This document shows positions 1 through 53,770 of a DNA stretch of 53,770 nucleotides, one piece after another; within the stretch, counting starts at the first letter, position 1, and each line of letters opens with the position of its first letter. Below the pieces are notes generated by a model. It searched no databases, was not told the origin of the DNA, and saw only the letters and a program-made list of their open reading frames with translations. Source of the stretch: a virus. The position numbers were made by a program, and so were the translations under genes. Location: positions 1-53,770 of IMG/VR virus record IMGVR_UViG_3300031227_000061. One strand, written 5' to 3'.

Positions 1-799
1 CGTCATCGGTCGATACGGTTGCCGTCACGTCGTTCCCGTCCTGTAAGACCACGACGGGCTTGACCTCATGTAGGAGGAACGGCACGCCCAAAGCGGCGGT
101 CGCCGAGATGGTGCTGGAGACCTGCGGGACGGTCGGTGCCGTTGACACGCTGTGCGGCCAGAGGCTTGTCCCGGACGCGCCCAATGAACGCAGGTCGCAC
201 GCGGCAACCCATTCCAGACCCCCGCCCTGCATCGGGCGTACAAGCCGCGTGGTGCCGTCCTGCATGAGCCGCACGCCGGTCAGCCCCCCGGCGGAGAGCA
301 CCCGCGTACCGATCACGGAGTTGGAGTAGCGGAGGTCCGCCACGCCAACATTGTGGAACTTGATCTTGAATATGCAGTCAGCGGGGAGGGGCACCTGATA
401 CACCGGAGAGTACCATGTGAACATCAGGTGCCCGTTCCCCGCAATAATGTCGCTGCCCCCGGCGGGATCGGCGTAGGCCGTCGCGTCGCCAAGCGTCGAG
501 ACCGGATCCGGCACGGCGGTGGTGATGTGCTGATTCTGCAAGTCCACCCACCAAATGAACAGCATGACGAGGCCCGCGACCAGCAGATGAGCGACGTAAT
601 ACCGGAGCTCGACGGTCTGCTCGAAGATCACGACACCATCGGCGGTGATGATCTGGACTTTCCACTCGCCATTCATCAGCGGCGACAGTTCAAACGGCGA
701 GAACTCGGTGTCGATGTAGTACAGGTACTGAAACGCCGATGCCGGGGTGTCTGAAATGGTGCCGGAAGAGCCGATTGACCTCCATTCCGTAAATGCCAT
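1..799 (-). CDS. Distal tail-like structural protein (C-terminus beyond window)
   Basis: An open frame starts at ATG 799 and runs off the left edge; 266 residues are visible with no stop. It lies directly after the tape measure stop, and the ATG shares bases with that stop codon. This is the usual place of the distal tail or first tail-tip protein in siphoviruses. The visible part is beta-rich (LRYSNSVIGTRVLSAGG region) with one hydrophobic stretch near residues 70-84 (HLLVAGLVMLFIWWV). That stretch could be a membrane-spanning segment or a buried core strand. I assign the role from position only; no family motif was recognised. Confidence 0.7.
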   Translation of the reverse strand, partial: MAFTEWRSIGSSGTISDTPASAFQYLYYIDTEFSPFELSPLMNGEWKVQIITADGVVIFEQTVELRYYVAHLLVAGLVMLFIWWVDLQNQHITTAVPDPVSTLGDATAYADPAGGSDIIAGNGHLMFTWYSPVYQVPLPADCIFKIKFHNVGVADLRYSNSVIGTRVLSAGGLTGVRLMQDGTTRLVRPMQGGGLEWVAACDLRSLGASGTSLWPHSVSTAPTVPQVSSTISATAALGVPFLLHEVKPVVVLQDGNDVTATVSTDD

Positions 800-3519
800 T
801 ATCCGATTGAGACCTGCAACGAGCGGAACATATCCTGCGCTTGCAGGTACTCCATGCGCGCGGCGAATTCAGCCGACGGGTTGATGGTGACTTTGGCTTC
901 CGGCACGCCCCGGGCGGCCTTCTGATCGTCGGCTTCCTTCAGCGCATCGGCCATCGCGCGCTTCCACTCGTCATAGAAGCTGCGCTTGCCCACCTCTTCA
1001 ACCACGTCCCGCGCCTTGTCGAACGCATTGCGCACCGGGTCGTTATCGATGCCTTCTTTGCGGGCCTTGCTCCGGCGTTGATACTCCTGCTCCACGCGGG
1101 AGCTGTCTTCATCCGAGAGCCCGCTCTGGAAGGCCTTGTCGGAGAAGCCCATCTCCTTGGCGACATCCTGTCTCAGGACGTAGCCGCGAGACGCAGCCAT
1201 TGTGGCGGTCTTATTTGCCTCGCGCCCGGACTGCCACATGTCATAGGCGAGCCGAGCAAACTGGCCGCCTTCATTCGCGAGGGTACGAACGACCATGCCC
1301 GGCAGGCCCCCCTGCAGCGCGCCCAGCCCTGCCGATATTGCAGTGCCGCCAATGCGTCCAGCTTCGCGGTCGCCCTTGACGCCGCCCGTCATCCAGCCAC
1401 TGAGCGCATCACCGACAATGGGCAATGCTTTGCCGGCTATCCCGCCGAGGGCAGACCCTTCAGCCTGCATTCCCCACATGCCGAGCTTCGATGCGGCCGC
1501 GCCGAGCTTCGATGTGGCGGGAATGGCCGCGAGGACCTTGTTGCCGACTGACCCGAATGCCTGAGCGAGACGCGAACCGCCAGCCAGGACGGGCCGCACT
1601 ACCTTGTAGGCCTCGTAAGCCAGCTTGGCGACAATCCCGCCGCCCAGCACCTGCAACCACGGGCGATCTGCGACGGCGTCTTTTGCCCTGTCGGCGATGT
1701 TAGACGTGTCGAAATCGAAGCCTCCGCCGCCAATGCCCGGTGCCCCGCCCGTGCCGGAGCTGCTGCGCGGAGACTGCCCGCCACCGAAGCCACCGCCCGC
1801 GCCGCCCCCACTTCCGCCCGCGCCAGGCATCGAAATCCCAAGTAGGCCAGCGACCCCGCTGAAGAATGCTGACAACTTCGGCCAGAGGGTCTCGGCGAAC
1901 CACGTGTATATCTTCTCCAGCCAGTCGATGGCGATCGGCAGTTTGTCAAAGAACCAGTCAAGCGCCTTGCCCAACATCTCCGGTATCTGCTCAATAGCCG
2001 TAAAGACCGTTGCCTTGTTGTCGTCCCACAAGTTGAAGAGACCGGATGTGGCCGACTCAATGACGGGAATAGCCGCCCCCAGCACTTCGAGCTTCAGGCC
2101 GGTGAAGAGTGTCGAGAGCCGGTTCAGCGTGGGTTCAAGCGTTCCGAAAATGCGCTCCATCAACCGCGTGTTTTTGCCGAACTCACGGGCCAGGTCCGCC
2201 GACTGCTCCACCTGCTCCTCCGACATGTTTGCCATCCGCATGAGCGCGTCAGGATGCCCGCCAGAGAGCACGGACGCCATCGGGTGCTGCAACATCCCCG
2301 GTGCCCCGCGTAGCATCCCGGCAGCGCCCTGCATCGAGCCAACGGGATCCTCGGGGTCGTAATCCATCCCGAACGCGCCGAACTTCGCCTGCTGGAATTC
2401 CGGGCGCCCCTGCCAGGACGAAAACATGGAGCCGGTGTCGGCGTTTATCGCCTTGCCGAACAGCATGGTCGAGAGGTCGGTCCCCGGCTGCATCCCACCG
2501 ATCGCGCGCATGGCGAAAGTAGCCGATGACGCCTCCCGGCCGGTGCGCGTCAGGTCCTGAAGGACGGTCACGACGCCGGACAACGCCTTCTCTGCGGCTT
2601 CGGCCACGGCCCCGACGGTCTCCGAGATTGCGCTTGCGAGGCCCGTCCCGATGGTGGCAATGGCCCCGATGAACAGCCCGAGGATGGCCCCGCCGATGAG
2701 CCCAGCGCCCAAAGCGCCGGCCATCGACAGCGCGCCCGTCAGGAGTTGCGAGACGGCCTGCCCCATGGACGTGAGCACCTGCCCGCCGGTACGGAGTGCG
2801 CCGGTGAACAGCCCCGCGACGGCATCACCCATCCGTGCCAGGCCAGTGCCCGACGCTCCTGCGGCCATTTCGAGTGCCGAGGCGATGGTGCGGGTGGCGA
2901 ACCCTGCGATGCTTTGCGCCGTGCGCGTTGTGGCAGCCACGCCGGCGCCCACGAGCGCCCCGCCAGACGCGAACATGCCTGCTATGTCGTTGCCACGGCC
3001 ACGGCCCCGAGAGCCGCTTGCACCAGCGCCCGAGCCCGTATCGCCTTCGCCGCCTTCGCCGGAAGCACGTTCTGCGTCGCGTTGCGTCCGGAATGCGTCT
3101 ACGTCGGAGCGTTGAAATTGCCACCGGCCCTCTGCCCGGTTCGCCCGTACGTTGCCCTCTCGCGCATGGTGCGCCACCTGCTGAGGAGCTATCTGTAATA
3201 TGTCGGATGCCTGACGGCTTGTGAGCGTGTCGCCGGGATCGCCGCCGGATGAGAACGCGCCGCCCTGCCCGCCCTGCGTTTCTGGCGCAGCCCAGTCCGC
3301 CGCCATTTCGTCAGCCAGCGCCTGCGCCTGCTGTTCGAGGCTTTCCCGTTCCTGCGTGCGGATGAATGAGCCCGCCCGCCGGAGCGATCCTGTCGGACCA
3401 ACCTCTTCGCGCGCCGTCCGCCATCCGCCCGTTGCGGTCCACCGGTAACGGCCGCCAGTGCGTTGGGCAACGGCATTACGGGCTACGCGCATCTGTTCCT
3501 GCGGGTCATTCATGCTCAC
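799..3519 (-). CDS. Tape measure protein with N-terminal excisionase-like HTH
   Basis: This 906-residue protein should set tail length and pass through the tail during DNA ejection. Residues 98-147 read as a MerR/excisionase-type helix-turn-helix (LTSRQASDILQIAPQQV, then GRWQFQRSDVDAF), which is unexpected here. A Gly/Ser-rich linker (150-175) follows, then a long Ala/Gly-rich hydrophobic region (about 180-310) with GAILGLFIGAIATIG and neighbouring segments typical of tape measures. Amphipathic helices follow, then a Gly-rich linker near 570-600 and a second hydrophobic region. The start is GTG 3519, preceded at good distance by GGGAGGA; ATG 3513 is the alternative. It follows the chaperone pair and precedes the distal tail gene. 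At roughly 0.15 nm per residue the tail would be about 135 nm. Confidence 0.9.
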   Translation of the reverse strand: MSMNDPQEQMRVARNAVAQRTGGRYRWTATGGWRTAREEVGPTGSLRRAGSFIRTQERESLEQQAQALADEMAADWAAPETQGGQGGAFSSGGDPGDTLTSRQASDILQIAPQQVAHHAREGNVRANRAEGRWQFQRSDVDAFRTQRDAERASGEGGEGDTGSGAGASGSRGRGRGNDIAGMFASGGALVGAGVAATTRTAQSIAGFATRTIASALEMAAGASGTGLARMGDAVAGLFTGALRTGGQVLTSMGQAVSQLLTGALSMAGALGAGLIGGAILGLFIGAIATIGTGLASAISETVGAVAEAAEKALSGVVTVLQDLTRTGREASSATFAMRAIGGMQPGTDLSTMLFGKAINADTGSMFSSWQGRPEFQQAKFGAFGMDYDPEDPVGSMQGAAGMLRGAPGMLQHPMASVLSGGHPDALMRMANMSEEQVEQSADLAREFGKNTRLMERIFGTLEPTLNRLSTLFTGLKLEVLGAAIPVIESATSGLFNLWDDNKATVFTAIEQIPEMLGKALDWFFDKLPIAIDWLEKIYTWFAETLWPKLSAFFSGVAGLLGISMPGAGGSGGGAGGGFGGGQSPRSSSGTGGAPGIGGGGFDFDTSNIADRAKDAVADRPWLQVLGGGIVAKLAYEAYKVVRPVLAGGSRLAQAFGSVGNKVLAAIPATSKLGAAASKLGMWGMQAEGSALGGIAGKALPIVGDALSGWMTGGVKGDREAGRIGGTAISAGLGALQGGLPGMVVRTLANEGGQFARLAYDMWQSGREANKTATMAASRGYVLRQDVAKEMGFSDKAFQSGLSDEDSSRVEQEYQRRSKARKEGIDNDPVRNAFDKARDVVEEVGKRSFYDEWKRAMADALKEADDQKAARGVPEAKVTINPSAEFAARMEYLQAQDMFRSLQVSIG

Positions 3520-3525
3520 GGGTGG

Positions 3526-3777
3526 CTATCCTCCCAGCAGCGGGCAACCGCCGCCGTTCTTTGCGGATTCGTACAGCGCGTAGTGCTCGGACATGGTGAA
3601 CGCGGGGGCCAGAATGCACGCGGCATCCCACATCCGGGAAGTCGTGACGCGCCTCCCGAACTCCCACGGCGGGACGCCGGTATCCCGAAGTATCAGGTAG
3701 GCAAGCAGAAGCTCCCGCGCGGAGGCGGGAGCAGTATCAGAGGGCAGATCGACGCCGGCGGCTATGCTGTCGGCTGC
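3526..3777 (-). CDS. Frameshift extension of the tail assembly chaperone (GT-like)
   Basis: This is an open -1 frame of about 82 residues after the end of the 143-residue chaperone, ending just before the tape measure. It looks protein-like (ARELLLAYLILRD, VTTSRMWDAACILAPAF). Near the end of the upstream gene it has no ATG, GTG or TTG with a ribosome site, and the frame stays open back to a TGA near 3950. It is most easily explained as the T part of a lambda G/GT-type product made by -1 ribosomal frameshifting, giving a fusion of about 220 residues. No canonical X XXY YYZ heptamer was found in the overlap, so the slip site is open. The start given here is nominal. Confidence 0.6.
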   Translation of the reverse strand, partial: AADSIAAGVDLPSDTAPASARELLLAYLILRDTGVPPWEFGRRVTTSRMWDAACILAPAFTMSEHYALYESAKNGGGCPLLGG

Positions 3778-4193
3778 CCTGCGGAGAAATCTGCTTCGTC
3801 GAAGCTCAGGGACGTCTCTTTGCCGATGGCGCGGGTCAGTTGCGCCTTGACGTGATTCGGGAGCCGCACGGCGTTCTCGGGCGTGCATTCGGTGTCGCCG
3901 AAGCCATCCCACGCCACGAGGCCAGCAGAAACGACCATATCGTACATCTCACGCTCCGACTTGAGCGCAGCCTGCCCGAGGGCGTTCATTTGGCTGAATT
4001 CGTCGTCAGACAGGTCGTTCTCGGTGTCTACGCGCCGGGCCAGGGCGGTCTGCGCACGGCGCTTCGCGACGACCTGCTCCCCGATGCCCCGCGCCTGCTC
4101 CTGCTCTTCATCCGTCAACTCGCGGAAGCAGAACGACACGTCCTCGATGGTGATCTCGTCGGCGTAGTACCCCTCGTCGCCTTGCAGCCTCAT
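3762..4193 (-). CDS. Tail assembly chaperone (G-like)
   Basis: A 143-residue acidic, helical protein directly upstream of the tape measure block, in the position of the lambda G or gp13-type tail assembly chaperone that coats the tape measure before tube assembly. The N-terminus carries a short beta-like segment (DEITIEDVSFCFRELTDEE), followed by charged helices. The downstream -1 frame remains open and appears to be the frameshift extension. ATG 4193 overlaps the stop of the preceding gene (ATGA). A repeated CCGGAGAGAG element lies upstream. The role is inferred from gene order and architecture, not from sequence identity. Confidence 0.65.
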   Translation of the reverse strand: MRLQGDEGYYADEITIEDVSFCFRELTDEEQEQARGIGEQVVAKRRAQTALARRVDTENDLSDDEFSQMNALGQAALKSEREMYDMVVSAGLVAWDGFGDTECTPENAVRLPNHVKAQLTRAIGKETSLSFDEADFSAGQPTA

Positions 4194-4627
4194 TCGGGTT
4201 CACTCTCGCTCTCTCCGGTGGTTTGGCGCAGTTCGCAGCACGACGGTTGCGGCGCGGGCGCGTAATGCACATGCTCTTTGCAGTCGAAGCAGTTCGGGTA
4301 GATGTCGCCCGACGCCCCGACGTAGTACGTCGCAGTGTACTCGCTGCCTATAGGCCCGAGGTCCTCAAATCCAGAGACGATGCGACGCTCGTGCTTGACG
4401 ATGACCGGCTCTTCGACGGTCAACCGCATGTAGCATGAAAGAGACAAGTGCGCGTGGCCGGGCGGGTACTCAATGTCATAGAAGCGCACCCAGCGCCCCT
4501 CGGTAGGCGGGTGCAGTTCACACCGCAATTCCAGTGTGTCCCGCGGCGTGCAGAAGTCGCCGATATGGACGTAGACCTTCTTCGTGCAGCCGGGCTCGGC
4601 ACACTCATGGATGTAGCAGTCACACAT
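4190..4627 (-). CDS. Cys-rich hypothetical protein
   Basis: I do not recognise this 145-residue protein. The N-terminus is dense in cysteine (MCDCYIHECAEPGC, then CTPRD and CELHPP), and further cysteines occur late (CFDCKEHVHY, PSCCELRQ), suggesting one or two zinc sites. Beta-rich segments lie between. The C-terminus ends TTGESESEPE, because the gene's last codons carry the ribosome-site repeat that serves the next gene. It overlaps both neighbours by 4-8 bases and lies between a DUF3310 gene and the tail chaperone, so it is probably co-expressed with the tail genes. Confidence 0.75.
   Translation of the reverse strand: MCDCYIHECAEPGCTKKVYVHIGDFCTPRDTLELRCELHPPTEGRWVRFYDIEYPPGHAHLSLSCYMRLTVEEPVIVKHERRIVSGFEDLGPIGSEYTATYYVGASGDIYPNCFDCKEHVHYAPAPQPSCCELRQTTGESESEPE
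4204..4224 (-). promoter_or_regulatory. Start-associated repeat, copy 1 (ribosome-site module)
   Basis: On the minus strand this reads AAACCACCGGAGAGAGCGAG. It is identical over 21 bp to the copy at 4634-4654. It holds a Shine-Dalgarno-like GGAGAGAG upstream of the ATG at 4193 while also encoding the TTGESE tail of the upstream protein. Confidence 0.6.
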
Positions 4628-4868
4628 CGGGTGTCTCGCTCTCTCCGGTGGTTTCGAGTTGTGAGATCAACCGCCGCAGATACCAGACTGCCTTCTGCAG
4701 GTCCAGCACGCCGCCTTTGAGCTTGTAGCGGGCGATGTACTGCACCGCGGAGCCCTCGTGGAACCCCATGCCCTGCGCCTCGATGAAGTCAATGGGCTCG
4801 ATGGTCCCCTGCGTGTAGTGCGGCGGATGGTCGATCATGTCGGGCTCTTCAGGTGCTTCGCTCGCCAT
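4620..4868 (-). CDS. DUF3310 family protein
   Basis: This 82-residue protein matches the DUF3310 pattern common in phages: a D.IDHPPHYTQG start, an IEPIDFIEAQ segment, a GSAVQYIARYKLKGG centre, and a DLQKAVWYLRRLIS end. The family is sometimes annotated as nucleotide kinase-like but has no proven activity, and this protein has no P-loop. It is unusual to find it between tail genes; it normally travels with nucleotide metabolism genes. A promoter-like element lies upstream at 4943-4980. The ATG has GGAGAGAG about nine bases upstream within the repeated start-associated motif. Confidence 0.85.
   Translation of the reverse strand: MASEAPEEPDMIDHPPHYTQGTIEPIDFIEAQGMGFHEGSAVQYIARYKLKGGVLDLQKAVWYLRRLISQLETTGESETPDV
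4634..4654 (-). promoter_or_regulatory. Start-associated repeat, copy 2
   Basis: An identical 21-bp copy of the element at 4204-4224, placed before ATG 4627. It encodes the TTGESE residues near the end of the DUF3310 protein. Confidence 0.6.
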
Positions 4869-4873
4869 CGCTT

Positions 4874-4888
4874 CTCTCTCCGGTGTTG
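4874..4888 (-). promoter_or_regulatory. Start-associated repeat, copy 3
   Basis: Minus-strand CAACACCGGAGAGAG before ATG 4868, at normal Shine-Dalgarno spacing. It matches the core of copies 1 and 2 except for one changed position before the CACCGG core. Confidence 0.55.
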
Positions 4889-4942
4889 GGAATATGCGAC
4901 AGGTGATTCATTTTCCACGCCAGGGCCATATTTCGTGAACAC

Positions 4943-4980
4943 AGAATATCGCACTGGCGGAGACGCAGCTACCGACCTAC
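4943..4980 (-). promoter_or_regulatory. Promoter-like element A (GGTAGC-N17-GATATTCT)
   Basis: The minus strand reads GTAGGTCGGTAGC, then 17 bases, then GATATTCT. The same upstream box at the same distance from a GnTAnnnT box occurs at 19016, 30618 and 40011. It lies upstream of the DUF3310 gene and would drive the tail chaperone and tape measure genes. The stop codon of the metallophosphoesterase gene (TAG) falls inside its upstream box. Confidence 0.6.
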
Positions 4981-6377
4981 GTGGTGGGCAGGTCGAGCCG
5001 CACGGTCTTTTTGCGCTCGGGCGGGTAGAATGCGTGTGGGATAGGTCGCAACTCATGGATAGTGCCATCGTCGGCGACGTCCATCTCAACCATCCACGCG
5101 GCGACCCCTGCCGATAGCCTCTTCCGACGCATGAATGGCGTCTGCCAGCATAAGGTGCCGGGACAGATCACATGAATGTTGCGAGGCGTGAAGTAGTTGC
5201 TTTTGTGGTAGTGGCCGATGAGCGCGAGATGTGGCTTCGTGCCACCTTCGAGGCTCTCAGCCCACTTCTGAACCTGGTACGACACGGCATAGCTGCTGCC
5301 ACCGTCGGGGTGCAGGAGGGAAATCTTCGTGCGGTACTCCGGCCCAACCCAGACGTTCTCCTCGTCGGCGCCGAGGTACACCATATCTTCGCGGCCAGGC
5401 ACCCAGAGCCGTTCCTCGCCGACCGGCCCCAGAGACGGGTACACAAAGCCGCGCGTCACCGCGTCGCCCATCGAGAACCCAGTTCTTGCGAAGCACCATC
5501 CCGCGTGCGACTTGCTGCTCTCGATGAAGTACGTCTTCATTCCCTCGCGGCGGGGGTATTCGTCGATGATGTACTTCGCGCATTCCCACTGCAACTGCAA
5601 TCCCGGCTGCACTTCGAGGTCGTGGCCGGGATACCCCTTGTTGCCGGGGCCGTCACTCAGGTCCCCCGAATGGAGAACAGCCGTGACGCCTTTCTCCAGG
5701 AACCAGTCGTACGTCCACTCAAGTTCTGCCCGTGCGCAGCTCAGGTTCTCCAGGTGCGTGTCGGAGATGGCCCCGAACCGGACGGTGCTCAGATTGTGGC
5801 CGGGCAGATCGTAGTCGCTGATCACGGCCGTCGCAGTCGTGAGAATTGACGCGGATGCGTTGTCGCCGCCTTTGTCAACGTGGACAACAAAGCCGGCCTC
5901 TTTGATCTGCTCCAGCGACTTGCGGATGGTCGCGACAGAGCGGTCAAAGCGGGTACTCAGTTGCTCGAGCGTGTAGTGTCTGTTCCGTTGCTTCAGCAGC
6001 CGGTGCAGCGGCCCGGCCAGAGACCCTTCCAGCCCCGTCTCCGGATCCGGCTTTTCCGGCTTCGTGCGCCGCGTGTTGATCGACATATCGAATGCCGGAA
6101 CGTCCTCCTCCAACAGCTTGTAACACGCGGCCTTACCTTTGATGCCCCGTTGCGTCCAGTATGTGTTGAGGTTGCCGCCAACGCCCTGGTAGCCGATGTG
6201 CGCAGCCATCTCGGGCCACGTCCCACAGTAGATGCGGAACGCGGCCAACTCTATGTCCGTCAGGCCGTAGATGCCTTCCATCTTGGCCCCGGCGAGATTC
6301 TTCAGCTTCCGGCCAAGCACATTCTTACATCGCTTCTTCAGGGCTACGTCTGCCTCTCCGGTGTTTTTGGCAGCCAT
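4977..6377 (-). CDS. Metallophosphoesterase with N-terminal HTH domains
   Basis: This 466-residue protein has two helix-turn-helix-like stretches (about 40-90 and a winged-helix-like 125-165, YTLEQLSTRFDRSVATIRK). A calcineurin-type phosphoesterase domain follows: DTH (206-208), GDLSD (238-242) and the C-terminal GHYHK (388-392). The usual GNH[D/E] motif III is replaced by ESSKSH near 286-291, losing the asparagine that helps bridge the metals, so activity is uncertain. A DNA-binding module fused to a phosphoesterase suggests a nuclease or a DNA-repair role, but it sits between tail tube and tape measure genes. The start has a strong site (GGGAGGAGGGACCT then ATG). Confidence 0.8.
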   Translation of the reverse strand: MAAKNTGEADVALKKRCKNVLGRKLKNLAGAKMEGIYGLTDIELAAFRIYCGTWPEMAAHIGYQGVGGNLNTYWTQRGIKGKAACYKLLEEDVPAFDMSINTRRTKPEKPDPETGLEGSLAGPLHRLLKQRNRHYTLEQLSTRFDRSVATIRKSLEQIKEAGFVVHVDKGGDNASASILTTATAVISDYDLPGHNLSTVRFGAISDTHLENLSCARAELEWTYDWFLEKGVTAVLHSGDLSDGPGNKGYPGHDLEVQPGLQLQWECAKYIIDEYPRREGMKTYFIESSKSHAGWCFARTGFSMGDAVTRGFVYPSLGPVGEERLWVPGREDMVYLGADEENVWVGPEYRTKISLLHPDGGSSYAVSYQVQKWAESLEGGTKPHLALIGHYHKSNYFTPRNIHVICPGTLCWQTPFMRRKRLSAGVAAWMVEMDVADDGTIHELRPIPHAFYPPERKKTVRLDLPTT

Positions 6378-6393
6378 AGGTCCCTCCTCCCTA

Positions 6394-7365
6394 TCAGGTA
6401 GTGAGCCCGTACGTCGGCGTGAAGCCGTAAGAGGCCGTATCCACGGACCACGACAGAATGCCGTTGGCGTCCACGGCGGGCCGCTGGTACGAATTCAGGA
6501 ACGAATAGTCAATAACCACCTGGTAATACCGGCGCCCAGAGCCGGAGCCAGCCTGCTCCCAGCGGAGCGTCAACTCGCCCCAAGTGTCGGTGTCAGAGAA
6601 TGCGTCGGGGAGTTCATCGTGCAACTGCACGGACAGCCGCAGGTTCTCCATGGTCGGCATCAAACGGTACGCCGTCCGGCTGATGGCGAGTTCGGAGCCG
6701 AGTGCGCCGAACATCTGCCGATGGCCTTGACGCTGCACGCCGTTGTCGCCAGACAGGTTCACGCCCGAGATGATGGGCTGATAGTCCGTGCTGCCGATGG
6801 TGAACGACTGGTATGCCCAGATCAGCACGTCGCCATCGGGGGCCGTGACGCCGCTTTGAGGCGACGTCTGTGGAATGTCAACCATGGGGATGATACCGAG
6901 GTCGTACCCGAGCGGCTGCCCCTCCTGCGAGCGGATGCTCCAGGTGTTGATGACACAGTCGAGGTACTGGGTCGCGATCCCGTCGCCGAAGACGTCGTCG
7001 GTCCCGTCCTCGATGACGATCTGCTGCAGGCCCTTGTTGAGGCCCGCATCGTCGGGGTCTGAGCGGTCGCGGAGACAATGCGTCAGAATGGTGCCGTCCG
7101 CGATGAGCCCACGAATGGACAGGTCCAATTCTTTGCGCCCCGGCACTTCGTCGAGCGCCTTTGACGCCCCGATGCCAAGCACCGGCGTGAAGTTATGCGT
7201 GACGTTCGAGCCCGGCAGACTACACGGGCCGAGGACGTTGCTGAGACCGGTTTGCAGGGATGGGGCGGTAGTGGCGCTAGGAGAGACCAGTGTTGCGGCC
7301 TGCGTCTTCCAGACGACATACCCCTGATGCCCCGCCCGATATTCCGCTGTGCTGAAGAGCGACAT
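6394..7365 (-). CDS. Major tail tube protein
   Basis: This 323-residue protein has the composition and position of a tail tube subunit. It follows the neck genes and precedes the chaperone and tape measure, and is a single beta-rich domain with phrases such as ELDLSIRGLIADGT, LRLSVQLHDELP and YYQVVIDYSFLNSY. It resembles the group of tube proteins of about 300 residues found in siphoviruses of actinobacteria and Thermus-like hosts. No adjacent sheath gene is present, which argues against a contractile tail. The ribosome site is GAGAGGTGA, the same octamer-like site used by the next gene upstream, and a terminator hairpin sits between the two genes. Confidence 0.7.
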   Translation of the reverse strand: MSLFSTAEYRAGHQGYVVWKTQAATLVSPSATTAPSLQTGLSNVLGPCSLPGSNVTHNFTPVLGIGASKALDEVPGRKELDLSIRGLIADGTILTHCLRDRSDPDDAGLNKGLQQIVIEDGTDDVFGDGIATQYLDCVINTWSIRSQEGQPLGYDLGIIPMVDIPQTSPQSGVTAPDGDVLIWAYQSFTIGSTDYQPIISGVNLSGDNGVQRQGHRQMFGALGSELAISRTAYRLMPTMENLRLSVQLHDELPDAFSDTDTWGELTLRWEQAGSGSGRRYYQVVIDYSFLNSYQRPAVDANGILSWSVDTASYGFTPTYGLTT

Positions 7366-7380
7366 AGGTCACCTCTCACG

Positions 7381-7407
7381 AAAAAAGCCCCGCCCAATGG
7401 GCGAGGC
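7381..7407 (-). terminator. Rho-independent terminator
   Basis: On the minus strand a 9-bp stem (GCCTCGCCC / GGGCGGGGC) with loop ATT is followed directly by six T. It follows the structural gene ending at 7453 and lies before the tail tube ribosome site, so the tube gene would need read-through or its own promoter. Confidence 0.85.
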
Positions 7408-7452
7408 TCAGAATGGTCGCAGGTTGTACGTGCGGGTACGGCGGGCGAGAGC

Positions 7453-8412
7453 TTAGAGCGCGAGACGCCGGTCGGGCGCCGGATAGAATGCGATGGCGTC
7501 AGCCGCCGTGCCGCCGCTTGACGTGGCCGATACCCCGCCGATGAAGCAGGGGTACACGAATGCGTCGGTGGAATACGTGTGGAGCAGGTTCGTGGTCACG
7601 GTGATCGACGTGTTCTCGTCGACGGAGGCGACGACGCCGTATTCCTGCTGCGCCCACGCCTCGGTGGGTGCGGAGCCGGTCCACTCAGTGATGAGCACCG
7701 TCTGGCCCTCGCTGAACTGAGCCGTGGCAGACATAAGGATGATCTTCTGTGCGGCAGCCGCCTCGGACGTCACAGCCTCCGCGCCGAACACATACGTGTC
7801 GCCGACGGCCCCGGTGGTGCCAGAGCCGACGACAACCTGCTCCACGGCCTCGTTCGCCTCGCTGGTGACCTTGAACGTGCCGGTGACGGTCCAGTTGTCG
7901 GTGCCGATCTTGGTCACGCGGCCGAGAACGGGTGACGCCGAAGCCGCGGCGGTGTCGATGTCCGCTGCCGCCACCATGCTGCCGCCGAGAATGAACGTCC
8001 CGAGGCAACGCCCGGGGGCCGATGCTCCTGCATCAGATCGCGCGTGCTTGTTCACCGTCGCCAGCGCGTAGCCCGCCGACGTCAGAATGGCCGCAGTGCT
8101 TTCGTCCACGCGGAGCATCAAGTCCGCGAAGAAGTCGGGGATGGTGGTGTCTTCGCCCGCCATGTACGTGCCGAGGTCGGACAGCCACGCATCCATTTCT
8201 GCGAGGTCCCCGAGGTCTGGCACGAGCAGGACGGCGTCGAGCGCCGTGGCGTTCGCGTTGCATACACAGTTCTCGTAGGTCTCGTCGCCGGTCGCGTCAG
8301 CGCGTGTCCAGATGTCAGTGCCGCCGGTCATTGCATAGCCGCTTGCCTGCACCTGGTAGGCGAACCGATCCATTGCGCTGAGTACGGCTTTCTGTACAGT
8401 CGAAAATGCCAT
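7453..8412 (-). CDS. Virion structural protein, probably tail or neck
   Basis: This 319-residue protein lies between the probable tail terminator and the tail tube gene. The first 140 residues are mostly helical. The rest is beta-rich with two repeating patterns (VLGRVTKIGTDNWTVTGTF and EYGVVASVDENTSITVTT), which look like small barrel or Ig-like decorations. I cannot assign a family. The start ATG 8412 was chosen over GTG 8421 because GAGAGGTGA is correctly placed only for the former. A strong terminator follows it. Confidence 0.75.
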   Translation of the reverse strand: MAFSTVQKAVLSAMDRFAYQVQASGYAMTGGTDIWTRADATGDETYENCVCNANATALDAVLLVPDLGDLAEMDAWLSDLGTYMAGEDTTIPDFFADLMLRVDESTAAILTSAGYALATVNKHARSDAGASAPGRCLGTFILGGSMVAAADIDTAAASASPVLGRVTKIGTDNWTVTGTFKVTSEANEAVEQVVVGSGTTGAVGDTYVFGAEAVTSEAAAAQKIILMSATAQFSEGQTVLITEWTGSAPTEAWAQQEYGVVASVDENTSITVTTNLLHTYSTDAFVYPCFIGGVSATSSGGTAADAIAFYPAPDRRLAL

Positions 8413-8443
8413 TTGTGTCACCTCTCAGCCCGCAGGCGGCGGG

Positions 8444-8998
8444 CTATGATGTTCTGTCATTCCAGAGATTGCTTTGCGGCGGTTGGCGGAGCACGAAGCG
8501 CGCTTGCCAGCCGGAGTAGTGCGGGAAGTCGCCGGGCACGATACGATAGCCAACGGGGTGCAGTTCGTTCCACAGCCGCACCGTCGCGTCGTCGGGGTCC
8601 TTCATGTTCGCTCGGTACTCCGGGTGGTACAGGATGGCGCTTGCGACCGTGGCAACGTCGAGCGAGAGCTGCAACTGCCGTCGGTCAATCTGCGGTGCGA
8701 ATGCGCAGGTGATCGCGATTTCGGCTTCGTCCATGTGGCCCATGCCGAATTCGGTTGAGTTGAAGGCCCCGCCGACGATGATGGCCGGCCAGCCCTTCTC
8801 GCCGATCCCGGCTTCGCCCGCGTAGAAGTAGCCAGCCGGCTTTGCCGTGGCCTCGCGGAAGCCCAACCCTTCAAGCACCGGCCACAGGTTGGTTTCCATC
8901 GCTTCGAGGATCATGTCCAGGGCAGGCACGGCGCGGCCCCGTCGCGTGTTGAGCACGTCTATCACTTCGTCAACGTCGAGTGTCGGCGCCGTCGGCAT
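8444..8998 (-). CDS. Tail terminator or tail completion protein (putative)
   Basis: A 184-residue alpha/beta protein: an N-terminal helix pair (DEVIDVLNTRRGR, ALDMILEAMETNLWPVLEGLGF), a central region with DEAEIAITCAFAP, then LQLSLDVATVASAILYHPEY. Its size, its position just before the tube-side genes, and the helix followed by a beta sheet fit the tail terminator/minor tail class that caps the tube at the neck. No specific motif confirms this. AGAGG lies about ten bases before the ATG. Confidence 0.6.
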   Translation of the reverse strand: MPTAPTLDVDEVIDVLNTRRGRAVPALDMILEAMETNLWPVLEGLGFREATAKPAGYFYAGEAGIGEKGWPAIIVGGAFNSTEFGMGHMDEAEIAITCAFAPQIDRRQLQLSLDVATVASAILYHPEYRANMKDPDDATVRLWNELHPVGYRIVPGDFPHYSGWQARFVLRQPPQSNLWNDRTS

Positions 8999-9013
8999 TC
9001 AATCACCGCCTCT

Positions 9014-9853
9014 TTAGTCCGCAAATCCGGTCCAGTCACCATGAGAAGCCGCTTCTGCGTTGACGACGCCTTCCCCGAATGTCGCTTCGTCGAGGTCACG
9101 AGCGCGGGACGCCCCTACGGCCTGTTGGTGCCACTCAGCTTGAAACAACGGCAGCATCTGGTCGAGCACGTACGGCCAGGGGCCGTGTGCCTGCATCTTC
9201 ACTGTCCCGTGAGCCAGGAACCACGAAATGGGCGCGCCACGGTCGGACTTGCGCTCATTCCAGAAATTGAGTATCAGTCCGTCGGCAGACGGCACCATAT
9301 TCCAGCGCCACGCACGCTCAAAGGCACCACTCTGCGAGTTCACCACGGCGCGGTTCTGCACGAAGCCGCGGGCGCCGACGCGGTGCTTGCCCACGAACCC
9401 CGGCATCTGGCGAGGGTTGCGGAGCGTGGTCCAGGTCGCTTTGACGTGGCCCGTGGACCGGCTGCGCGGGTGTCCGTAGCCGTAAGGGTGGCCCATATCA
9501 CGCAAGTCGCCAGACGAGTACGGCCCGCGCGACAGGCGCTTGTAGGCGTTGAACATCTGCTGGGCGAGCCGCTTCATGCCCGACAGGTCCATATCTTTGA
9601 TGTACTTCGAGCGGAGCCGGATGGTCTGGACGGTGTTCCCCGACGCCGACAGGTGCATATCGACCGACGGGTGTCCGACCACGTCCATCCGGAGGGGCTC
9701 AGAGACTTCAGACGGCATAGGCGTTCCCGGCGGCCTGTGCGGCGTGTACGCGCGCGGCTTCAGGCCCGGCAAGCCAAACGCCCACCGGGTGTCTTTCGGT
9801 GGGCGCTCATACACGGGATGATCTTCGATGAAGGTCCAGTCTTGAATGCGCAT
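9014..9853 (-). CDS. Neck or HK97 gp10-like protein (putative)
   Basis: A 279-residue basic protein with many aromatic and Pro-rich stretches. The C-terminal part (ISWFLAHGTVKMQAHGPWPY then VLDQMLPLFQAEW) recalls the end of HK97 gp10-like head-tail joining proteins, where a conserved Pro/Arg segment precedes a final helix. The stop of the upstream gene abuts its ATG (TAAATG). A perfect 9-bp hairpin (arms 9779-9787 and 9797-9805) forms early in its mRNA. The function is inferred mostly from position. Confidence 0.55.
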   Translation of the reverse strand: MRIQDWTFIEDHPVYERPPKDTRWAFGLPGLKPRAYTPHRPPGTPMPSEVSEPLRMDVVGHPSVDMHLSASGNTVQTIRLRSKYIKDMDLSGMKRLAQQMFNAYKRLSRGPYSSGDLRDMGHPYGYGHPRSRSTGHVKATWTTLRNPRQMPGFVGKHRVGARGFVQNRAVVNSQSGAFERAWRWNMVPSADGLILNFWNERKSDRGAPISWFLAHGTVKMQAHGPWPYVLDQMLPLFQAEWHQQAVGASRARDLDEATFGEGVVNAEAASHGDWTGFAD

Positions 9854-10720
9854 TTAGGGTGCCGGTTCGGCCTTTCGGGCACCGATAACCAACGGCTCGC
9901 CGTCTGTGCCTCGCCTCGGGATAAGCCATCCGTCAGCCCACACTACATCTTCTCCAGATGCCGCTATGAACATCTGCGATACCTCATCGGTTGGCCCCCG
10001 CGGAATCTCGCCACCATCAGCCCGTTCCGTCACCGCCATCAGACTCAGGCCAGCCTCTGGGTAGTCGTCTCGGTAGTTGTGAGAATATCCCCTATTGGAG
10101 ATTTCGCCATAGCGCCACCCTCGCACATACAGGAGTTTCTCAATGCCGCGGAACGCCGCCCAGAACGACTGCTCAAACTCATTAGAATTCCAGGGGCGCT
10201 CCCCGAACTCACCGATGGCTTCATGGATTTCCGCGTAGACTTTGTCACCGGCGACCTCGTTCTGCCAGTGTCCATACTTCTGGTGCTGCGGATGCACCTG
10301 CAGTGTCCAAAGGGCCAGAAACTCGTCCCGGTCCATGAAGTACTTCTCGGCAATCTCGTGGGCCTTCGCGCCCAGACGCATCCCATAATCTATGAGCTTG
10401 CGAGGGGGATGCTGCTCGACGGTGGGCTCTGCCAGCGGTGTGAATTGGGGCTCTTTTGCGTTGCCCTTATCACGTGCCCCGTCGCCGCCCTTCCGGTTAT
10501 GCTGTCTCACATTGATCACCTTGCCGCTCTTCAGCCTGCGCGGATGGGACTTCACGCTGCCCTTCGCCAACGCGGATGGGAACACGACAAGTGTTTTCGA
10601 CAGGCGTCGGCGCGAACCTGTGCTCTTCGCCATCGGCGTACCGCCGTCGCCGTCCAACTGCGCCAGAAACGCCATAAACTCGCGTTCGTCGTCGGATATG
10701 CTCAGTGCGCCACGTCTCAT
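9854..10720 (-). CDS. Hypothetical protein in the neck module
   Basis: I do not recognise this 288-residue protein. Residues 43-80 contain a weak copy (LVVFPSALAKGSVKSH, then GKVINVRQHNRK) of the basic motif found in the topoisomerase and in the 944-residue protein. The middle is helical (AHEIAEKYFMDRDEFLALW) and the end is beta-rich. ATG 10720 overlaps the topoisomerase stop (ATGA) and is preceded by GGGGTG, so I prefer it to GTG 10732. Confidence 0.65.
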   Translation of the reverse strand: MRRGALSISDDEREFMAFLAQLDGDGGTPMAKSTGSRRRLSKTLVVFPSALAKGSVKSHPRRLKSGKVINVRQHNRKGGDGARDKGNAKEPQFTPLAEPTVEQHPPRKLIDYGMRLGAKAHEIAEKYFMDRDEFLALWTLQVHPQHQKYGHWQNEVAGDKVYAEIHEAIGEFGERPWNSNEFEQSFWAAFRGIEKLLYVRGWRYGEISNRGYSHNYRDDYPEAGLSLMAVTERADGGEIPRGPTDEVSQMFIAASGEDVVWADGWLIPRRGTDGEPLVIGARKAEPAP

Positions 10721-11673
10721 GATGCACCCCACGGTACGGCGCCGATCAGTCCGCCGTGCTCGGTGTAATGCTCGAGCACCTGCGGCAGGATGTAGCTCTT
10801 CTTACAGACGCCCACCGTGTGCCCCAACTGTTCCGCCACCGACGCCACGGCCTCTTTGATCCGCGCTTTGATTTCCTTCTTCGTCAATGGTTCGTCAGAC
10901 GTTTTCCGGCTTACCCGCTTCAATGCCTCGTGGGCGAGCCGCGTTGCGTGATACGTGCGAAAGTCCTTGGCGGTGATGCCGTGCGGCTTCAGGTACGCAT
11001 TCACGTCGTCGGCTTTGACCGGCTTCTGTGTTCCGTCCGTGTCGTGATACCAGAAGAGCTTATCTCCCGGCGCATTCGCTTTCAGGTCGCTCACGAACGC
11101 CGCCAGACGCGGGTCGGTGGTGGCCTTGTCCCACTCAACCTGTTTCTTCCCGGCGAACTTGAACTGAATCTCGTTGCCGTGGACATCCACGTGCTCGGGC
11201 CGCAGCGTGGAGACGCCATAGGTAGGTGCGTGCGCCTCGGCATACCTGTCGCTGCCGATACGGAAATAGCAACGGTCGATAAGTGCGACGATGGCCGCGA
11301 GCACCTTGTCTTTGGGCGTGTCCGCCTTCGCGAGCGCCGTACCGTACCCGTTCACGATCTTCGGCAACGCCGCAGCCAGCGTCTTCACACGGGCGACTTT
11401 CTGTCGGGCGGCCTCCACATAGTGCTCGTCGGGATAGAGGTACTGCTTATTGCCTTTCGGCGTTGTGCGTATCTCTGTGGCCGCACTGCCACGGGATGTG
11501 GTCGGCTGTGCTTGCGGCGGGACGTCAACCAGCGTCGGCTGCTCCGCCTTCTTCGTGCGCTTGTCGGTATGAGCCGGGATCCAAGTGCGCTTACCATGAA
11601 CTTTCCGGTAGTGCCCTTTGACCGGGCCTTTCCGCAGCCGGGACAGCCCAAACACCACGGCGAACTTGCCCAT
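10717..11673 (-). CDS. Topoisomerase IB catalytic domain protein
   Basis: This 318-residue protein aligns with the C-terminal catalytic domain of poxvirus/bacterial topoisomerase IB, which nicks and reseals one DNA strand through a 3'-phosphotyrosine. Visible landmarks are GNKQYLYPDEHY (75-85), YFRIGSDRYAE with Arg138, VDVHGNEIQFKFAGKK with Lys176/177, KDFRTYHATRLA with Arg239, and LGHTVGVCKKSY with His285 and Tyr294. The His-Tyr spacing of nine equals that of vaccinia. The usual N-terminal clamp domain is missing; in its place are about 65 residues with a basic motif (KGPVKGHYRKVHGKR, IPAHTDKRTKKA) and a Pro-rich linker. It lies among head-tail connector genes with an abutting start, so it is probably made late and may be packaged. 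Confidence 0.88.
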   Translation of the reverse strand: MGKFAVVFGLSRLRKGPVKGHYRKVHGKRTWIPAHTDKRTKKAEQPTLVDVPPQAQPTTSRGSAATEIRTTPKGNKQYLYPDEHYVEAARQKVARVKTLAAALPKIVNGYGTALAKADTPKDKVLAAIVALIDRCYFRIGSDRYAEAHAPTYGVSTLRPEHVDVHGNEIQFKFAGKKQVEWDKATTDPRLAAFVSDLKANAPGDKLFWYHDTDGTQKPVKADDVNAYLKPHGITAKDFRTYHATRLAHEALKRVSRKTSDEPLTKKEIKARIKEAVASVAEQLGHTVGVCKKSYILPQVLEHYTEHGGLIGAVPWGAS

Positions 11674-11675
11674 CT

Positions 11676-12311
11676 TTACCCGCCCCCCGGATGCTTCTCG
11701 ACCAAGTAGCCCTGCTGCGGCGTCTGCTCCGCCCCGTACCCCGGGATCGGCCGCGTCGGCGTTTCGTCACCGAAGACGAACCAGTAGATCGGGAAATACT
11801 TGTAGGTCACGGTGTACGTGTCGCCGTCGTCTGGCCCCGCACCATCCGTCCAGGTGATGACGCGCGTCGTGGTGTCAAGTGTGCAGTCCGTCCCGATGGT
11901 GTACTCTGTCCCGCTGTCGCGCACGTCCACCAACGCCGAGGGATACGGCCTGCTCAGTGTGTCTTCGCCACGCGCGACACGCTCCGAGTGCGGCTTCGGG
12001 CGCTGCAGCAGCACGACCTTGTCCATCGGCGTCAGGAGTATCTCCGCCGGCCACACCTGTATGTTCAGGTCGCCGGCCTTGATGAGCCCCTCTTCCGTGT
12101 GCGGGTACTTCCGCTTCTCCCGCGACACCAGAGCCCGCACGTCCGCCGCAAGCGTCTGCTCCGTGTAGATGTGCCCGAACTCGCACTTCGTGCAGGACCT
12201 GTCGAATTTGTTGTACTCCGGGTTGTAGCACGAGCACGGAACCGCGCGCCACCAGCGGATGGTTTCACCGCCCGCCCTGATTGCCTGCCTGAAGACCTCG
12301 GGGTTGAGCAT
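11676..12311 (-). CDS. Head-tail connector protein with Cys cluster (putative)
   Basis: A 211-residue protein starting with a helix (PEVFRQAIRAGG), then a Cys cluster (CSCY, then CTKCEFGH), then beta-rich segments (DLNIQVWPAEILLTP, DTYTVTYKYFPIYWFVFG). The position between the adaptor-like gene and the gp10-like genes fits a head-closure or neck component. The cysteines suggest a zinc site. I cannot name a family. ATG 12311 follows the previous stop by three bases with GGGAG upstream. Confidence 0.55.
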   Translation of the reverse strand: MLNPEVFRQAIRAGGETIRWWRAVPCSCYNPEYNKFDRSCTKCEFGHIYTEQTLAADVRALVSREKRKYPHTEEGLIKAGDLNIQVWPAEILLTPMDKVVLLQRPKPHSERVARGEDTLSRPYPSALVDVRDSGTEYTIGTDCTLDTTTRVITWTDGAGPDDGDTYTVTYKYFPIYWFVFGDETPTRPIPGYGAEQTPQQGYLVEKHPGGG

Positions 12312-12314
12312 TGA

Positions 12315-13076
12315 CTACAGGACTCCCAGCACGAACGGCCGCTCGCGGTGCTTGTATTTCTTCAGGAACGCCAATTTTTGCTTCTCCAGGTCTTCCAGTC
12401 GCCGCTCCACGGTGTCGAAGTTCTGAGTGAAGCCGTCGAGGGTCACGCTGTTCGGGAGCAGCCCACGCGCCCGGCGCAGGACACGTTCCGCCGCCATCGC
12501 CGCGAGCCCCATGCACAGGTCGGCGTATTCGTCATCATCTTCCGGGTTCTCGTACCCCGCCCGGTAGTCAATGGCGACGAACCTCGGGATCACGCCGCCC
12601 GGATACGCCCAGTAGCCTAGGTGCGGCATGAACATCAGCCCGCCGGCCGACGCCGCCGCGATGCCCGCCGTCCCATACGGAACGATGCTGACGACGCCCA
12701 GCCGCTTCTTCAGTCGCAGCCACGTAGACGGGAAGTCCAGCACGCTGAATTCGTCATTGAACTCATAGCGCATGGACAGTATCTCGATCACAGGCCGGCG
12801 GCGCAGGTGGAACCGGATCGACCGCCGCGAGAATGCCCGGTGCAGGTCCAGCGGCTCTTCCTCGATGTCGTATGAGCTCTCGCCGTCCGGGTTCATGCGG
12901 ATGGTCTTCGGCGTCAGGAGGATCCTCGTGTCGCGCTCAAACTCCGCCTCTGCAGCGACGACATTCTCCGCGTAGAAGTCGGCCTCGATGAAGCCCTCCG
13001 TGGATGCTGCCGCCGCGATGTACGGCGCGATGCCGAGAAGATGCGTTTTGACCTGTGACGTCGTGACAACAGCCAT
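12315..13076 (-). CDS. Head-tail adaptor/connector protein (putative)
   Basis: A 253-residue protein with an N-terminal helical half and a C-terminal helix (ADLCMGLAAMAAERVLRRARG) followed by a long charged helix (ERRLEDLEKQKLAFLKKYKHR). Between them is a beta segment with RRRPVIEILSMRYEFND. This layout, an all-helical core that catches the portal and a long terminal helix, resembles gp15/gp6-type connectors that follow the major capsid gene. Its start overlaps the preceding stop (TAATG). No motif makes the call certain. Confidence 0.6.
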   Translation of the reverse strand: MAVVTTSQVKTHLLGIAPYIAAAASTEGFIEADFYAENVVAAEAEFERDTRILLTPKTIRMNPDGESSYDIEEEPLDLHRAFSRRSIRFHLRRRPVIEILSMRYEFNDEFSVLDFPSTWLRLKKRLGVVSIVPYGTAGIAAASAGGLMFMPHLGYWAYPGGVIPRFVAIDYRAGYENPEDDDEYADLCMGLAAMAAERVLRRARGLLPNSVTLDGFTQNFDTVERRLEDLEKQKLAFLKKYKHRERPFVLGVL

Positions 13077-13450
13077 TACTCAGCCTCCAGGGCCGCTTTC
13101 AGGGCCGCCTCAACAGCATCGCGCTTCATCCCGACCTGCCGCACTCCGTGTTGCTTCGCGAGTGCCCTCAGGTCTTTGGACGACAGGCCACCGAGGTCGC
13201 CGGGATCGTCATCGGCGACGACCGCCATTTCCGCGACCGGGGCCGGATCCGCGCATTCCTCGATGACCTGCACGTACTCAAAGTTCGCGAGGTAGTCAAC
13301 CTCGCGGTCGGGCAACGGCTCCAGCGCCATCTTCCCGAAGTCGTCGGTCGTCACGACGCCCAAGCAGATGCCATCGGCGTCGAATGCAACGCTGTGCTCA
13401 TGGACACTGATGGTCTCTCCGGCGTAGTGCTTGCAGACAACCGTTCTCAT
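13076..13450 (-). CDS. SAP/Rho-N-like domain protein
   Basis: A 124-residue acidic protein. The C-terminus (LSSKDLRALAKQHGVRQVG then KRDAVEAALKAAL) has the helix-extended-helix pattern of SAP or Rho N-terminal domains, common at the ends of phage neck and capsid-associated proteins. The first 75 residues are beta-rich and unassigned. ATG 13450 was chosen because a copy of the start-associated repeat lies just upstream and the sequence before it is not protein-like. Confidence 0.7.
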   Translation of the reverse strand: MRTVVCKHYAGETISVHEHSVAFDADGICLGVVTTDDFGKMALEPLPDREVDYLANFEYVQVIEECADPAPVAEMAVVADDDPGDLGGLSSKDLRALAKQHGVRQVGMKRDAVEAALKAALEAE

Positions 13451-13463
13451 AGCGAGCCTGCTT

Positions 13464-13479
13464 TCTCTCCGGTGGTTTG
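13464..13479 (-). promoter_or_regulatory. Start-associated repeat, copy 4
   Basis: Minus-strand CAAACCACCGGAGAGA before ATG 13450. It is non-coding here, which shows that the motif is kept as DNA/RNA and not merely as the TTGESE peptide seen in copies 1 and 2. The 105-base gap that contains it (13451-13554) shows nothing else except a short GC-rich hairpin without a T run. Confidence 0.6.
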
Positions 13480-13554
13480 ATACGGTCAGAAAATGTGTCG
13501 GCGGGGATCTCAATGCCAGACAGCGGACCCCCGCCGGGGTGCGGTGCGATGCGT

Positions 13555-14004
13555 CTATCCGGTTGAACCAGGCAGCGCGAAGCCGGTCCTGGTCCACGTC
13601 AGTGTCTCAGCGGCGTCGCCGGCCTCGGATGCCCCGCCCGTATCAACGGCGTACACGTACTCCGCCGATTCACGCAATACCTCGACGCGGAAGCCGGTGC
13701 CGGTCAGGTTCTCCAAACACAGGAGAACGCGGTATCCCTCTGCGGCAGAGAATGCCGGAATAGGCAGGCTGCCGATGAACGTCGCGGTGGCCGTGCAAGC
13801 GCCGTCTGTTGCACTATATAGAGTGTCGTGCGGCACTTCGTAGACCTTGCGCGAGCCGTCCGTAATGCCGCTCAGGATGATCGTCCCCACTGCGGTGGTG
13901 CCACATAGGGCATTGCCGAGCGTGACCGCTCCGTCACGACGGGGGTGCAGGCGCGTGGTCCACTTATTGAGTTGCGCACGCACCGTAGCAAGCGTCCAAG
14001 CCAT
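13555..14004 (-). CDS. Small virion protein, possibly capsid decoration
   Basis: A 149-residue protein directly downstream of the major capsid gene. After an N-terminal helix (ATVRAQLNKWTTRL) it is beta-rich with many Thr, Gly and Ala (TTAVGTIILSGITDG, TATATFIGSLPIPAF, GYRVLLCLENLTG). Its size, composition and place fit a head decoration or minor capsid protein. I recognise no family. GGAGGGACATC before the ATG is a strong ribosome site, in line with a need for many copies. Confidence 0.65.
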   Translation of the reverse strand: MAWTLATVRAQLNKWTTRLHPRRDGAVTLGNALCGTTAVGTIILSGITDGSRKVYEVPHDTLYSATDGACTATATFIGSLPIPAFSAAEGYRVLLCLENLTGTGFRVEVLRESAEYVYAVDTGGASEAGDAAETLTWTRTGFALPGSTG

Positions 14005-14020
14005 GATGTCCCTCCAAACG

Positions 14021-14048
14021 CAAAGGGGGCGCCCCGAAGGACGCCCCT
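14021..14048 (-). terminator. Hairpin terminator after the major capsid gene
   Basis: The minus strand forms a 9-bp stem (GGGGCGTCC with GGGCGCCCC, one G-U pair) and a TTCG loop, followed by CTTTGCG. The stem is strong but the T run is only three long. It lies between the capsid stop and the next ribosome site. Confidence 0.65.
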
Positions 14049-14094
14049 CTGCAGTGATTGGTTACTGGTTTGCGTCAGGTACAGCCGGTGCCCG

Positions 14095-15540
14095 CTACAG
14101 CGGGTCCCAGGTCTCCAGGACACGGCTGGACAGGATGTTCTTGATGAGCACCATGCGGTGCGGCACGGACGGCTGGACGCCGCCGTAGATCATTTGCAGC
14201 CAGCGGTAGGCCGGCGCCAGGATGGCGAGCGGGAGCTTGCTCATGCCCATGAGTTCGATCCACTCGCAGCACGGCATCTCCGTGGACAGGTCAAGTCCGA
14301 AGCCGTGCGTCGCGCCGGGAATCCAATCGCCATCGTCCTCGAAGGTCGTGCTGCCGCCCACGTCGGCCGCACAGTTATAGAGATAGCGGCACTCGGTGCC
14401 TTCCGCGGTCGCGTCTCTGACGCCCCGGTAGATGCGGAAGCCGGTGACGGCGGAGTCTGTGTGGGTGATGGTCAGGGTGACGACTTCGCCCACGGTGACG
14501 GCGACGGCAGAGGCGACGGTGGACGCCGACTCGCCGTTGGCGTTGATCGACGTGACGCGGTAGCGGTAAGAACCGGTCGCCACGGTGCCGCCGGTTCCTG
14601 CAGACGCACCCGAGACGACGGTCGGCGCAGCGGGTGCCGCGTTGGTCGCGTCACCGCCACGGCTTGCGCTCGGCGCCGTGTGCAACGGCGTGGACTCGGT
14701 GAACCAGCCCTGATGATCCGCGAGGAAGAGGTCGTTGACGAGCGCGACCGGCCCCCACGCGGTGTCCACGGTGCCGATGTCGATGCCGACACGGGCGTTG
14801 CCGTGCGACGTCTGATCGGTCACGGTGAATCGCTCGGCGGAGGTCATGTTCTTGTTCAGGTCTGACTTGCTGCCGGGGTCGAGGAAGATATGCGTCGGCG
14901 TGCCACCGTGGTTGCCGATGACGTCGGCGATGTTGTGCAAGTAGGTCTCGGCGTCGAGGGAACCGCCGGCCAGGTCGATGGTGCATTCGGAGTACCCATT
15001 GCCGACGATGGTCGGCAGGAGACCGTCGATGTTGTCGGGGACGACGTCCGTGTCGCCGAAGAACAGGGCGCGCTCAATCTGCCCCATCAAGAACTTGGTG
15101 CCACGCGCCTCTTCGCCGGCTTCGGCGGACTCGATGTTGTCGGTCAGCGTCAGGACGTGGGTCACAGAACGCAAGGTACGGAAGAACTTCACGTACGCCA
15201 GCTTCCGCTCGAGATCGGAGTCGGTGGCAGGCGGGTTATCGCCCTCTGCCGAGACGGCGCCCCAGGGAGCACCGTAGTCATTGGCAACAGTGAACTGGTT
15301 CACCGTGGAACCGACCTGATGCCGCTTCAGGATGTTGAACAGCTTGACGTGCTTCTCCGCGAACAGCATGTCGCGGAGCATGTTGTCGAGCGACTCAGTA
15401 CGTAGAGCCGCACCACCGGTCATGGATGAGGGGTCAACGCCGGCGCCCGCCGAGAGTGCCTTGGCAATCTCGCTGAAATTCGGATCAAACGGGCCGAAGT
15501 TCCCGGCGAAAGCCTGTTGGTACGGACCATTCTGGTACAT
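14095..15540 (-). CDS. Major capsid protein with inserted Ig-like domain
   Basis: A 481-residue HK97-fold-type capsid protein, placed after scaffold and protease genes. The core has segments resembling the SU10-type capsid family (THIFLDPGSKSDLNK, GIDIGTVDTAWGPVALVND). Residues of about 295-405 are a Thr/Ala/Val-rich beta sandwich (SYRYRVTSINANGES, VTGFRIYRGVRD), a fibronectin-III or Ig-like insertion probably displayed on the capsid surface. The N-arm (20-57, AKALSAGAGVDPSSMTGG) recurs in the prohead protease. The ribosome site is very strong (GAGGAGG) and hairpin terminators flank the gene on both sides. Confidence 0.88.
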   Translation of the reverse strand: MYQNGPYQQAFAGNFGPFDPNFSEIAKALSAGAGVDPSSMTGGAALRTESLDNMLRDMLFAEKHVKLFNILKRHQVGSTVNQFTVANDYGAPWGAVSAEGDNPPATDSDLERKLAYVKFFRTLRSVTHVLTLTDNIESAEAGEEARGTKFLMGQIERALFFGDTDVVPDNIDGLLPTIVGNGYSECTIDLAGGSLDAETYLHNIADVIGNHGGTPTHIFLDPGSKSDLNKNMTSAERFTVTDQTSHGNARVGIDIGTVDTAWGPVALVNDLFLADHQGWFTESTPLHTAPSASRGGDATNAAPAAPTVVSGASAGTGGTVATGSYRYRVTSINANGESASTVASAVAVTVGEVVTLTITHTDSAVTGFRIYRGVRDATAEGTECRYLYNCAADVGGSTTFEDDGDWIPGATHGFGLDLSTEMPCCEWIELMGMSKLPLAILAPAYRWLQMIYGGVQPSVPHRMVLIKNILSSRVLETWDPL

Positions 15541-15566
15541 TACAAGCCTCCTCGTATTCGGTCACG

Positions 15567-15594
15567 AAAAAGCCCCCGCCGGGTGGCGAGGGCT
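15567..15594 (-). terminator. Rho-independent terminator between scaffold and capsid genes
   Basis: The minus strand forms a 10-bp stem (AGCCCTCGCC with GGCGGGGGCT, one G-U pair) around an ACCC loop, followed by five T. It lies between the scaffold stop and the capsid ribosome site. Confidence 0.82.
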
Positions 15595-15632
15595 CTTGTG
15601 GTTTGCGACAGGTTGTGTACGTCAGGCGGGTG

Positions 15633-16562
15633 CTACTCGCTGTCCTCCGGAATGCGCGAGAGGACCTGAGCGATGGGAACGGGGTTGCCGCTCTCGTAGC
15701 CCAACTCGACAGTGCGGACGTCAGCAGCAGTGATATCGCCTTCGCCGTTCTTCAGCGCCTTGCGAACGCGCGAGATGGCCTTCTCGGGGTCTGTCGGCAC
15801 ATCAACGCCGCCGATGTCGCGTGAGTCAGCACCGCCCGCGGACTTCTCCACGGTGGTGTACGGCGCTTTCTGCTGCGCGCCGGCGGGGATCATGCCCATG
15901 CGCTGCAACCCGCCTTCGAGCACCTGCATCCGCTCATCCATCTGCTCGAATGCGCCGCCGATGCTCTTCGTCATGGCCGTGATCGACTTGACGAGCTTGC
16001 CCGTCCGGCCGGCATCGCGCTCGTCATAGGAGCGCATAATGGCGTTCATGAGTTCATTGCCATCAAGCACGCCGTCGAACCCCTGTTCCTTGAGTGACTT
16101 CTCCAGGCCGGTCAGTGAGCGTCTCAACAGATCCTCATCCTCCTCGCCGGGTACGCCGGCGGCGTCAAGGGCTGCGTCGATGTCGGCTTCAGCGTCGTCC
16201 TCGACACCGTCCGCGTCCTCGTCGTCATAGTCCAGGTCCAGGTCTTCGTCGCCCTCGGCATCGGGCGGCACTTCGTCTTCCAGATCGGACTCGTCAACGG
16301 CCTTGCCGATGCCCACGAGGGCCTTCAAGCCACTTGTGGCGTGGGCAAGCGACTTCAGGACGCGGCCCATGCTGCCCTCGTCCTCGGCGTCGGCGCCATC
16401 AACGTCGTCGATGGCCTTGTTGATGGCCGTGTCCTCGTCTACGTCCTGTCCGTCGCCCTCCGCAGGTTCAGAGAGAGCCTTGCAGATAGCGACGGCATCG
16501 TCCGCTTCGAGTGTGGCGGGGTCGAGCCCGTGCTGCTCGCAGAACTGCGCGAATGCGCTCAT
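15633..16562 (-). CDS. Capsid scaffolding protein (putative)
   Basis: A 309-residue, strongly acidic and helical protein between the protease and the major capsid gene, the normal place for a scaffold. Residues of about 100-170 are almost all Asp, Glu and Ala (DLDLDYDDEDADGVEDD). Coiled-coil-like helices follow (AGRTGKLVKSITAMTKSIGG, FEQMDERMQVLEGGLQRMG). The C-terminal 40 residues are mixed-charge and could bind capsid subunits. ATG 16562 was chosen because AAAGGAGA lies seven bases before it and the terminator at 16588-16612 lies upstream of it. Confidence 0.75.
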   Translation of the reverse strand: MSAFAQFCEQHGLDPATLEADDAVAICKALSEPAEGDGQDVDEDTAINKAIDDVDGADAEDEGSMGRVLKSLAHATSGLKALVGIGKAVDESDLEDEVPPDAEGDEDLDLDYDDEDADGVEDDAEADIDAALDAAGVPGEEDEDLLRRSLTGLEKSLKEQGFDGVLDGNELMNAIMRSYDERDAGRTGKLVKSITAMTKSIGGAFEQMDERMQVLEGGLQRMGMIPAGAQQKAPYTTVEKSAGGADSRDIGGVDVPTDPEKAISRVRKALKNGEGDITAADVRTVELGYESGNPVPIAQVLSRIPEDSE

Positions 16563-16587
16563 TATCGCTCTCCTTTGCTTGTACATG

Positions 16588-16612
16588 AAAAGCCCCCGCA
16601 ACGTACGGGGGC
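16588..16612 (-). terminator. Rho-independent terminator between protease and scaffold genes
   Basis: A 7-bp perfect G/C stem (GCCCCCG with CGGGGGC) around a 7-base loop is followed by TTTT on the minus strand. It lies just upstream of the scaffold ribosome site. Confidence 0.8.
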
Positions 16613-16663
16613 CATAAAGCACAGTGCATCTATCATGTCGCCGTCAGGCGGGGGTCGTTACGG

Positions 16664-17671
16664 TCACCTCACCCCCCTGCGGCCTTTGAGCGATGCCAAT
16701 GCCTTGCGCACGTTGCGCGCGAGGCGTTCGATATTGGGCCGGCTTCGTCGCCGCCGCTTCCGCCTGTTGGTTGTTGTCAGAGATTTCTCCGTTTTGCGGG
16801 CCATGGCGGCGCCGCATTCGGTGCAGGCGAGGTCGTCGCAGGGTTCGCCAACGTCGTGCTCCTCTTCGTGCCCACACGACGGGCACACACAGAGCCCGCC
16901 CGGGCCTGCTGCTTCCGGGCCACCGTTGCGCCCCAGATAGTTGTCGCGGGCGCCGCCTTCGAGGCTTTCGCGCTTGATCGCCTGCCCACCGGTCATCGTG
17001 GACGGATTGACGCCGCTGCCGGCCGCCAGGGCTTTCGCCAGGGCAAAGACCGTGGGGTTCGGACGTACGCGCTTGATCTGTTCCAACTCTGGCTGCACGA
17101 CAATGACGTCAGGTCCGTCGCCGTCAGTGGTCTGGGCGTCGTCAGACAGCGCCGCGGAGAGGCTCTTCACCACCCGAGCAACCGAAGAGGGGTTCACGGG
17201 TTGCGCACATAAGGCGGCGCCCTTCGAGATCATCTTCTCAAAGCCGCCTCCAGGCTTGCGGATGGCGACACCGTCAGCAGAGAACCCCAGCTTCGCGCCC
17301 GCGTCGGCGAGGTAGTGCGCACGCTTCAACGCCGGCGGTGCCAGGGCAACGTCATTGATGGGATAGATGCGCGTCTCGATCCGGGTGCCTTTGCCGTTGA
17401 GGCGCACGTCAAACTCGCGTGCGGCATCGGCGGCCGTAATCGACCGCACGTCGGTGATTTCACCAATGGTCTCGTCGCCGTGGTCCCAGTTGACCTTGCC
17501 CCACTCGCGCATGTAGTCGTAACTCTTCTGCATCATGTCAAAGGGGATGCTCTCGCCTTCGAGATCGACAGTCTCGTCCGACAGGATGCCGACGACGCGG
17601 AGGGAGCCGTCCGCCTGCTTGACGGACTTGAAGAGCGGGATATATGTGGCGATCCTGAGTTGGTCAGGCAT
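16664..17671 (-). CDS. Prohead protease (XkdF/HK97-like) with capsid N-arm copy and zinc ribbon
   Basis: A 335-residue protein. Residues 1-175 fit phage prohead serine proteases that process the capsid shell: His64 in [11 protein letters not shown] and Ser131 in [12 protein letters not shown] are the likely catalytic pair. Residues 207-243 repeat the capsid N-arm ([18 protein letters not shown] then [10 protein letters not shown]). Residues of about 260-295 hold two CxxC pairs ([20 protein letters not shown]), a zinc ribbon. The basic tail ([11 protein letters not shown]) may bind DNA or the acidic scaffold. ATG 17671 has GGGGGA upstream; the region before it is a terminator. The extra C-terminal parts are unusual for this family. 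Confidence 0.8.
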
Positions 17672-17689
17672 TGGTCGGTCCCCCGAATC

Positions 17690-17718
17690 AGAAGAGCCCC
17701 GCCGTGGAGGCGAGGCTC
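17690..17718 (-). terminator. Hairpin terminator upstream of the protease gene
   Basis: A 10-bp stem (GAGCCTCGCC with GGCGGGGCTC, one G-U pair) and 5-base loop on the minus strand. The T run is weak (TTCTGATTC). It follows the CxxCC protein gene. Confidence 0.65.
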
Positions 17719-17774
17719 GGGTTGAACAATAATGTCGATAGTTATGCGTAAGTGTCGGCGTTTTTGTGCACACT

Positions 17775-18146
17775 TTATGAGCGAGACTCGGCTACCAGTC
17801 GTCGCAACAGCGCGCACGTCTCCAGCATGTACTCGGGCGGGTCCGCAACAAGCTCGGGACACGGGAACCTTCGGCACATATCGGGCCGGGTCTCATAGAT
17901 GCCGCAGCGCCCGTCCGGCAGAATGTGCTTGCACTCACAGTCGATGCGAATTTGGTCGCCGTCGTAGTACGGCTCGCCTAACTGTTCGACATTCGACAGC
18001 GTCTCCGCAACGTCGTCTTTGAGCCGCTTCCGCTGCCATGGCCTGCCTGTGAGGGCTCCGTAGACGTAGAAGCCCCTGCAGCAGTTACCGTCGCACTCCG
18101 CGCACTCCGGTGCGTTCTCCCGCTTCGCGAGTTCTGCGTCAGTCAT
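17775..18146 (-). CDS. YkgJ-family CxxCC metal-binding protein
   Basis: This 123-residue protein has the cysteine pattern of the YkgJ (CxxCxxCC) family: CAECDGNCC at 15-23, then [19 protein letters not shown] and MCRRFPC. Members bind iron, zinc or an Fe-S cluster and often lie next to radical enzymes or metal-handling genes; their biochemistry is poorly known. Its ATG overlaps the stop of the radical SAM gene (ATGA), so the two are translationally coupled. A pair like this between helicase and protease genes is not part of a standard head module. Confidence 0.85.
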
Positions 18147-19009
18147 GCCAGCGTCAACTGCCCTTTGCGGTAGGGCCGATGGTGCTGGTACTCCGCGAAC
18201 GGCACGGCCTGCGTGTAGCGCAAGTTCGCGTAGTATGAACAGGTGCGATCAAGTTCCTTGTGTGTCCACGCCGGATGCACATAGGAGTTCTTTTCGAGTG
18301 CGTCCAGCGGCTGATAGCGCATCGGGAACGGCCTGTATCCGCGCTCCACGACCGCCCCCAGGCGATACTGTGCGTCTTCCGGCGTGTCATCGAAGCCGAT
18401 GAGACAGTAGATGTACACCGCCGTCTTCGGGAAGCCGGCCGCCGCGATCTGCTCCACGGCACTCCACACGGCTGCCTCTTCGCCCAATGCGTCCCATCCC
18501 ATGCGCAGGTGCTTGACGTCCAGGCTCTTCAGCATTTCGAGTCGTTCGGGCGTCAGGAACCTCGGCTCGATGCCCTGCAGGTCAACCGCTTCCTGCCCCC
18601 GCAGGCTTTCCACCACGCGGGCAAAGTGCTTGTCGCTGCAGGCCATCAAGTTGCTGTCGCAGAGTATGCGCCCCGCCGGCCAGTCCGCGAGTTCCTGGTA
18701 TTCGCCCTCGATCCGGCGAACGCCGCAGAATGCGCAGGACATAGGGCACCCGCGAGTGGTGCGGGTTGCATCGCGATGGTACTTCGTCAGGGGCGCCTGA
18801 AGCAGCGTCATTGGCGCCGTATCTGCCCATTCGGCGACGTACTCGGGCATCAGTTGGACGGCAGGGCCTCCCGCCACGGCCCGTTCTGCACCATGCGCGA
18901 GGACCAACGCCCGCGCTTTCGGTAAGAGCCAGGTGAACGGGACCGAGATGCACAAGCGGCCCTGCTCTCGCCACGAGATAATGTCCTTATGCCAAGTCGT
19001 GTCAGCCAT
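18143..19009 (-). CDS. Radical SAM protein
   Basis: A 288-residue protein with the radical SAM cluster motif CxxxCxxC (TRGCPMSCAFCGV, Cys88, Cys92, Cys95), followed by alternating helices and strands of a TIM-barrel type (DLQGIEPRFLTPERL, HLRMGWDALGEE, AVYIYCLIGFDDTPEDAQYR). It should bind a 4Fe-4S cluster and S-adenosylmethionine and start radical chemistry; the substrate cannot be read from sequence. The N-terminal 75 residues resemble the lead-in of B12-radical SAM proteins but are too short for a full cobalamin domain. The ATG sits about six bases after a promoter -10-like box with no normally spaced ribosome site. Confidence 0.9.
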   Translation of the reverse strand: MADTTWHKDIISWREQGRLCISVPFTWLLPKARALVLAHGAERAVAGGPAVQLMPEYVAEWADTAPMTLLQAPLTKYHRDATRTTRGCPMSCAFCGVRRIEGEYQELADWPAGRILCDSNLMACSDKHFARVVESLRGQEAVDLQGIEPRFLTPERLEMLKSLDVKHLRMGWDALGEEAAVWSAVEQIAAAGFPKTAVYIYCLIGFDDTPEDAQYRLGAVVERGYRPFPMRYQPLDALEKNSYVHPAWTHKELDRTCSYYANLRYTQAVPFAEYQHHRPYRKGQLTLA

Positions 19010-19015
19010 GCCCCC

Positions 19016-19053
19016 AGTCTATCGGTCCATCCGCCACGCAGCTACCGACCTGC
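19016..19053 (-). promoter_or_regulatory. Promoter-like element B (GGTAGC-N17-GATAGACT)
   Basis: The minus strand reads GCAGGTCGGTAGC, 17 bases, GATAGACT, then GGGGGC and the ATG of the radical SAM gene at 19009. A start point 6-8 bases after the -10 box would give a leaderless or near-leaderless message. The TAG stop of the 89-residue gene upstream lies inside GGTAGC. Confidence 0.65.
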
Positions 19054-19311
19054 AGCCCCAATCATCCGCTGCAACGTCACCCGCTCTTTGCACAGGTCCA
19101 CATAGTACCCACGGGCCTTCTGAGCACGCGGCTTGTCGGCAAGTGGCCCCATGGCCCCAATGGCCTCTTCAACCTTCCCCAGGCGCTCCTGTGCGGCCCG
19201 GATAACGTCCTCATCAAGTGCCTTCGCGGCGTGCCGTCGCCCTTCGGCGTGTGCCGTCAGCTTGCGGAGGCCGGCCACGGACGCCTCGTGCTGCTCTCGC
19301 GTGATTGCCAC
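19042..19311 (-). CDS. Small helical protein
   Basis: An 89-residue, fully helical, charged protein (EQHEASVAGLRKLTAHAEG, AAQERLGKVEEAIGAMG) that probably forms a short coiled coil. I recognise no family. GTG 19311 overlaps the helicase stop (TAGTG), with CGGAGG upstream, so it is coupled to the helicase. Its own stop codon is part of promoter element B. Confidence 0.65.
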   Translation of the reverse strand: MAITREQHEASVAGLRKLTAHAEGRRHAAKALDEDVIRAAQERLGKVEEAIGAMGPLADKPRAQKARGYYVDLCKERVTLQRMIGAAGR

Positions 19312-22300
19312 TATGCCGCCGCCTCCGAGGTGTTGGTGATCTTCCGCGCGTCTTGCTCAAGGTTGTGGTGATACATGCTCCTGATGAGCCCCGCGCGGCC
19401 CGTGTCGTCGAGGAGCTCCGTCGCCTCCTGGAATGTGCTACCCAGCTCGTACTTGTCTTTGACGCGCTGTGCGTTGCGCTTGTCGAGTGGCGTGTCGGCG
19501 ATGGCGTTATGGACGTACACCTGCTCACGCAACTGCCCGATCCGGTGCATACGGCCGGTTCGCTGCTCGTGTGTCTTCGCCGTCATCGGCTGATCGTAGT
19601 GGTACAGCCAGCCGGCGCGTTGCAGGTTGGCGCCACACGCCGCCGCGTCGGACGCGATGAGAATGTCACTCTTTGCGGCCTCTCGCGACGCCTTCGCGCG
19701 TTCCGCCGGCGACATGCCGTCGGTGTCCAGCGGCGGATGGAAATTGAGCCGCGCCACTTCCTTCTCAGTTGACTGGTTCTCGCCGGTCAGGATGCCGACG
19801 CGGTAGCCGGCTTTCTCCATCTGCTTCTTCAGCATCCGGCAGCTTGCCAGGTTGTGCGCGAACACGATCCCGGGCAACTGCCCGCCGTCGTCGTCTTTCG
19901 CGGCGTACTCCTGCGCCGTCGCCATGACGTGCTGCAGCTTTGCGTTCTGCTCTGGCGGCACGTCATCGGAAGCGTTCTGGATCCGACTCAGGGCAATGTC
20001 TCTCAACATGCCCGCCGCCGATCCGCGCTCAACGGCAATCGCCTTCGCTTCTTCGTCAGTCGCGCCCTCAAAAGAGCGAGGAGAGAGCGTTCGCAGGGCT
20101 GCAACATGCTCCGGGGAACCGGGTTCGGCGACCTGTGCTTTGCGATAGCTGGCCAGCACCTCCCGATAGGCGTCTCCCTGATGCTTCGAGAGCTTGATTT
20201 CGTGGTCTTTGACGACCATTTCGGAATCCGGCGAAATCTTCGTCGCGTACACGTACGGGGCCATTTCGCGCTGCAGGGCCTCGCGCGTCGCCTTCGTGTC
20301 GAGCCCGTAGCGGCGATGAAACTCCTTGTAGCGGCTCTTGGGATACAGGTCGGGCCGCAGCTTGTGGAGGACGTCGAATGCCTCCGACGTGTCGTTCTTA
20401 ACCGGAGTTCCGGTGGCATTTACGTGATAATCATGAGCCGTCGTCAGGTCGTCAAGGGCGTTCGCCATGACGCTGTTCGGCTTGCCCACACGGTTGAGGA
20501 GATCGTGCCCCTCGTCGATCATCGAGAAGTCGAACGTCCAGCCGGCGTCTTTCAGTGCTTCCTGCACCTGCGGGCGGCGCTCTTCCTCTTTCGTCTGTCG
20601 CATCCAGGTCGCGGCGGCCGTCACGTCCCCGCCGAACCGCTGTTGCGCCACTTCGTACACAATGTCATCGCGCATCGCCTGATGGGTCACGAAAACCATA
20701 TCGACCTTCGGGTCCTTGTAGGCCGCGAGGCGTTGCGACAGGGGCATACCGGCGGCCACTTTCCAGCGATACCCGCGGGTGCCGTCGGCAGAGTGCGGCT
20801 CGAGGAACCGGAGCGCCTCAGAGCCAAACTGCCCGGCGACCACGGACGGCACGGCGAAGATGCCCTTCGAGACTTTGCCCTGCTTCTGCAGGTTGGTGAA
20901 GGAGCCGAGGCCCATCAACGTCTTGCCAGACCCCACGCCGGCATGAACGCCGACGCGCCCCTGCCTTTCCACGAGCTTTACGGCACGCTGCTGAGGAGCG
21001 TACTTGCCATCCATCGAGACGGCCGGCGGAAGGCTTACGGCCTGCCCCGGACGAAAGTTCACCGCAAGTTGCGGCATGATCGCCGCCAGTTGCTGCTCTA
21101 CGCCGTCGCCGAGGGTGGCGCGTTCTGACAGCGGCTTGTACTCGTCTTTGTCCGCGTCATCGTCGAAGTCGAAGCCGAATGACGACTGGTGCGCGTTGCG
21201 CTCGTCTTGGAGTATTTTATCTACAAACTTACGCCGCTCGCCCGGCAGGAATTTCCCTTTCTCATCGCGAAGCGCCACGTTCGCGCCAATCTTTGCGCGC
21301 CTGCTGGTTTCTTCCTCGATCTTCCGTTCCCGCTCTTCTGCCGTCATGGTGCCGATGGTGAACCGATCCCAGTTGGGGACCTGCTTCGTGCCGGCCTTGA
21401 GTGCCGCGCCTGTGCGCGAGCCGTACTGCTTCGCGAATGTCTCGAGGAACGCCCCGCGCATATGGTCGCGTACGGCGTCGTGTGCGTCGGAGACCGACGA
21501 GAACGACGACACAAAGCGTTCCCATGCGTCCGGCGGGGCTTCCGTCGGTTCCCCTTCCGCCGCGCCACGGGCAACCTCGATCTCTTCGCCGAAGATGTTG
21601 GTCTGCACGCCGGCGGTCTCTTCTGCCCGCGTCTGTGCCGTACGGACGGCCTCACGCGCCGTTGTCGCGTCCTCGCGGCTGTCGGCGGTCAGGTGCTCCC
21701 AGAAGTAGTCACGGAGTGCCGACTGTACCTGGTGCCGGTTGTCCTCCGAGACGGGTGCGAATGCCATCGCCGCCTCCGGCATTTCGGTGAGCGTGGCGTG
21801 AACCGTCTCGTCAGTGATGTGCCCGAGTATGATGGTCTGAGCCCCGAGCGTCGGCACGTCCTCTGCCAATTCGCCGCGGTGGATCATCTTCTGCCGGGCG
21901 GCCTCGGTTCGTTCGGCGTACCACGCCGCCTGTTCGTCGGTGTCGAGGTCATCAGGTGGGAAATAGTCGCGAATGGCGTCATTGTAAGCACGCTGCAGGT
22001 CATTTGGGACGTTCTGCGAGATGAATGCCTGCGTTGTGGCCTCTCGTCGCACCGCCCGCGGGTTGTACGGGTTGTCGGCAAGGGCACGGTCGAGAAAGTC
22101 GAATGTCTCTTCCTGCACGGCGTCGGGCGCCATGCCGGTGTCGAGGGCGATATCCCGCTTGAATGCGAACGCCGCTTCGGCCTCGGGGTACGTGATTTCC
22201 TGCGACGGGTCCCGGAAGCCGGCCGGCAGCCAGCCGTCCTCGTCCTGCTCTCCGGACTTGATGGCGACGGCGTCCTTATAGTCCTGCGCCGCTTCCGGCG

Positions 22301-24203
22301 ACGGCGGGTTGAGGAGCTTGTACTCCGCTTCCGGCGCGATCCGGAGATACTTGTTGTTGAGGTCAGAAACCACTTCATGCTCGCCGGCGTCGAGGCCGAA
22401 TGCCGCGGCGAGTTGATGCGCCTGCTTCGAGCTTATCTGGCCGAGGGATGCCTTGATTTCGGCCGGGTTGTCATTCATCATCGCGAAGTTCAGCGTGCCG
22501 ATAAACTCCAGCCGGCCGAGGGCCTCGCCCAGGGTAGACGCCGCTTCGTCCAGCAACTCCTTCCGCTGCTCATTCAACTGCTGCACCATCATCAGGTCGT
22601 CGGCGTCGCAGTCGGAAAGCGTCTTCATGCCGGCGACCATCGCGTCCGCCTGCTTGATGAGGGCAGCACCACGGGTTGCGGCCCCGCGTGCGATCTGCGC
22701 CTGTGTTTCGGCGGGTCTTAGATTTTGTACAGCGCGTTCCTCGTTGATTTCCTGTAGGTCCTCGACGGTTGCCGTATGCGCCCGTTCAAGCCCGTTGCGG
22801 ATGGCGCGGAACATGGCGGGGCTGTCCTTGTACTTTTCCTTCCAGGTGTTCGCCAACAGCGTTGCCGTCGCGTCGAGGCCGATGTGGTCGGCAACGAGAC
22901 GGTCAATCGGGCACGGCTCCTGCATGATGCCTTGCGCTATGTCCATCATTTCGGCGTAGCGGCCGGTGTTGATGTGCTCTTCAGCAGGGGCCGCCGCCGG
23001 GTGGTTCTCCTGCGCGTCCTCGATGGTGGACATGAGCGTGTCGAGTGACTGCTTCATGTTCTTCTGATGGAAGTCGGCTTTGAGCGCCTCTTCGAGCTGC
23101 TCCCTATCACGCTTGCCGATATTCTGTGACACAACAAGCGAGACACCCTTCGTGATTTCGAGCACCTGATCGGCGTCGGACGCCCGCCCGAGCTTGTTGA
23201 TTTCCGAGTTGACCGCGGCCATCTTCTGCTTGTACTCCTGGCGGGCCATCAGAACGTCTTTGAGCTTCGCGGGGTCGATGGGCTTTTCTGCGCCCTTGAC
23301 GCGATGCAGGCCCTCTTCCCGCAACGGCTTGTCGGCTTCCCGTGCCGAGGCCGCCCCGGCCAATAGTTTCTGCGTCATTTCCTCCGCGATTTCGGCGTCC
23401 GCAATGTAGCCGCTCTCTTCGGCAGCGGCGAACGACGCCAGCCGCGTTTCTTCGGATAGCTCGCCGGCTTCCTCGCCGCCAAGCCCGTTCTCTTCCGCGA
23501 ATGCCTTCAGGCTGTCCATGTAACCGAGCCCGGTGGTGTCTTTCTGCGCGGACGTGTCAATATCGCCCAGCGACACTTCGCCCATTTCCGCAGCGCGCTT
23601 GTCATTGTGATACTTGAGGAGCTTCTCTTCCTCCTCCGCAATGCGCTTGTCTACTTCAGCCATGGCGCTCTTCTGGCGGGCACGCTCAAACCGTGCGCGC
23701 TGCTTCTCGGGCATCTGCTGCGCAATGTCATCCGGCAGCCGCACTGACTCTTCCCAGCCCTGCGCCTCCGAGATCGCGGCAAGGTATTCTGCCGTAGCCT
23801 CTTCCTTGGCACTCGCGAGTTGCTCCGCCGCTTCCGCCTTCGCCGCCTTGGCGTGTTCCGGCAGTGCTTCATTGCGTTGCTGCTTTGCCTGCTGCCGTTC
23901 CCGCGCCGTCTGCTTCCACTCTTTCTCCGACCGCAGGCGCGTGAGCTTCATCGCATTCAGCTTGCCGCCGGCCCCGCCGACCACCGTGCCCGTGCCGTCC
24001 GAGTTCACCCGGATCTTGATGGGCATGCCCTTGGAGTCGTCGCCGCCCGGGTGGACCGTGATCCACTTGTAGTCCGGCTCATCGACGGCTTTGTACAGGA
24101 CCACCGACTTTGTGAGCGTCCCCCAGCGGATAAGGGCGTCCAGGACGTTCGCCGGGATGTGCTTCGGCAGGCGATAGGTTTTGTCGGCGACGCGGATGAG
24201 CAT
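19311..24203 (-). CDS. Giant SNF2/DEAH-like helicase protein, probably virion-associated
   Basis: A 1630-residue protein. Residues of about 45-85 carry WITVHPGGDDSKG and VVGGAGGKLNAMKL, a leader seen on other large phage multidomain proteins. Residues of about 90-250 are charged coiled coil (EWKQTARERQQAKQQRNEAL, VDKRIAEEEEKLLKYHNDK). About 250-1060 are helical without recognised motifs. A superfamily 2 helicase of SNF2 type follows: Walker A GVGSGKT near 1090, DEGH near 1227, NATGTPVKN near 1264, and motif VI QRTGRMHRIGQ near 1547. Such proteins (compare DarB of P1) can be packaged and injected to protect or remodel phage DNA. Its place in the head block supports this, but packaging is inference. 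Confidence 0.88.
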   Translation of the reverse strand: MLIRVADKTYRLPKHIPANVLDALIRWGTLTKSVVLYKAVDEPDYKWITVHPGGDDSKGMPIKIRVNSDGTGTVVGGAGGKLNAMKLTRLRSEKEWKQTARERQQAKQQRNEALPEHAKAAKAEAAEQLASAKEEATAEYLAAISEAQGWEESVRLPDDIAQQMPEKQRARFERARQKSAMAEVDKRIAEEEEKLLKYHNDKRAAEMGEVSLGDIDTSAQKDTTGLGYMDSLKAFAEENGLGGEEAGELSEETRLASFAAAEESGYIADAEIAEEMTQKLLAGAASAREADKPLREEGLHRVKGAEKPIDPAKLKDVLMARQEYKQKMAAVNSEINKLGRASDADQVLEITKGVSLVVSQNIGKRDREQLEEALKADFHQKNMKQSLDTLMSTIEDAQENHPAAAPAEEHINTGRYAEMMDIAQGIMQEPCPIDRLVADHIGLDATATLLANTWKEKYKDSPAMFRAIRNGLERAHTATVEDLQEINEERAVQNLRPAETQAQIARGAATRGAALIKQADAMVAGMKTLSDCDADDLMMVQQLNEQRKELLDEAASTLGEALGRLEFIGTLNFAMMNDNPAEIKASLGQISSKQAHQLAAAFGLDAGEHEVVSDLNNKYLRIAPEAEYKLLNPPSPEAAQDYKDAVAIKSGEQDEDGWLPAGFRDPSQEITYPEAEAAFAFKRDIALDTGMAPDAVQEETFDFLDRALADNPYNPRAVRREATTQAFISQNVPNDLQRAYNDAIRDYFPPDDLDTDEQAAWYAERTEAARQKMIHRGELAEDVPTLGAQTIILGHITDETVHATLTEMPEAAMAFAPVSEDNRHQVQSALRDYFWEHLTADSREDATTAREAVRTAQTRAEETAGVQTNIFGEEIEVARGAAEGEPTEAPPDAWERFVSSFSSVSDAHDAVRDHMRGAFLETFAKQYGSRTGAALKAGTKQVPNWDRFTIGTMTAEERERKIEEETSRRAKIGANVALRDEKGKFLPGERRKFVDKILQDERNAHQSSFGFDFDDDADKDEYKPLSERATLGDGVEQQLAAIMPQLAVNFRPGQAVSLPPAVSMDGKYAPQQRAVKLVERQGRVGVHAGVGSGKTLMGLGSFTNLQKQGKVSKGIFAVPSVVAGQFGSEALRFLEPHSADGTRGYRWKVAAGMPLSQRLAAYKDPKVDMVFVTHQAMRDDIVYEVAQQRFGGDVTAAATWMRQTKEEERRPQVQEALKDAGWTFDFSMIDEGHDLLNRVGKPNSVMANALDDLTTAHDYHVNATGTPVKNDTSEAFDVLHKLRPDLYPKSRYKEFHRRYGLDTKATREALQREMAPYVYATKISPDSEMVVKDHEIKLSKHQGDAYREVLASYRKAQVAEPGSPEHVAALRTLSPRSFEGATDEEAKAIAVERGSAAGMLRDIALSRIQNASDDVPPEQNAKLQHVMATAQEYAAKDDDGGQLPGIVFAHNLASCRMLKKQMEKAGYRVGILTGENQSTEKEVARLNFHPPLDTDGMSPAERAKASREAAKSDILIASDAAACGANLQRAGWLYHYDQPMTAKTHEQRTGRMHRIGQLREQVYVHNAIADTPLDKRNAQRVKDKYELGSTFQEATELLDDTGRAGLIRSMYHHNLEQDARKITNTSEAAA

Positions 24204-27038
24204 TTAGGCGGTTCTCCTGAAGGCGACGGCGAAGCGGAGGGACTTGCGTACCACTTCCCCGATCTGCCGTAGCTGCTTCACCAGGTCTGCGTCATAGGGT
24301 ACGCGCCAGCCGATAGCACCAGCGCCACCGGTCTGGACATTGTTGAGACTCCAGTCGTCGCCATCCATGCCGTTGTTCCTGACATACCAGATATGGGTGT
24401 TGCCAATCACGAAGCGGTCCCCGCCACCGTGAGCATCAAATGTGTCCGCAATCACGTCGCCAAATGGCTTCGTTGGTCCGTCGGGCTTTTCTCCATCATT
24501 CATGATGTCTCTGGAGATTTGGTCGCGAACACTTTGCGCGCCAACCTGTTGGGCCGTTGCATCGCGCTCCGCCTGCGCGGGGGCGGCCTCTTCGCCCGTT
24601 GCGGGACGTGCCTCAATCGTCCACCCATAACCACCATCGGGGATGTCCATGAAGCCGAACGACATCGCGTCATCCTCGCTGTAGTACTTCGGTGCTCGCA
24701 GCTTGGTTACGACATAATCCTGGGGAGCGCCGTCTTTGCCATGGAGCGTTACCCTATCGCCCACTTTGTGGGGTGCATACTTGCCCGATGTCCCTACCCG
24801 GAATGTCTCAACTTCGGCCGGCGCCACGGGCGCGCTGTCGGCGGTCTTCTCCCCCTTCGGGAACACGACGGCGGTCTTCTTCGGGGCGGGCTTGTCGGCA
24901 TCGGTCGAGTTGGCGATGGACTCCAATTTCTTGCGGACACCATCGTACTTGCTCAACGGAAGTACCCACGCACGGTTCGGTTTGTCCCACCTGCCCTTGC
25001 GGTTCTTCAGGAATTTGCGGAGGTCGTCGTCATACGGCGTCTTCACTGCGATGGTCTTCTCGCCGACGGTGATGGAGTATGCGCCCGACTTCCAGTTCCG
25101 TTCGTCTTCGGCGACAGGCGTCTCCGCCGCCACTCCGGGAACGCTTTCATCGGCAGCGGGTTTGGCCTCGGGTGGTGGCGCGTTCCTCATTGCATCGCGG
25201 AGAGTATCCGTCGGGTTCGTCTGCATTTCCCACCAAGCGGGGTCAGTGATGGCAATGCACTTCTGCGCGGCGGCCAGTGCGGCGTCTCTCTGCTCCGGCG
25301 TTCCACGGTGCAACCGCGGGCGAACATCGCTGGCGTAGGTCGACATGAAATTGCGGCGGTTGTCGACGGCGCGGCGGGCGGTCGTGGTCTTGAAGCTCGG
25401 GCAGGCGGGCATACCCTTGGCCTCGTCCATCTCGGGCAGCGGGTATGTCTCTCTCCAGCAGGCGGTGCAACGCAAGCCCCTGAGATACTTCATGCCATCC
25501 GCGCTCACAGGACCAGGAACATTTTCGGTGTGCCCGCAAGACCTTCGCACGCTGACGCTTGTTGCGCCGGTGTCAGGTGTACTCTCTTCCTTCGGCTCTT
25601 CCACAGGCGCGGCAGGCTTCGGCACCGGCTGCTCCTGCTTCTTCGGTTCTCTCGCGGGCACCGGCACGTCTTCTTCGCCAGGGCCTTGGAATAGGCCGAG
25701 TTGCCCCGCTTCATCAGCCTTCTTCGTCCGCCGGTCCGTGTGCTGGGGGACCCAGATACGCTTCCCGTTCACCGTCCGATAGTGGCCCTTCACGACGCCT
25801 TTGTGCAGCCGCACCCACTTCGCGGCGTCCCCGAAAACGACGACCAACTTGCGCACGGATTTCGTCACTGCATCATCCCCAAACAGAGACGCCTGCTCCC
25901 GGCGGCGGACCCTCTGCCGGTTCCCGGCGTTCGCGGTTTCGTATTCGCCGCTGCTGCTGCCCATCGAGCGCACCGTGGCCCAGAAGTCGGCGTGGATGGT
26001 ATGCGGGCTGTACACGTTCCCGTACTCCGAGACGAGCCGCCTCAGCAACGGCGTGTGCGCTTTCTGCCCGTAGGCGTCGGGCGCCGACCAGGTACTCGTC
26101 ACGGCGACGCCGGAGCCGTCCTTGAGCGCCTGCGTGTGGACGGTGCCCATGAGCTTGCCTCGGGCGTCATAGATGCCGTAGCCGCGCTTCGCGCCCGCCC
26201 CGTGCTGCCGGAGCATGACGGGCAGGTCTTTCGCGATGAATGCCTGGTGGTCGGCGGTCGCCTTCCCGTACCGCTTCTCGAGCTGCTCTGCGGACCTCGA
26301 GGCGTGCTTCGAGTTCTTCATGGTGACGCGGGGGCCTTGTGCGCGCTGAGGCTCAGATGCGTCCCCGCCGTTGCCTGTCCGTGATTGACGGCTGTGCCCG
26401 CTCACTTGGACGGTTCGGCCGTTCACGCGGCGAGTGTACGGGGCGATAGGGGCGACGGCCTTTGAGAGCTTCTCGCCGGTCCCCAGCTTGAATACGTGCT
26501 TCTCGCCGTCGCGCTCAAACTGTACCGTCACCCGCGGCGCCGTCCACTTGAAGCTGGGCACGTCCACCCGCTTCTGTGCGGCACCGTTCTGCAGCGTCAC
26601 GTGCGGGTACCAGTCGTAATCGGTCTCTACGGCCTGCCAGTGGTGTTCAAGCGTCTCCCGCAAGTCCGCGTATGCCTCCGCCCCATGATCGACCTTGACG
26701 GTGCCCACGAGGGGCTTCTCGGGGCTGTCGAAGACGGCAGAGCCGGAGACCTCGCACTTGAGCGGGTCCGTGCGCGCGGCCCAGTCCTGCACGGCCGCCA
26801 GGATGGCTTCGCGGTCGGCGTCAGTCGTGACGCCTTCCTGCAGGTAGAGAACCGTCATATGCAGATCGTCTTCGAGGCGCGGGATGGCGGAGAACGCCTT
26901 GCGCGCCCGTGGAGGGAGCCAGACGGCGACGAATGCCGTCTTTGCCCCGACGGGGACCGAGACGCTCTTCATCAGCCCCCTCAGCCCGAACACCACCGCC
27001 GTCCGCTTCGGTTGTCTGCGGCGAAAGCCTATGAGCAT
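24204..27038 (-). CDS. Multidomain 'polyvalent'-type protein with 2H phosphoesterase
   Basis: A 944-residue protein with several modules. Residues 1-30 include RTAVVFGLRGLMKSV. Residues 35-190 are a 2H phosphoesterase with both HxT motifs (LHMT, His60; YPHVT, His146); relatives cleave cyclic phosphodiester bonds, including Acb1-type anti-CBASS proteins. About 240-380 is unassigned. Near 400-440 lies the basic motif VVKGHYRTVNGKRIWVP then HTDRRTKKA, shared with the topoisomerase. A Cys/His cluster (SCGHTE, CTACW) follows, then a HARP-like segment near 665-705 (GRWDKPNRAWVLPLSKYDGV) as found on helicases. The C-terminus is beta-rich. It is followed at once by the helicase (TAAATG), and the two may act together after injection. 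Confidence 0.8.
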   Translation of the reverse strand: MLIGFRRRQPKRTAVVFGLRGLMKSVSVPVGAKTAFVAVWLPPRARKAFSAIPRLEDDLHMTVLYLQEGVTTDADREAILAAVQDWAARTDPLKCEVSGSAVFDSPEKPLVGTVKVDHGAEAYADLRETLEHHWQAVETDYDWYPHVTLQNGAAQKRVDVPSFKWTAPRVTVQFERDGEKHVFKLGTGEKLSKAVAPIAPYTRRVNGRTVQVSGHSRQSRTGNGGDASEPQRAQGPRVTMKNSKHASRSAEQLEKRYGKATADHQAFIAKDLPVMLRQHGAGAKRGYGIYDARGKLMGTVHTQALKDGSGVAVTSTWSAPDAYGQKAHTPLLRRLVSEYGNVYSPHTIHADFWATVRSMGSSSGEYETANAGNRQRVRRREQASLFGDDAVTKSVRKLVVVFGDAAKWVRLHKGVVKGHYRTVNGKRIWVPQHTDRRTKKADEAGQLGLFQGPGEEDVPVPAREPKKQEQPVPKPAAPVEEPKEESTPDTGATSVSVRRSCGHTENVPGPVSADGMKYLRGLRCTACWRETYPLPEMDEAKGMPACPSFKTTTARRAVDNRRNFMSTYASDVRPRLHRGTPEQRDAALAAAQKCIAITDPAWWEMQTNPTDTLRDAMRNAPPPEAKPAADESVPGVAAETPVAEDERNWKSGAYSITVGEKTIAVKTPYDDDLRKFLKNRKGRWDKPNRAWVLPLSKYDGVRKKLESIANSTDADKPAPKKTAVVFPKGEKTADSAPVAPAEVETFRVGTSGKYAPHKVGDRVTLHGKDGAPQDYVVTKLRAPKYYSEDDAMSFGFMDIPDGGYGWTIEARPATGEEAAPAQAERDATAQQVGAQSVRDQISRDIMNDGEKPDGPTKPFGDVIADTFDAHGGGDRFVIGNTHIWYVRNNGMDGDDWSLNNVQTGGAGAIGWRVPYDADLVKQLRQIGEVVRKSLRFAVAFRRTA

Positions 27039-27289
27039 TCCGGCTCCTCAACAGGAAACTCTATCACGATGCCTTCATTGTCCTGCACGCGCCGGAGCAC
27101 CGGATGCAGCCCCGATGGCCGGTGTTCGTCACACGCCGTCAACGGCCTACAAGCCACGGCCTTCTCCATCAGCGGGTGCAGGCAGCCCCGGATGAACGCG
27201 GCATAGCCGTCCTCCGACGCCGTTGCCGCGGCCCTCCAGGTGGCGAACGCGCAGGTGGCGCAGGGGATGTCCGACCAGTCGGCGGTCAT
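27029..27289 (-). CDS. Small Cys-containing hypothetical protein
   Basis: An 86-residue protein with CATCAFATW, a helix, GCLHPLMEKAVACRPLTACDEH and an acidic end. Two pairs of cysteines could bind zinc. ATG 27289 overlaps the stop of the 3D-domain gene (ATGA) and is preceded by AAGGGA. Its last codons overlap the start of the 944-residue gene by ten bases. I recognise no family. Confidence 0.65.
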   Translation of the reverse strand: MTADWSDIPCATCAFATWRAAATASEDGYAAFIRGCLHPLMEKAVACRPLTACDEHRPSGLHPVLRRVQDNEGIVIEFPVEEPECS

Positions 27290-27975
27290 GGTGTCCCTTC
27301 GCCCTTCACCGACATTGGCCGGAACCAGGTGGCCCGGTCTGTCTGTCGCTTCACGATGGCCCACGGCGCACTCCGCAACGTCGCCATCGGCCGCCAAGTG
27401 TAGTAATCCAGATTTGCGGTTTCCCGCGCATTGGTCACGCGCTTCATGCGTCCGTAGACGCGGGCATACCCGACCTTCACCCATCCACCCCGATCAGTCA
27501 CATAGCGCAGGCCGTACGGCGTCCAGATAAGCGTGCCGAACGGTATTTCGGGGTTGGACGCGCAGCCGCCGAGGTGCACCCGTGATCCGCTTGCGGTCTG
27601 TGTGCCGCCGGCAAGCCACGCGGGTTCCCACTTGTGCCCGTAGCTTGTGACTTTCGCCACGCCACAGCAGGTGACGCCGGTTGCCAGCCCCCAGGCGTAA
27701 GCCGCCTGCCGCCAGGGCCGAAGCGTCCCGAAGTCGCCGCGTAGTGCTTTGGTGGCACACCGCCGGAAGGGGTCAAGCGGCAGGGGCATATCCGCCCCAG
27801 AGCCATCCGTGACGTGCGCCGGGGCCTCCGGCGGGGCAACGTCACCCCGGACGGCGTCAACGGCCACGACGGGAGCAGGTGCGGCCATGGGGCCAGTTGT
27901 CTGTGCCGCTGTTGCCGTCGGCATGAAGAGCGCCACGGCCACGGCTACTGCCAGTCGAGTGCTTCCCATATCCAC
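27286..27975 (-). CDS. Secreted 3D-domain (RlpA/MltA-like barrel) protein
   Basis: A 229-residue protein with a signal peptide (RLAVAVAVALFMPTATAAQT) and a Pro/Ala-rich linker to about 70. Then comes a C-terminal domain like the 3D barrel of MltA, stationary-phase survival and Rpf-associated proteins: AKVTSYG, TASGSRVHLGGCASNPEIPF, YVTDRGGWV and TANLDYYTW. In these proteins the paired Asp residues bind or cleave peptidoglycan. Here one Asp of the usual DTGG is present in TDRGG. It may help entry or lysis outside the membrane. GTG 27975 (GGAGA upstream) and ATG 27969 are both possible starts. Confidence 0.75.
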   Translation of the reverse strand: MDMGSTRLAVAVAVALFMPTATAAQTTGPMAAPAPVVAVDAVRGDVAPPEAPAHVTDGSGADMPLPLDPFRRCATKALRGDFGTLRPWRQAAYAWGLATGVTCCGVAKVTSYGHKWEPAWLAGGTQTASGSRVHLGGCASNPEIPFGTLIWTPYGLRYVTDRGGWVKVGYARVYGRMKRVTNARETANLDYYTWRPMATLRSAPWAIVKRQTDRATWFRPMSVKGEGTP

Positions 27976-28000
27976 CTCAGTGCGCGTCTCCAGACACGAC

Positions 28001-28030
28001 GAAACCGCCGCCCAAGCGAGGGGCGACGGT
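28001..28030 (-). terminator. Hairpin terminator
   Basis: A 10-bp stem (ACCGTCGCCC with GGGCGGCGGT, one G-U pair) around a 7-base loop on the minus strand, followed by TTC. It lies in the 99-base gap between the gene ending at 28075 and the 3D-domain gene. The T run is short. Confidence 0.6.
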
Positions 28031-28074
28031 CACGGGGTAAGGCCGGTTTGCGACGGCGGGCGATCATGGAGGCA

Positions 28075-28365
28075 TCATGTGCCGATGGTCAAGCGGATAT
28101 CTCTCAGTGTGTCCTTTGTGACTTGCACCGTGCGCATGATGTAGACCAGGCGAGGAACAATGCCGGCTGGCGCGACCTCCACCGAGCGATCCGTCTCATC
28201 GTCGATGAACGAACGCCTGACGGCGTCGGCGTGTTCTGCCGACATGTCCACCTGCGCGCCGATCATATCGATCAGGCCGAAGACTGTCTCGTCAATCATG
28301 TCCACGTCGGCGTCTTCAACGGCATTCAGTTCAGCAACATCTACTGCAGCTTTCGCTTTCGCCAT
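28075..28365 (-). CDS. Hypothetical helical protein
   Basis: A 96-residue Ala/Asp-rich protein (MAKAKAAVDVAELNAVEDAD), with a basic lysine-rich start, a helix around DETVFGLIDMIGAQVDM, and a hydrophobic, basic end. I recognise no family. ATG 28365 has GGAGAG at ideal distance within a copy of the start-associated repeat; an in-frame GTG lies nine bases upstream. A hairpin terminator follows. Confidence 0.65.
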   Translation of the reverse strand: MAKAKAAVDVAELNAVEDADVDMIDETVFGLIDMIGAQVDMSAEHADAVRRSFIDDETDRSVEVAPAGIVPRLVYIMRTVQVTKDTLRDIRLTIGT

Positions 28366-28371
28366 GTCTTT

Positions 28372-28388
28372 CACTCTCCAGTGGTTTG
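28372..28388 (-). promoter_or_regulatory. Start-associated repeat, copy 5 (variant)
   Basis: Minus-strand CAAACCACTGGAGAGTG before ATG 28365. It differs from copy 4 by one base in the core and one after it. Confidence 0.5.
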
Positions 28389-28404
28389 GGTGGTGGTGGG
28401 ACGG

Positions 28405-28815
28405 CTACGGCCGTTCGCCCTCGTCCTGCGTGGTACCCAGGCGGGGCGGGGACTTGTGAATGCAGGTGCCGTCGGCAGTGAAGACAGAGAAGCCGGGCGG
28501 GATGTTGTGTAGGCAACGCATCGCAGATGGTGCTTCCGACGGCTTCAGGCCGTTCTCGATGGTAACGATGGGCCTGTGTGCGGCGTAGTCGAGACTGTTC
28601 CATAGGCCACAGGCGGCAGATGGTGCATTCGGGGGCATCGGCGGCTCGTCCGGTACAGCTTTGATGGAGTACCGATAGGTCACTCGCGGCGGACACTCGG
28701 GCTTCGGGCCGAAGAGCTCCTCGAAGGGCGGCTTGCGCAGCACCTCGGCAGCCACAATCCCGATAGCGATTCCCGTTGCGACGCACAGGAGGCCGAAGAG
28801 GACTTGGGCGAACAT
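28405..28815 (-). CDS. Membrane-anchored hypothetical protein
   Basis: A 136-residue protein with one N-terminal membrane segment (VLFGLLCVATGIAIGIVAA, residues 5-23), then a Pro-rich, Cys-containing tail (CPPRVTYRYSIKAVPDEPP, CGLWNSLDYA, CLHNIPPGF, CIHKSPP). The orientation suggests the tail may lie outside the cytoplasm. I recognise no family. Its ATG overlaps the stop of the previous gene (TAATG). Confidence 0.65.
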   Translation of the reverse strand: MFAQVLFGLLCVATGIAIGIVAAEVLRKPPFEELFGPKPECPPRVTYRYSIKAVPDEPPMPPNAPSAACGLWNSLDYAAHRPIVTIENGLKPSEAPSAMRCLHNIPPGFSVFTADGTCIHKSPPRLGTTQDEGERP

Positions 28816-29156
28816 TAGGAGGTAGCCCCCTCAACCGTCGCAAACCCACACAATGCCATGCCCTGCTCCGGGCTGCTCAAACGCACGCCGCCGGGTCCGC
28901 CGTTGTTCAACTGCTCCACCACATCTTCCGGCAGCAGCGCCTCATCGACGTTGACCGTGATGAGCACGCCATCGACTTCGGCCCCCCTGAACTCGTGCCA
29001 GACGGGCTCGCAGGGCTCGCAGGGCTCAACCGCTACGATAGTCCCGATGGTGCCCGGCTGCTCGCCGTTGCGCTTGAACGTCACCGGGAGGCCGAGGAGG
29101 CCTTCGGCGGGCTGCGCCGGGTTGGGGATGAATGGCACCTTGCCCTGGATTCTCAC
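28815..29156 (-). CDS. Small paralogue, type B1
   Basis: A 113-residue protein of unknown role. It shares a layout with the gene at 30266-30580: an I.GK.P leader, GLLGLPVTFKRNGEQPG then IGTIVAV, a strand-rich middle, then EALLPEDVVEQLNNGGP. It carries a short internal duplication (EPCEPCEP, encoded by a 9-bp tandem repeat near 29000-29020). GTG 29156 overlaps the previous stop. It closes an array in which two type B genes flank three type A genes. Confidence 0.65.
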   Translation of the reverse strand: MRIQGKVPFIPNPAQPAEGLLGLPVTFKRNGEQPGTIGTIVAVEPCEPCEPVWHEFRGAEVDGVLITVNVDEALLPEDVVEQLNNGGPGGVRLSSPEQGMALCGFATVEGATS

Positions 29157-29554
29157 GAGGACACCCCCAAGGCATCCAACACAGCAGCCGCGCGCTGTGC
29201 CGTCGACGCCCGCCCCGCTATCTGCTCCTCGATGGCACACACCAATGCCGTCGCGCCGATAGGCATCATGGCTTGCGGGGAGACGTGCATGAGCGTCCTC
29301 GTCGAGACAGTGACGGTGGCCCCGAGGCCCGGCGCGTAGCACACGACCACGGGAACAAACATCAGGGACGTGCGCAATACCATCACCGGGGGCGCTTCGG
29401 TGTCGTCCGTCCATTGAAGCTCGCCGGACGCCGTCTTATTGGTGAGCCGCCCGAGTATGTCGGCGCGGCAGTCTGGCGGCACCCATCCGGCGCGGGTCTT
29501 TGCCGCCCAGTCGGCTATTCGTGCCGCGGCGTCGGGATACTCGGCTTCAGTCAT
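29153..29554 (-). CDS. Small paralogue, type A3
   Basis: A 133-residue protein, the most diverged of three tandem type A genes. Shared elements are an N-terminal helix with KTASGELQWTDD, a central strand region (SLMFVPVVVCYAP), a helical segment, and a final AAVLDALGVSS. I recognise no outside family. The ATG overlaps the previous stop (ATGA). Confidence 0.65.
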   Translation of the reverse strand: MTEAEYPDAAARIADWAAKTRAGWVPPDCRADILGRLTNKTASGELQWTDDTEAPPVMVLRTSLMFVPVVVCYAPGLGATVTVSTRTLMHVSPQAMMPIGATALVCAIEEQIAGRASTAQRAAAVLDALGVSS

Positions 29555-29892
29555 TCCGTCACCCCCAGGGCGGCTTCGACTTCAGCCATTGCGGCCATAC
29601 GCGTGTCCACACTGCCGGGCCTGTCGGATGTCACAAGGCCCCACAACTGCACGAGGAGCCCGCTCAGGACGTGCGGTAAGTGGTTATCCTGCGTGTAATC
29701 AACCAAATGCAGGACATACACATCGTCGTCTTCGATATGGTAGCAGCCAATGGCGACCATGGCGTCGCAGGGCACTATGGCTTCGTACGACCGAGCAGTG
29801 TTCGTGTTTATGTGCGGGCCTGTCCACCGCACATCCCCCGTCACAGTCTTCTCGATCAACGCCAGCACAATCCGCTCTTCTCGCGAGGTCAC
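29551..29892 (-). CDS. Small paralogue, type A2
   Basis: A 113-residue protein. Its start (TSREERIVLALIEKTVTGD) and end (AEVEAALGV) closely match the next gene upstream (TREERIIQALVEKTEANA and MEQALGV). The middle has Cys/His residues (CDAMVAIGCYHIEDDDVYVL). GTG 29892 overlaps the previous stop (GTGA). The role is unknown. Confidence 0.65.
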   Translation of the reverse strand: MTSREERIVLALIEKTVTGDVRWTGPHINTNTARSYEAIVPCDAMVAIGCYHIEDDDVYVLHLVDYTQDNHLPHVLSGLLVQLWGLVTSDRPGSVDTRMAAMAEVEAALGVTE

Positions 29893-30269
29893 GCCACCAC
29901 CCCCAGGGCCTGCTCCATGTTGTCGAGCGCCGTGGCCCGCCTTCCTTCTGCGTTGCGGCTGATGTTGCAGGCGACGGCGCGCAACAGGTCGCACATGATG
30001 GCCTCGGGACCGGTGCTGACTACGGCCTCGTCTCCGTTGATTGCCAGCATCGCCCCGCTCCCGCTGTATTCCACGCCAAGCCAGATGTTGGCGACGTCGC
30101 AGTTCGGGTCTCTATTGGTGGGCTCCGCAACCGGTGGCGGCGTGGCGCCGACGCCAACGACACGGAACGCCTTTTCGTACCCCGGCGGGGCCTTCGACCA
30201 GGCCCAGATGATTGCGTTCGCTTCCGTCTTCTCGACGAGGGCTTGAATGATCCGTTCTTCGCGTGTCAT
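29889..30269 (-). CDS. Small paralogue, type A1
   Basis: A 126-residue protein and first of the three tandem type A genes: TREERIIQALVEKTEAN leader, beta-rich centre (ANIWLGVEYSGSGAMLAING) and MEQALGV near the end. It starts by ATGA overlap with the type B2 gene. The role is unknown; the family looks like a fast-evolving accessory cassette. Confidence 0.65.
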   Translation of the reverse strand: MTREERIIQALVEKTEANAIIWAWSKAPPGYEKAFRVVGVGATPPPVAEPTNRDPNCDVANIWLGVEYSGSGAMLAINGDEAVVSTGPEAIMCDLLRAVACNISRNAEGRRATALDNMEQALGVVA

Positions 30270-30580
30270 TCCGGCCGCCCCCAGTCGATGCTCAGGGCGT
30301 CGATGCTCAGGGCGTCGAGCGCGGTGGCGGTGATCTCCAGGGACTTGATAGGCCCACTCGGCGTCCCAGCGGCGTGGAGCTTTCCGGCCACATCTGCCGG
30401 CAGGGCGCCAGGCTGTAACGTGGCATTGACCACCCAGTGCTCTCCGGCGCGCCGCACCGACGTGATCTCGCCGATGACCTGACCGGGGAGGTCGGGCTCC
30501 TCCGCGCGGAGCGTCAACGGCATTCCGAGCATGGACGACATATCGAAGCCTTCGTCTGGGATGTTGCCTTCAATCTCCAT
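30266..30580 (-). CDS. Small paralogue, type B2
   Basis: A 104-residue protein matching type B1 in outline: EIEGNIP leader, MLGMPLTLRAEEPDLPG then IGEITSV, and GALPADVAGKLHAAGTP. Its C-terminus holds ALSIDALSID from a 15-bp tandem repeat. ATG 30580 follows AAGGGGGA at a suitable distance. It is the first gene after promoter element C. Confidence 0.65.
   Translation of the reverse strand: MEIEGNIPDEGFDMSSMLGMPLTLRAEEPDLPGQVIGEITSVRRAGEHWVVNATLQPGALPADVAGKLHAAGTPSGPIKSLEITATALDALSIDALSIDWGRPE
30285..30314. repeat. 15-bp tandem repeat (two units)
   Basis: Two perfect copies of TCGATGCTCAGGGCG in the 3' end of the type B2 gene, encoding a repeated ALSID peptide. Probably a recent slippage product. 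Confidence 0.8.
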
Positions 30581-30617
30581 TCCATCACGTCCCCCTTCCG
30601 TCTGCTTGCTTTCCCCC

Positions 30618-30655
30618 ACTGTAGCAGGGCGGAGAGGGCGCTGCTACCGACCTAC
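30618..30655 (-). promoter_or_regulatory. Promoter-like element C (GGTAGC-N17-GCTACAGT)
   Basis: The minus strand reads GTAGGTCGGTAGC, 17 bases, GCTACAGT. It lies about 38 bases upstream of ATG 30580 in the largest gene-poor gap of the window (30581-30787) and would drive the paralogue array and the accessory block. Confidence 0.65.
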
Positions 30656-30775
30656 GGCGGTCGCGTTGCATCCAGTGACACTATATGCCATCTGGGTTGC
30701 GGTTGGTATCACCCGCCGCCGCCGACCGAGGCGAACGGGGCAGGTGGACCTGCTCAGGTTGGGGAGACCGGACAT
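30644..30775 (-). CDS. Possible 43-residue protein
   Basis: A small open frame starts at ATG 30775, shortly after the minor head protein stop, and ends at the TAG inside promoter element C (the last codons, GGT CGG TAG, match the end of the 89-residue gene at element B). It is Arg-rich (VRLGRRRRVIPTATQ). The ribosome site is weak. It may be real or a chance frame. Confidence 0.25.
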   Translation of the reverse strand: MSGLPNLSRSTCPVRLGRRRRVIPTATQMAYSVTGCNATAVGR

Positions 30776-30787
30776 GCTGATGTTCGT

Positions 30788-31843
30788 TCACAGGGCATCA
30801 CCTCCGCGCCAAACAGGTATCGGCTTTCCGCTTCTCCCGACATGCTCATGCCCCCATTCGTCGGCCAGCCGGGACAGCGCCGCTCGGTCCTCCGCACGGC
30901 CCGTCCGGGTGTCCATGGTCTTGTCTTTCGGTGCCAGCGACACAAACTCGCCCTGCTCGGTGCGGCCCGGCTTCTGTGCCGTCTTCGGCGCCCGCGCCTC
31001 TTTCAGTTCGCAGTGGCAGCCGGTGCAACAGGCCAGCTTGCCACTCTGCGGCGTCACGGCCATGCGCACGAGTTCCTGCACGCGGTAGACACCAGTGCCC
31101 CAGCGCCCGCCCTGTGTGGCTTTCCCGCGCTCTGCGGCCGCCAGGAGATCGTCTTCCCGCGCCGTGGTGTCGCCGCGCTCTTTGCCCTTCGCCCGGATGC
31201 CCGCCGTGTACGTGTGCATCTTGCCGGCCATGTAGGCGCAGTCGATGCAGTGCTCTGCGTCCGTCATAATCCAGCGCACGTACCTGTCGTGGCTCAGGTC
31301 CGCGTATAAGAACCCCAGCCACTTCATTTCCTCGAGGGCGTTGCCGTACAAGTCAATGCGCCGCTCAATCGGCATCGTGTACTCGCCCGTCTCGATGTCG
31401 ATGACCATATTCAGGGCGTACTGCGCTTCATTGTTCGCAAGCCGCCGCACCATTTCGCGCTCATTCTTCTGCAGCGGCTTGTCGGAGCCCGCCATGCGCT
31501 TGCCCTGGATGAACATATCCCGATAGTACCGATTGAGCGTGGTCCGTATCTGCCACTGCGTGCGGTCACGTTGCCGCTTGTGGATCATGACCGCTTCGTT
31601 CAGCGCATCGCCCTCGGGCATCAACCGCACGAGTTCGAGCATCCGGCAGTGATCGACGAACGCCTCCACGGTATCGCGGAACTCCGCCCGGAACCCGGCC
31701 TGGAGGTTGCCTGCTTCGGCCTGCGCCTTGTCGCGCTCCACCACCGGCAGCTTATTGCCCATCGCTTTCCACAGCGCACTCCACGCATCGGCCTCGCTCA
31801 CGCCGTCGGGAATCGAGAACCGCACCCGCTCAATCGACGACAA
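30788..31843 (-). CDS. Minor head protein (MuF/SPP1 gp7-like)
   Basis: A protein of about 351 residues directly after the portal gene, the normal place of the MuF-type minor head protein. It is mostly helical, with LNRYYRDMFIQGKRMAG and RRLANNEAQYALNMVIDIE, and then a metal-site-like ITDAEHC-type segment (TDAEHCIDCAYMAGK) typical of this group. Late cysteines (CCTGCHC) could bind zinc. The start is uncertain: TTG 31843 has GGAGATTGAGG upstream, but other in-frame starts exist, including GTG 31825. Confidence 0.75.
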   Translation of the reverse strand: MSSIERVRFSIPDGVSEADAWSALWKAMGNKLPVVERDKAQAEAGNLQAGFRAEFRDTVEAFVDHCRMLELVRLMPEGDALNEAVMIHKRQRDRTQWQIRTTLNRYYRDMFIQGKRMAGSDKPLQKNEREMVRRLANNEAQYALNMVIDIETGEYTMPIERRIDLYGNALEEMKWLGFLYADLSHDRYVRWIMTDAEHCIDCAYMAGKMHTYTAGIRAKGKERGDTTAREDDLLAAAERGKATQGGRWGTGVYRVQELVRMAVTPQSGKLACCTGCHCELKEARAPKTAQKPGRTEQGEFVSLAPKDKTMDTRTGRAEDRAALSRLADEWGHEHVGRSGKPIPVWRGGDAL

Positions 31844-33692
31844 AGCGCACCTCAATCTCCTTGCCTGCGGCGTTGACGCTCTTCCGTGCGGGCTCTTCGC
31901 CACCGGCACCAGGCAGCGGCAACTGCATCATGCCATCTGGTGGCGTGGGGGCCGCTTGACTCCCGTTGTCCGCGTCGGCCTGCCCCAAGCCCGGCGGCGG
32001 TGTCTCGGCCCCCATCTCACCGCCCATAGCGTCCATACCCGGCATCATTCCGCCCATATCGCCGCCGTTGGCCTCCATCAATTCGTTCGACCACATCTGC
32101 TGCATCGCCGGCGACAACGGCAACTGCGACGCCAGCGAGAACGTGCCGTCAACCCGCGCGTACGCCTCTTCCGTGTAGGCGTAGAGCTGATCGGGATCAC
32201 TGAGTATCTTCGGGTCGCGCTTGATGACCGCCGCCTGCACTTTGCCCCACAGCTCCAGGTCCAGCGGGTAGCGCCGCATCGGCAGATCATCCCACAGCCG
32301 CTCTTCCTCAAGCGTTGTGAAGCCGGACTGCAGCCGGCCGGTGCGCTGCTCCTGCTCCTGCTCGGTGTTGCCGCGCCCCAGTCCCTGCCATTCGAGCTTC
32401 CACTTGCCGCCGTCAAACAGGACCACGATGGAGTTCAGGTACGCCCCCAACTCCACCATCAGGGGGACGAAGCCGGTGTCCTCGCCGTGGATGATACGCG
32501 TCTCGGGGTTGGCTTCCTGCAGTGCGCCCTGCCGGGCGCTGAAGTTGGGGAAGTTGACCTCTTCGGGGTTGGCGCCGTAGATGGCGCAGATGGAGGCAAA
32601 CGTCATGATGATAAAGCGTTCCCACACCATGTCGCCGGGGCGCTCACCCAGCGGCACCCACTGCACCGTCGGCTGGCCATCGTCCTGCCGCTCAATGACG
32701 GGTATCTCCGACCATTGCCCCATGGGTCCGCCGATGTTGGTCTCCAGCGTGGTCAGGAAATCTTCGAGCTTGTCCTCGTCAACCGGCGGTATCTCGAGGA
32801 TGCCCTGCGGCAGCTTGTTCTCGCTGAACTGGCCTTTGTTGTAATTGAACGCCATCGCGAGGCCGGCCAGAAGGTCCACGCAATGCTCTAACGGGCTCCT
32901 GCCGTAGCCAGTGGGCCGCCCGCGCTCGACAAGCGGTTCCCGCACCCAGTGCCGGAACTCGTTATGCGCGAGCTCATACTCCGCCTGTTCCTCTTCGTTC
33001 AGGATCACGTACTCGACATACTTCACATCGTCGCGGAAGTCGGGGCTGTACTCTGAGAAGTCGGTGAGCCGGATACTGGCGCCGGGGGCCGGCCGCATAT
33101 GCGCCACCGGGTACCGCTTCGCGTCGCGGCCTGCCTCGATGATGCTGCCGGCGTTGCCGACGGTGAGAATGTCAGTCACGAGCACGGACGTGTGCTGCAT
33201 CAACGACAGCGCCGGTGTGAAGCCGTCGGAGGACCAGAAACCAATCTTCCCGTCAACCGGCCGGGGCCAGGCGAAGCCGCCTTTGAGAATGAAGTCGATG
33301 ACTTCCTGCCGGCGCTCTTCATCGTCCGGCTCAAGTATGTCGTTTTCGTCTGCTGGCACGATATTGAAGCCCACGTCGCCGCGGCTCTTCGGTATCTTGC
33401 AGAACGCCATGGTCTGCGTGACGCGATGTCGTACAATCATCTGGATAAACGGATGCGCCGCCATTGACCGCAGGAGGCGGTCATTGGTCTGCATAATTTG
33501 GGGTTGGCGCATACCGCGGTAGAGGTGGCGGAACAGACGTGTGGAAATGGGGTTGCGGGGCACGAGGCGCGGGATCATGCCCTCGTCGGCACGGTCCTGC
33601 TTATCCAGTTCGCGGACGTCCTCGGCGTTGATGGACCTGTCTCGCGCCTTTTGGACGGCTATAGCATGGAGTGCGTGTCGGTCAGGTCTCAT
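31830..33692 (-). CDS. Portal protein
   Basis: A 620-residue portal: the N-terminal region with PLVERGRPTGYGRSPLEHC, the long-helix segment around CVDLLAGLAMAFNYNKGQF, then SICAIYGANPEEVNFPNFS and a Met/Gly/Pro-rich C-terminal tail (GGDMGGMMPGMDAMGGEMG). Portals form the dodecameric ring through which DNA enters the head. It follows the large terminase with an ATGA overlap and precedes the minor head gene. The Met/Gly-rich tail is longer than in many portals. Confidence 0.9.
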   Translation of the reverse strand: MRPDRHALHAIAVQKARDRSINAEDVRELDKQDRADEGMIPRLVPRNPISTRLFRHLYRGMRQPQIMQTNDRLLRSMAAHPFIQMIVRHRVTQTMAFCKIPKSRGDVGFNIVPADENDILEPDDEERRQEVIDFILKGGFAWPRPVDGKIGFWSSDGFTPALSLMQHTSVLVTDILTVGNAGSIIEAGRDAKRYPVAHMRPAPGASIRLTDFSEYSPDFRDDVKYVEYVILNEEEQAEYELAHNEFRHWVREPLVERGRPTGYGRSPLEHCVDLLAGLAMAFNYNKGQFSENKLPQGILEIPPVDEDKLEDFLTTLETNIGGPMGQWSEIPVIERQDDGQPTVQWVPLGERPGDMVWERFIIMTFASICAIYGANPEEVNFPNFSARQGALQEANPETRIIHGEDTGFVPLMVELGAYLNSIVVLFDGGKWKLEWQGLGRGNTEQEQEQRTGRLQSGFTTLEEERLWDDLPMRRYPLDLELWGKVQAAVIKRDPKILSDPDQLYAYTEEAYARVDGTFSLASQLPLSPAMQQMWSNELMEANGGDMGGMMPGMDAMGGEMGAETPPPGLGQADADNGSQAAPTPPDGMMQLPLPGAGGEEPARKSVNAAGKEIEVRFVVD

Positions 33693-35461
33693 TGTTTCCC
33701 CTGCGTCAAGCGCATCGCCGCTTTGCGGCCCTCGCGCTGCAGCTTGCGGAGTTCCGCCGGCGTGATTTCGCGTCCGCGTGTATCGGTGACCGGCTTCTCT
33801 GTCGGCGCATCGGCGTCGGGCTCAGTCTGCCCGGGCCGCGCCAGCGTCTGGGGCTTCGTCGGCTTGCCAATGGCATCCGCGGCGTCGCCGCCGGAGCGTT
33901 GCTGGGAGATGTAGCGAATATTGACCTGCCGGCCGCCGCCGATGTCGGAGGCAACCAGGTAATAGGCGTGTGCGTGGCGCAGGTGGTCGGGGGCCGTCTC
34001 GATCCACACTGCACGTTGATTGCCGTCGGCGGCTTGCTCCATGGTTCTCTTCGGGGCGCACAGCATACCGATGAGCGCCTCGCGTTCGGCGGTCGGGAGG
34101 GCCGGGAACACGTCGCCGCCGTCGGGTCCCATGATGATCTGCTCCGCCGACCAGTCGAGGGCGCCGGTGCGGTAGATGCGCACGCGGATGGGTTCCTCGT
34201 CGGGGATGGTGAAGAACTTCTCGCCGGCGGTGCGAAGGCTATAGTCGGCGAACTTGACGCGCCGCGGGAACTCCGCCGCAAGGTGCTGAAGTGGCCGTGC
34301 GTTCGGGGCAACGTCAGCCACGAGGAGCCGTATCTTCAGCGTCCGCATGATCTGCGCGACCTGAGCCCAGTCGTCGAGGCGGAACACGCCGACAATGTGG
34401 CCTTGCCCGTCGCCGACGATCATGTCGAGCTTCTTGCCCTGATCGAGCCCCGCGTACAGCCACTTGTCGCTATGCAGCGTGTTGGGCCAGTCGCCGAAGG
34501 CGATGACGTCGGGCGTTATCTCCTGCTCGCCGGAGACCTCGGGGAGGCCGATGTGGCCCTGTACGAAGAGTTCTACGGCGGTGGCCTTCGCGTGCTCTTT
34601 GGCAAGCCGTGTGGCGTCTGCAACGGCCATCATGATCGCGGATATGTGATAGCCCGCAACGTCGCTCTCGGGGGCCATGGCAACCCACTGCCCGAGCCTG
34701 ACGGCGTCTTGATCGACGGGCGCCTGGCACGAGATGCAGCGGAACGCCGGTTCGTCGCTCTCTACGTCGAGCCCGACTGTCCAGGAGACGGACCTGTCAG
34801 CCGGCGCGAATATCTGCTCATAGCCGCACTCGGCACAGCGCCACACCCACTCCTGCTGATCGGTGCGGTCCCAATGCGCCGAAATGCCGAAGCCCGGCAC
34901 CGTCGGCGTGGAGAAGAGGTAGGTCCGGGGGTCGTCGGAAGCGCGAAGGCGGTCTGAGTACATCTGGACCGTATCCGGCTTGCTTTTGTCAACTTCGTCG
35001 TGTGCGAGTATGTCGGCGGGGACGGAGGTCGCCCCGAGTTTCTTCCAAGTGCCGCGGAAGTAGATCATCGAGCCGTTCTTGAACGTCTTCAGGCCGGTAT
35101 TGTCCGTGTCGCCGATGCCTTCGCGCAGGTACTCCGACGCCTCGATGGCTGGGTCTGCCCGTGCCGCCGCGAACTGCGTCACGTCTTCCTTCGTCGGGAA
35201 TGTGTAGATGCAGGTCCGCGCCCTGCCGGCATTCGGCCCCGGCTTCTCGCACAACCTCCAGAATATCTTCGCGAGGTATGTGACCGTCATCCGGCTTTGT
35301 GCGCACTTCATGACGACGTGCTCGGGCCGGTCGTCGTCGAGGATCTGATCCAGGTACGGGGCATCGGAGAACGTCAGCCGGTCGCCGCGCTCGGTGCGCA
35401 TATGCGACCACGCCCAGTGCAGCGCGCTATGCTTCGCCCTCTCCGCCGCCCCCTGCTCCAC
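33689..35461 (-). CDS. terL: Terminase large subunit (GpA-like)
   Basis: A protein of about 590 residues. The ATPase half has the degenerate Walker A typical of GpA-like terminases (MKCAQSRMT), Walker B LAHDEVD and the coupling segment TYLFSTPT. A zinc ribbon of two CxxC pairs (WRCAECGYEQ, FRCISCQAP) follows, which is characteristic of GpA. The nuclease half has GLDQGKKLDMIVGDG and VADVAP. It cuts and pumps DNA into the prohead. The start is uncertain: GTG 35461 or 35467 lie within the end of the small subunit gene, and ATG 35401 would lose conserved HWAWSHMR. Confidence 0.88.
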   Translation of the reverse strand: MEQGAAERAKHSALHWAWSHMRTERGDRLTFSDAPYLDQILDDDRPEHVVMKCAQSRMTVTYLAKIFWRLCEKPGPNAGRARTCIYTFPTKEDVTQFAAARADPAIEASEYLREGIGDTDNTGLKTFKNGSMIYFRGTWKKLGATSVPADILAHDEVDKSKPDTVQMYSDRLRASDDPRTYLFSTPTVPGFGISAHWDRTDQQEWVWRCAECGYEQIFAPADRSVSWTVGLDVESDEPAFRCISCQAPVDQDAVRLGQWVAMAPESDVAGYHISAIMMAVADATRLAKEHAKATAVELFVQGHIGLPEVSGEQEITPDVIAFGDWPNTLHSDKWLYAGLDQGKKLDMIVGDGQGHIVGVFRLDDWAQVAQIMRTLKIRLLVADVAPNARPLQHLAAEFPRRVKFADYSLRTAGEKFFTIPDEEPIRVRIYRTGALDWSAEQIIMGPDGGDVFPALPTAEREALIGMLCAPKRTMEQAADGNQRAVWIETAPDHLRHAHAYYLVASDIGGGRQVNIRYISQQRSGGDAADAIGKPTKPQTLARPGQTEPDADAPTEKPVTDTRGREITPAELRKLQREGRKAAMRLTQGKQ

Positions 35462-35966
35462 CGCCACCAGGCTCTGCCCCGTTGGGTGTGCCGTCGTCGA
35501 GCAGGAGCAGCCGAGTGCCTTCTTGGAGACGGAGGAGTTCTTCATGGGTGAGTTCTGACTTCAGGCGAACCGTGCTGTCACTGATGGTGTCGGGATTGCC
35601 ACTCAGAACTTCGAGCAGCTTCAGTGCTTCGAGCAGGGCTCGGATAGCAGCGTCTTTGCTGTTGAACGGGAGGGCGGGGTCGTCGAGCGCTTCGAGAGCC
35701 ACGTTCGCGGCCTTCGTCGCCGCCGCTTGAGCATCAAAAGCTACTTGGGCGGCCTGCTCGGACAGTTTTTCCTGCGTTTTTAGTAGTGCTTTGGTGGCGG
35801 TTTGGTCGTGGTGCATCTTTCGTCTTGCGACCCACTCACCGTCTCGCCCGTGCTGCTTGACCGTGCCTTCGTGTACTCCGTGCTTGGCCGATAGCGCCTT
35901 GTAGCTAATTCCGTCTGCCGACTCCACGTACTCTCGCTCTATCGCACTCCAATTCGCTTTCGCCAT
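35427..35966 (-). CDS. terS: Terminase small subunit
   Basis: A 179-residue protein with an N-terminal helix-turn-helix (SYKALSAKHGVHEGTVKQHG), a central coiled coil (LLKTQEKLSEQAAQVAFDAQ) and a Gly/Glu-rich tail. This is the layout of small terminases that recognise the packaging site and feed the large subunit. It overlaps the large subunit gene. ATG 35966 is preferred to TTG 35981, which lies in the T run of the upstream terminator. Confidence 0.82.
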   Translation of the reverse strand: MAKANWSAIEREYVESADGISYKALSAKHGVHEGTVKQHGRDGEWVARRKMHHDQTATKALLKTQEKLSEQAAQVAFDAQAAATKAANVALEALDDPALPFNSKDAAIRALLEALKLLEVLSGNPDTISDSTVRLKSELTHEELLRLQEGTRLLLLDDGTPNGAEPGGGGAGGGGEGEA

Positions 35967-35979
35967 AATCCACAACCGC

Positions 35980-36010
35980 AAAAAGACGGCGCCTGTGAAG
36001 GCACCGCCTT
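35980..36010 (-). terminator. Rho-independent terminator upstream of terS
   Basis: A perfect 12-bp stem (AAGGCGGTGCCT with AGGCGCCGTCTT, two G-U pairs) with loop TCAC, followed by TTTTT on the minus strand. It separates the regulatory gene block from the packaging block. The terS ATG follows within 15 bases, so read-through or antitermination must supply terS. Confidence 0.88.
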
Positions 36011-36087
36011 GGGATAGTTGCTCTTTCCTGCGTGCGTGCGCGTAGAGGACTGTACTACTAGGCCTTCTTACCCGAACACCCTACGGC

Positions 36088-36249
36088 TCATCGCCGCTTC
36101 AGCGCCCCTGCCTGCTGGAATAACGGGGACTTGCCGCAATGCCGCTTTGCCATTGCGTCACGGAACATCTGCAGCGATTCGGGGGAAACCACCCGCCGGG
36201 CCAGCTTCGCCCTCTGCTCTGGCGTCATGGCAAGCCTGATCTGCGTCAT
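36088..36249 (-). CDS. Small basic protein, 53 residues
   Basis: A short frame starting by ATGA overlap with the stop of the gene at 36246. It reads MTPEQRAKLARRVVSPESL then FRDAMAKRHCGKS and ends KRR. Basic, helical and protein-like; no family recognised. It is the last gene before the strong terminator. Confidence 0.55.
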   Translation of the reverse strand: MTQIRLAMTPEQRAKLARRVVSPESLQMFRDAMAKRHCGKSPLFQQAGALKRR

Positions 36250-36512
36250 GGCTTCTCCCACAACTGCCCTTCGGACCCCTCTACGGACATGATCCCAAAG
36301 ACGTACTCCTCGTAGTCACCTGCTACAAGCCGGGGCACGCGAAGGAATTTCGTCGGCACGGCCTTCATACCCAACACCTCGCCCACGCCGTCCCATCCCG
36401 GCAGCATCGGAACGTCAATGCGTTCGGCGCCTTCGGGCCGTCCGGCGCGGAACAGGGCCTGCGCGTTCTTCAGCACCGGCAGCGCCGCTTTGAGCAGTTC
36501 CTTCTGCGTCAC
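36246..36512 (-). CDS. Hypothetical protein
   Basis: An 88-residue protein with an N-terminal helix (TQKELLKAALPVLKNAQALF) and a beta-rich rest (GVGEVLGMKAVPTKFLRVPR, YEEYVFGIMSVEGSEG). I recognise no family. It is coupled to both neighbours by ATGA overlaps. Confidence 0.65.
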   Translation of the reverse strand: MTQKELLKAALPVLKNAQALFRAGRPEGAERIDVPMLPGWDGVGEVLGMKAVPTKFLRVPRLVAGDYEEYVFGIMSVEGSEGQLWEKP

Positions 36513-36856
36513 GCGACCGCCCCCTCTACGTCGAACACCAGGAGCGCCCTCAGTTGCATCCGCTGCTTCTCGGGGTACAGAGCCAAGAGGGCGTCGAGCT
36601 TGCCACGCCGCTCCACCTGCCGCAGGATGCTGCGGGCATACTTCCGGCCGGGGGCGCTATGGTTCAACTCGTCGAGGGTTCCGGGGCACATGGCGCTGCC
36701 GTCATCACCGCGGTTCGTGATCGTGCGCCCACGGCGGCTGGACAGGTCGGGCATGCTGATGGTGCGGCTGATGTCGACCTGCGCGCCGGTGAGGGAGCAC
36801 TCATGCCCTTGGCGGGCGCGGTTGAATTCGCAGGCGGGGCAGTCACGGCACATCAT
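36509..36856 (-). CDS. Cys-cluster hypothetical protein
   Basis: A 115-residue protein that opens with CRDCPACEFN and has further cysteines at HECSLTG and AMCPGT, a likely zinc site. The C-terminal half is helical and basic (YARSILRQVERRGKLDALLA). It overlaps the sigma-like gene by four bases. A role in transcription is possible from context only. Confidence 0.65.
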   Translation of the reverse strand: MMCRDCPACEFNRARQGHECSLTGAQVDISRTISMPDLSSRRGRTITNRGDDGSAMCPGTLDELNHSAPGRKYARSILRQVERRGKLDALLALYPEKQRMQLRALLVFDVEGAVA

Positions 36857-37146
36857 GGGGCCAGCACCTCACGGAACTCCATGGGTTCAGGGCAACCGTT
36901 GAGCTTACGGAGGGCGTTCTCGATGGCGTTGCGGGCGGTGACGCGCACATAGCCACGCCGGTTCTTCGCACGCCGGACCTCGGGGAGCTTCTCCCACAAG
37001 CGGATGTGGACTTCCTGCACGAGGTCCTCTACCTCTATGAGCCGGGGGACGCCCTGCTCCAAGGCACGGATGCACTCGCCGATGATCAGCCCCTGGTACG
37101 TGTCAGTAATGGCCGCGAGCTCCTCGTTCCGGGGTGCGCTTTGCAT
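36853..37146 (-). CDS. Sigma-70 region 2-like protein without region 4
   Basis: A 97-residue protein. Residues of about 15-85 read as sigma factor region 2: GECIRALEQG, EVEDLVQEVHIRLWEKLPEV (regions 2.1-2.2, core-binding) and YVRVTARNAIENALRKLNG (regions 2.3-2.4, -10 recognition and melting). It ends there, with no region 4 for the -35 box. The gene just upstream (37222-37668) ends in a region-4-like helix-turn-helix, so the two may form a split sigma factor like SigO-RsoA of Bacillus. The 75-base A+T-rich gap upstream (37147-37221) could hold a host-type promoter. Confidence 0.65.
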   Translation of the reverse strand: MQSAPRNEELAAITDTYQGLIIGECIRALEQGVPRLIEVEDLVQEVHIRLWEKLPEVRRAKNRRGYVRVTARNAIENALRKLNGCPEPMEFREVLAP

Positions 37147-37221
37147 TCTTCTCTATTAACAAGGACACCAAAACACCCCAATCTTGAAGCATAGCAGACG
37201 AAAATAGTTGCCGCAGTGCGC

Positions 37222-37668
37222 TCATATGTGTTCCATTATCTCTTCGCCAGCGGCGGTGTAGCCGCAGAGGAAGATGGCAACTTCGCGGACGCCGGAACGG
37301 ACCCATCGGGCGGCGGTGGTTTGATGGACGCCGAGGCGTGGGGCGCAGTGGCGGGAGTCGCCGAAGCCTCGAAGGAAGTACAGCGTGAGGGCTTTGCACC
37401 AGTTGAGATCGTGACACATGCCGACGTGCGAGATGGCAAGCTCGATGTCGCACTTGCGGGCGGCGAGCATTTCGATAGGAGCGCCGGGGACGTAGATAGA
37501 GCCGCGGCCCTCTTCGGCGTCGGATGTGCCGCGGAGGTAGCCGACTGAGGCGTCGGCGCCCATCTGGGTATAGCCCCAGAGGGCTTCGGCTACCTGTCGG
37601 GGCGTCCACTCGCTACGGACACGGCGGGCGCCGTTGGGTGGTCGTTTGGTGCCTGAGGCGGTGAGCAT
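37222..37668 (-). CDS. HTH protein, sigma region 4/ArpU-like
   Basis: A 148-residue protein. The C-terminal part (ALTLYFLRGFGDSRHCAPRL, GVHQTTAARWVRSGVREV) has the helix-turn-helix layout of sigma region 4 and of ArpU-type phage late regulators. The N-terminal part (WTPRQVAEALWGYTQMGADA) is helical, with MLAARKCDIELAI in the middle. It may bind a -35-type box, alone or with the region-2-like protein encoded next. Confidence 0.6.
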   Translation of the reverse strand: MLTASGTKRPPNGARRVRSEWTPRQVAEALWGYTQMGADASVGYLRGTSDAEEGRGSIYVPGAPIEMLAARKCDIELAISHVGMCHDLNWCKALTLYFLRGFGDSRHCAPRLGVHQTTAARWVRSGVREVAIFLCGYTAAGEEIMEHI

Positions 37669-37789
37669 GGATAGGCCTCCGCGTCAGGGCTCTGTTGTGG
37701 CGAGCCCGGTGTTGGTGGTGTACGGCGCCCCCTTTTTGGCGCGTGCTGCCTCTCCCACCGGGTGCGGCTGCTGTGGCGTTGCGGCTACA

Positions 37790-38023
37790 TCAATTTGCCC
37801 CTATCAGAACGAAGATGAGACAGCCCTCGACAATCTGCAGTAGGACAAACACGAGGCCAAATACCCGGTCCCCCACGGTTACCGTCCGGCGTGGCTTGGC
37901 GGTCTCGTGCAGGTATGCGTGGAGGCCACGCCAGAGCACGTCCCCCATCGCAATAAACCCAAGTGAGGCAGACATTGCGCCACAAATCAGAAGGACGATC
38001 TCAGCGACAGTCAGCGATTCCAT
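37790..38023 (-). CDS. Two-helix membrane protein, holin candidate
   Basis: A 77-residue protein with two membrane segments (AEIVLLICGAMSASLGFIAM and RVFGLVFVLLQIVEGCLIFV) joined by a basic loop (ETAKPRRTVTVGDR). The size and layout fit class II holins, but the lysin-like gene is 15 kb away, so this is only one possibility. GAGGAAAGCC precedes the ATG. Confidence 0.6.
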   Translation of the reverse strand: MESLTVAEIVLLICGAMSASLGFIAMGDVLWRGLHAYLHETAKPRRTVTVGDRVFGLVFVLLQIVEGCLIFVLIGAN

Positions 38024-38084
38024 GGCTTTCCTCCATCGGCTTCGTCAGTTCTGGGTTGGTCTCTGCATCGTGCGGCGGTTGTGG

Positions 38085-38318
38085 CTACACGTACTTGCGC
38101 GTCGTATCGGCCGCAAGCATCAACTCGCCCTCTTCATCGACGGCTTCATACGTCGCGCGGAAGATCGCGTCCTCGCACGGGTACTGCTCGCCCTGGATGC
38201 CGGTAATGAGCCACCAGCCGGGGTGCCCGTGCATCAGGCCTTCCTTCGTGTCCACGTCGAACGCCTCTTCCATCTGCACGGCTTCAATCACTACTGGGAG
38301 CTTGCGGTACTTTGGCAT
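38085..38318 (-). CDS. PGDYG-like small phage protein
   Basis: A 77-residue protein of a type common in phages: a KYRKLPVVIEAVQM start, a GWWLITGIQGEQYPCEDAIF core and ATYE near the end. The function of this family is unknown. It overlaps the 3' end of the next gene upstream by 35 bases. Confidence 0.75.
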   Translation of the reverse strand: MPKYRKLPVVIEAVQMEEAFDVDTKEGLMHGHPGWWLITGIQGEQYPCEDAIFRATYEAVDEEGELMLAADTTRKYV

Positions 38319-38958
38319 GGGTCGTCTCCTTTTGTCGTGGCGGCATAATCATCGCGTACAACTCGACGAGCTCGTGGTCGCACTGATAAAGCGGCCCGTA
38401 CTCAAGCCAGTCATACGTCCGGCCGTCATCCGGCCTGACGCCAATCCGCGGTCCCTTGTCGGTCTCTTCGGCGAAGAACGTGCCCTCGTCGGACAGCCTG
38501 ACGGCGCGTCCGCGACGGTAGAGGACGCCCTCGATGTCGAAGTCAAATCGCTGCCGCAACGCGCTCCACACATTTACCTCAACCAGCAGACAGGCGAACA
38601 GCGCGCCGCGCTTGCCGACCACGTTCTCATCCCGAAGATAGAGCGACGAAGGGGCATCGGGGCCGAGGATGGCAACGCAACGCTCCATCCAGTCTGCCGG
38701 GAGGTCTTCGTCGTCCGCCACATCCCATAGCCCCACGGCACCATATCGCCCCCCTATGCTTTCGCCGCGTCCCCAACTCAGGTTGCCGAAGCCCAGGTGG
38801 TGCTTCTCCATCTGGGGCCGAATGCCCAGCCACCACACCACCGCCTGAAGCATCCACCTGGCGCGCCGGTACCTGCTGTTGACCCAGTCGCGCCGCATCG
38901 CCGGTTCCGTAGCCATGCAGCGGATGTCGAGCCATAGCCTGCGTAGGGTTCTCTTCAT
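38284..38958 (-). CDS. Hypothetical protein
   Basis: A 224-residue protein with a basic, aromatic N-terminal third (MKRTLRRLWLDIRC, RYRRARWMLQAVVWWLGIRP), a Gly-rich middle (FGNLSWGRGESIGGRYG) and an acidic, beta-rich C-terminal half. ATG 38958 has TTGGAGGGG upstream and overlaps the resolvase stop by four bases. No family recognised. Confidence 0.65.
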   Translation of the reverse strand: MKRTLRRLWLDIRCMATEPAMRRDWVNSRYRRARWMLQAVVWWLGIRPQMEKHHLGFGNLSWGRGESIGGRYGAVGLWDVADDEDLPADWMERCVAILGPDAPSSLYLRDENVVGKRGALFACLLVEVNVWSALRQRFDFDIEGVLYRRGRAVRLSDEGTFFAEETDKGPRIGVRPDDGRTYDWLEYGPLYQCDHELVELYAMIMPPRQKETTHAKVPQAPSSD

Positions 38959-39464
38959 GGCGTCCCCTCCAAGTTCAATCTCTTCACGCATTCGAGCGCA
39001 TCCCAGATCGCGGCGCGCATGTACTCGGCTACGCCCTCCGTCAACTCGGTCACGACGATCTCCACACGCTGCTCTTTCTCGGGCACGCCGTAGATCACGT
39101 CGCCGCTGCCCTGCGGCACGCGGGTGATATTGTCATCCCGCACGATCTCCGGCTGCAGGCCATCGCATAGCGACTTCTCGATGTTGTCTTTGTCGGGGAC
39201 GCCCCTCTGCTTGCTGATGTAGGCGATCCAGTCCACGCGGACGGGGACCGTGAACACGCTGTCATTGCGGCGCATGTTCTTCGGGACGAGGCCGGCTTCA
39301 TTGGCGGCCACGAATGCGCAGAGCCGAACGCGGCCCTGGTACTTCAGGCACGCCTGTGCCTTCGGGCTCCACTTGCTGCGCTGGGTCATACGGACCTTCG
39401 GCACCGGGCGGCCGGGGACGGTGAATGTGAGCGTGCGGAGGGCGGTGGTGGTGTCGGTTGGCAT
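38955..39464 (-). CDS. RusA-like Holliday junction resolvase
   Basis: A 169-residue protein of RusA type: an N-terminal FTVPGRPVPKVRMTQRSKW strand and basic segment, CLKYQGRVRLCAFVAA, then the metal-binding DKDNIEKSLCDGLQ. RusA enzymes dimerise and cut four-way junctions in phage recombination and packaging intermediates. ATG 39464 has GGGGAG upstream and overlaps the previous stop (TGATG). It fits with the RecT-like protein upstream. Confidence 0.85.
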   Translation of the reverse strand: MPTDTTTALRTLTFTVPGRPVPKVRMTQRSKWSPKAQACLKYQGRVRLCAFVAANEAGLVPKNMRRNDSVFTVPVRVDWIAYISKQRGVPDKDNIEKSLCDGLQPEIVRDDNITRVPQGSGDVIYGVPEKEQRVEIVVTELTEGVAEYMRAAIWDALECVKRLNLEGTP

Positions 39465-39679
39465 CAGCCGCTCCCCATAAACTCGCGCCCGTGCGGTGTC
39501 CGCGCCCACGCCCCGAATGCCCTGCCGGACCCGTGGCAGACGCGACACCAGTCGCTTTCAATGGGCCGGGTGCTGCCAACGCCCACGACGCGACTGTCCC
39601 TGCCCGATCCGCCGCACTCGGGGCACCGTTGCCAGTGTGGCTTGCCGATGGCGTGTGTGTCGGTTGCGGGGAGGCTCAT
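39464..39679 (-). CDS. Small DnaJ-type zinc finger protein
   Basis: A 71-residue protein made almost wholly of two CxxCxGxG elements (CPECGGSGR and CRVCHGSGR), as in DnaJ zinc domains. It probably binds one zinc ion and a protein or nucleic acid partner. The stop overlaps the resolvase start, so the two are coupled. Confidence 0.7.
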   Translation of the reverse strand: MSLPATDTHAIGKPHWQRCPECGGSGRDSRVVGVGSTRPIESDWCRVCHGSGRAFGAWARTPHGREFMGSG

Positions 39680-39987
39680 CCGTCCGCCCCTTCGCTCTCG
39701 GTATTCTCGCCGTCATCGCCGCCGTGCGCCGCCACGATCTCTTCCAGCAGCGCCTGGGACCCGAGAAGCATAGCAACCGGCTCCTCCCCGATCTCGCGTT
39801 CCATGCAAAACAACTCCGTGAACGCCTTCCCCAACCTGCCCTCCATGCCCCTGAAGTTCACGCTGCCGCCATTGCGCAGGTCATAACTCAGAGACGTGTG
39901 TGTGTCGGTGCCGTCCACCGTCTGTGCGCTACGAACCCGCTCGATAGGACCCAGCTCCACGTATGCCACTCGCTTGTCTGTCGCCAT
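39676..39987 (-). CDS. Hypothetical acidic protein
   Basis: A 103-residue protein: VAYVELGPIERVRSAQ, SLSYDLRNGGSVNFRGMEG, a helix with LFCMEREIGEEPVAMLLG, and an acidic end. First gene after promoter element D. ATG 39987 has AAAGGAAG at a good distance; a GTG nine bases upstream is less likely. No family recognised. Confidence 0.65.
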   Translation of the reverse strand: MATDKRVAYVELGPIERVRSAQTVDGTDTHTSLSYDLRNGGSVNFRGMEGRLGKAFTELFCMEREIGEEPVAMLLGSQALLEEIVAAHGGDDGENTESEGADG

Positions 39988-40010
39988 CCATCCCACTTCC
40001 TTTCACCATC

Positions 40011-40048
40011 AGTCTAGCGCTTCGCCGGGGCCGTTGCTACCGGGGCCG
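40011..40048 (-). promoter_or_regulatory. Promoter-like element D (GGTAGC-N17-GCTAGACT)
   Basis: The minus strand reads CCCGGTAGC, 17 bases, GCTAGACT, and the start codon at 39987 follows at a distance that leaves room for a ribosome site. The TAG stop of the upstream gene lies inside GGTAGC. It matches element B at seven of eight downstream-box positions. Confidence 0.6.
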
Positions 40049-40558
40049 GGGGCATCCTGTGTGGTCTCGGCGTCGGGCGTGGCGTTCAACCCGTCGTGCT
40101 TGCTCGTCTCGGGTCATGACCCTGACTACCGCATACCCGAACGATTTGACGAGCATGTCGCCAGTGACATTTGCATATCCCTGGAACTGTTCCGCCAACT
40201 CCATCGCCACATCCCGCATGAAGCCGGCGCGGCGGACGTGCGGCTGCCACTTGCCGTCGGCGTCCTGAAAGACGGCCAGTTCGGCGCGGCAGACGGGGCA
40301 GACGCCGCAGTAGCCGTCTCCGCAGGCGGGCATGTGGGAGCGATAGTCCTTGTCGTTGATTTCGGCTTTCAGTTGCCAGCCCACGACAATGCCGTCGTGC
40401 ACGGACGGCACATAGCCCTCGCCGTCGAATTCGTGACCGTCACCCCACGTCGTCCACGTGTCACGATCATGGACTATCTCCCGATGCTGCTCATTTGCGG
40501 GGTCACACAAGCACGTATCCCGCGCCACGAACCCCAGCCTGTCATCCTGTTCGCTCAT
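40037..40558 (-). CDS. Hypothetical Cys-containing protein
   Basis: A 173-residue protein with CLCDPANEQHREIVHD, a central ACGDGYCGVCPVCRAEL zinc-like cluster, and a basic end (RRVERHARRRDHTG). ATG 40558 has a perfect AGGAGG at ideal distance. The stop codon is part of promoter element D. No family recognised. Confidence 0.65.
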   Translation of the reverse strand: MSEQDDRLGFVARDTCLCDPANEQHREIVHDRDTWTTWGDGHEFDGEGYVPSVHDGIVVGWQLKAEINDKDYRSHMPACGDGYCGVCPVCRAELAVFQDADGKWQPHVRRAGFMRDVAMELAEQFQGYANVTGDMLVKSFGYAVVRVMTRDEQARRVERHARRRDHTGCPRPR

Positions 40559-40615
40559 CGGTTGCCTCCTGTCGCTTCTGTTCATCCAGCGGGGTGTCAG
40601 CAGGTGGTACGTTCA

Positions 40616-40861
40616 TCAGCCGCCCTCTCCCTTCGCACACTCCGGGCACAGGTCGCGCATGATGTAGATTTTCTCGTGTTCGGCAGGATAGATGCGCTTA
40701 CGCCGACGTGCCCAGCCGAACTGCTTGGCCTTTGCCCGGATGTCTGGTATATCGTCATAAGCACAGTACGTCCAATTCTTCGCTTTCCCGCAAACATCGC
40801 AGATGATGGTGCTTGAACCACTTGTCCAGGCAACGCCGATTGGCCGGATGTCAACCATCAT
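40616..40861 (-). CDS. Zinc-ribbon-like small protein
   Basis: An 81-residue protein with two CxxC pairs far apart (CDVCGKAKNWTY and LCPECAKGEGG), matching a zinc-ribbon fold with a basic loop between (WARRRKRIYP). ATG 40861 overlaps the previous stop. A 57-base gap follows it with nothing recognised. Confidence 0.65.
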   Translation of the reverse strand: MMVDIRPIGVAWTSGSSTIICDVCGKAKNWTYCAYDDIPDIRAKAKQFGWARRRKRIYPAEHEKIYIMRDLCPECAKGEGG

Positions 40862-41202
40862 CCACCATCCCCCTTCGCGATCTCCCGCGCCCTCTGCGCC
40901 CACCGCTCCACGCTCTCCTGCGCGCTGGGCTCCACATCCGGCGGCTCCCATGCGTCGGGGTTGCCACCTTCTGCACCGGCCAGGCCTGCTGCCAGGATCG
41001 TGAGGGCCGCGCGCTCCTGCTTCAGAGCCACCCCTGTGCTCTGCCAGTGCTTGTGCTGCCAGTCGCGGTCAGCCGTCAGCCGCGCCACATCAGCTTCCAA
41101 CTCCGCCACCCGTGCCTCCGCATCATGCACGCGCAACGCTATGGCGCTGAGTGTCCGGTAGCCATCCTGCAGGTCTCGCAGTTCATCCGCGCTATCCGTC
41201 AT
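40858..41202 (-). CDS. Coiled-coil hypothetical protein
   Basis: A 114-residue protein with a heptad-like coiled coil (LRVHDAEARVAELEADVARL) and a C-terminal helix (SVERWAQRAREIAKG). The C-terminal helix resembles that of the next gene upstream (AERVAAWARKQTKGAK), and both have an ERAA segment, so the two may be distant paralogues. Confidence 0.65.
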   Translation of the reverse strand: MTDSADELRDLQDGYRTLSAIALRVHDAEARVAELEADVARLTADRDWQHKHWQSTGVALKQERAALTILAAGLAGAEGGNPDAWEPPDVEPSAQESVERWAQRAREIAKGDGG

Positions 41203-41566
41203 CGGTCTTCGCTCCCTTCGTCTGTTTCCGCGCCCAGGCGGCCACGCGCTCCGCATCCCATCGGCCCGGCTGGTCCGCGGCCATAGCGCCCGCCAGCACA
41301 TCCACCGCCGCGCGCTCCTGCTCAAGTTCATTCTCCAACCGCGCCACGCTTGGCCCCACCGTCACCGCGCCATCGGTGAGGGTGAACTTGGCGCCGCACT
41401 TCAGGCAGTGTTGGGGCACGCCCTCTTCGAGTTCCATATGCTCCGTGAGCCCGTCCTCGTGCGGACCACGGCAGATGGACGCGGTGGTCCTGTAATACTC
41501 GCCTGGGTCATCGCCCATCGGCGGGCGTATCCAGATGCCCTCGCACCCGCAGCGTATCTCACTCAT
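41192..41566 (-). CDS. Zinc-site and coiled-coil hypothetical protein
   Basis: A 124-residue protein: an N-terminal CGCEG and later CLKCGAKF pair suggest a zinc site; a coiled coil follows (SVARLENELEQERAAVDVLA) and a final helix (WDAERVAAWARKQ). ATG 41566 overlaps the previous stop region. No family recognised. Confidence 0.65.
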   Translation of the reverse strand: MSEIRCGCEGIWIRPPMGDDPGEYYRTTASICRGPHEDGLTEHMELEEGVPQHCLKCGAKFTLTDGAVTVGPSVARLENELEQERAAVDVLAGAMAADQPGRWDAERVAAWARKQTKGAKTDDG

Positions 41567-41762
41567 TCCATCGCCTCCCATTGTTCTCGGCCTCCAGCGC
41601 GTGCATACATCGCTTGCAGTTGATGTCGGAAAACGGGGCGCCGCGCTCCCAGTCAGTTCCATCCCCAATGCGAATGCCGCACAGCGTGTGCTCGCCATCC
41701 CGTGAGCAGTGTATCGTCGGGAGACCACTACGCAGGTAGTGAACCAAAACATCAAGTGCCAT
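41559..41762 (-). CDS. Small hypothetical protein
   Basis: A 67-residue protein (ALDVLVHYLRSGLPTIHCSR, HTLCGIRIG, INCKRCMHALE), with cysteines and histidines that could bind zinc. It resembles small His/Cys 'HNH-neighbour' proteins in actinophages, but I cannot assign it. GGAGGC precedes ATG 41762. Confidence 0.6.
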   Translation of the reverse strand: MALDVLVHYLRSGLPTIHCSRDGEHTLCGIRIGDGTDWERGAPFSDINCKRCMHALEAENNGRRWNE

Positions 41763-42279
41763 CAGCCATCGCCTCCATGTCGTTGTCGTCGTATGCGTCA
41801 TAGTCTTTGCACTCGCACTCATACATGCTGCCGAGAATTACGAGCGGGTAGTCGAATAAGCCGCTGCGGTTGACTGCGCGGACCACGTTGCCGAACTCGT
41901 CTGTGTTGAGGTGCAACTTGCCATCCGGCAGCAAATCATAGAACACGTTCTCCGCGACACTGACGAGTTTCGTCCATTTGCACTCGGGCAACATCGCCTG
42001 ATGCGTGAGGGCATAGGCTACCTCGGGATGCCGCACGAACTCTTCCAGCAGTGCCGCCACGCTCTTGCCCACCACCGGCTCCCCATCATCCACACTCAAC
42101 CGGCACCCGCAGGAACCAGGGCAGTGGGCGTGGTGTGTACCATTCGCCGTGTGTATCAGCGGCACCGATGCTTCCGGCCCAATCTGCCAATGCCATATCC
42201 CTGCATCATCGTCAAACCAGCACGCTTTGCACTCGCAGCGCAAGGGTTCGGGCTGTTCAGTCTGCTCGCTCACTGCCAT
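41752..42279 (-). CDS. Hypothetical protein
   Basis: A 175-residue protein with cysteine pairs near the start (RCECKACWFDDD, HCPGSCGCRLSVDDG) and end (MYECECKDYDAYDDND). A helical middle (KSVAALLEEFVRHPEVAYAL) lies between. Probably metal-binding; no family recognised. ATG 42279 overlaps the previous gene by 23 bases. Confidence 0.65.
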   Translation of the reverse strand: MAVSEQTEQPEPLRCECKACWFDDDAGIWHWQIGPEASVPLIHTANGTHHAHCPGSCGCRLSVDDGEPVVGKSVAALLEEFVRHPEVAYALTHQAMLPECKWTKLVSVAENVFYDLLPDGKLHLNTDEFGNVVRAVNRSGLFDYPLVILGSMYECECKDYDAYDDNDMEAMADGT

Positions 42280-42487
42280 CAACTCCCTTCGCGCGCCATC
42301 GCGGCACGCCCGTCTCTGCGTCGCGGTGCTTCTCAATCGCGCCCCGCCCCGTCAGCACCTGCACCGGGTGGAGCACCTGCTGCTCGGAGAGGTCGTTCAA
42401 CCCGGCGGCCTGCGTAATCTCCTGCAGCGTTGCCCAGGTTCCGAGGGCATGGAGGGCGTTGTGGATCGTGTCGATGTTGGTGCTCAT
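42257..42487 (-). CDS. Small winged-helix protein
   Basis: A 76-residue protein with a winged-helix layout: helix TIHNALHALGTWATLQEITQ, recognition helix LSEQQVLHPVQVLTGRG, and a wing (AIEKHRDAETGVPRWRAKG). It may be a DNA-binding regulator. It is coupled to the next gene upstream by an ATGA overlap. Confidence 0.65.
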   Translation of the reverse strand: MSTNIDTIHNALHALGTWATLQEITQAAGLNDLSEQQVLHPVQVLTGRGAIEKHRDAETGVPRWRAKGVDGSERAD

Positions 42488-42708
42488 TCCGGCTCACACC
42501 CCTCGGGCCACAACCGCTCCATGCGTTCTCTGTCGAGAGCGAGAACGTAGACTGAGCAGCAATCATCCGTCACGTGCCGTAGGGGAGAAAACTGAAGCTC
42601 AAATCCAGTCTCGTCAGCAACTCCCTGCAACGCGCTCCGCATTGCCGCCTTGAATACGCTGCCCATGTCCTGCTCTTCATTGCGAGGCTCGGGGTCGGGT
42701 ATGCTCAC
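42484..42708 (-). CDS. Small hypothetical protein
   Basis: A 74-residue protein with a Pro/Glu-rich start, a helix (VFKAAMRSALQGVADETG) and a short beta segment (CCSVYVLALDRERMERLW). No family recognised; coupled to both neighbours by overlaps. Confidence 0.6.
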   Translation of the reverse strand: MSIPDPEPRNEEQDMGSVFKAAMRSALQGVADETGFELQFSPLRHVTDDCCSVYVLALDRERMERLWPEGCEPE

Positions 42709-43055
42709 GTCGCACTCTCCTTCCGCTTGTCATACTCCGCGATCCAGTCTGCCATCGACAGGAACACCGGCCCCCGGCATTCGTCCCACGTCCACCAGCC
42801 TTCAGCCATTTCGGAGAAGTACCGCAGGGCGTCGCGTTCGGCGTCGTCAAGCCAGCACTCAGCGTCGCCGGTCACGGCGGCCCACAGGTGGTACTCCAGC
42901 CCCATATGCCACCCGGCGTCCTCGTACTGCTCGCTCAACCCGCTCATCAGATCGTACAGCCGTTGCCGTGCGGGTGAGAGAGATACAGGTACTTTGCCAT
43001 GGACCAGCCCGGCGTCAATCAGCGCCCGCAGTGTCTCTTCTGGTGTCGCGCTCAC
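42705..43055 (-). CDS. Hypothetical protein
   Basis: A 116-residue helical, acidic and Trp-rich protein (LYDLMSGLSEQYEDAGWHMG, LWAAVTGDAECWL, EMAEGWWTWDECRGP). No family recognised. Its start overlaps the previous stop. Confidence 0.6.
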   Translation of the reverse strand: MSATPEETLRALIDAGLVHGKVPVSLSPARQRLYDLMSGLSEQYEDAGWHMGLEYHLWAAVTGDAECWLDDAERDALRYFSEMAEGWWTWDECRGPVFLSMADWIAEYDKRKESAT

Positions 43056-43465
43056 GTCGTCGCCTCCTCGGTTTCAGCCACATCCCAGTGCGCTCGCGTC
43101 AGATACCGCTCCCTGCCGGTCGCCGCAAAGTGCTCCGTGATCGCCTGCATGAGATCATTGATCACGGGACCGGTATGCAGTGCGGCCGGACTCCTAAAGC
43201 ACACCCTCGCGCTGGGATACCAGAAAACATAGACCCAGACCCCGCCGATTTCAGTGGCGATGACGCGGGCGCTGACGTACCTGTCGCGGATGTCAAACGG
43301 CAATGTCCTTCCCCACTCGACTGCCCCCTCTCGCGTAGCCATCGTCAGTTCTTCAGCTAGGCGCATACTCATCGCCTCCGCCATCCCTTGCAGGTGTGTC
43401 GCCTGCTGCCTCCAGTCTTCAAGTTGCTGCAGACACTCCTGTACCGCGTCAGATGCTGTTGCCAT
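43052..43465 (-). CDS. Hypothetical protein
   Basis: A 137-residue protein: an N-terminal coiled coil (VQECLQQLEDWRQQATHLQG) followed by a beta-rich region (RYVSARVIATEIGGVWVYVF) and a C-terminal helix. ATG 43465 is preferred, with AAGGGGTG upstream, over GTG 43489 whose ribosome site is too close. Confidence 0.6.
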   Translation of the reverse strand: MATASDAVQECLQQLEDWRQQATHLQGMAEAMSMRLAEELTMATREGAVEWGRTLPFDIRDRYVSARVIATEIGGVWVYVFWYPSARVCFRSPAALHTGPVINDLMQAITEHFAATGRERYLTRAHWDVAETEEATT

Positions 43466-43485
43466 TCGCTTACACCCCTTTCTGC

Positions 43486-43923
43486 TCACTCTCCGTAAAG
43501 CTGTATCATCTTCTCCAGGTGCGCCTCAGCCTCGCGCACGGCATCCGTCAGGGCAGCGGCACAAACCGGGCAGGTGCCGCTACTGCTCTTCCCGCTCCAC
43601 CGGCACCGTCTGGGGCGGCCCGACGGATGCCGCACCATCGCGTCACACCGCTGCGTTAGCGGACTGTACGCCCGGGCGGCCTCCAGCCAGACTTGCGCCG
43701 CCTGGACTTTCGTCAGGTCCTCGTGCATCATGCCCCGCGTCGCCTCGTTCGCGATGTCCCGGTACTTCAGCGTCCCGATCATGCCCGCGATCAGGTGCAA
43801 CGCGGCCTCCAGTGTCAGTTCTCCGGTGCCAACCGCGACGAACCACTCGCGTATAGCCAGCCGCGGGGTACTGTCCGCGCCCTCAATCTCAGCCGCTATG
43901 TGGTGCGGTAGTGACATGCTCAT
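43486..43923 (-). CDS. Hypothetical protein with C-terminal Cys pair
   Basis: A 145-residue helical protein (LAIREWFVAVGTGELTLEAA, VQAAQVWLEAARAYSPLTQR) with cysteines C, CRW and CPVC toward the end, a possible zinc site. It overlaps the replication initiator gene by 35 bases, so it may be linked to replication. Confidence 0.6.
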   Translation of the reverse strand: MSMSLPHHIAAEIEGADSTPRLAIREWFVAVGTGELTLEAALHLIAGMIGTLKYRDIANEATRGMMHEDLTKVQAAQVWLEAARAYSPLTQRCDAMVRHPSGRPRRCRWSGKSSSGTCPVCAAALTDAVREAEAHLEKMIQLYGE

Positions 43924-44980
43924 TCACAGCCTCCAGGATTTCGTCAATGTGTTCGGCGCACGCCGGCTCAAGGTCGATCAGCGACTGGCGAACGGCACTC
44001 TCGTCGCCGCCGTGCATGGTGGAGAACCGTTGCGCACGGCGTTGCATATCCGCGATCCACTCGCCGAGGTGGCGCTCCTGCTCTTCGGGGCTCACCGTCG
44101 GTTCGGTATCGCGCTTCTCGCGGCTCTCACGGATAACGTGCTTCAGATGGCGCAGCCACGCATCGGCCCGCTGAGTGTTGGATGGTTTGTCCGTCTCCAG
44201 CGCATCGAAGATATACTCCCACGTGAGTTCGGGGTAGAGTTCGTCTTCACGCAGCACCGCCAACTCATTCGCGAATTTCTCAGCCCGCCAGTATTGCCCA
44301 TCGCGCCACGATGGCACTGCCGTCTGAATGCGGGTGACGAGGCCGGACGCCTGGACGTTGCTTTCGGTGCCGTGATTGCGCTGGCCGGGTGGGATGGCCG
44401 GCGTGCCGTGCTCCGCTGTTGGCTCCGAGGCCCGCGCGCTAGAGGTGTGGACGTCTTCTTCTTCTTTCTCTTTCTCTTTCTCTTCTCGGGACCGAGTCGG
44501 GACTGGTCCCGGACTGGTCCCGGACTGGTCCCGGACTGGTCCCGGCAATCCGTAGTATTCTGGCGACCTCTCGCAACCGTCTTTGTCCAGATATGCCCCG
44601 AGTTCATCCGGTACGTGCCACTCTGCCGGTAGTGAGTACTCGGGGCGGCCAACGCGGTGCCACTTGACATCTTGATACTTGTGATAGTTGCAAATGTATA
44701 ACAACTCCCGGACTGGTCCCGGACCACTCCCGGAGTAGGGTAGGATCAATCCAGCCGCGGCCTGCTGCTTGATGGCCGTCTCAATCTGCTCAAGCGTGAG
44801 TTGGCTGGCCGGCCAGACGAGGGCCTTATACTCGCGTGGGTTGGCCGGCAGGATGCCGTAGATGTTTGCAGCCGCCAGGCTCCAAGTGAACATCAGCGCC
44901 GCGTGCGGATGCTGCTCGGCAAGCTCCGCCATGGTCGCATCCCGCCCGATCTTATCGCTCAGCTTTGCCCAGTGTGCCAT
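43889..44980 (-). CDS. DnaD-like replication initiator with internal origin repeats
   Basis: A 363-residue protein. The N-terminal 130 residues form a winged-helix replisome-organiser-type domain (AALMFTWSLAAANIYGILPA, LEQIETAIKQQAAAGLILPY, ELLYICNYHKYQDVKWHRV). The middle is low-complexity, charged and Pro/Gly-rich (EEKEKEKEEED), encoded by a pyrimidine tract and 11-bp iterons. The C-terminal half is helical (LTWEYIFDALETDKPSN, DAWLRHLKHVIRE), likely contacting helicase loader or helicase. As in lambda O, the origin may lie inside the initiator gene. ATG 44980 was chosen because the residues before it are not protein-like. Confidence 0.75.
   Translation of the reverse strand: MAHWAKLSDKIGRDATMAELAEQHPHAALMFTWSLAAANIYGILPANPREYKALVWPASQLTLEQIETAIKQQAAAGLILPYSGSGPGPVRELLYICNYHKYQDVKWHRVGRPEYSLPAEWHVPDELGAYLDKDGCERSPEYYGLPGPVRDQSGTSPGPVPTRSREEKEKEKEEEDVHTSSARASEPTAEHGTPAIPPGQRNHGTESNVQASGLVTRIQTAVPSWRDGQYWRAEKFANELAVLREDELYPELTWEYIFDALETDKPSNTQRADAWLRHLKHVIRESREKRDTEPTVSPEEQERHLGEWIADMQRRAQRFSTMHGGDESAVRQSLIDLEPACAEHIDEILEAVNEHVTTAPHSG
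44454..44487. repeat. 34-bp pyrimidine/purine tract beside the iterons
   Basis: All 34 bases are C or T on the plus strand (G or A on the minus strand). It encodes EEKEKEKEEE and lies next to the iteron cluster. A tract like this could unwind or form triplex DNA; a duplex-unwinding role is inference. Confidence 0.8.
44489..44543. repeat. 11-bp iteron cluster, candidate replication origin
   Basis: Four perfect head-to-tail copies of GGACTGGTCCC (44500-44543) preceded by a degenerate unit (44489-44499). The unit length is not a multiple of three, so the reading frame shifts with each copy and the encoded peptide does not repeat with the DNA period. The DNA, not the protein, is kept. The spacing is about one helical turn, as for initiator-binding iterons. 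Confidence 0.75.
44710..44731. repeat. Second iteron pair
   Basis: One perfect GGACTGGTCCC (44710-44720) and one diverged unit (GGACCACTCCC, 8 of 11 bases). It lies 167 bases from the main cluster in the same gene, on the far side of a stretch without units. Confidence 0.65.
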
Positions 44981-45033
44981 CAGACCACCCTCACAAACCT
45001 GCCTCAGGGAACGGGAACGGGAACAGCGTCGGT

Positions 45034-45999
45034 CTACGTGGTCAACGTCGTGTAGTCTATGGTGTAGCCTTTGCCACCGCACTCACGGCACTTCTCGCGC
45101 TTCGTGTACGTGCCCTCACCGGAGCAGCGCGTACAAGGCAGGGGGGTCCCGTCGCGCCGCTTCAGCGACAGTTCCCCCGTCCCGCCGCATTTATCGCATT
45201 TCGTCCCAGGCCGCGGGACCACGCCCTTCTCGCAGTGCGGGCAGTCAACGGCCTTCGCGTAGAACGGGTCCTCTATCGCTGCGAAAAATGAGCGGTGCAT
45301 TTCGTGGCACAGGTTCAGCGCAATCTGCCGGGTCGCGTACTCCGTGCCGCCGGGCATGATGCAGTGCTCCAGGCGCACAGGTCGCTTCAGGATACGCAGG
45401 TTGCGGTCGGTCCGGGGGTCGTACTGCAGGATGCCAACGTGGTCGGGCACGTCTTGCTTCTTGCAGACGCCGGGGCAGACGCAGACCCAGTTAAGGTCGG
45501 CGACGTTATCGCAGTAGCCGGAGAGGAAGTCCGACCGAGACACCTTGACCTCGATGCCGACGGTCACCAACTCGTGGTGCATGGCCCACAGGGCTTTGTG
45601 GTGCGCGTTCTGTTCGGCTTGTAGGCGCTTGTACTCCGCGGTGTCGCAATCCAACCCATACGGCCACCTGGGCGCAACGGGCCGCCGCGTCTTCGGCATA
45701 GCACGCCACAGGGACATTAGCCCGAGAACGTCAATGATGGGGCCGGTATGATGGAGACGGCAGGCCGGAGCCCTGTCTGTACCACACGGCATTCCAGCTG
45801 GATAGTCTCGTGACCACGCTGGGAAGCTGACCTCGATTCCCACCATCCACGCATGGTCCTGCAGGAGCCAGTTCCGCGATAGGTACTTCAGGTACTGGTG
45901 CTCACGGCTCTCAGACCCCGACCGCGCCGTGAGGTCAACGGCACGGGGCCGCTCGTCGTCTGCAAACATCTGTGCCTGTGCGGGCTCTACGATTGACAC
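45034..45999 (-). CDS. PD-(D/E)XK nuclease (MmcB-like) with four DnaJ-type zinc knuckles
   Basis: A 321-residue protein. The N-terminal part resembles MmcB-type PD-(D/E)XK nucleases: PIIDVLGL supplies the Asp, and VGIEVKVSRSDFL supplies the E-x-K, separated by an insertion of about 65 residues. NWVCVCPGVCKKQDVP and HVGILQYD follow. The C-terminal 80 residues hold four CxxC knuckles (CPHCEKG, CDKCGGTGE, CTRCSGEGT, CRECGGKGY). It may cut branched or damaged DNA. GTG 45999 has GGAGGGG upstream at good distance and is preferred to GTG 46080. Confidence 0.7.
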   Translation of the reverse strand: MSIVEPAQAQMFADDERPRAVDLTARSGSESREHQYLKYLSRNWLLQDHAWMVGIEVSFPAWSRDYPAGMPCGTDRAPACRLHHTGPIIDVLGLMSLWRAMPKTRRPVAPRWPYGLDCDTAEYKRLQAEQNAHHKALWAMHHELVTVGIEVKVSRSDFLSGYCDNVADLNWVCVCPGVCKKQDVPDHVGILQYDPRTDRNLRILKRPVRLEHCIMPGGTEYATRQIALNLCHEMHRSFFAAIEDPFYAKAVDCPHCEKGVVPRPGTKCDKCGGTGELSLKRRDGTPLPCTRCSGEGTYTKREKCRECGGKGYTIDYTTLTT

Positions 46000-46076
46000 T
46001 TGCTTACCCCTCCGTCCGTCGCATACTCTCCGGCCACTCCTGGCGGAGATCGTCGCCCATGACGGGGCGTAAGTTG

Positions 46077-46343
46077 TCACTCAGCGTCGGCATTGCCGGC
46101 ATCCCCAGTCATTTCTGCGTGTGCAATCTTCTGCCGGGTCACGTCGAGTGTTCTCTGGCGACTGGCAATCAGCGCGACCAGCCGTTGTTCTTCCGCACGA
46201 TCCCACTCCAACCACTCGTCGGGCGTAGGGCAACCGGTGCCCTTATGGCCAGAGCACGGATAGTCTTTGTTCGGAAATGAGACCAGGTCGTTGGCTATAG
46301 CCCATTCGACTGCAGCCGACAGAGTTGGAAACGATGGGACCAT
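46077..46343 (-). CDS. Hypothetical protein
   Basis: An 88-residue protein: FPTLSAAVEWAIANDLVSFP, then DYPCSGHKGTGCPTPDEWLE, then a C-terminal coiled coil. ATG 46343 has GGAGAACGAT upstream at ideal distance. It overlaps the 3' end of the membrane protein gene by 101 bases in another frame. No family recognised. Confidence 0.6.
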   Translation of the reverse strand: MVPSFPTLSAAVEWAIANDLVSFPNKDYPCSGHKGTGCPTPDEWLEWDRAEEQRLVALIASRQRTLDVTRQKIAHAEMTGDAGNADAE

Positions 46344-46563
46344 ATCGTTCTCCGTACTTAGTTCTAGGCTTCCGACTAAGGGCCTTCCAGGCGTCACCTA
46401 CGACGTCCCGGAGAACGTAGTTCGCCGTGAGCCACACCATCCCCGCCACCACGAAGAGCGCCCACTCCGAAGGCAGTGTAGACCCTCGAAATGTGGCAAT
46501 CAGATAGCCCCACAAGCCCCACAGAATTAGGCGCATTATGTCCAGAAACCACGGGTATTTCAT
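46243..46563 (-). CDS. Membrane protein, two segments
   Basis: A 106-residue protein with two hydrophobic segments (LILWGLWGYLIATFRG and EWALFVVAGMVWLTANYVL), then a basic tail. The last third lies in the 101-base overlap with the next gene and looks less protein-like, so the true end could be earlier if a frameshift exists. No family recognised. Confidence 0.55.
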   Translation of the reverse strand: MKYPWFLDIMRLILWGLWGYLIATFRGSTLPSEWALFVVAGMVWLTANYVLRDVVGDAWKALSRKPRTKYGERYGPIVSNSVGCSRMGYSQRPGLISEQRLSVLWP

Positions 46564-46587
46564 GGTAGGCCTCGCTTTCATAGGTAG

Positions 46588-46749
46588 TCATAGTGCGGCC
46601 CGGGAGCCGCCTCTGTTCCCCCGCAAAATGGTGGAAACGGCGGTCCCCCGGGCCGGTGTCAAACGACAGATAGCATGTAGCGCGCGCCGCCTTGGCAGGT
46701 CAGTTGCTGTGTCGCATGCTGCAGTATCTAGCGTCCGACGCGCGCACAT
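46588..46749 (-). CDS. Possible 53-residue basic protein
   Basis: A short frame from ATG 46749 preceded by GGAGGTGATCC, a full match to the 16S rRNA 3' end, the best ribosome site in the window. The peptide is basic (MCARRTLDTAACDTATDLPR, then RRALHAICRLTPARG) and not like a known family. The strong site argues for translation; the composition argues for caution. The 113 bases upstream show no clear promoter. Confidence 0.4.
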   Translation of the reverse strand: MCARRTLDTAACDTATDLPRRRALHAICRLTPARGTAVSTILRGNRGGSRAAL

Positions 46750-46862
46750 TGTGGATCACCTCCGGCTATGAGATGGTTGCGAACGGCAAAGTTCGGTACA
46801 CCCCCTTCGGTTTGGTGACTTGCGCCCTGTACGACACCGGCTCCCACACCGGTTGTGGCAGG

Positions 46863-47378
46863 TTAAATCGCCATCGCGAGCTGCTTCGGCTTCAGGTCCC
46901 GCTCAAACTCGTGCGGCTTATACGGCTTCTCGATGCGCTTCTCAGTAGTTTCCAGGCACAGCCGGAACTGCCGGACTTCGGCACACGACGGGCACCATAT
47001 CCGCCAGTCCACGACGGGCCCGTTGCGGAACTGCTTCCCGGCTTGTCCTGGCCTGCGATCCGGCAACGCCATCAGCGCGTCGGCCATGATGCACAGCCAC
47101 TGACTGAGCGTCGGCGTAGCGGGGCTGTCCGCCGGATGGATCAGGAACCGGGGGCTGTCTACGGCGGCCCCACAGGTCCAGCAGTGCCGGTGGACGGCGA
47201 GGCGGTACACCGTGGCCGGCCATTTGCCGGCAGACGTGGCGCGGGTCTCAAACTCCGGGCATTCCCGGCCGCACTGGAGACAGACGGCCGTGCCGCCGAT
47301 GACCCAGGCTGACCGAAAGTCTCGGCAGTGCGGGCACCACACGGATTGTCGTTTCGCGGACGGCAGCGACATACTCAA
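46863..47378 (-). CDS. Multi-zinc-site hypothetical protein
   Basis: A 171-residue protein with four CxxC pairs (WCPHCRDFRSA, CLQCGRECPE, CWTCGAAVDS, WCPSCAEVRQ), so two or more zinc sites. Helices lie between (QWLCIMADALMALPDRR) and a charged C-terminal helix follows. No family recognised. It is coupled to the XRE gene by an ATGA overlap. Confidence 0.65.
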   Translation of the reverse strand: MSMSLPSAKRQSVWCPHCRDFRSAWVIGGTAVCLQCGRECPEFETRATSAGKWPATVYRLAVHRHCWTCGAAVDSPRFLIHPADSPATPTLSQWLCIMADALMALPDRRPGQAGKQFRNGPVVDWRIWCPSCAEVRQFRLCLETTEKRIEKPYKPHEFERDLKPKQLAMAI

Positions 47379-47752
47379 GCATCTTCCGCAGCGGTTGGCG
47401 GCTCAACGGGTGGCACGACGTACACCGATTTGAAACCAGGCGCGTCCGTCACGGTGGTCGCTTCCGCGGGCGCCGTCACTTCGACGCCGACCTCGATGGG
47501 CTTGCACGGGCCGGGGCAGGTGTGCCGTGGCTTCAGGAGCGTCCACAGCCGTTCGCACCAGCCGCCTTCAGTCAGATACGCCACCGTCGTGTCCAACGCG
47601 CCCGCAACGGCCTTCAGGTTGGCGTAGATCACGTTCTCGTCACCGCGCCGGAGCTTACCGACAACGCCCTGGCCGACGCCGGCCTTCGCCGCGAGTGCTG
47701 CGATGGTCAGTCTCTTCCGCTTCATCATCTGCTTAATGCGTTGTCCCATCAT
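47375..47752 (-). CDS. XRE-family (Cro/C1-type) regulator
   Basis: A 125-residue protein with an N-terminal Cro/C1 helix-turn-helix (KRLTIAALAAKAGVGQGVVG, KLRRGDENVIYANLKAVAGA, LDTTVAYLTEGG). A Pro/Val-rich tail follows with a CPGPC pair. It may regulate early or replication genes. AGGAG precedes the ATG. It shows that the phage carries a repressor-type regulator, but with no integrase in view lysogeny cannot be claimed. Confidence 0.82.
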   Translation of the reverse strand: MMGQRIKQMMKRKRLTIAALAAKAGVGQGVVGKLRRGDENVIYANLKAVAGALDTTVAYLTEGGWCERLWTLLKPRHTCPGPCKPIEVGVEVTAPAEATTVTDAPGFKSVYVVPPVEPPTAAEDA

Positions 47753-47758
47753 CGAGCG

Positions 47759-47860
47759 TCAGCTCCTGCCGTTCGCTTTATGCAGGGGCGGGAGGGCCTC
47801 GAATGCCGGGAACCCGCTGGGTGCGTATAACGATGCAGTCTGCCACCGCCCGGCGACCAT
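47759..47860 (-). CDS. Possible 33-residue peptide upstream of the regulator
   Basis: A short frame (MVAGRWQTASLYAPSGFPAF) in the 141-base gap before the XRE gene, ending just before its start codon. It could be a leader peptide. The ribosome site is poor; the call is weak. A GGTCCCC...GGGGGAT hairpin without a T run lies just upstream. Confidence 0.25.
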   Translation of the reverse strand: MVAGRWQTASLYAPSGFPAFEALPPLHKANGRS

Positions 47861-47893
47861 CCCCCGCGAAATGGGGACCGCCCCTGCTCTGTG

Positions 47894-49114
47894 CTACACC
47901 ACTCTCTGCGGCTCTGCCGCCGGTTCCGGCTCCGGCTCTGCGGCCTGGCCCGCGGCTTCAGCCCGGCCCACCAGAACGTCATCCGTCACCGTCACCAGGG
48001 CCATGATCTGCGCGTTGGTGGCGTTGTCGAGGTCGTCGATGATGCTGTTGCACTGCGAGCTTGCCGCCACGAGAATCGCCGCCTGCTCTTCCTCCGTCAG
48101 GCCCTCGCTTACCCACTTGGCTTTCAACTGCGCGACCGCCGGGTTGATGCTCTCGAAGTCGGCTTCTTCAACGTCGTCGGCGGGGGCGCCACCCGGTTCG
48201 GGCACGCCATGGTCCTTGTACTGCTTGCGGACCCAACGCCGCAGGGCGTCCTCGTCGGATGCCCTCGCATCTTCCGTCTTTTTGATGCCGAGTTCGCACG
48301 TTTTCCAGGACGCGAAGTCCGCCATGATGGGCGCGGCGACATCGGCCAGCTTCGGTTGCCGACCGCTGCCGACGCATTGGTCGTATATTTTACGGACATC
48401 GCCGAACAACTGCTCGGCACCACCGCCGAGAGCGCGCAGCAGCCGCTGGTGCAGTTCGCGTGCGAGAGCGCTCAGTTGGTCCTGTATCTCCTCGACATTG
48501 TCAGGATCAAGCCGTGGCTCCTGTGCAAACGGACTGGGGACAGGCTCGCCGTCTTGGTGAGTGACGCGAGGCGCGGCCTCGTCCTGTTCGGCGTCTTGCT
48601 TCTCGTCCTCGGTCATGTAGTCATAGCCGCCGATGATATCCGGGCAGGAGTCATTGAGTGCATTGCCCGTTGCCCGCGCGTAGAGCATTCGGCCGGGGTT
48701 CTTTATCCAGTTCGAGTCACCCTTCACGAGACCGGCTGTCTTTGCCATCTCCAGTGTGTAGGTGTGCGTGTAAGGGTGTTCCGGTCGATCTGGCCGGGTA
48801 ACGCACACCGTGCAGTGCTCCGGCCCTTCGTCAACTGTCTCAATCCGCACGCCAGCCCGGAGACACAGCGCCCGGCGGACCTTGGCGCTCGGGGAGATGT
48901 GGCCCTGGATGATCCATATTTCGTTGATCGCTTGCATTGGCGGGACACGCAATTCGTGGCCCGTCAGCATGACCGCTATGACGTCTGCCTCGGACATTTC
49001 GCGCAGGCTTGCTATCGCCTTCGAACCCGCCACGGCCGCCGCGGCCTTGGTGATGGAACGCAACTCCGAGTCGGTGGGCGGCCCTTGGAATACTCGCTCA
49101 ATCTGTGTACTCAT
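47894..49114 (-). CDS. RecT-like single-strand annealing recombinase
   Basis: A 406-residue protein. Residues of about 40-180 match RecT-type annealing proteins: GHELRVPPMQAINEIWIIQG, ISPSAKVRRALCLRAGV, THTYTLEMAKTAGLVKGDSN, WIKNPGRMLYARATGNALND and CPDIIGGYDYMTEDE. The C-terminal half is acidic and helical and unassigned. RecT proteins bind single-stranded DNA and pair it with homologous strands. It lies downstream of the Gam-like and Rad50-like genes, forming a recombination operon. Confidence 0.82.
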   Translation of the reverse strand: MSTQIERVFQGPPTDSELRSITKAAAAVAGSKAIASLREMSEADVIAVMLTGHELRVPPMQAINEIWIIQGHISPSAKVRRALCLRAGVRIETVDEGPEHCTVCVTRPDRPEHPYTHTYTLEMAKTAGLVKGDSNWIKNPGRMLYARATGNALNDSCPDIIGGYDYMTEDEKQDAEQDEAAPRVTHQDGEPVPSPFAQEPRLDPDNVEEIQDQLSALARELHQRLLRALGGGAEQLFGDVRKIYDQCVGSGRQPKLADVAAPIMADFASWKTCELGIKKTEDARASDEDALRRWVRKQYKDHGVPEPGGAPADDVEEADFESINPAVAQLKAKWVSEGLTEEEQAAILVAASSQCNSIIDDLDNATNAQIMALVTVTDDVLVGRAEAAGQAAEPEPEPAAEPQRVV

Positions 49115-49155
49115 CTGCGTCTCAAACCCCCTTTTAGGTGGTGTGTGCTCTGCTG

Positions 49156-49953
49156 CTACTTCGTTCCTGTGTCCGCGTCAACGATGATGATGACTTCCTC
49201 CGGCACCGGCTCGATGTACATGGCCGGGGTCGGCTGTGCGCCGTCGGAAAGCGCGATCTCCATCGGCACCAACTGGCCGCTCTTCTCGTCATTGAAGAAC
49301 GGCTTGCCGCCCTCCCAAACCACGTCCGCCTTCAGCGGCTTCTTCTGGATGCGCGGCTTGTTGTCCAGGTACTTCTCCTGCGCCGCGAAGTCCCCGGCGA
49401 AGTGCTCCTGCGCCCATGCCAGGGCAGCCACGTCGTGCCAGAGCTTTCGTTCGGTGGCCTCCTTCAACTGCACGCTACCGGGGCCGACGGGGAACCTCTT
49501 CTTCTTCCCGATGGCGTCCGCGATCTGGTCGCCGAAGTCCTGGTACAGCCACGAGACACACATCCGGATCCACTTCAGCGGCTGTGTATGCGCCTTGATG
49601 GCCTGCTCCTCACGTTCCTTCAGGCGTGCAGCCTCCGCCTCGAACGGCTCACGGAGCGCGGCGTAGTGCTCCCGGATGCGCGCGACGTCTTTCTGCCGTG
49701 CCTGCCAGCGGCCCAGGTAGAAGGCGACCTTATTCACGGCCGCCGAGAAGACGCCGTTGACGTCGGGCTGCCGCCAGAGCCATGACTTCCCCGTCTCGGG
49801 ATCCGGCTCGATGTTCTCCGGAGGCCCGTCCGGCAGTTCCGGTGATGCGTCCCAATAGGGGCCGTCCTCGGGGGCCGCCCACAAGGGCGCCGCCGACTGC
49901 TGCTCTTCTTCGTCCACGAGTTCGAGAGGTTGCGGCTTCGTCTCAACTGCCAT
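49156..49953 (-). CDS. Mu Gam-like DNA end-binding protein (putative)
   Basis: A 265-residue protein. A central coiled coil (AFYLGRWQARQKDVARIREH, REPFEAEAARLKEREEQAIK), then WLYQDFGDQIADAIGKKKRF and PVGPGSVQLKEATERKLW, match the Gam family, which binds DNA ends and shields them from host exonuclease. The N-terminal 65 residues are acidic and disordered, and the end is beta-rich with Pro. Genes of this kind commonly precede RecT-like genes. Confidence 0.65.
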   Translation of the reverse strand: MAVETKPQPLELVDEEEQQSAAPLWAAPEDGPYWDASPELPDGPPENIEPDPETGKSWLWRQPDVNGVFSAAVNKVAFYLGRWQARQKDVARIREHYAALREPFEAEAARLKEREEQAIKAHTQPLKWIRMCVSWLYQDFGDQIADAIGKKKRFPVGPGSVQLKEATERKLWHDVAALAWAQEHFAGDFAAQEKYLDNKPRIQKKPLKADVVWEGGKPFFNDEKSGQLVPMEIALSDGAQPTPAMYIEPVPEEVIIIVDADTGTK

Positions 49954-49986
49954 TGTCGGTCTCTCCTATCTGTTGGGGTGTGTGCC

Positions 49987-51405
49987 TTACGCCTCCACAG
50001 CCGCTTCTTCCGGCGCCGCGTCCCCGAGGAACATCCCCGGCCCGCCGGTCGTGACCGTCAGCTCCGGTTCGTCCGTGACTTTCGTGACCCAGAACTGCAC
50101 GTCGGGGTAGCCCGCCATGATCTGCAGCATTTCTGACCACCGCGCCGGATCGAGCTTCTCCGCTCCGTCGATACAGACGAGCTTCAGTTCCCCGGCCAGG
50201 GCGCACGCGATCCGCACGCCCAACTCCAGCTTCTCGGACTCCGACAGGCGCTCGATGGGCACACCGTTGAGCGTCGCGCCGTCGGACGTCAGGGCGAGGC
50301 CCTCGAAGGGGACGTCAGCCGCGGCGAGGAGCTTCTCCGGCAGCGCGCGGGCGGCCTCAAGCTGTGCGGCGAGGGCGTCGGCATCGGCCTGCGCTTCGGC
50401 GGCGAGTACATCTGCCGCGCTGGCGTCATCGAGCTTCGCGATGGTGGCCTGGTTGGTCGTGTACTTGGCGAGATGCTCTTCGGCGTCGGTGACGTCGGGG
50501 ACGGTGCAGGCAACAAGCGTTGTACGTGCTTTCTCAATCTGCGCCGCAATATCAGATCGCGATGCTTGGAGTTCGGCGATCTTCACGTCAAGCGCAGCAA
50601 TGCGACTGACGGCCTCCGCCAACGTCGCCTGGGCGTGTCTCTTTCGCTCTGCCACCTCCCCCGCGTCTTTGATCTCCTGCTGCAGCGCGCTTACATCTGC
50701 CGCCCGCGCCGCCGCTTCGTCGAAGCCATCCGGCGGGGTCACGGCCATCGCAGCCGCCCGGTCCTTCCGCTCTTTGAGCACGGTGTTCGCGGCTTTCCGG
50801 CGGTCGTAGATCAGGTCGATGGTGTCCGACACCACCTGCAGGCCGTGCTGCTTGAAGTCGATGCCGAGCCACTGCTCCTCGTCGGCTTCAGCGGCCTCGG
50901 CTTCAGCGCCATCTTCGGCATTCTCTTCGGCACGCTGAGACGCGAACCACTCGATGAGTTCCTCGCGGGTGACTTCGATAGGCATGAGCCCCATGAGCAG
51001 CTCACGCTGCTTCGCCGCCGGCAGGTCGCTGAAGTCCAGGGGCCGGAAGCGCATCGGGTCGCCGTAGAGGCCCGCGAGGTACGCCTGCGGCTTGCTGATG
51101 ATGGCCTCGGTGTCGGCGTCCACGCGCTTCGTGACCCTCGCGACAGAACCCGACGCTTCGGTGATGGTCCGGCGAACCGTCACGTCGTCATCGAGCTTGA
51201 CGAGGATTTCGGCGCCCTCCTCGCCGTTGTGGATCAGGTCCGGGCACTTCCCACCCGACGTGAACGCCGCGATGATGGCCTCCGGCACCGACGTCTTCCC
51301 CTGCCGGTTCGAGCCGGAGACGACGGTCACTTGCTGCAGGTCGGTAAGCTCCAGGTGCTTGATGCCGAGGACGTTCGTAATCTCCAGTTGCACGATGCGT
51401 GGCAT
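49987..51405 (-). CDS. Rad50/SbcC/RecF-like ATPase
   Basis: A 472-residue SMC-type ATPase: LEITNVLGIKHLELTD start, Walker A GSNRQGKTS (residues 31-39), a long coiled coil, the ABC signature LSESEKLELGVRIACAL, and Walker B LVCIDGAEKL near the end, where DG replaces the usual DE. Such proteins bridge or process DNA ends with a nuclease partner. No SbcD-like nuclease is adjacent; the HTH-phosphoesterase at 4977-6377 is far away. The missing glutamate may slow ATP hydrolysis. Confidence 0.85.
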   Translation of the reverse strand: MPRIVQLEITNVLGIKHLELTDLQQVTVVSGSNRQGKTSVPEAIIAAFTSGGKCPDLIHNGEEGAEILVKLDDDVTVRRTITEASGSVARVTKRVDADTEAIISKPQAYLAGLYGDPMRFRPLDFSDLPAAKQRELLMGLMPIEVTREELIEWFASQRAEENAEDGAEAEAAEADEEQWLGIDFKQHGLQVVSDTIDLIYDRRKAANTVLKERKDRAAAMAVTPPDGFDEAAARAADVSALQQEIKDAGEVAERKRHAQATLAEAVSRIAALDVKIAELQASRSDIAAQIEKARTTLVACTVPDVTDAEEHLAKYTTNQATIAKLDDASAADVLAAEAQADADALAAQLEAARALPEKLLAAADVPFEGLALTSDGATLNGVPIERLSESEKLELGVRIACALAGELKLVCIDGAEKLDPARWSEMLQIMAGYPDVQFWVTKVTDEPELTVTTGGPGMFLGDAAPEEAAVEA

Positions 51406-51408
51406 TGG

Positions 51409-52734
51409 TCACTCCCCGCCTTTCTTCGCGTCCTGCACTCTCCGTGCGTCCTCGTGCCCAGCGTCGTCCAGCTTCGTGCGGTCGGCGGTTTCCGGCTCGA
51501 ACGCTGCCAGCATCTGCTCCACCTGACCCATGGACTCCCTGATGTATCGCTCTTGAGGGTTCATATTCCGCAGTTCCAAGTAGGCCGATTCCTGACAGCG
51601 CCGCCATGATACATCGCGTATGTCCTTCGGCTTCAGTTCGAGTGGCTTGCCGCTTGGCGTGGTGAACACGCACACGCACTTCGGTTCATCCCACCCGGCC
51701 AGCGCGCAGAGGGACAGGGCCTGCGATGGGGTCAGGTCGGCCCACACATCACGAGGTCCGCTTGTTGCATCTCCAATGATGCCAGTACACACTACGCCAT
51801 CTCGCCAGTGACATTCGATGCGCTCGATGCCGGACCACATTGCGTGCTTGGTCTCCACGCGAACGGACGGCAGGTCAATGCCCGCCAGGGCGGCGAGGGC
51901 GCGGAGGTCGGCGAGGGGGGTGGCAACTATCAGGTCGCAGCGACCTATATCCTGCACCCCAGTAAGCTGCAGATAGCCAGTACCACCTATGAGCACTGCT
52001 TTGATAGCATCTACCTCGGACCAGTGCGACACCTCGCCATTGGGGCCATCCACCACAATCTCCCGCTTCTCCTCCGCCGGGCAGGGGACGCCGTTCTCTG
52101 CGGCGAGGCGGCGGATGGCGGCGGGGTCCTCCATCGCCCACCCGCTCATTCTGCGACCATCAGGCATGTAGTGGACAGTTATCTCGGACTGACTGCCGTG
52201 TTCATCGGTGCCGGGGCAGAGCGAGACAATCTCACATACGTCCAACTCCGCGCCATTGTAGCCAGTGAGTGTGAAGCTCGGCGGGTCGCAGCAGGGGACG
52301 CCCGCAGCGATGGCGGCCTGGTAGATGGAGAATGGGATGCCATTGACGCCGGCACTCGCCATCGGTGGCAGCAGCATGTTCACGCAGTCTCCAGTGATGC
52401 AGCTATTGCCAGGACTGTCTGGGTGTCCGTGCAGCACATCAATGCGCGTCATGCGGAGGATGCCGATTTCTGGGTTAAGCGACTCCAACTCCACCACCGG
52501 CGGCTCCGGCTCCTCGGCGGGGACGCATGGCACGTCGTGCTGCTCGCAGAGCCTGCGTACTTCTTCGGGCGTCTCCTCAACCGTGCATGCCGCGATTCTC
52601 AGCTGGCCGTATTTGTTCGTGCCCCACACAAGCGCCCCGCTCGGATTGCCATTCTGCAGCTTGGTCACGCTGGATAACACTGCCCTGCCTGACGACCTAC
52701 CTCGCAATTCAACAGCTACGCCTTGCATCTCCAT
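51409..52734 (-). CDS. Internal-repeat protein of unknown function
   Basis: A 441-residue protein with about five units of 55-75 residues, each a short helix ending in a GVPC or GIDLP turn followed by a beta-rich block: EEVRRLCEQHDVPCVP, IYQAAIAAGVPCCDPP, AAIRRLAAENGVPCPAEE, DLRALAALAGIDLPSV and QALSLCALAGWDEPKC. The last helix region (QERYIRESMGQVEQMLAAFE) is different. It may be a scaffold or binding protein for the recombination complex. ATG 52734 has AGGAGGC at ideal distance. Confidence 0.65.
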   Translation of the reverse strand: MEMQGVAVELRGRSSGRAVLSSVTKLQNGNPSGALVWGTNKYGQLRIAACTVEETPEEVRRLCEQHDVPCVPAEEPEPPVVELESLNPEIGILRMTRIDVLHGHPDSPGNSCITGDCVNMLLPPMASAGVNGIPFSIYQAAIAAGVPCCDPPSFTLTGYNGAELDVCEIVSLCPGTDEHGSQSEITVHYMPDGRRMSGWAMEDPAAIRRLAAENGVPCPAEEKREIVVDGPNGEVSHWSEVDAIKAVLIGGTGYLQLTGVQDIGRCDLIVATPLADLRALAALAGIDLPSVRVETKHAMWSGIERIECHWRDGVVCTGIIGDATSGPRDVWADLTPSQALSLCALAGWDEPKCVCVFTTPSGKPLELKPKDIRDVSWRRCQESAYLELRNMNPQERYIRESMGQVEQMLAAFEPETADRTKLDDAGHEDARRVQDAKKGGE

Positions 52735-52766
52735 TGCCACGCCTCCTATAGGTTCGCCCAATGCTC

Positions 52767-53531
52767 TCAGCACGTCACCGCCGCAGTCTCCGCCGTCTGT
52801 GCTATCTGCAGCTTCGCGGGCGCCAGTCGTGACGCCAGTTCATCCCGCGCCCACTCCACGGTAATCCCACGCCCGGGACAGTAGCGATTGCGCGGCTTGT
52901 AGGCCGCCTGGTAGTGCAAAAAGAGCCGGTCCGCCGGGAGCCCGAAGTGCGTGTGGACGCCGGCCAAGACACGGAACGCCACATCCAGCGACAACGGCAG
53001 CGGGTGCGCCGGCTCTTCGTCGAAGCGCCCGACGGCCGCCACGCTCACGGCGTGCTTGTTCAGCCACTCGCGGTCGGGGTACGCAAGCTGCCGCAGGTCC
53101 GGCGGGACGTGCTGCTGCGCGTCCGCAGGAACGTGACCCCATTCTTTCGCGATGTGCGAACCGCCGTAGGAGTCGTAGGGCCAGTTCAGCGGCCTGCCGT
53201 TGTAGGCCAACCCATCCGGCCCGCAGACGGCGTTGCCGTGGATGTCGGACGAGCCGTGGATCTCGATGTCCCGTCGCCGGTAGTAATCGACTGTCATCAC
53301 GCCATCCCACCATTCGTCACCATCCGCCAGGGGCTCACGGTTGTGCAGCACCGTTGCATGGATGGGCAGCGTGGGCCGTTCGGCCAGCATGAACGGAAGG
53401 AAGTTGCCGACGTACCTGGGGACGATCACGATTCTTCCGCAGGCGTAATCCGGGCGCGGCTTCACGTACTCTGGCGTCGGCGTGCGGCCGAGGATCCGGT
53501 TGATGAGACTGGCTAGTCTTCCTTGGGCCAC
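52767..53531 (-). CDS. Amidase-2/PGRP-like endolysin (putative)
   Basis: A 254-residue protein. Features of the N-acetylmuramoyl-L-alanine amidase fold are PIHATVLHNR early, then DIEIHGSSDIHGNAV, and a late LFLHYQAAYKPRNRYCPG, in which the His, Lys and Cys resemble the T7 lysozyme zinc site (His to Lys spacing of six is the same). It would cut peptidoglycan at the end of infection. GTG 53531 has GGAGGGAAATC upstream, which decides the start. No separate cell-wall-binding domain is visible. Confidence 0.6.
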   Translation of the reverse strand: MAQGRLASLINRILGRTPTPEYVKPRPDYACGRIVIVPRYVGNFLPFMLAERPTLPIHATVLHNREPLADGDEWWDGVMTVDYYRRRDIEIHGSSDIHGNAVCGPDGLAYNGRPLNWPYDSYGGSHIAKEWGHVPADAQQHVPPDLRQLAYPDREWLNKHAVSVAAVGRFDEEPAHPLPLSLDVAFRVLAGVHTHFGLPADRLFLHYQAAYKPRNRYCPGRGITVEWARDELASRLAPAKLQIAQTAETAAVTC

Positions 53532-53659
53532 GATTTCCCTCCGAATACGGCTTGCTTGAACGGCGTCTTTGGCGAGCGGTCGATCCACTTCTGCGCGCAA
53601 TTCTCGGAGCAGACGGGATACCCGACCCTTGCGCCGCCGTCCAGAGCGTCCCGTTCCAT
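53513..53659 (-). CDS. Small zinc-site protein or frameshifted C-terminus
   Basis: A 48-residue frame (MERDALDGGARVGYPVCSEN, CAQKWIDRSP) with an FCS-like CSENC motif, ending within the lysin start. The ribosome site is weak. In the -1-related frame upstream, codons to the window edge look protein-like (MKTSPRNACPARFENGLIVV), so the two parts may be one gene split by a frameshift near 53640. The remaining right edge (53660-53770) is too short to decide. Confidence 0.5.
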   Translation of the reverse strand: MERDALDGGARVGYPVCSENCAQKWIDRSPKTPFKQAVFGGKSWPKED

Positions 53660-53770
53660 CGCTGCTCGACAACGATCAGGCCGTTCTCAAACCGCGCAGG
53701 GCAGGCGTTGCGCGGAGACGTCTTCATGCGGTCGTCCCGCCAGGGGTGAATGGTGCAGATCACCCGGTGC

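Follow-up and report, generated by a model that had tools for sequence, protein, structure and literature searches.

The question raised by this locus is whether four short elements that stand ahead of genes in a virus genome constitute a phage-specific promoter class and, if so, which protein or proteins read them. The window (the whole stretch of DNA analysed) is a 53,770-base virus contig with a G+C content of 63.5%, is ~93% coding, carries nearly all of its genes on the minus strand, and encodes a large terminase, a portal protein, an SPO1-type major capsid protein, a 1,630-aa helicase, RecT, RusA, and an SbcC-like ATPase. The initial annotation had reported minus-strand matches to a two-box pattern at four places (4943-4973, 19016-19046, 30618-30648, and 40011-40041), and all four are present there, on the coding strand and in one orientation. 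The form common to all four elements is CGGTAGCWRCG-N13-G[AC]TANNNTG, which has exactly four matches in 53.8 kb. The upstream box is longer than first noted, comprising CGGTAGCWRCG in four of four elements and GGTCGGTAGCWGCG in three of four; three of the four elements extend, as described earlier, to GTCGGTAGC, of which the window holds no further exact copy.

The geometry of the elements is fixed, and is that of a bipartite promoter with a non-host upstream box. The 17-base spacing reported initially is identical in all four elements when measured to GNTANNNT, but those 17 bases end at a G two bases ahead of the hexamer, and the spacing from GGTAGC to the TANNNT hexamer is 19 bp; a reading of the 17 bp as a canonical −35/−10 spacer was therefore rejected. 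The gap between the box and the −10 block is a rigid 13 bp in all four elements (15 bp to TANNNT). With TANNNT set at −12 to −7, the box covers positions −38 to −28, that is, it lies over the usual −35 position, and the invariant G of the downstream block falls at −14, as in extended −10 promoters. The earlier characterization of the two boxes holds: the downstream block, G[AC]TANNNTG in all four elements, is compatible with a −10 element, TANNNT being also a housekeeping-type −10, and the upstream box is unlike the host −35 element TTGACA, with only 2-3 of 6 matching positions at the four sites. Promoters of the TTGACA/TATAAT type show no excess over chance in the window. The upstream box is non-palindromic, and the rigid 13-bp gap together with a non-palindromic box fits a single monomeric reader fixed to polymerase.

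The elements are far rarer in randomized sequence than in the window, with 0.01 matches to the initially proposed pattern expected from dinucleotide shuffles vs. four observed. To control for choice of the pattern after the fact, we scored every 6-mer at spacers of 10-25 before TANNNT and compared the scores with those from 60 Markov-shuffled genomes. The best dyad in the genome is GGTAGC-N19-TANNNT (P 1.8e-7), as compared with 9.8e-7 for the best dyad of the 60 shuffled genomes. GGTAGC occurs 18 times over the two strands, and TANNNT follows at +19 after just these four occurrences; CGGTAGC..CG occurs four times, in each case at one of the four sites. An unbiased repeat search independently recovers the box (family D8), and the box also comes out on top when intergenic regions are compared pairwise (15.6 vs. 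shuffled maxima of 11.5-12.8). Low-copy, well-conserved phage sigma promoters have been found by such pairwise intergenic comparison before (PMC4331800); the motif predicted in that work for phage 7-11 differs from the one later mapped (PMC8948821), which calls for caution with purely computational promoter calls, the present one included. The −10-like part lies in an intergenic gap at all four sites, gaps making up 7.5% of the window, and occurrence as often inside genes as between them, which the initial annotation had named as grounds for refutation, is not what is seen. Its prediction of further matches before other operons failed: the contig has no fifth match and no weaker extra sites, the next matrix score being 10 vs. 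37-42 for the four. What is found is a recurrent, fixed-geometry element just upstream of genes and absent elsewhere in the genome. We conclude that the observation of four elements is confirmed as real and non-random, and that the elements are very probably phage-specific promoters.

Each element precedes a run of genes. Site 4 (40.0 kb) has its upstream box, CGGTAGCAACG, which is without the GGT extension, at 40032..40042 (minus strand), overlapping the stop codon of gene 40037-40585, and its −10-like block, GCTAGACT, at 40011..40018 (minus strand); the next gene is 39676-39987/39996, and the run ahead of which the site lies includes RusA, the sigma gene discussed below, terminase, and portal. 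Site 3 (30.6 kb; upstream box GGTCGGTAGCAGCG at 30639..30652 and −10-like block GCTACAGT at 30618..30625, both on the minus strand) is followed by gene 30266-30580/30588 and lies ahead of small genes, a gene for a 2'-5' RNA ligase-domain protein, and the giant helicase gene. Site 2 (19.0 kb) has an upstream box, GGTCGGTAGCTGCG, at 19037..19050 (minus strand) that overlaps the stop codon of gene 19042-19311, and a −10-like block, GATAGACT, at 19016..19023 (minus strand); the next gene, the radical-SAM-like gene 18143-19009, is the first gene ahead of the capsid and tail run. Site 1 (4.9 kb; upstream box GGTCGGTAGCTGCG at 4964..4977 and −10-like block GATATTCT at 4943..4950, both on the minus strand) precedes a gene for a DUF3310 protein (4620-4868, starting at 4868) and the last gene cluster. 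The start codons, placed initially 7-75 bases downstream of the elements, can be assigned more closely, to 75 bases at site 1, 7 bases at site 2, and, depending on start choice, ~30-38 bases at site 3 and 15-24 bases at site 4. At site 2, the ATG of 18143-19009 lies 6 bases past the −10 element without a normal ribosome-binding site, and the message from this site is therefore probably leaderless or nearly so. Within the run that site 2 would drive, GC-rich strong hairpins followed by T runs occur on the coding strand between structural genes (7385-7409, 14026-14047, 15541-15632, 16591-16613, and 17694-17718) and are probable intrinsic terminators or attenuators.

The phage encodes a candidate specificity factor. 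Residues 18-82 of the 97-aa protein of ORF 36853-37146 (minus strand) match Pfam Sigma70_r2 (E 2.9e-9; 37 bits; cut-off 24), the region that binds core polymerase and recognizes the −10 element; the proven sigma of phage 7-11 scores 26.4 bits on that model. The protein is ECF-like: many NCBIfam ECF sigma models match the same stretch, each below its own cut-off. A single-sequence AlphaFold model of the protein is a helical bundle of moderate confidence (mean pLDDT 70), and a fold search with this model placed several sigma chains near the top and gave no significant PDB match. The protein is without region 4, the part responsible for −35 recognition: it stops at the end of region 2, and no downstream frame encodes a region 4. 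A frameshifted, once-complete sigma was accordingly rejected, the other frames being without region 4. Scans of the window with PF08281 and PF04545 likewise detected no region 4 beyond one sub-threshold match, in an ORF beside terminase. A possible host-type extended −10 element for the sigma gene, TGCTATGCT, is present at 37188..37196 (minus strand); its hexamer matches at just 4 of 6 positions, and its −35 is poor. Gene 36509-36856 shares 4 bases with the end of the sigma gene; its protein has an N-terminal Cys cluster (CRDCPAC...HEC) and, speculatively, could be a zinc-binding partner or an anti-sigma factor.

Since the sigma region 2 protein is without region 4, its use of these sites would need a separate reader for the upstream box. 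The best candidate is a 148-aa protein encoded just upstream of the sigma gene (37222..37668, minus strand), which has a weak C-terminal helix-turn-helix (E 0.15-0.17 against HTH_50, HTH_23, and HTH_Tnp_4; residues ~98-125). The helix-turn-helix looks region 4-like by eye, a likeness that no profile backs; the protein has no match to sigma region 4 models (including PF08281 and PF04545), and its AlphaFold model was of too poor quality to use. A gene for a single-subunit phage RNA polymerase had no match, in a search whose controls were silent too; promoters of such polymerases are continuous, and the element here is bipartite.

In geometry, the four sites match promoters proven for another phage sigma factor. 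The late promoters of Salmonella phage 7-11, mapped experimentally and read by the sigma SaPh711_gp47, have the form GTAAtg-(16)-aCTA (PMC8948821). The sites here, GTAGCW-(16)-GMTA, are likewise bipartite, have the 16-base gap in matching register, and share GTA in the upstream box and TA in the downstream box; both phages have few promoter copies (eight in phage 7-11, four here) and encode an ECF-like sigma region 2. The differences are that the upstream box is GTAGCW rather than GTAAtg, so that the sites fall outside GTAAtg-(16)-aCTA, that phage 7-11 belongs to an unrelated phage family, and that the 7-11 sigma has a region 4 (a sub-cut-off Pfam match, E 1.5e-4, as computed here) whereas the sigma here has none. 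On this partial sequence match, the sites may work like phiEco32/7-11 sigma promoters without being members of that class. In its lack of region 4 the sigma here resembles phiEco32 gp36, which reads a single element, tAATGTAtA (PMC8948821), in contrast to the two boxes here. By that example, the sigma here, acting alone, should not need an upstream box. The discrepancy between two promoter boxes and a single sigma domain could be resolved by a second protein or by a host sigma with an activator. Precedents for a second protein are the two-subunit sigma SigO-RsoA of Bacillus (PMC8103513) and, by analogy, the split sigma gp55-gp33 of T4 (PMC2988020), in which region 2 and region 4 functions reside on separate proteins, one of them region 2-only. 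The protein of 36853-37146 is such a region-2-only protein; unlike in SigO-RsoA and gp55-gp33, no region 4 protein is recognised here, and the partner is a candidate.

Use of the four sites by the phage sigma is, on an even balance of probability, the best single explanation. The initial annotation had proposed a promoter class read by a modified or phage-encoded sigma factor; that proposal is upheld in part and has good indirect support, in that a sigma region 2 protein is encoded, the elements are laid out like the promoters proven for another phage's sigma, and host-type promoters are not above chance; against it, this sigma is without region 4. According to this explanation, the four elements would recruit host core RNA polymerase to which a phage specificity factor is bound, with G[AC]TANNNTG serving as −10 element and the CGGTAGCWRCG box (11-14 bp, at approximately −38 to −28) replacing the host −35 element. 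The most likely reader of the −10 element would be the sigma region 2 protein, and the box would be read by a separate protein, the two acting as a divided sigma or as a sigma plus co-activator. The specific version in which a divided sigma acts on host core polymerase, the 97-aa region-2-only protein reading the −10 element and the helix-turn-helix protein reading the 11-14 bp box, is possible if somewhat unlikely. As for timing, we infer that expression of the sigma would begin from a host-type promoter and would later be driven in addition by site 4, which lies upstream of its own gene; the switch would then turn on four leftward gene runs, from sites 4, 3, 2, and 1.

The main rival explanation, possible if somewhat unlikely, is that the host housekeeping sigma reads the −10 element while the box is bound, in the manner of MotA, by an activator of the phage (the 37222-37668 protein or a different one), the phage sigma region 2 protein serving other sites or some other purpose. 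This would suit both the absence of region 4 from the phage sigma and the combination of TANNNT with a G at −14, which is that of a housekeeping extended −10. It also has a precedent in T4 middle promoters, which combine a host −10 element with a phage MotA box that replaces the −35 element and is bound by a monomer (PMC2988021), and which the sites here resemble in having a host-like −10 and a phage box at the −35 place. The T4 MotA box, (a/t)(a/t)(a/t)TGCTTtA, lies at 12 ± 1 bp from the −10 element, whereas the sites here have a different, longer box at a 13-bp gap to GMTANNNT. Against this rival, MotA and AsiA relatives were absent from the results of the family scans made, the sites are spaced exactly like promoters proven for a phage sigma, and the phage sigma would be left without a role.

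A further explanation, that the box is the operator of a phage repressor placed over ordinary host promoters, draws on a Cro/CI-type helix-turn-helix protein encoded at 47375-47752 and on the consideration that an operator over the −35 position could likewise hold a fixed distance to the −10 element. It is improbable: the box is non-palindromic and has no copy away from a −10 element, the −35 match of the supposed host promoters is poor, and no tyrosine integrase was found. Chance resemblance among unrelated intergenic sequences, for which the small number of copies and the after-the-fact choice of pattern could speak, is very improbable, given the expectation from shuffles, the rank of the dyad against 60 shuffled genomes, the independent recovery of the box by repeat and pairwise searches, and the location of all sites before genes on a single strand.

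The preferred reading, use of the sites by the phage sigma, has a bearing beyond this contig. A poorly known bacterial virus is here probably redirecting host RNA polymerase to phage genes, a strategy with precedents in other phages; the DNA signal and the trimmed-down sigma are new. The analysis provides four candidate promoters and one candidate specificity factor; for this phage group, we found no transcription data. Should the 97-aa protein act together with a separate reader of the box, the pair would form a divided sigma of minimal size that uses a bipartite promoter, and a possible orthogonal expression system for the laboratory; even if the box is read by an activator and not by this sigma, the four sites mark likely transcription units.

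The phage has no close relative among the sequences searched. Homologue searches that used TerL, capsid, helicase, or sigma singly as the query detected no relative, and alignment-based searches reach relatives at ~28-38% protein identity. The motif is absent from all distant relatives checked. Pattern scans of IMG/VR returned 53 and 81 loci with one match each, and the 53, which were inspected, include none resembling this promoter set and appear to be fortuitous, unrelated hits inside other sequences. A sigma region 2 above cut-off is present in 0 of 20 relatives in one set and 3 of 48 in another, indicating that the sigma is sporadic in the phage group. The nearest relative, IMG/VR record 3300031463_000547 (G021; 66 kb; 36% identity in the helicase and ~25-33% in other full-length shared proteins), likewise has a gene for a sigma region 2 protein and has a bipartite element of its own, GCAGTCTGATT-N9-TGACTGCGATAAGTAGA, in two copies (16707-16743 and 40654-40690), one upstream of the terminase gene region and one directly before the gene preceding the capsid gene. 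This element is likely a promoter class of that phage's own, and the parallel of sigma plus bipartite element is suggestive. Another relative, Bordetella phage PHB04, has strong intergenic repeats of other kinds and no sigma was found there; the comparison is thus no proof of a link between sigma and repeats, and intergenic repeats alone were dropped as a sign of a sigma. Among the PHB04 repeats are a palindromic, operator-like sequence, TTGTCGTGACACGACAA, and another family, of long repeats; they occur between early-type genes, in the intergenic regions. A separate repeat in G021, CGGCYGARAGGACNNACCNNGAGCCGA, in which a ribosome-binding-site-like AGGAC lies in the loop of a possible stem, occurs in intergenic regions ending at 17490, 42864, and 49586, before three genes including the capsid gene.

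Four other features of the window were observed. The gene for the 1,630-aa helicase protein (19311-24203) lies between the portal and capsid genes, an arrangement shared by many distant relatives among phages and bacterial contigs and a conserved, unusual trait of the phage group. The longest stretch without a called gene is 46344-46862 (519 bases). A ribosome-binding-site module, AAACCACYGGAGAG, is conserved upstream of several genes (4204-4224, 4634-4654, 28367-28387, and 13451-13475), two of the copies being identical across 21 bases. Tandem 11-bp repeats (GGACTGGTCCC units) at 44485-44546 and 44695-44734, within the putative replication initiator gene 43889-45082, resemble the iterons of a replication origin located inside an initiator gene.
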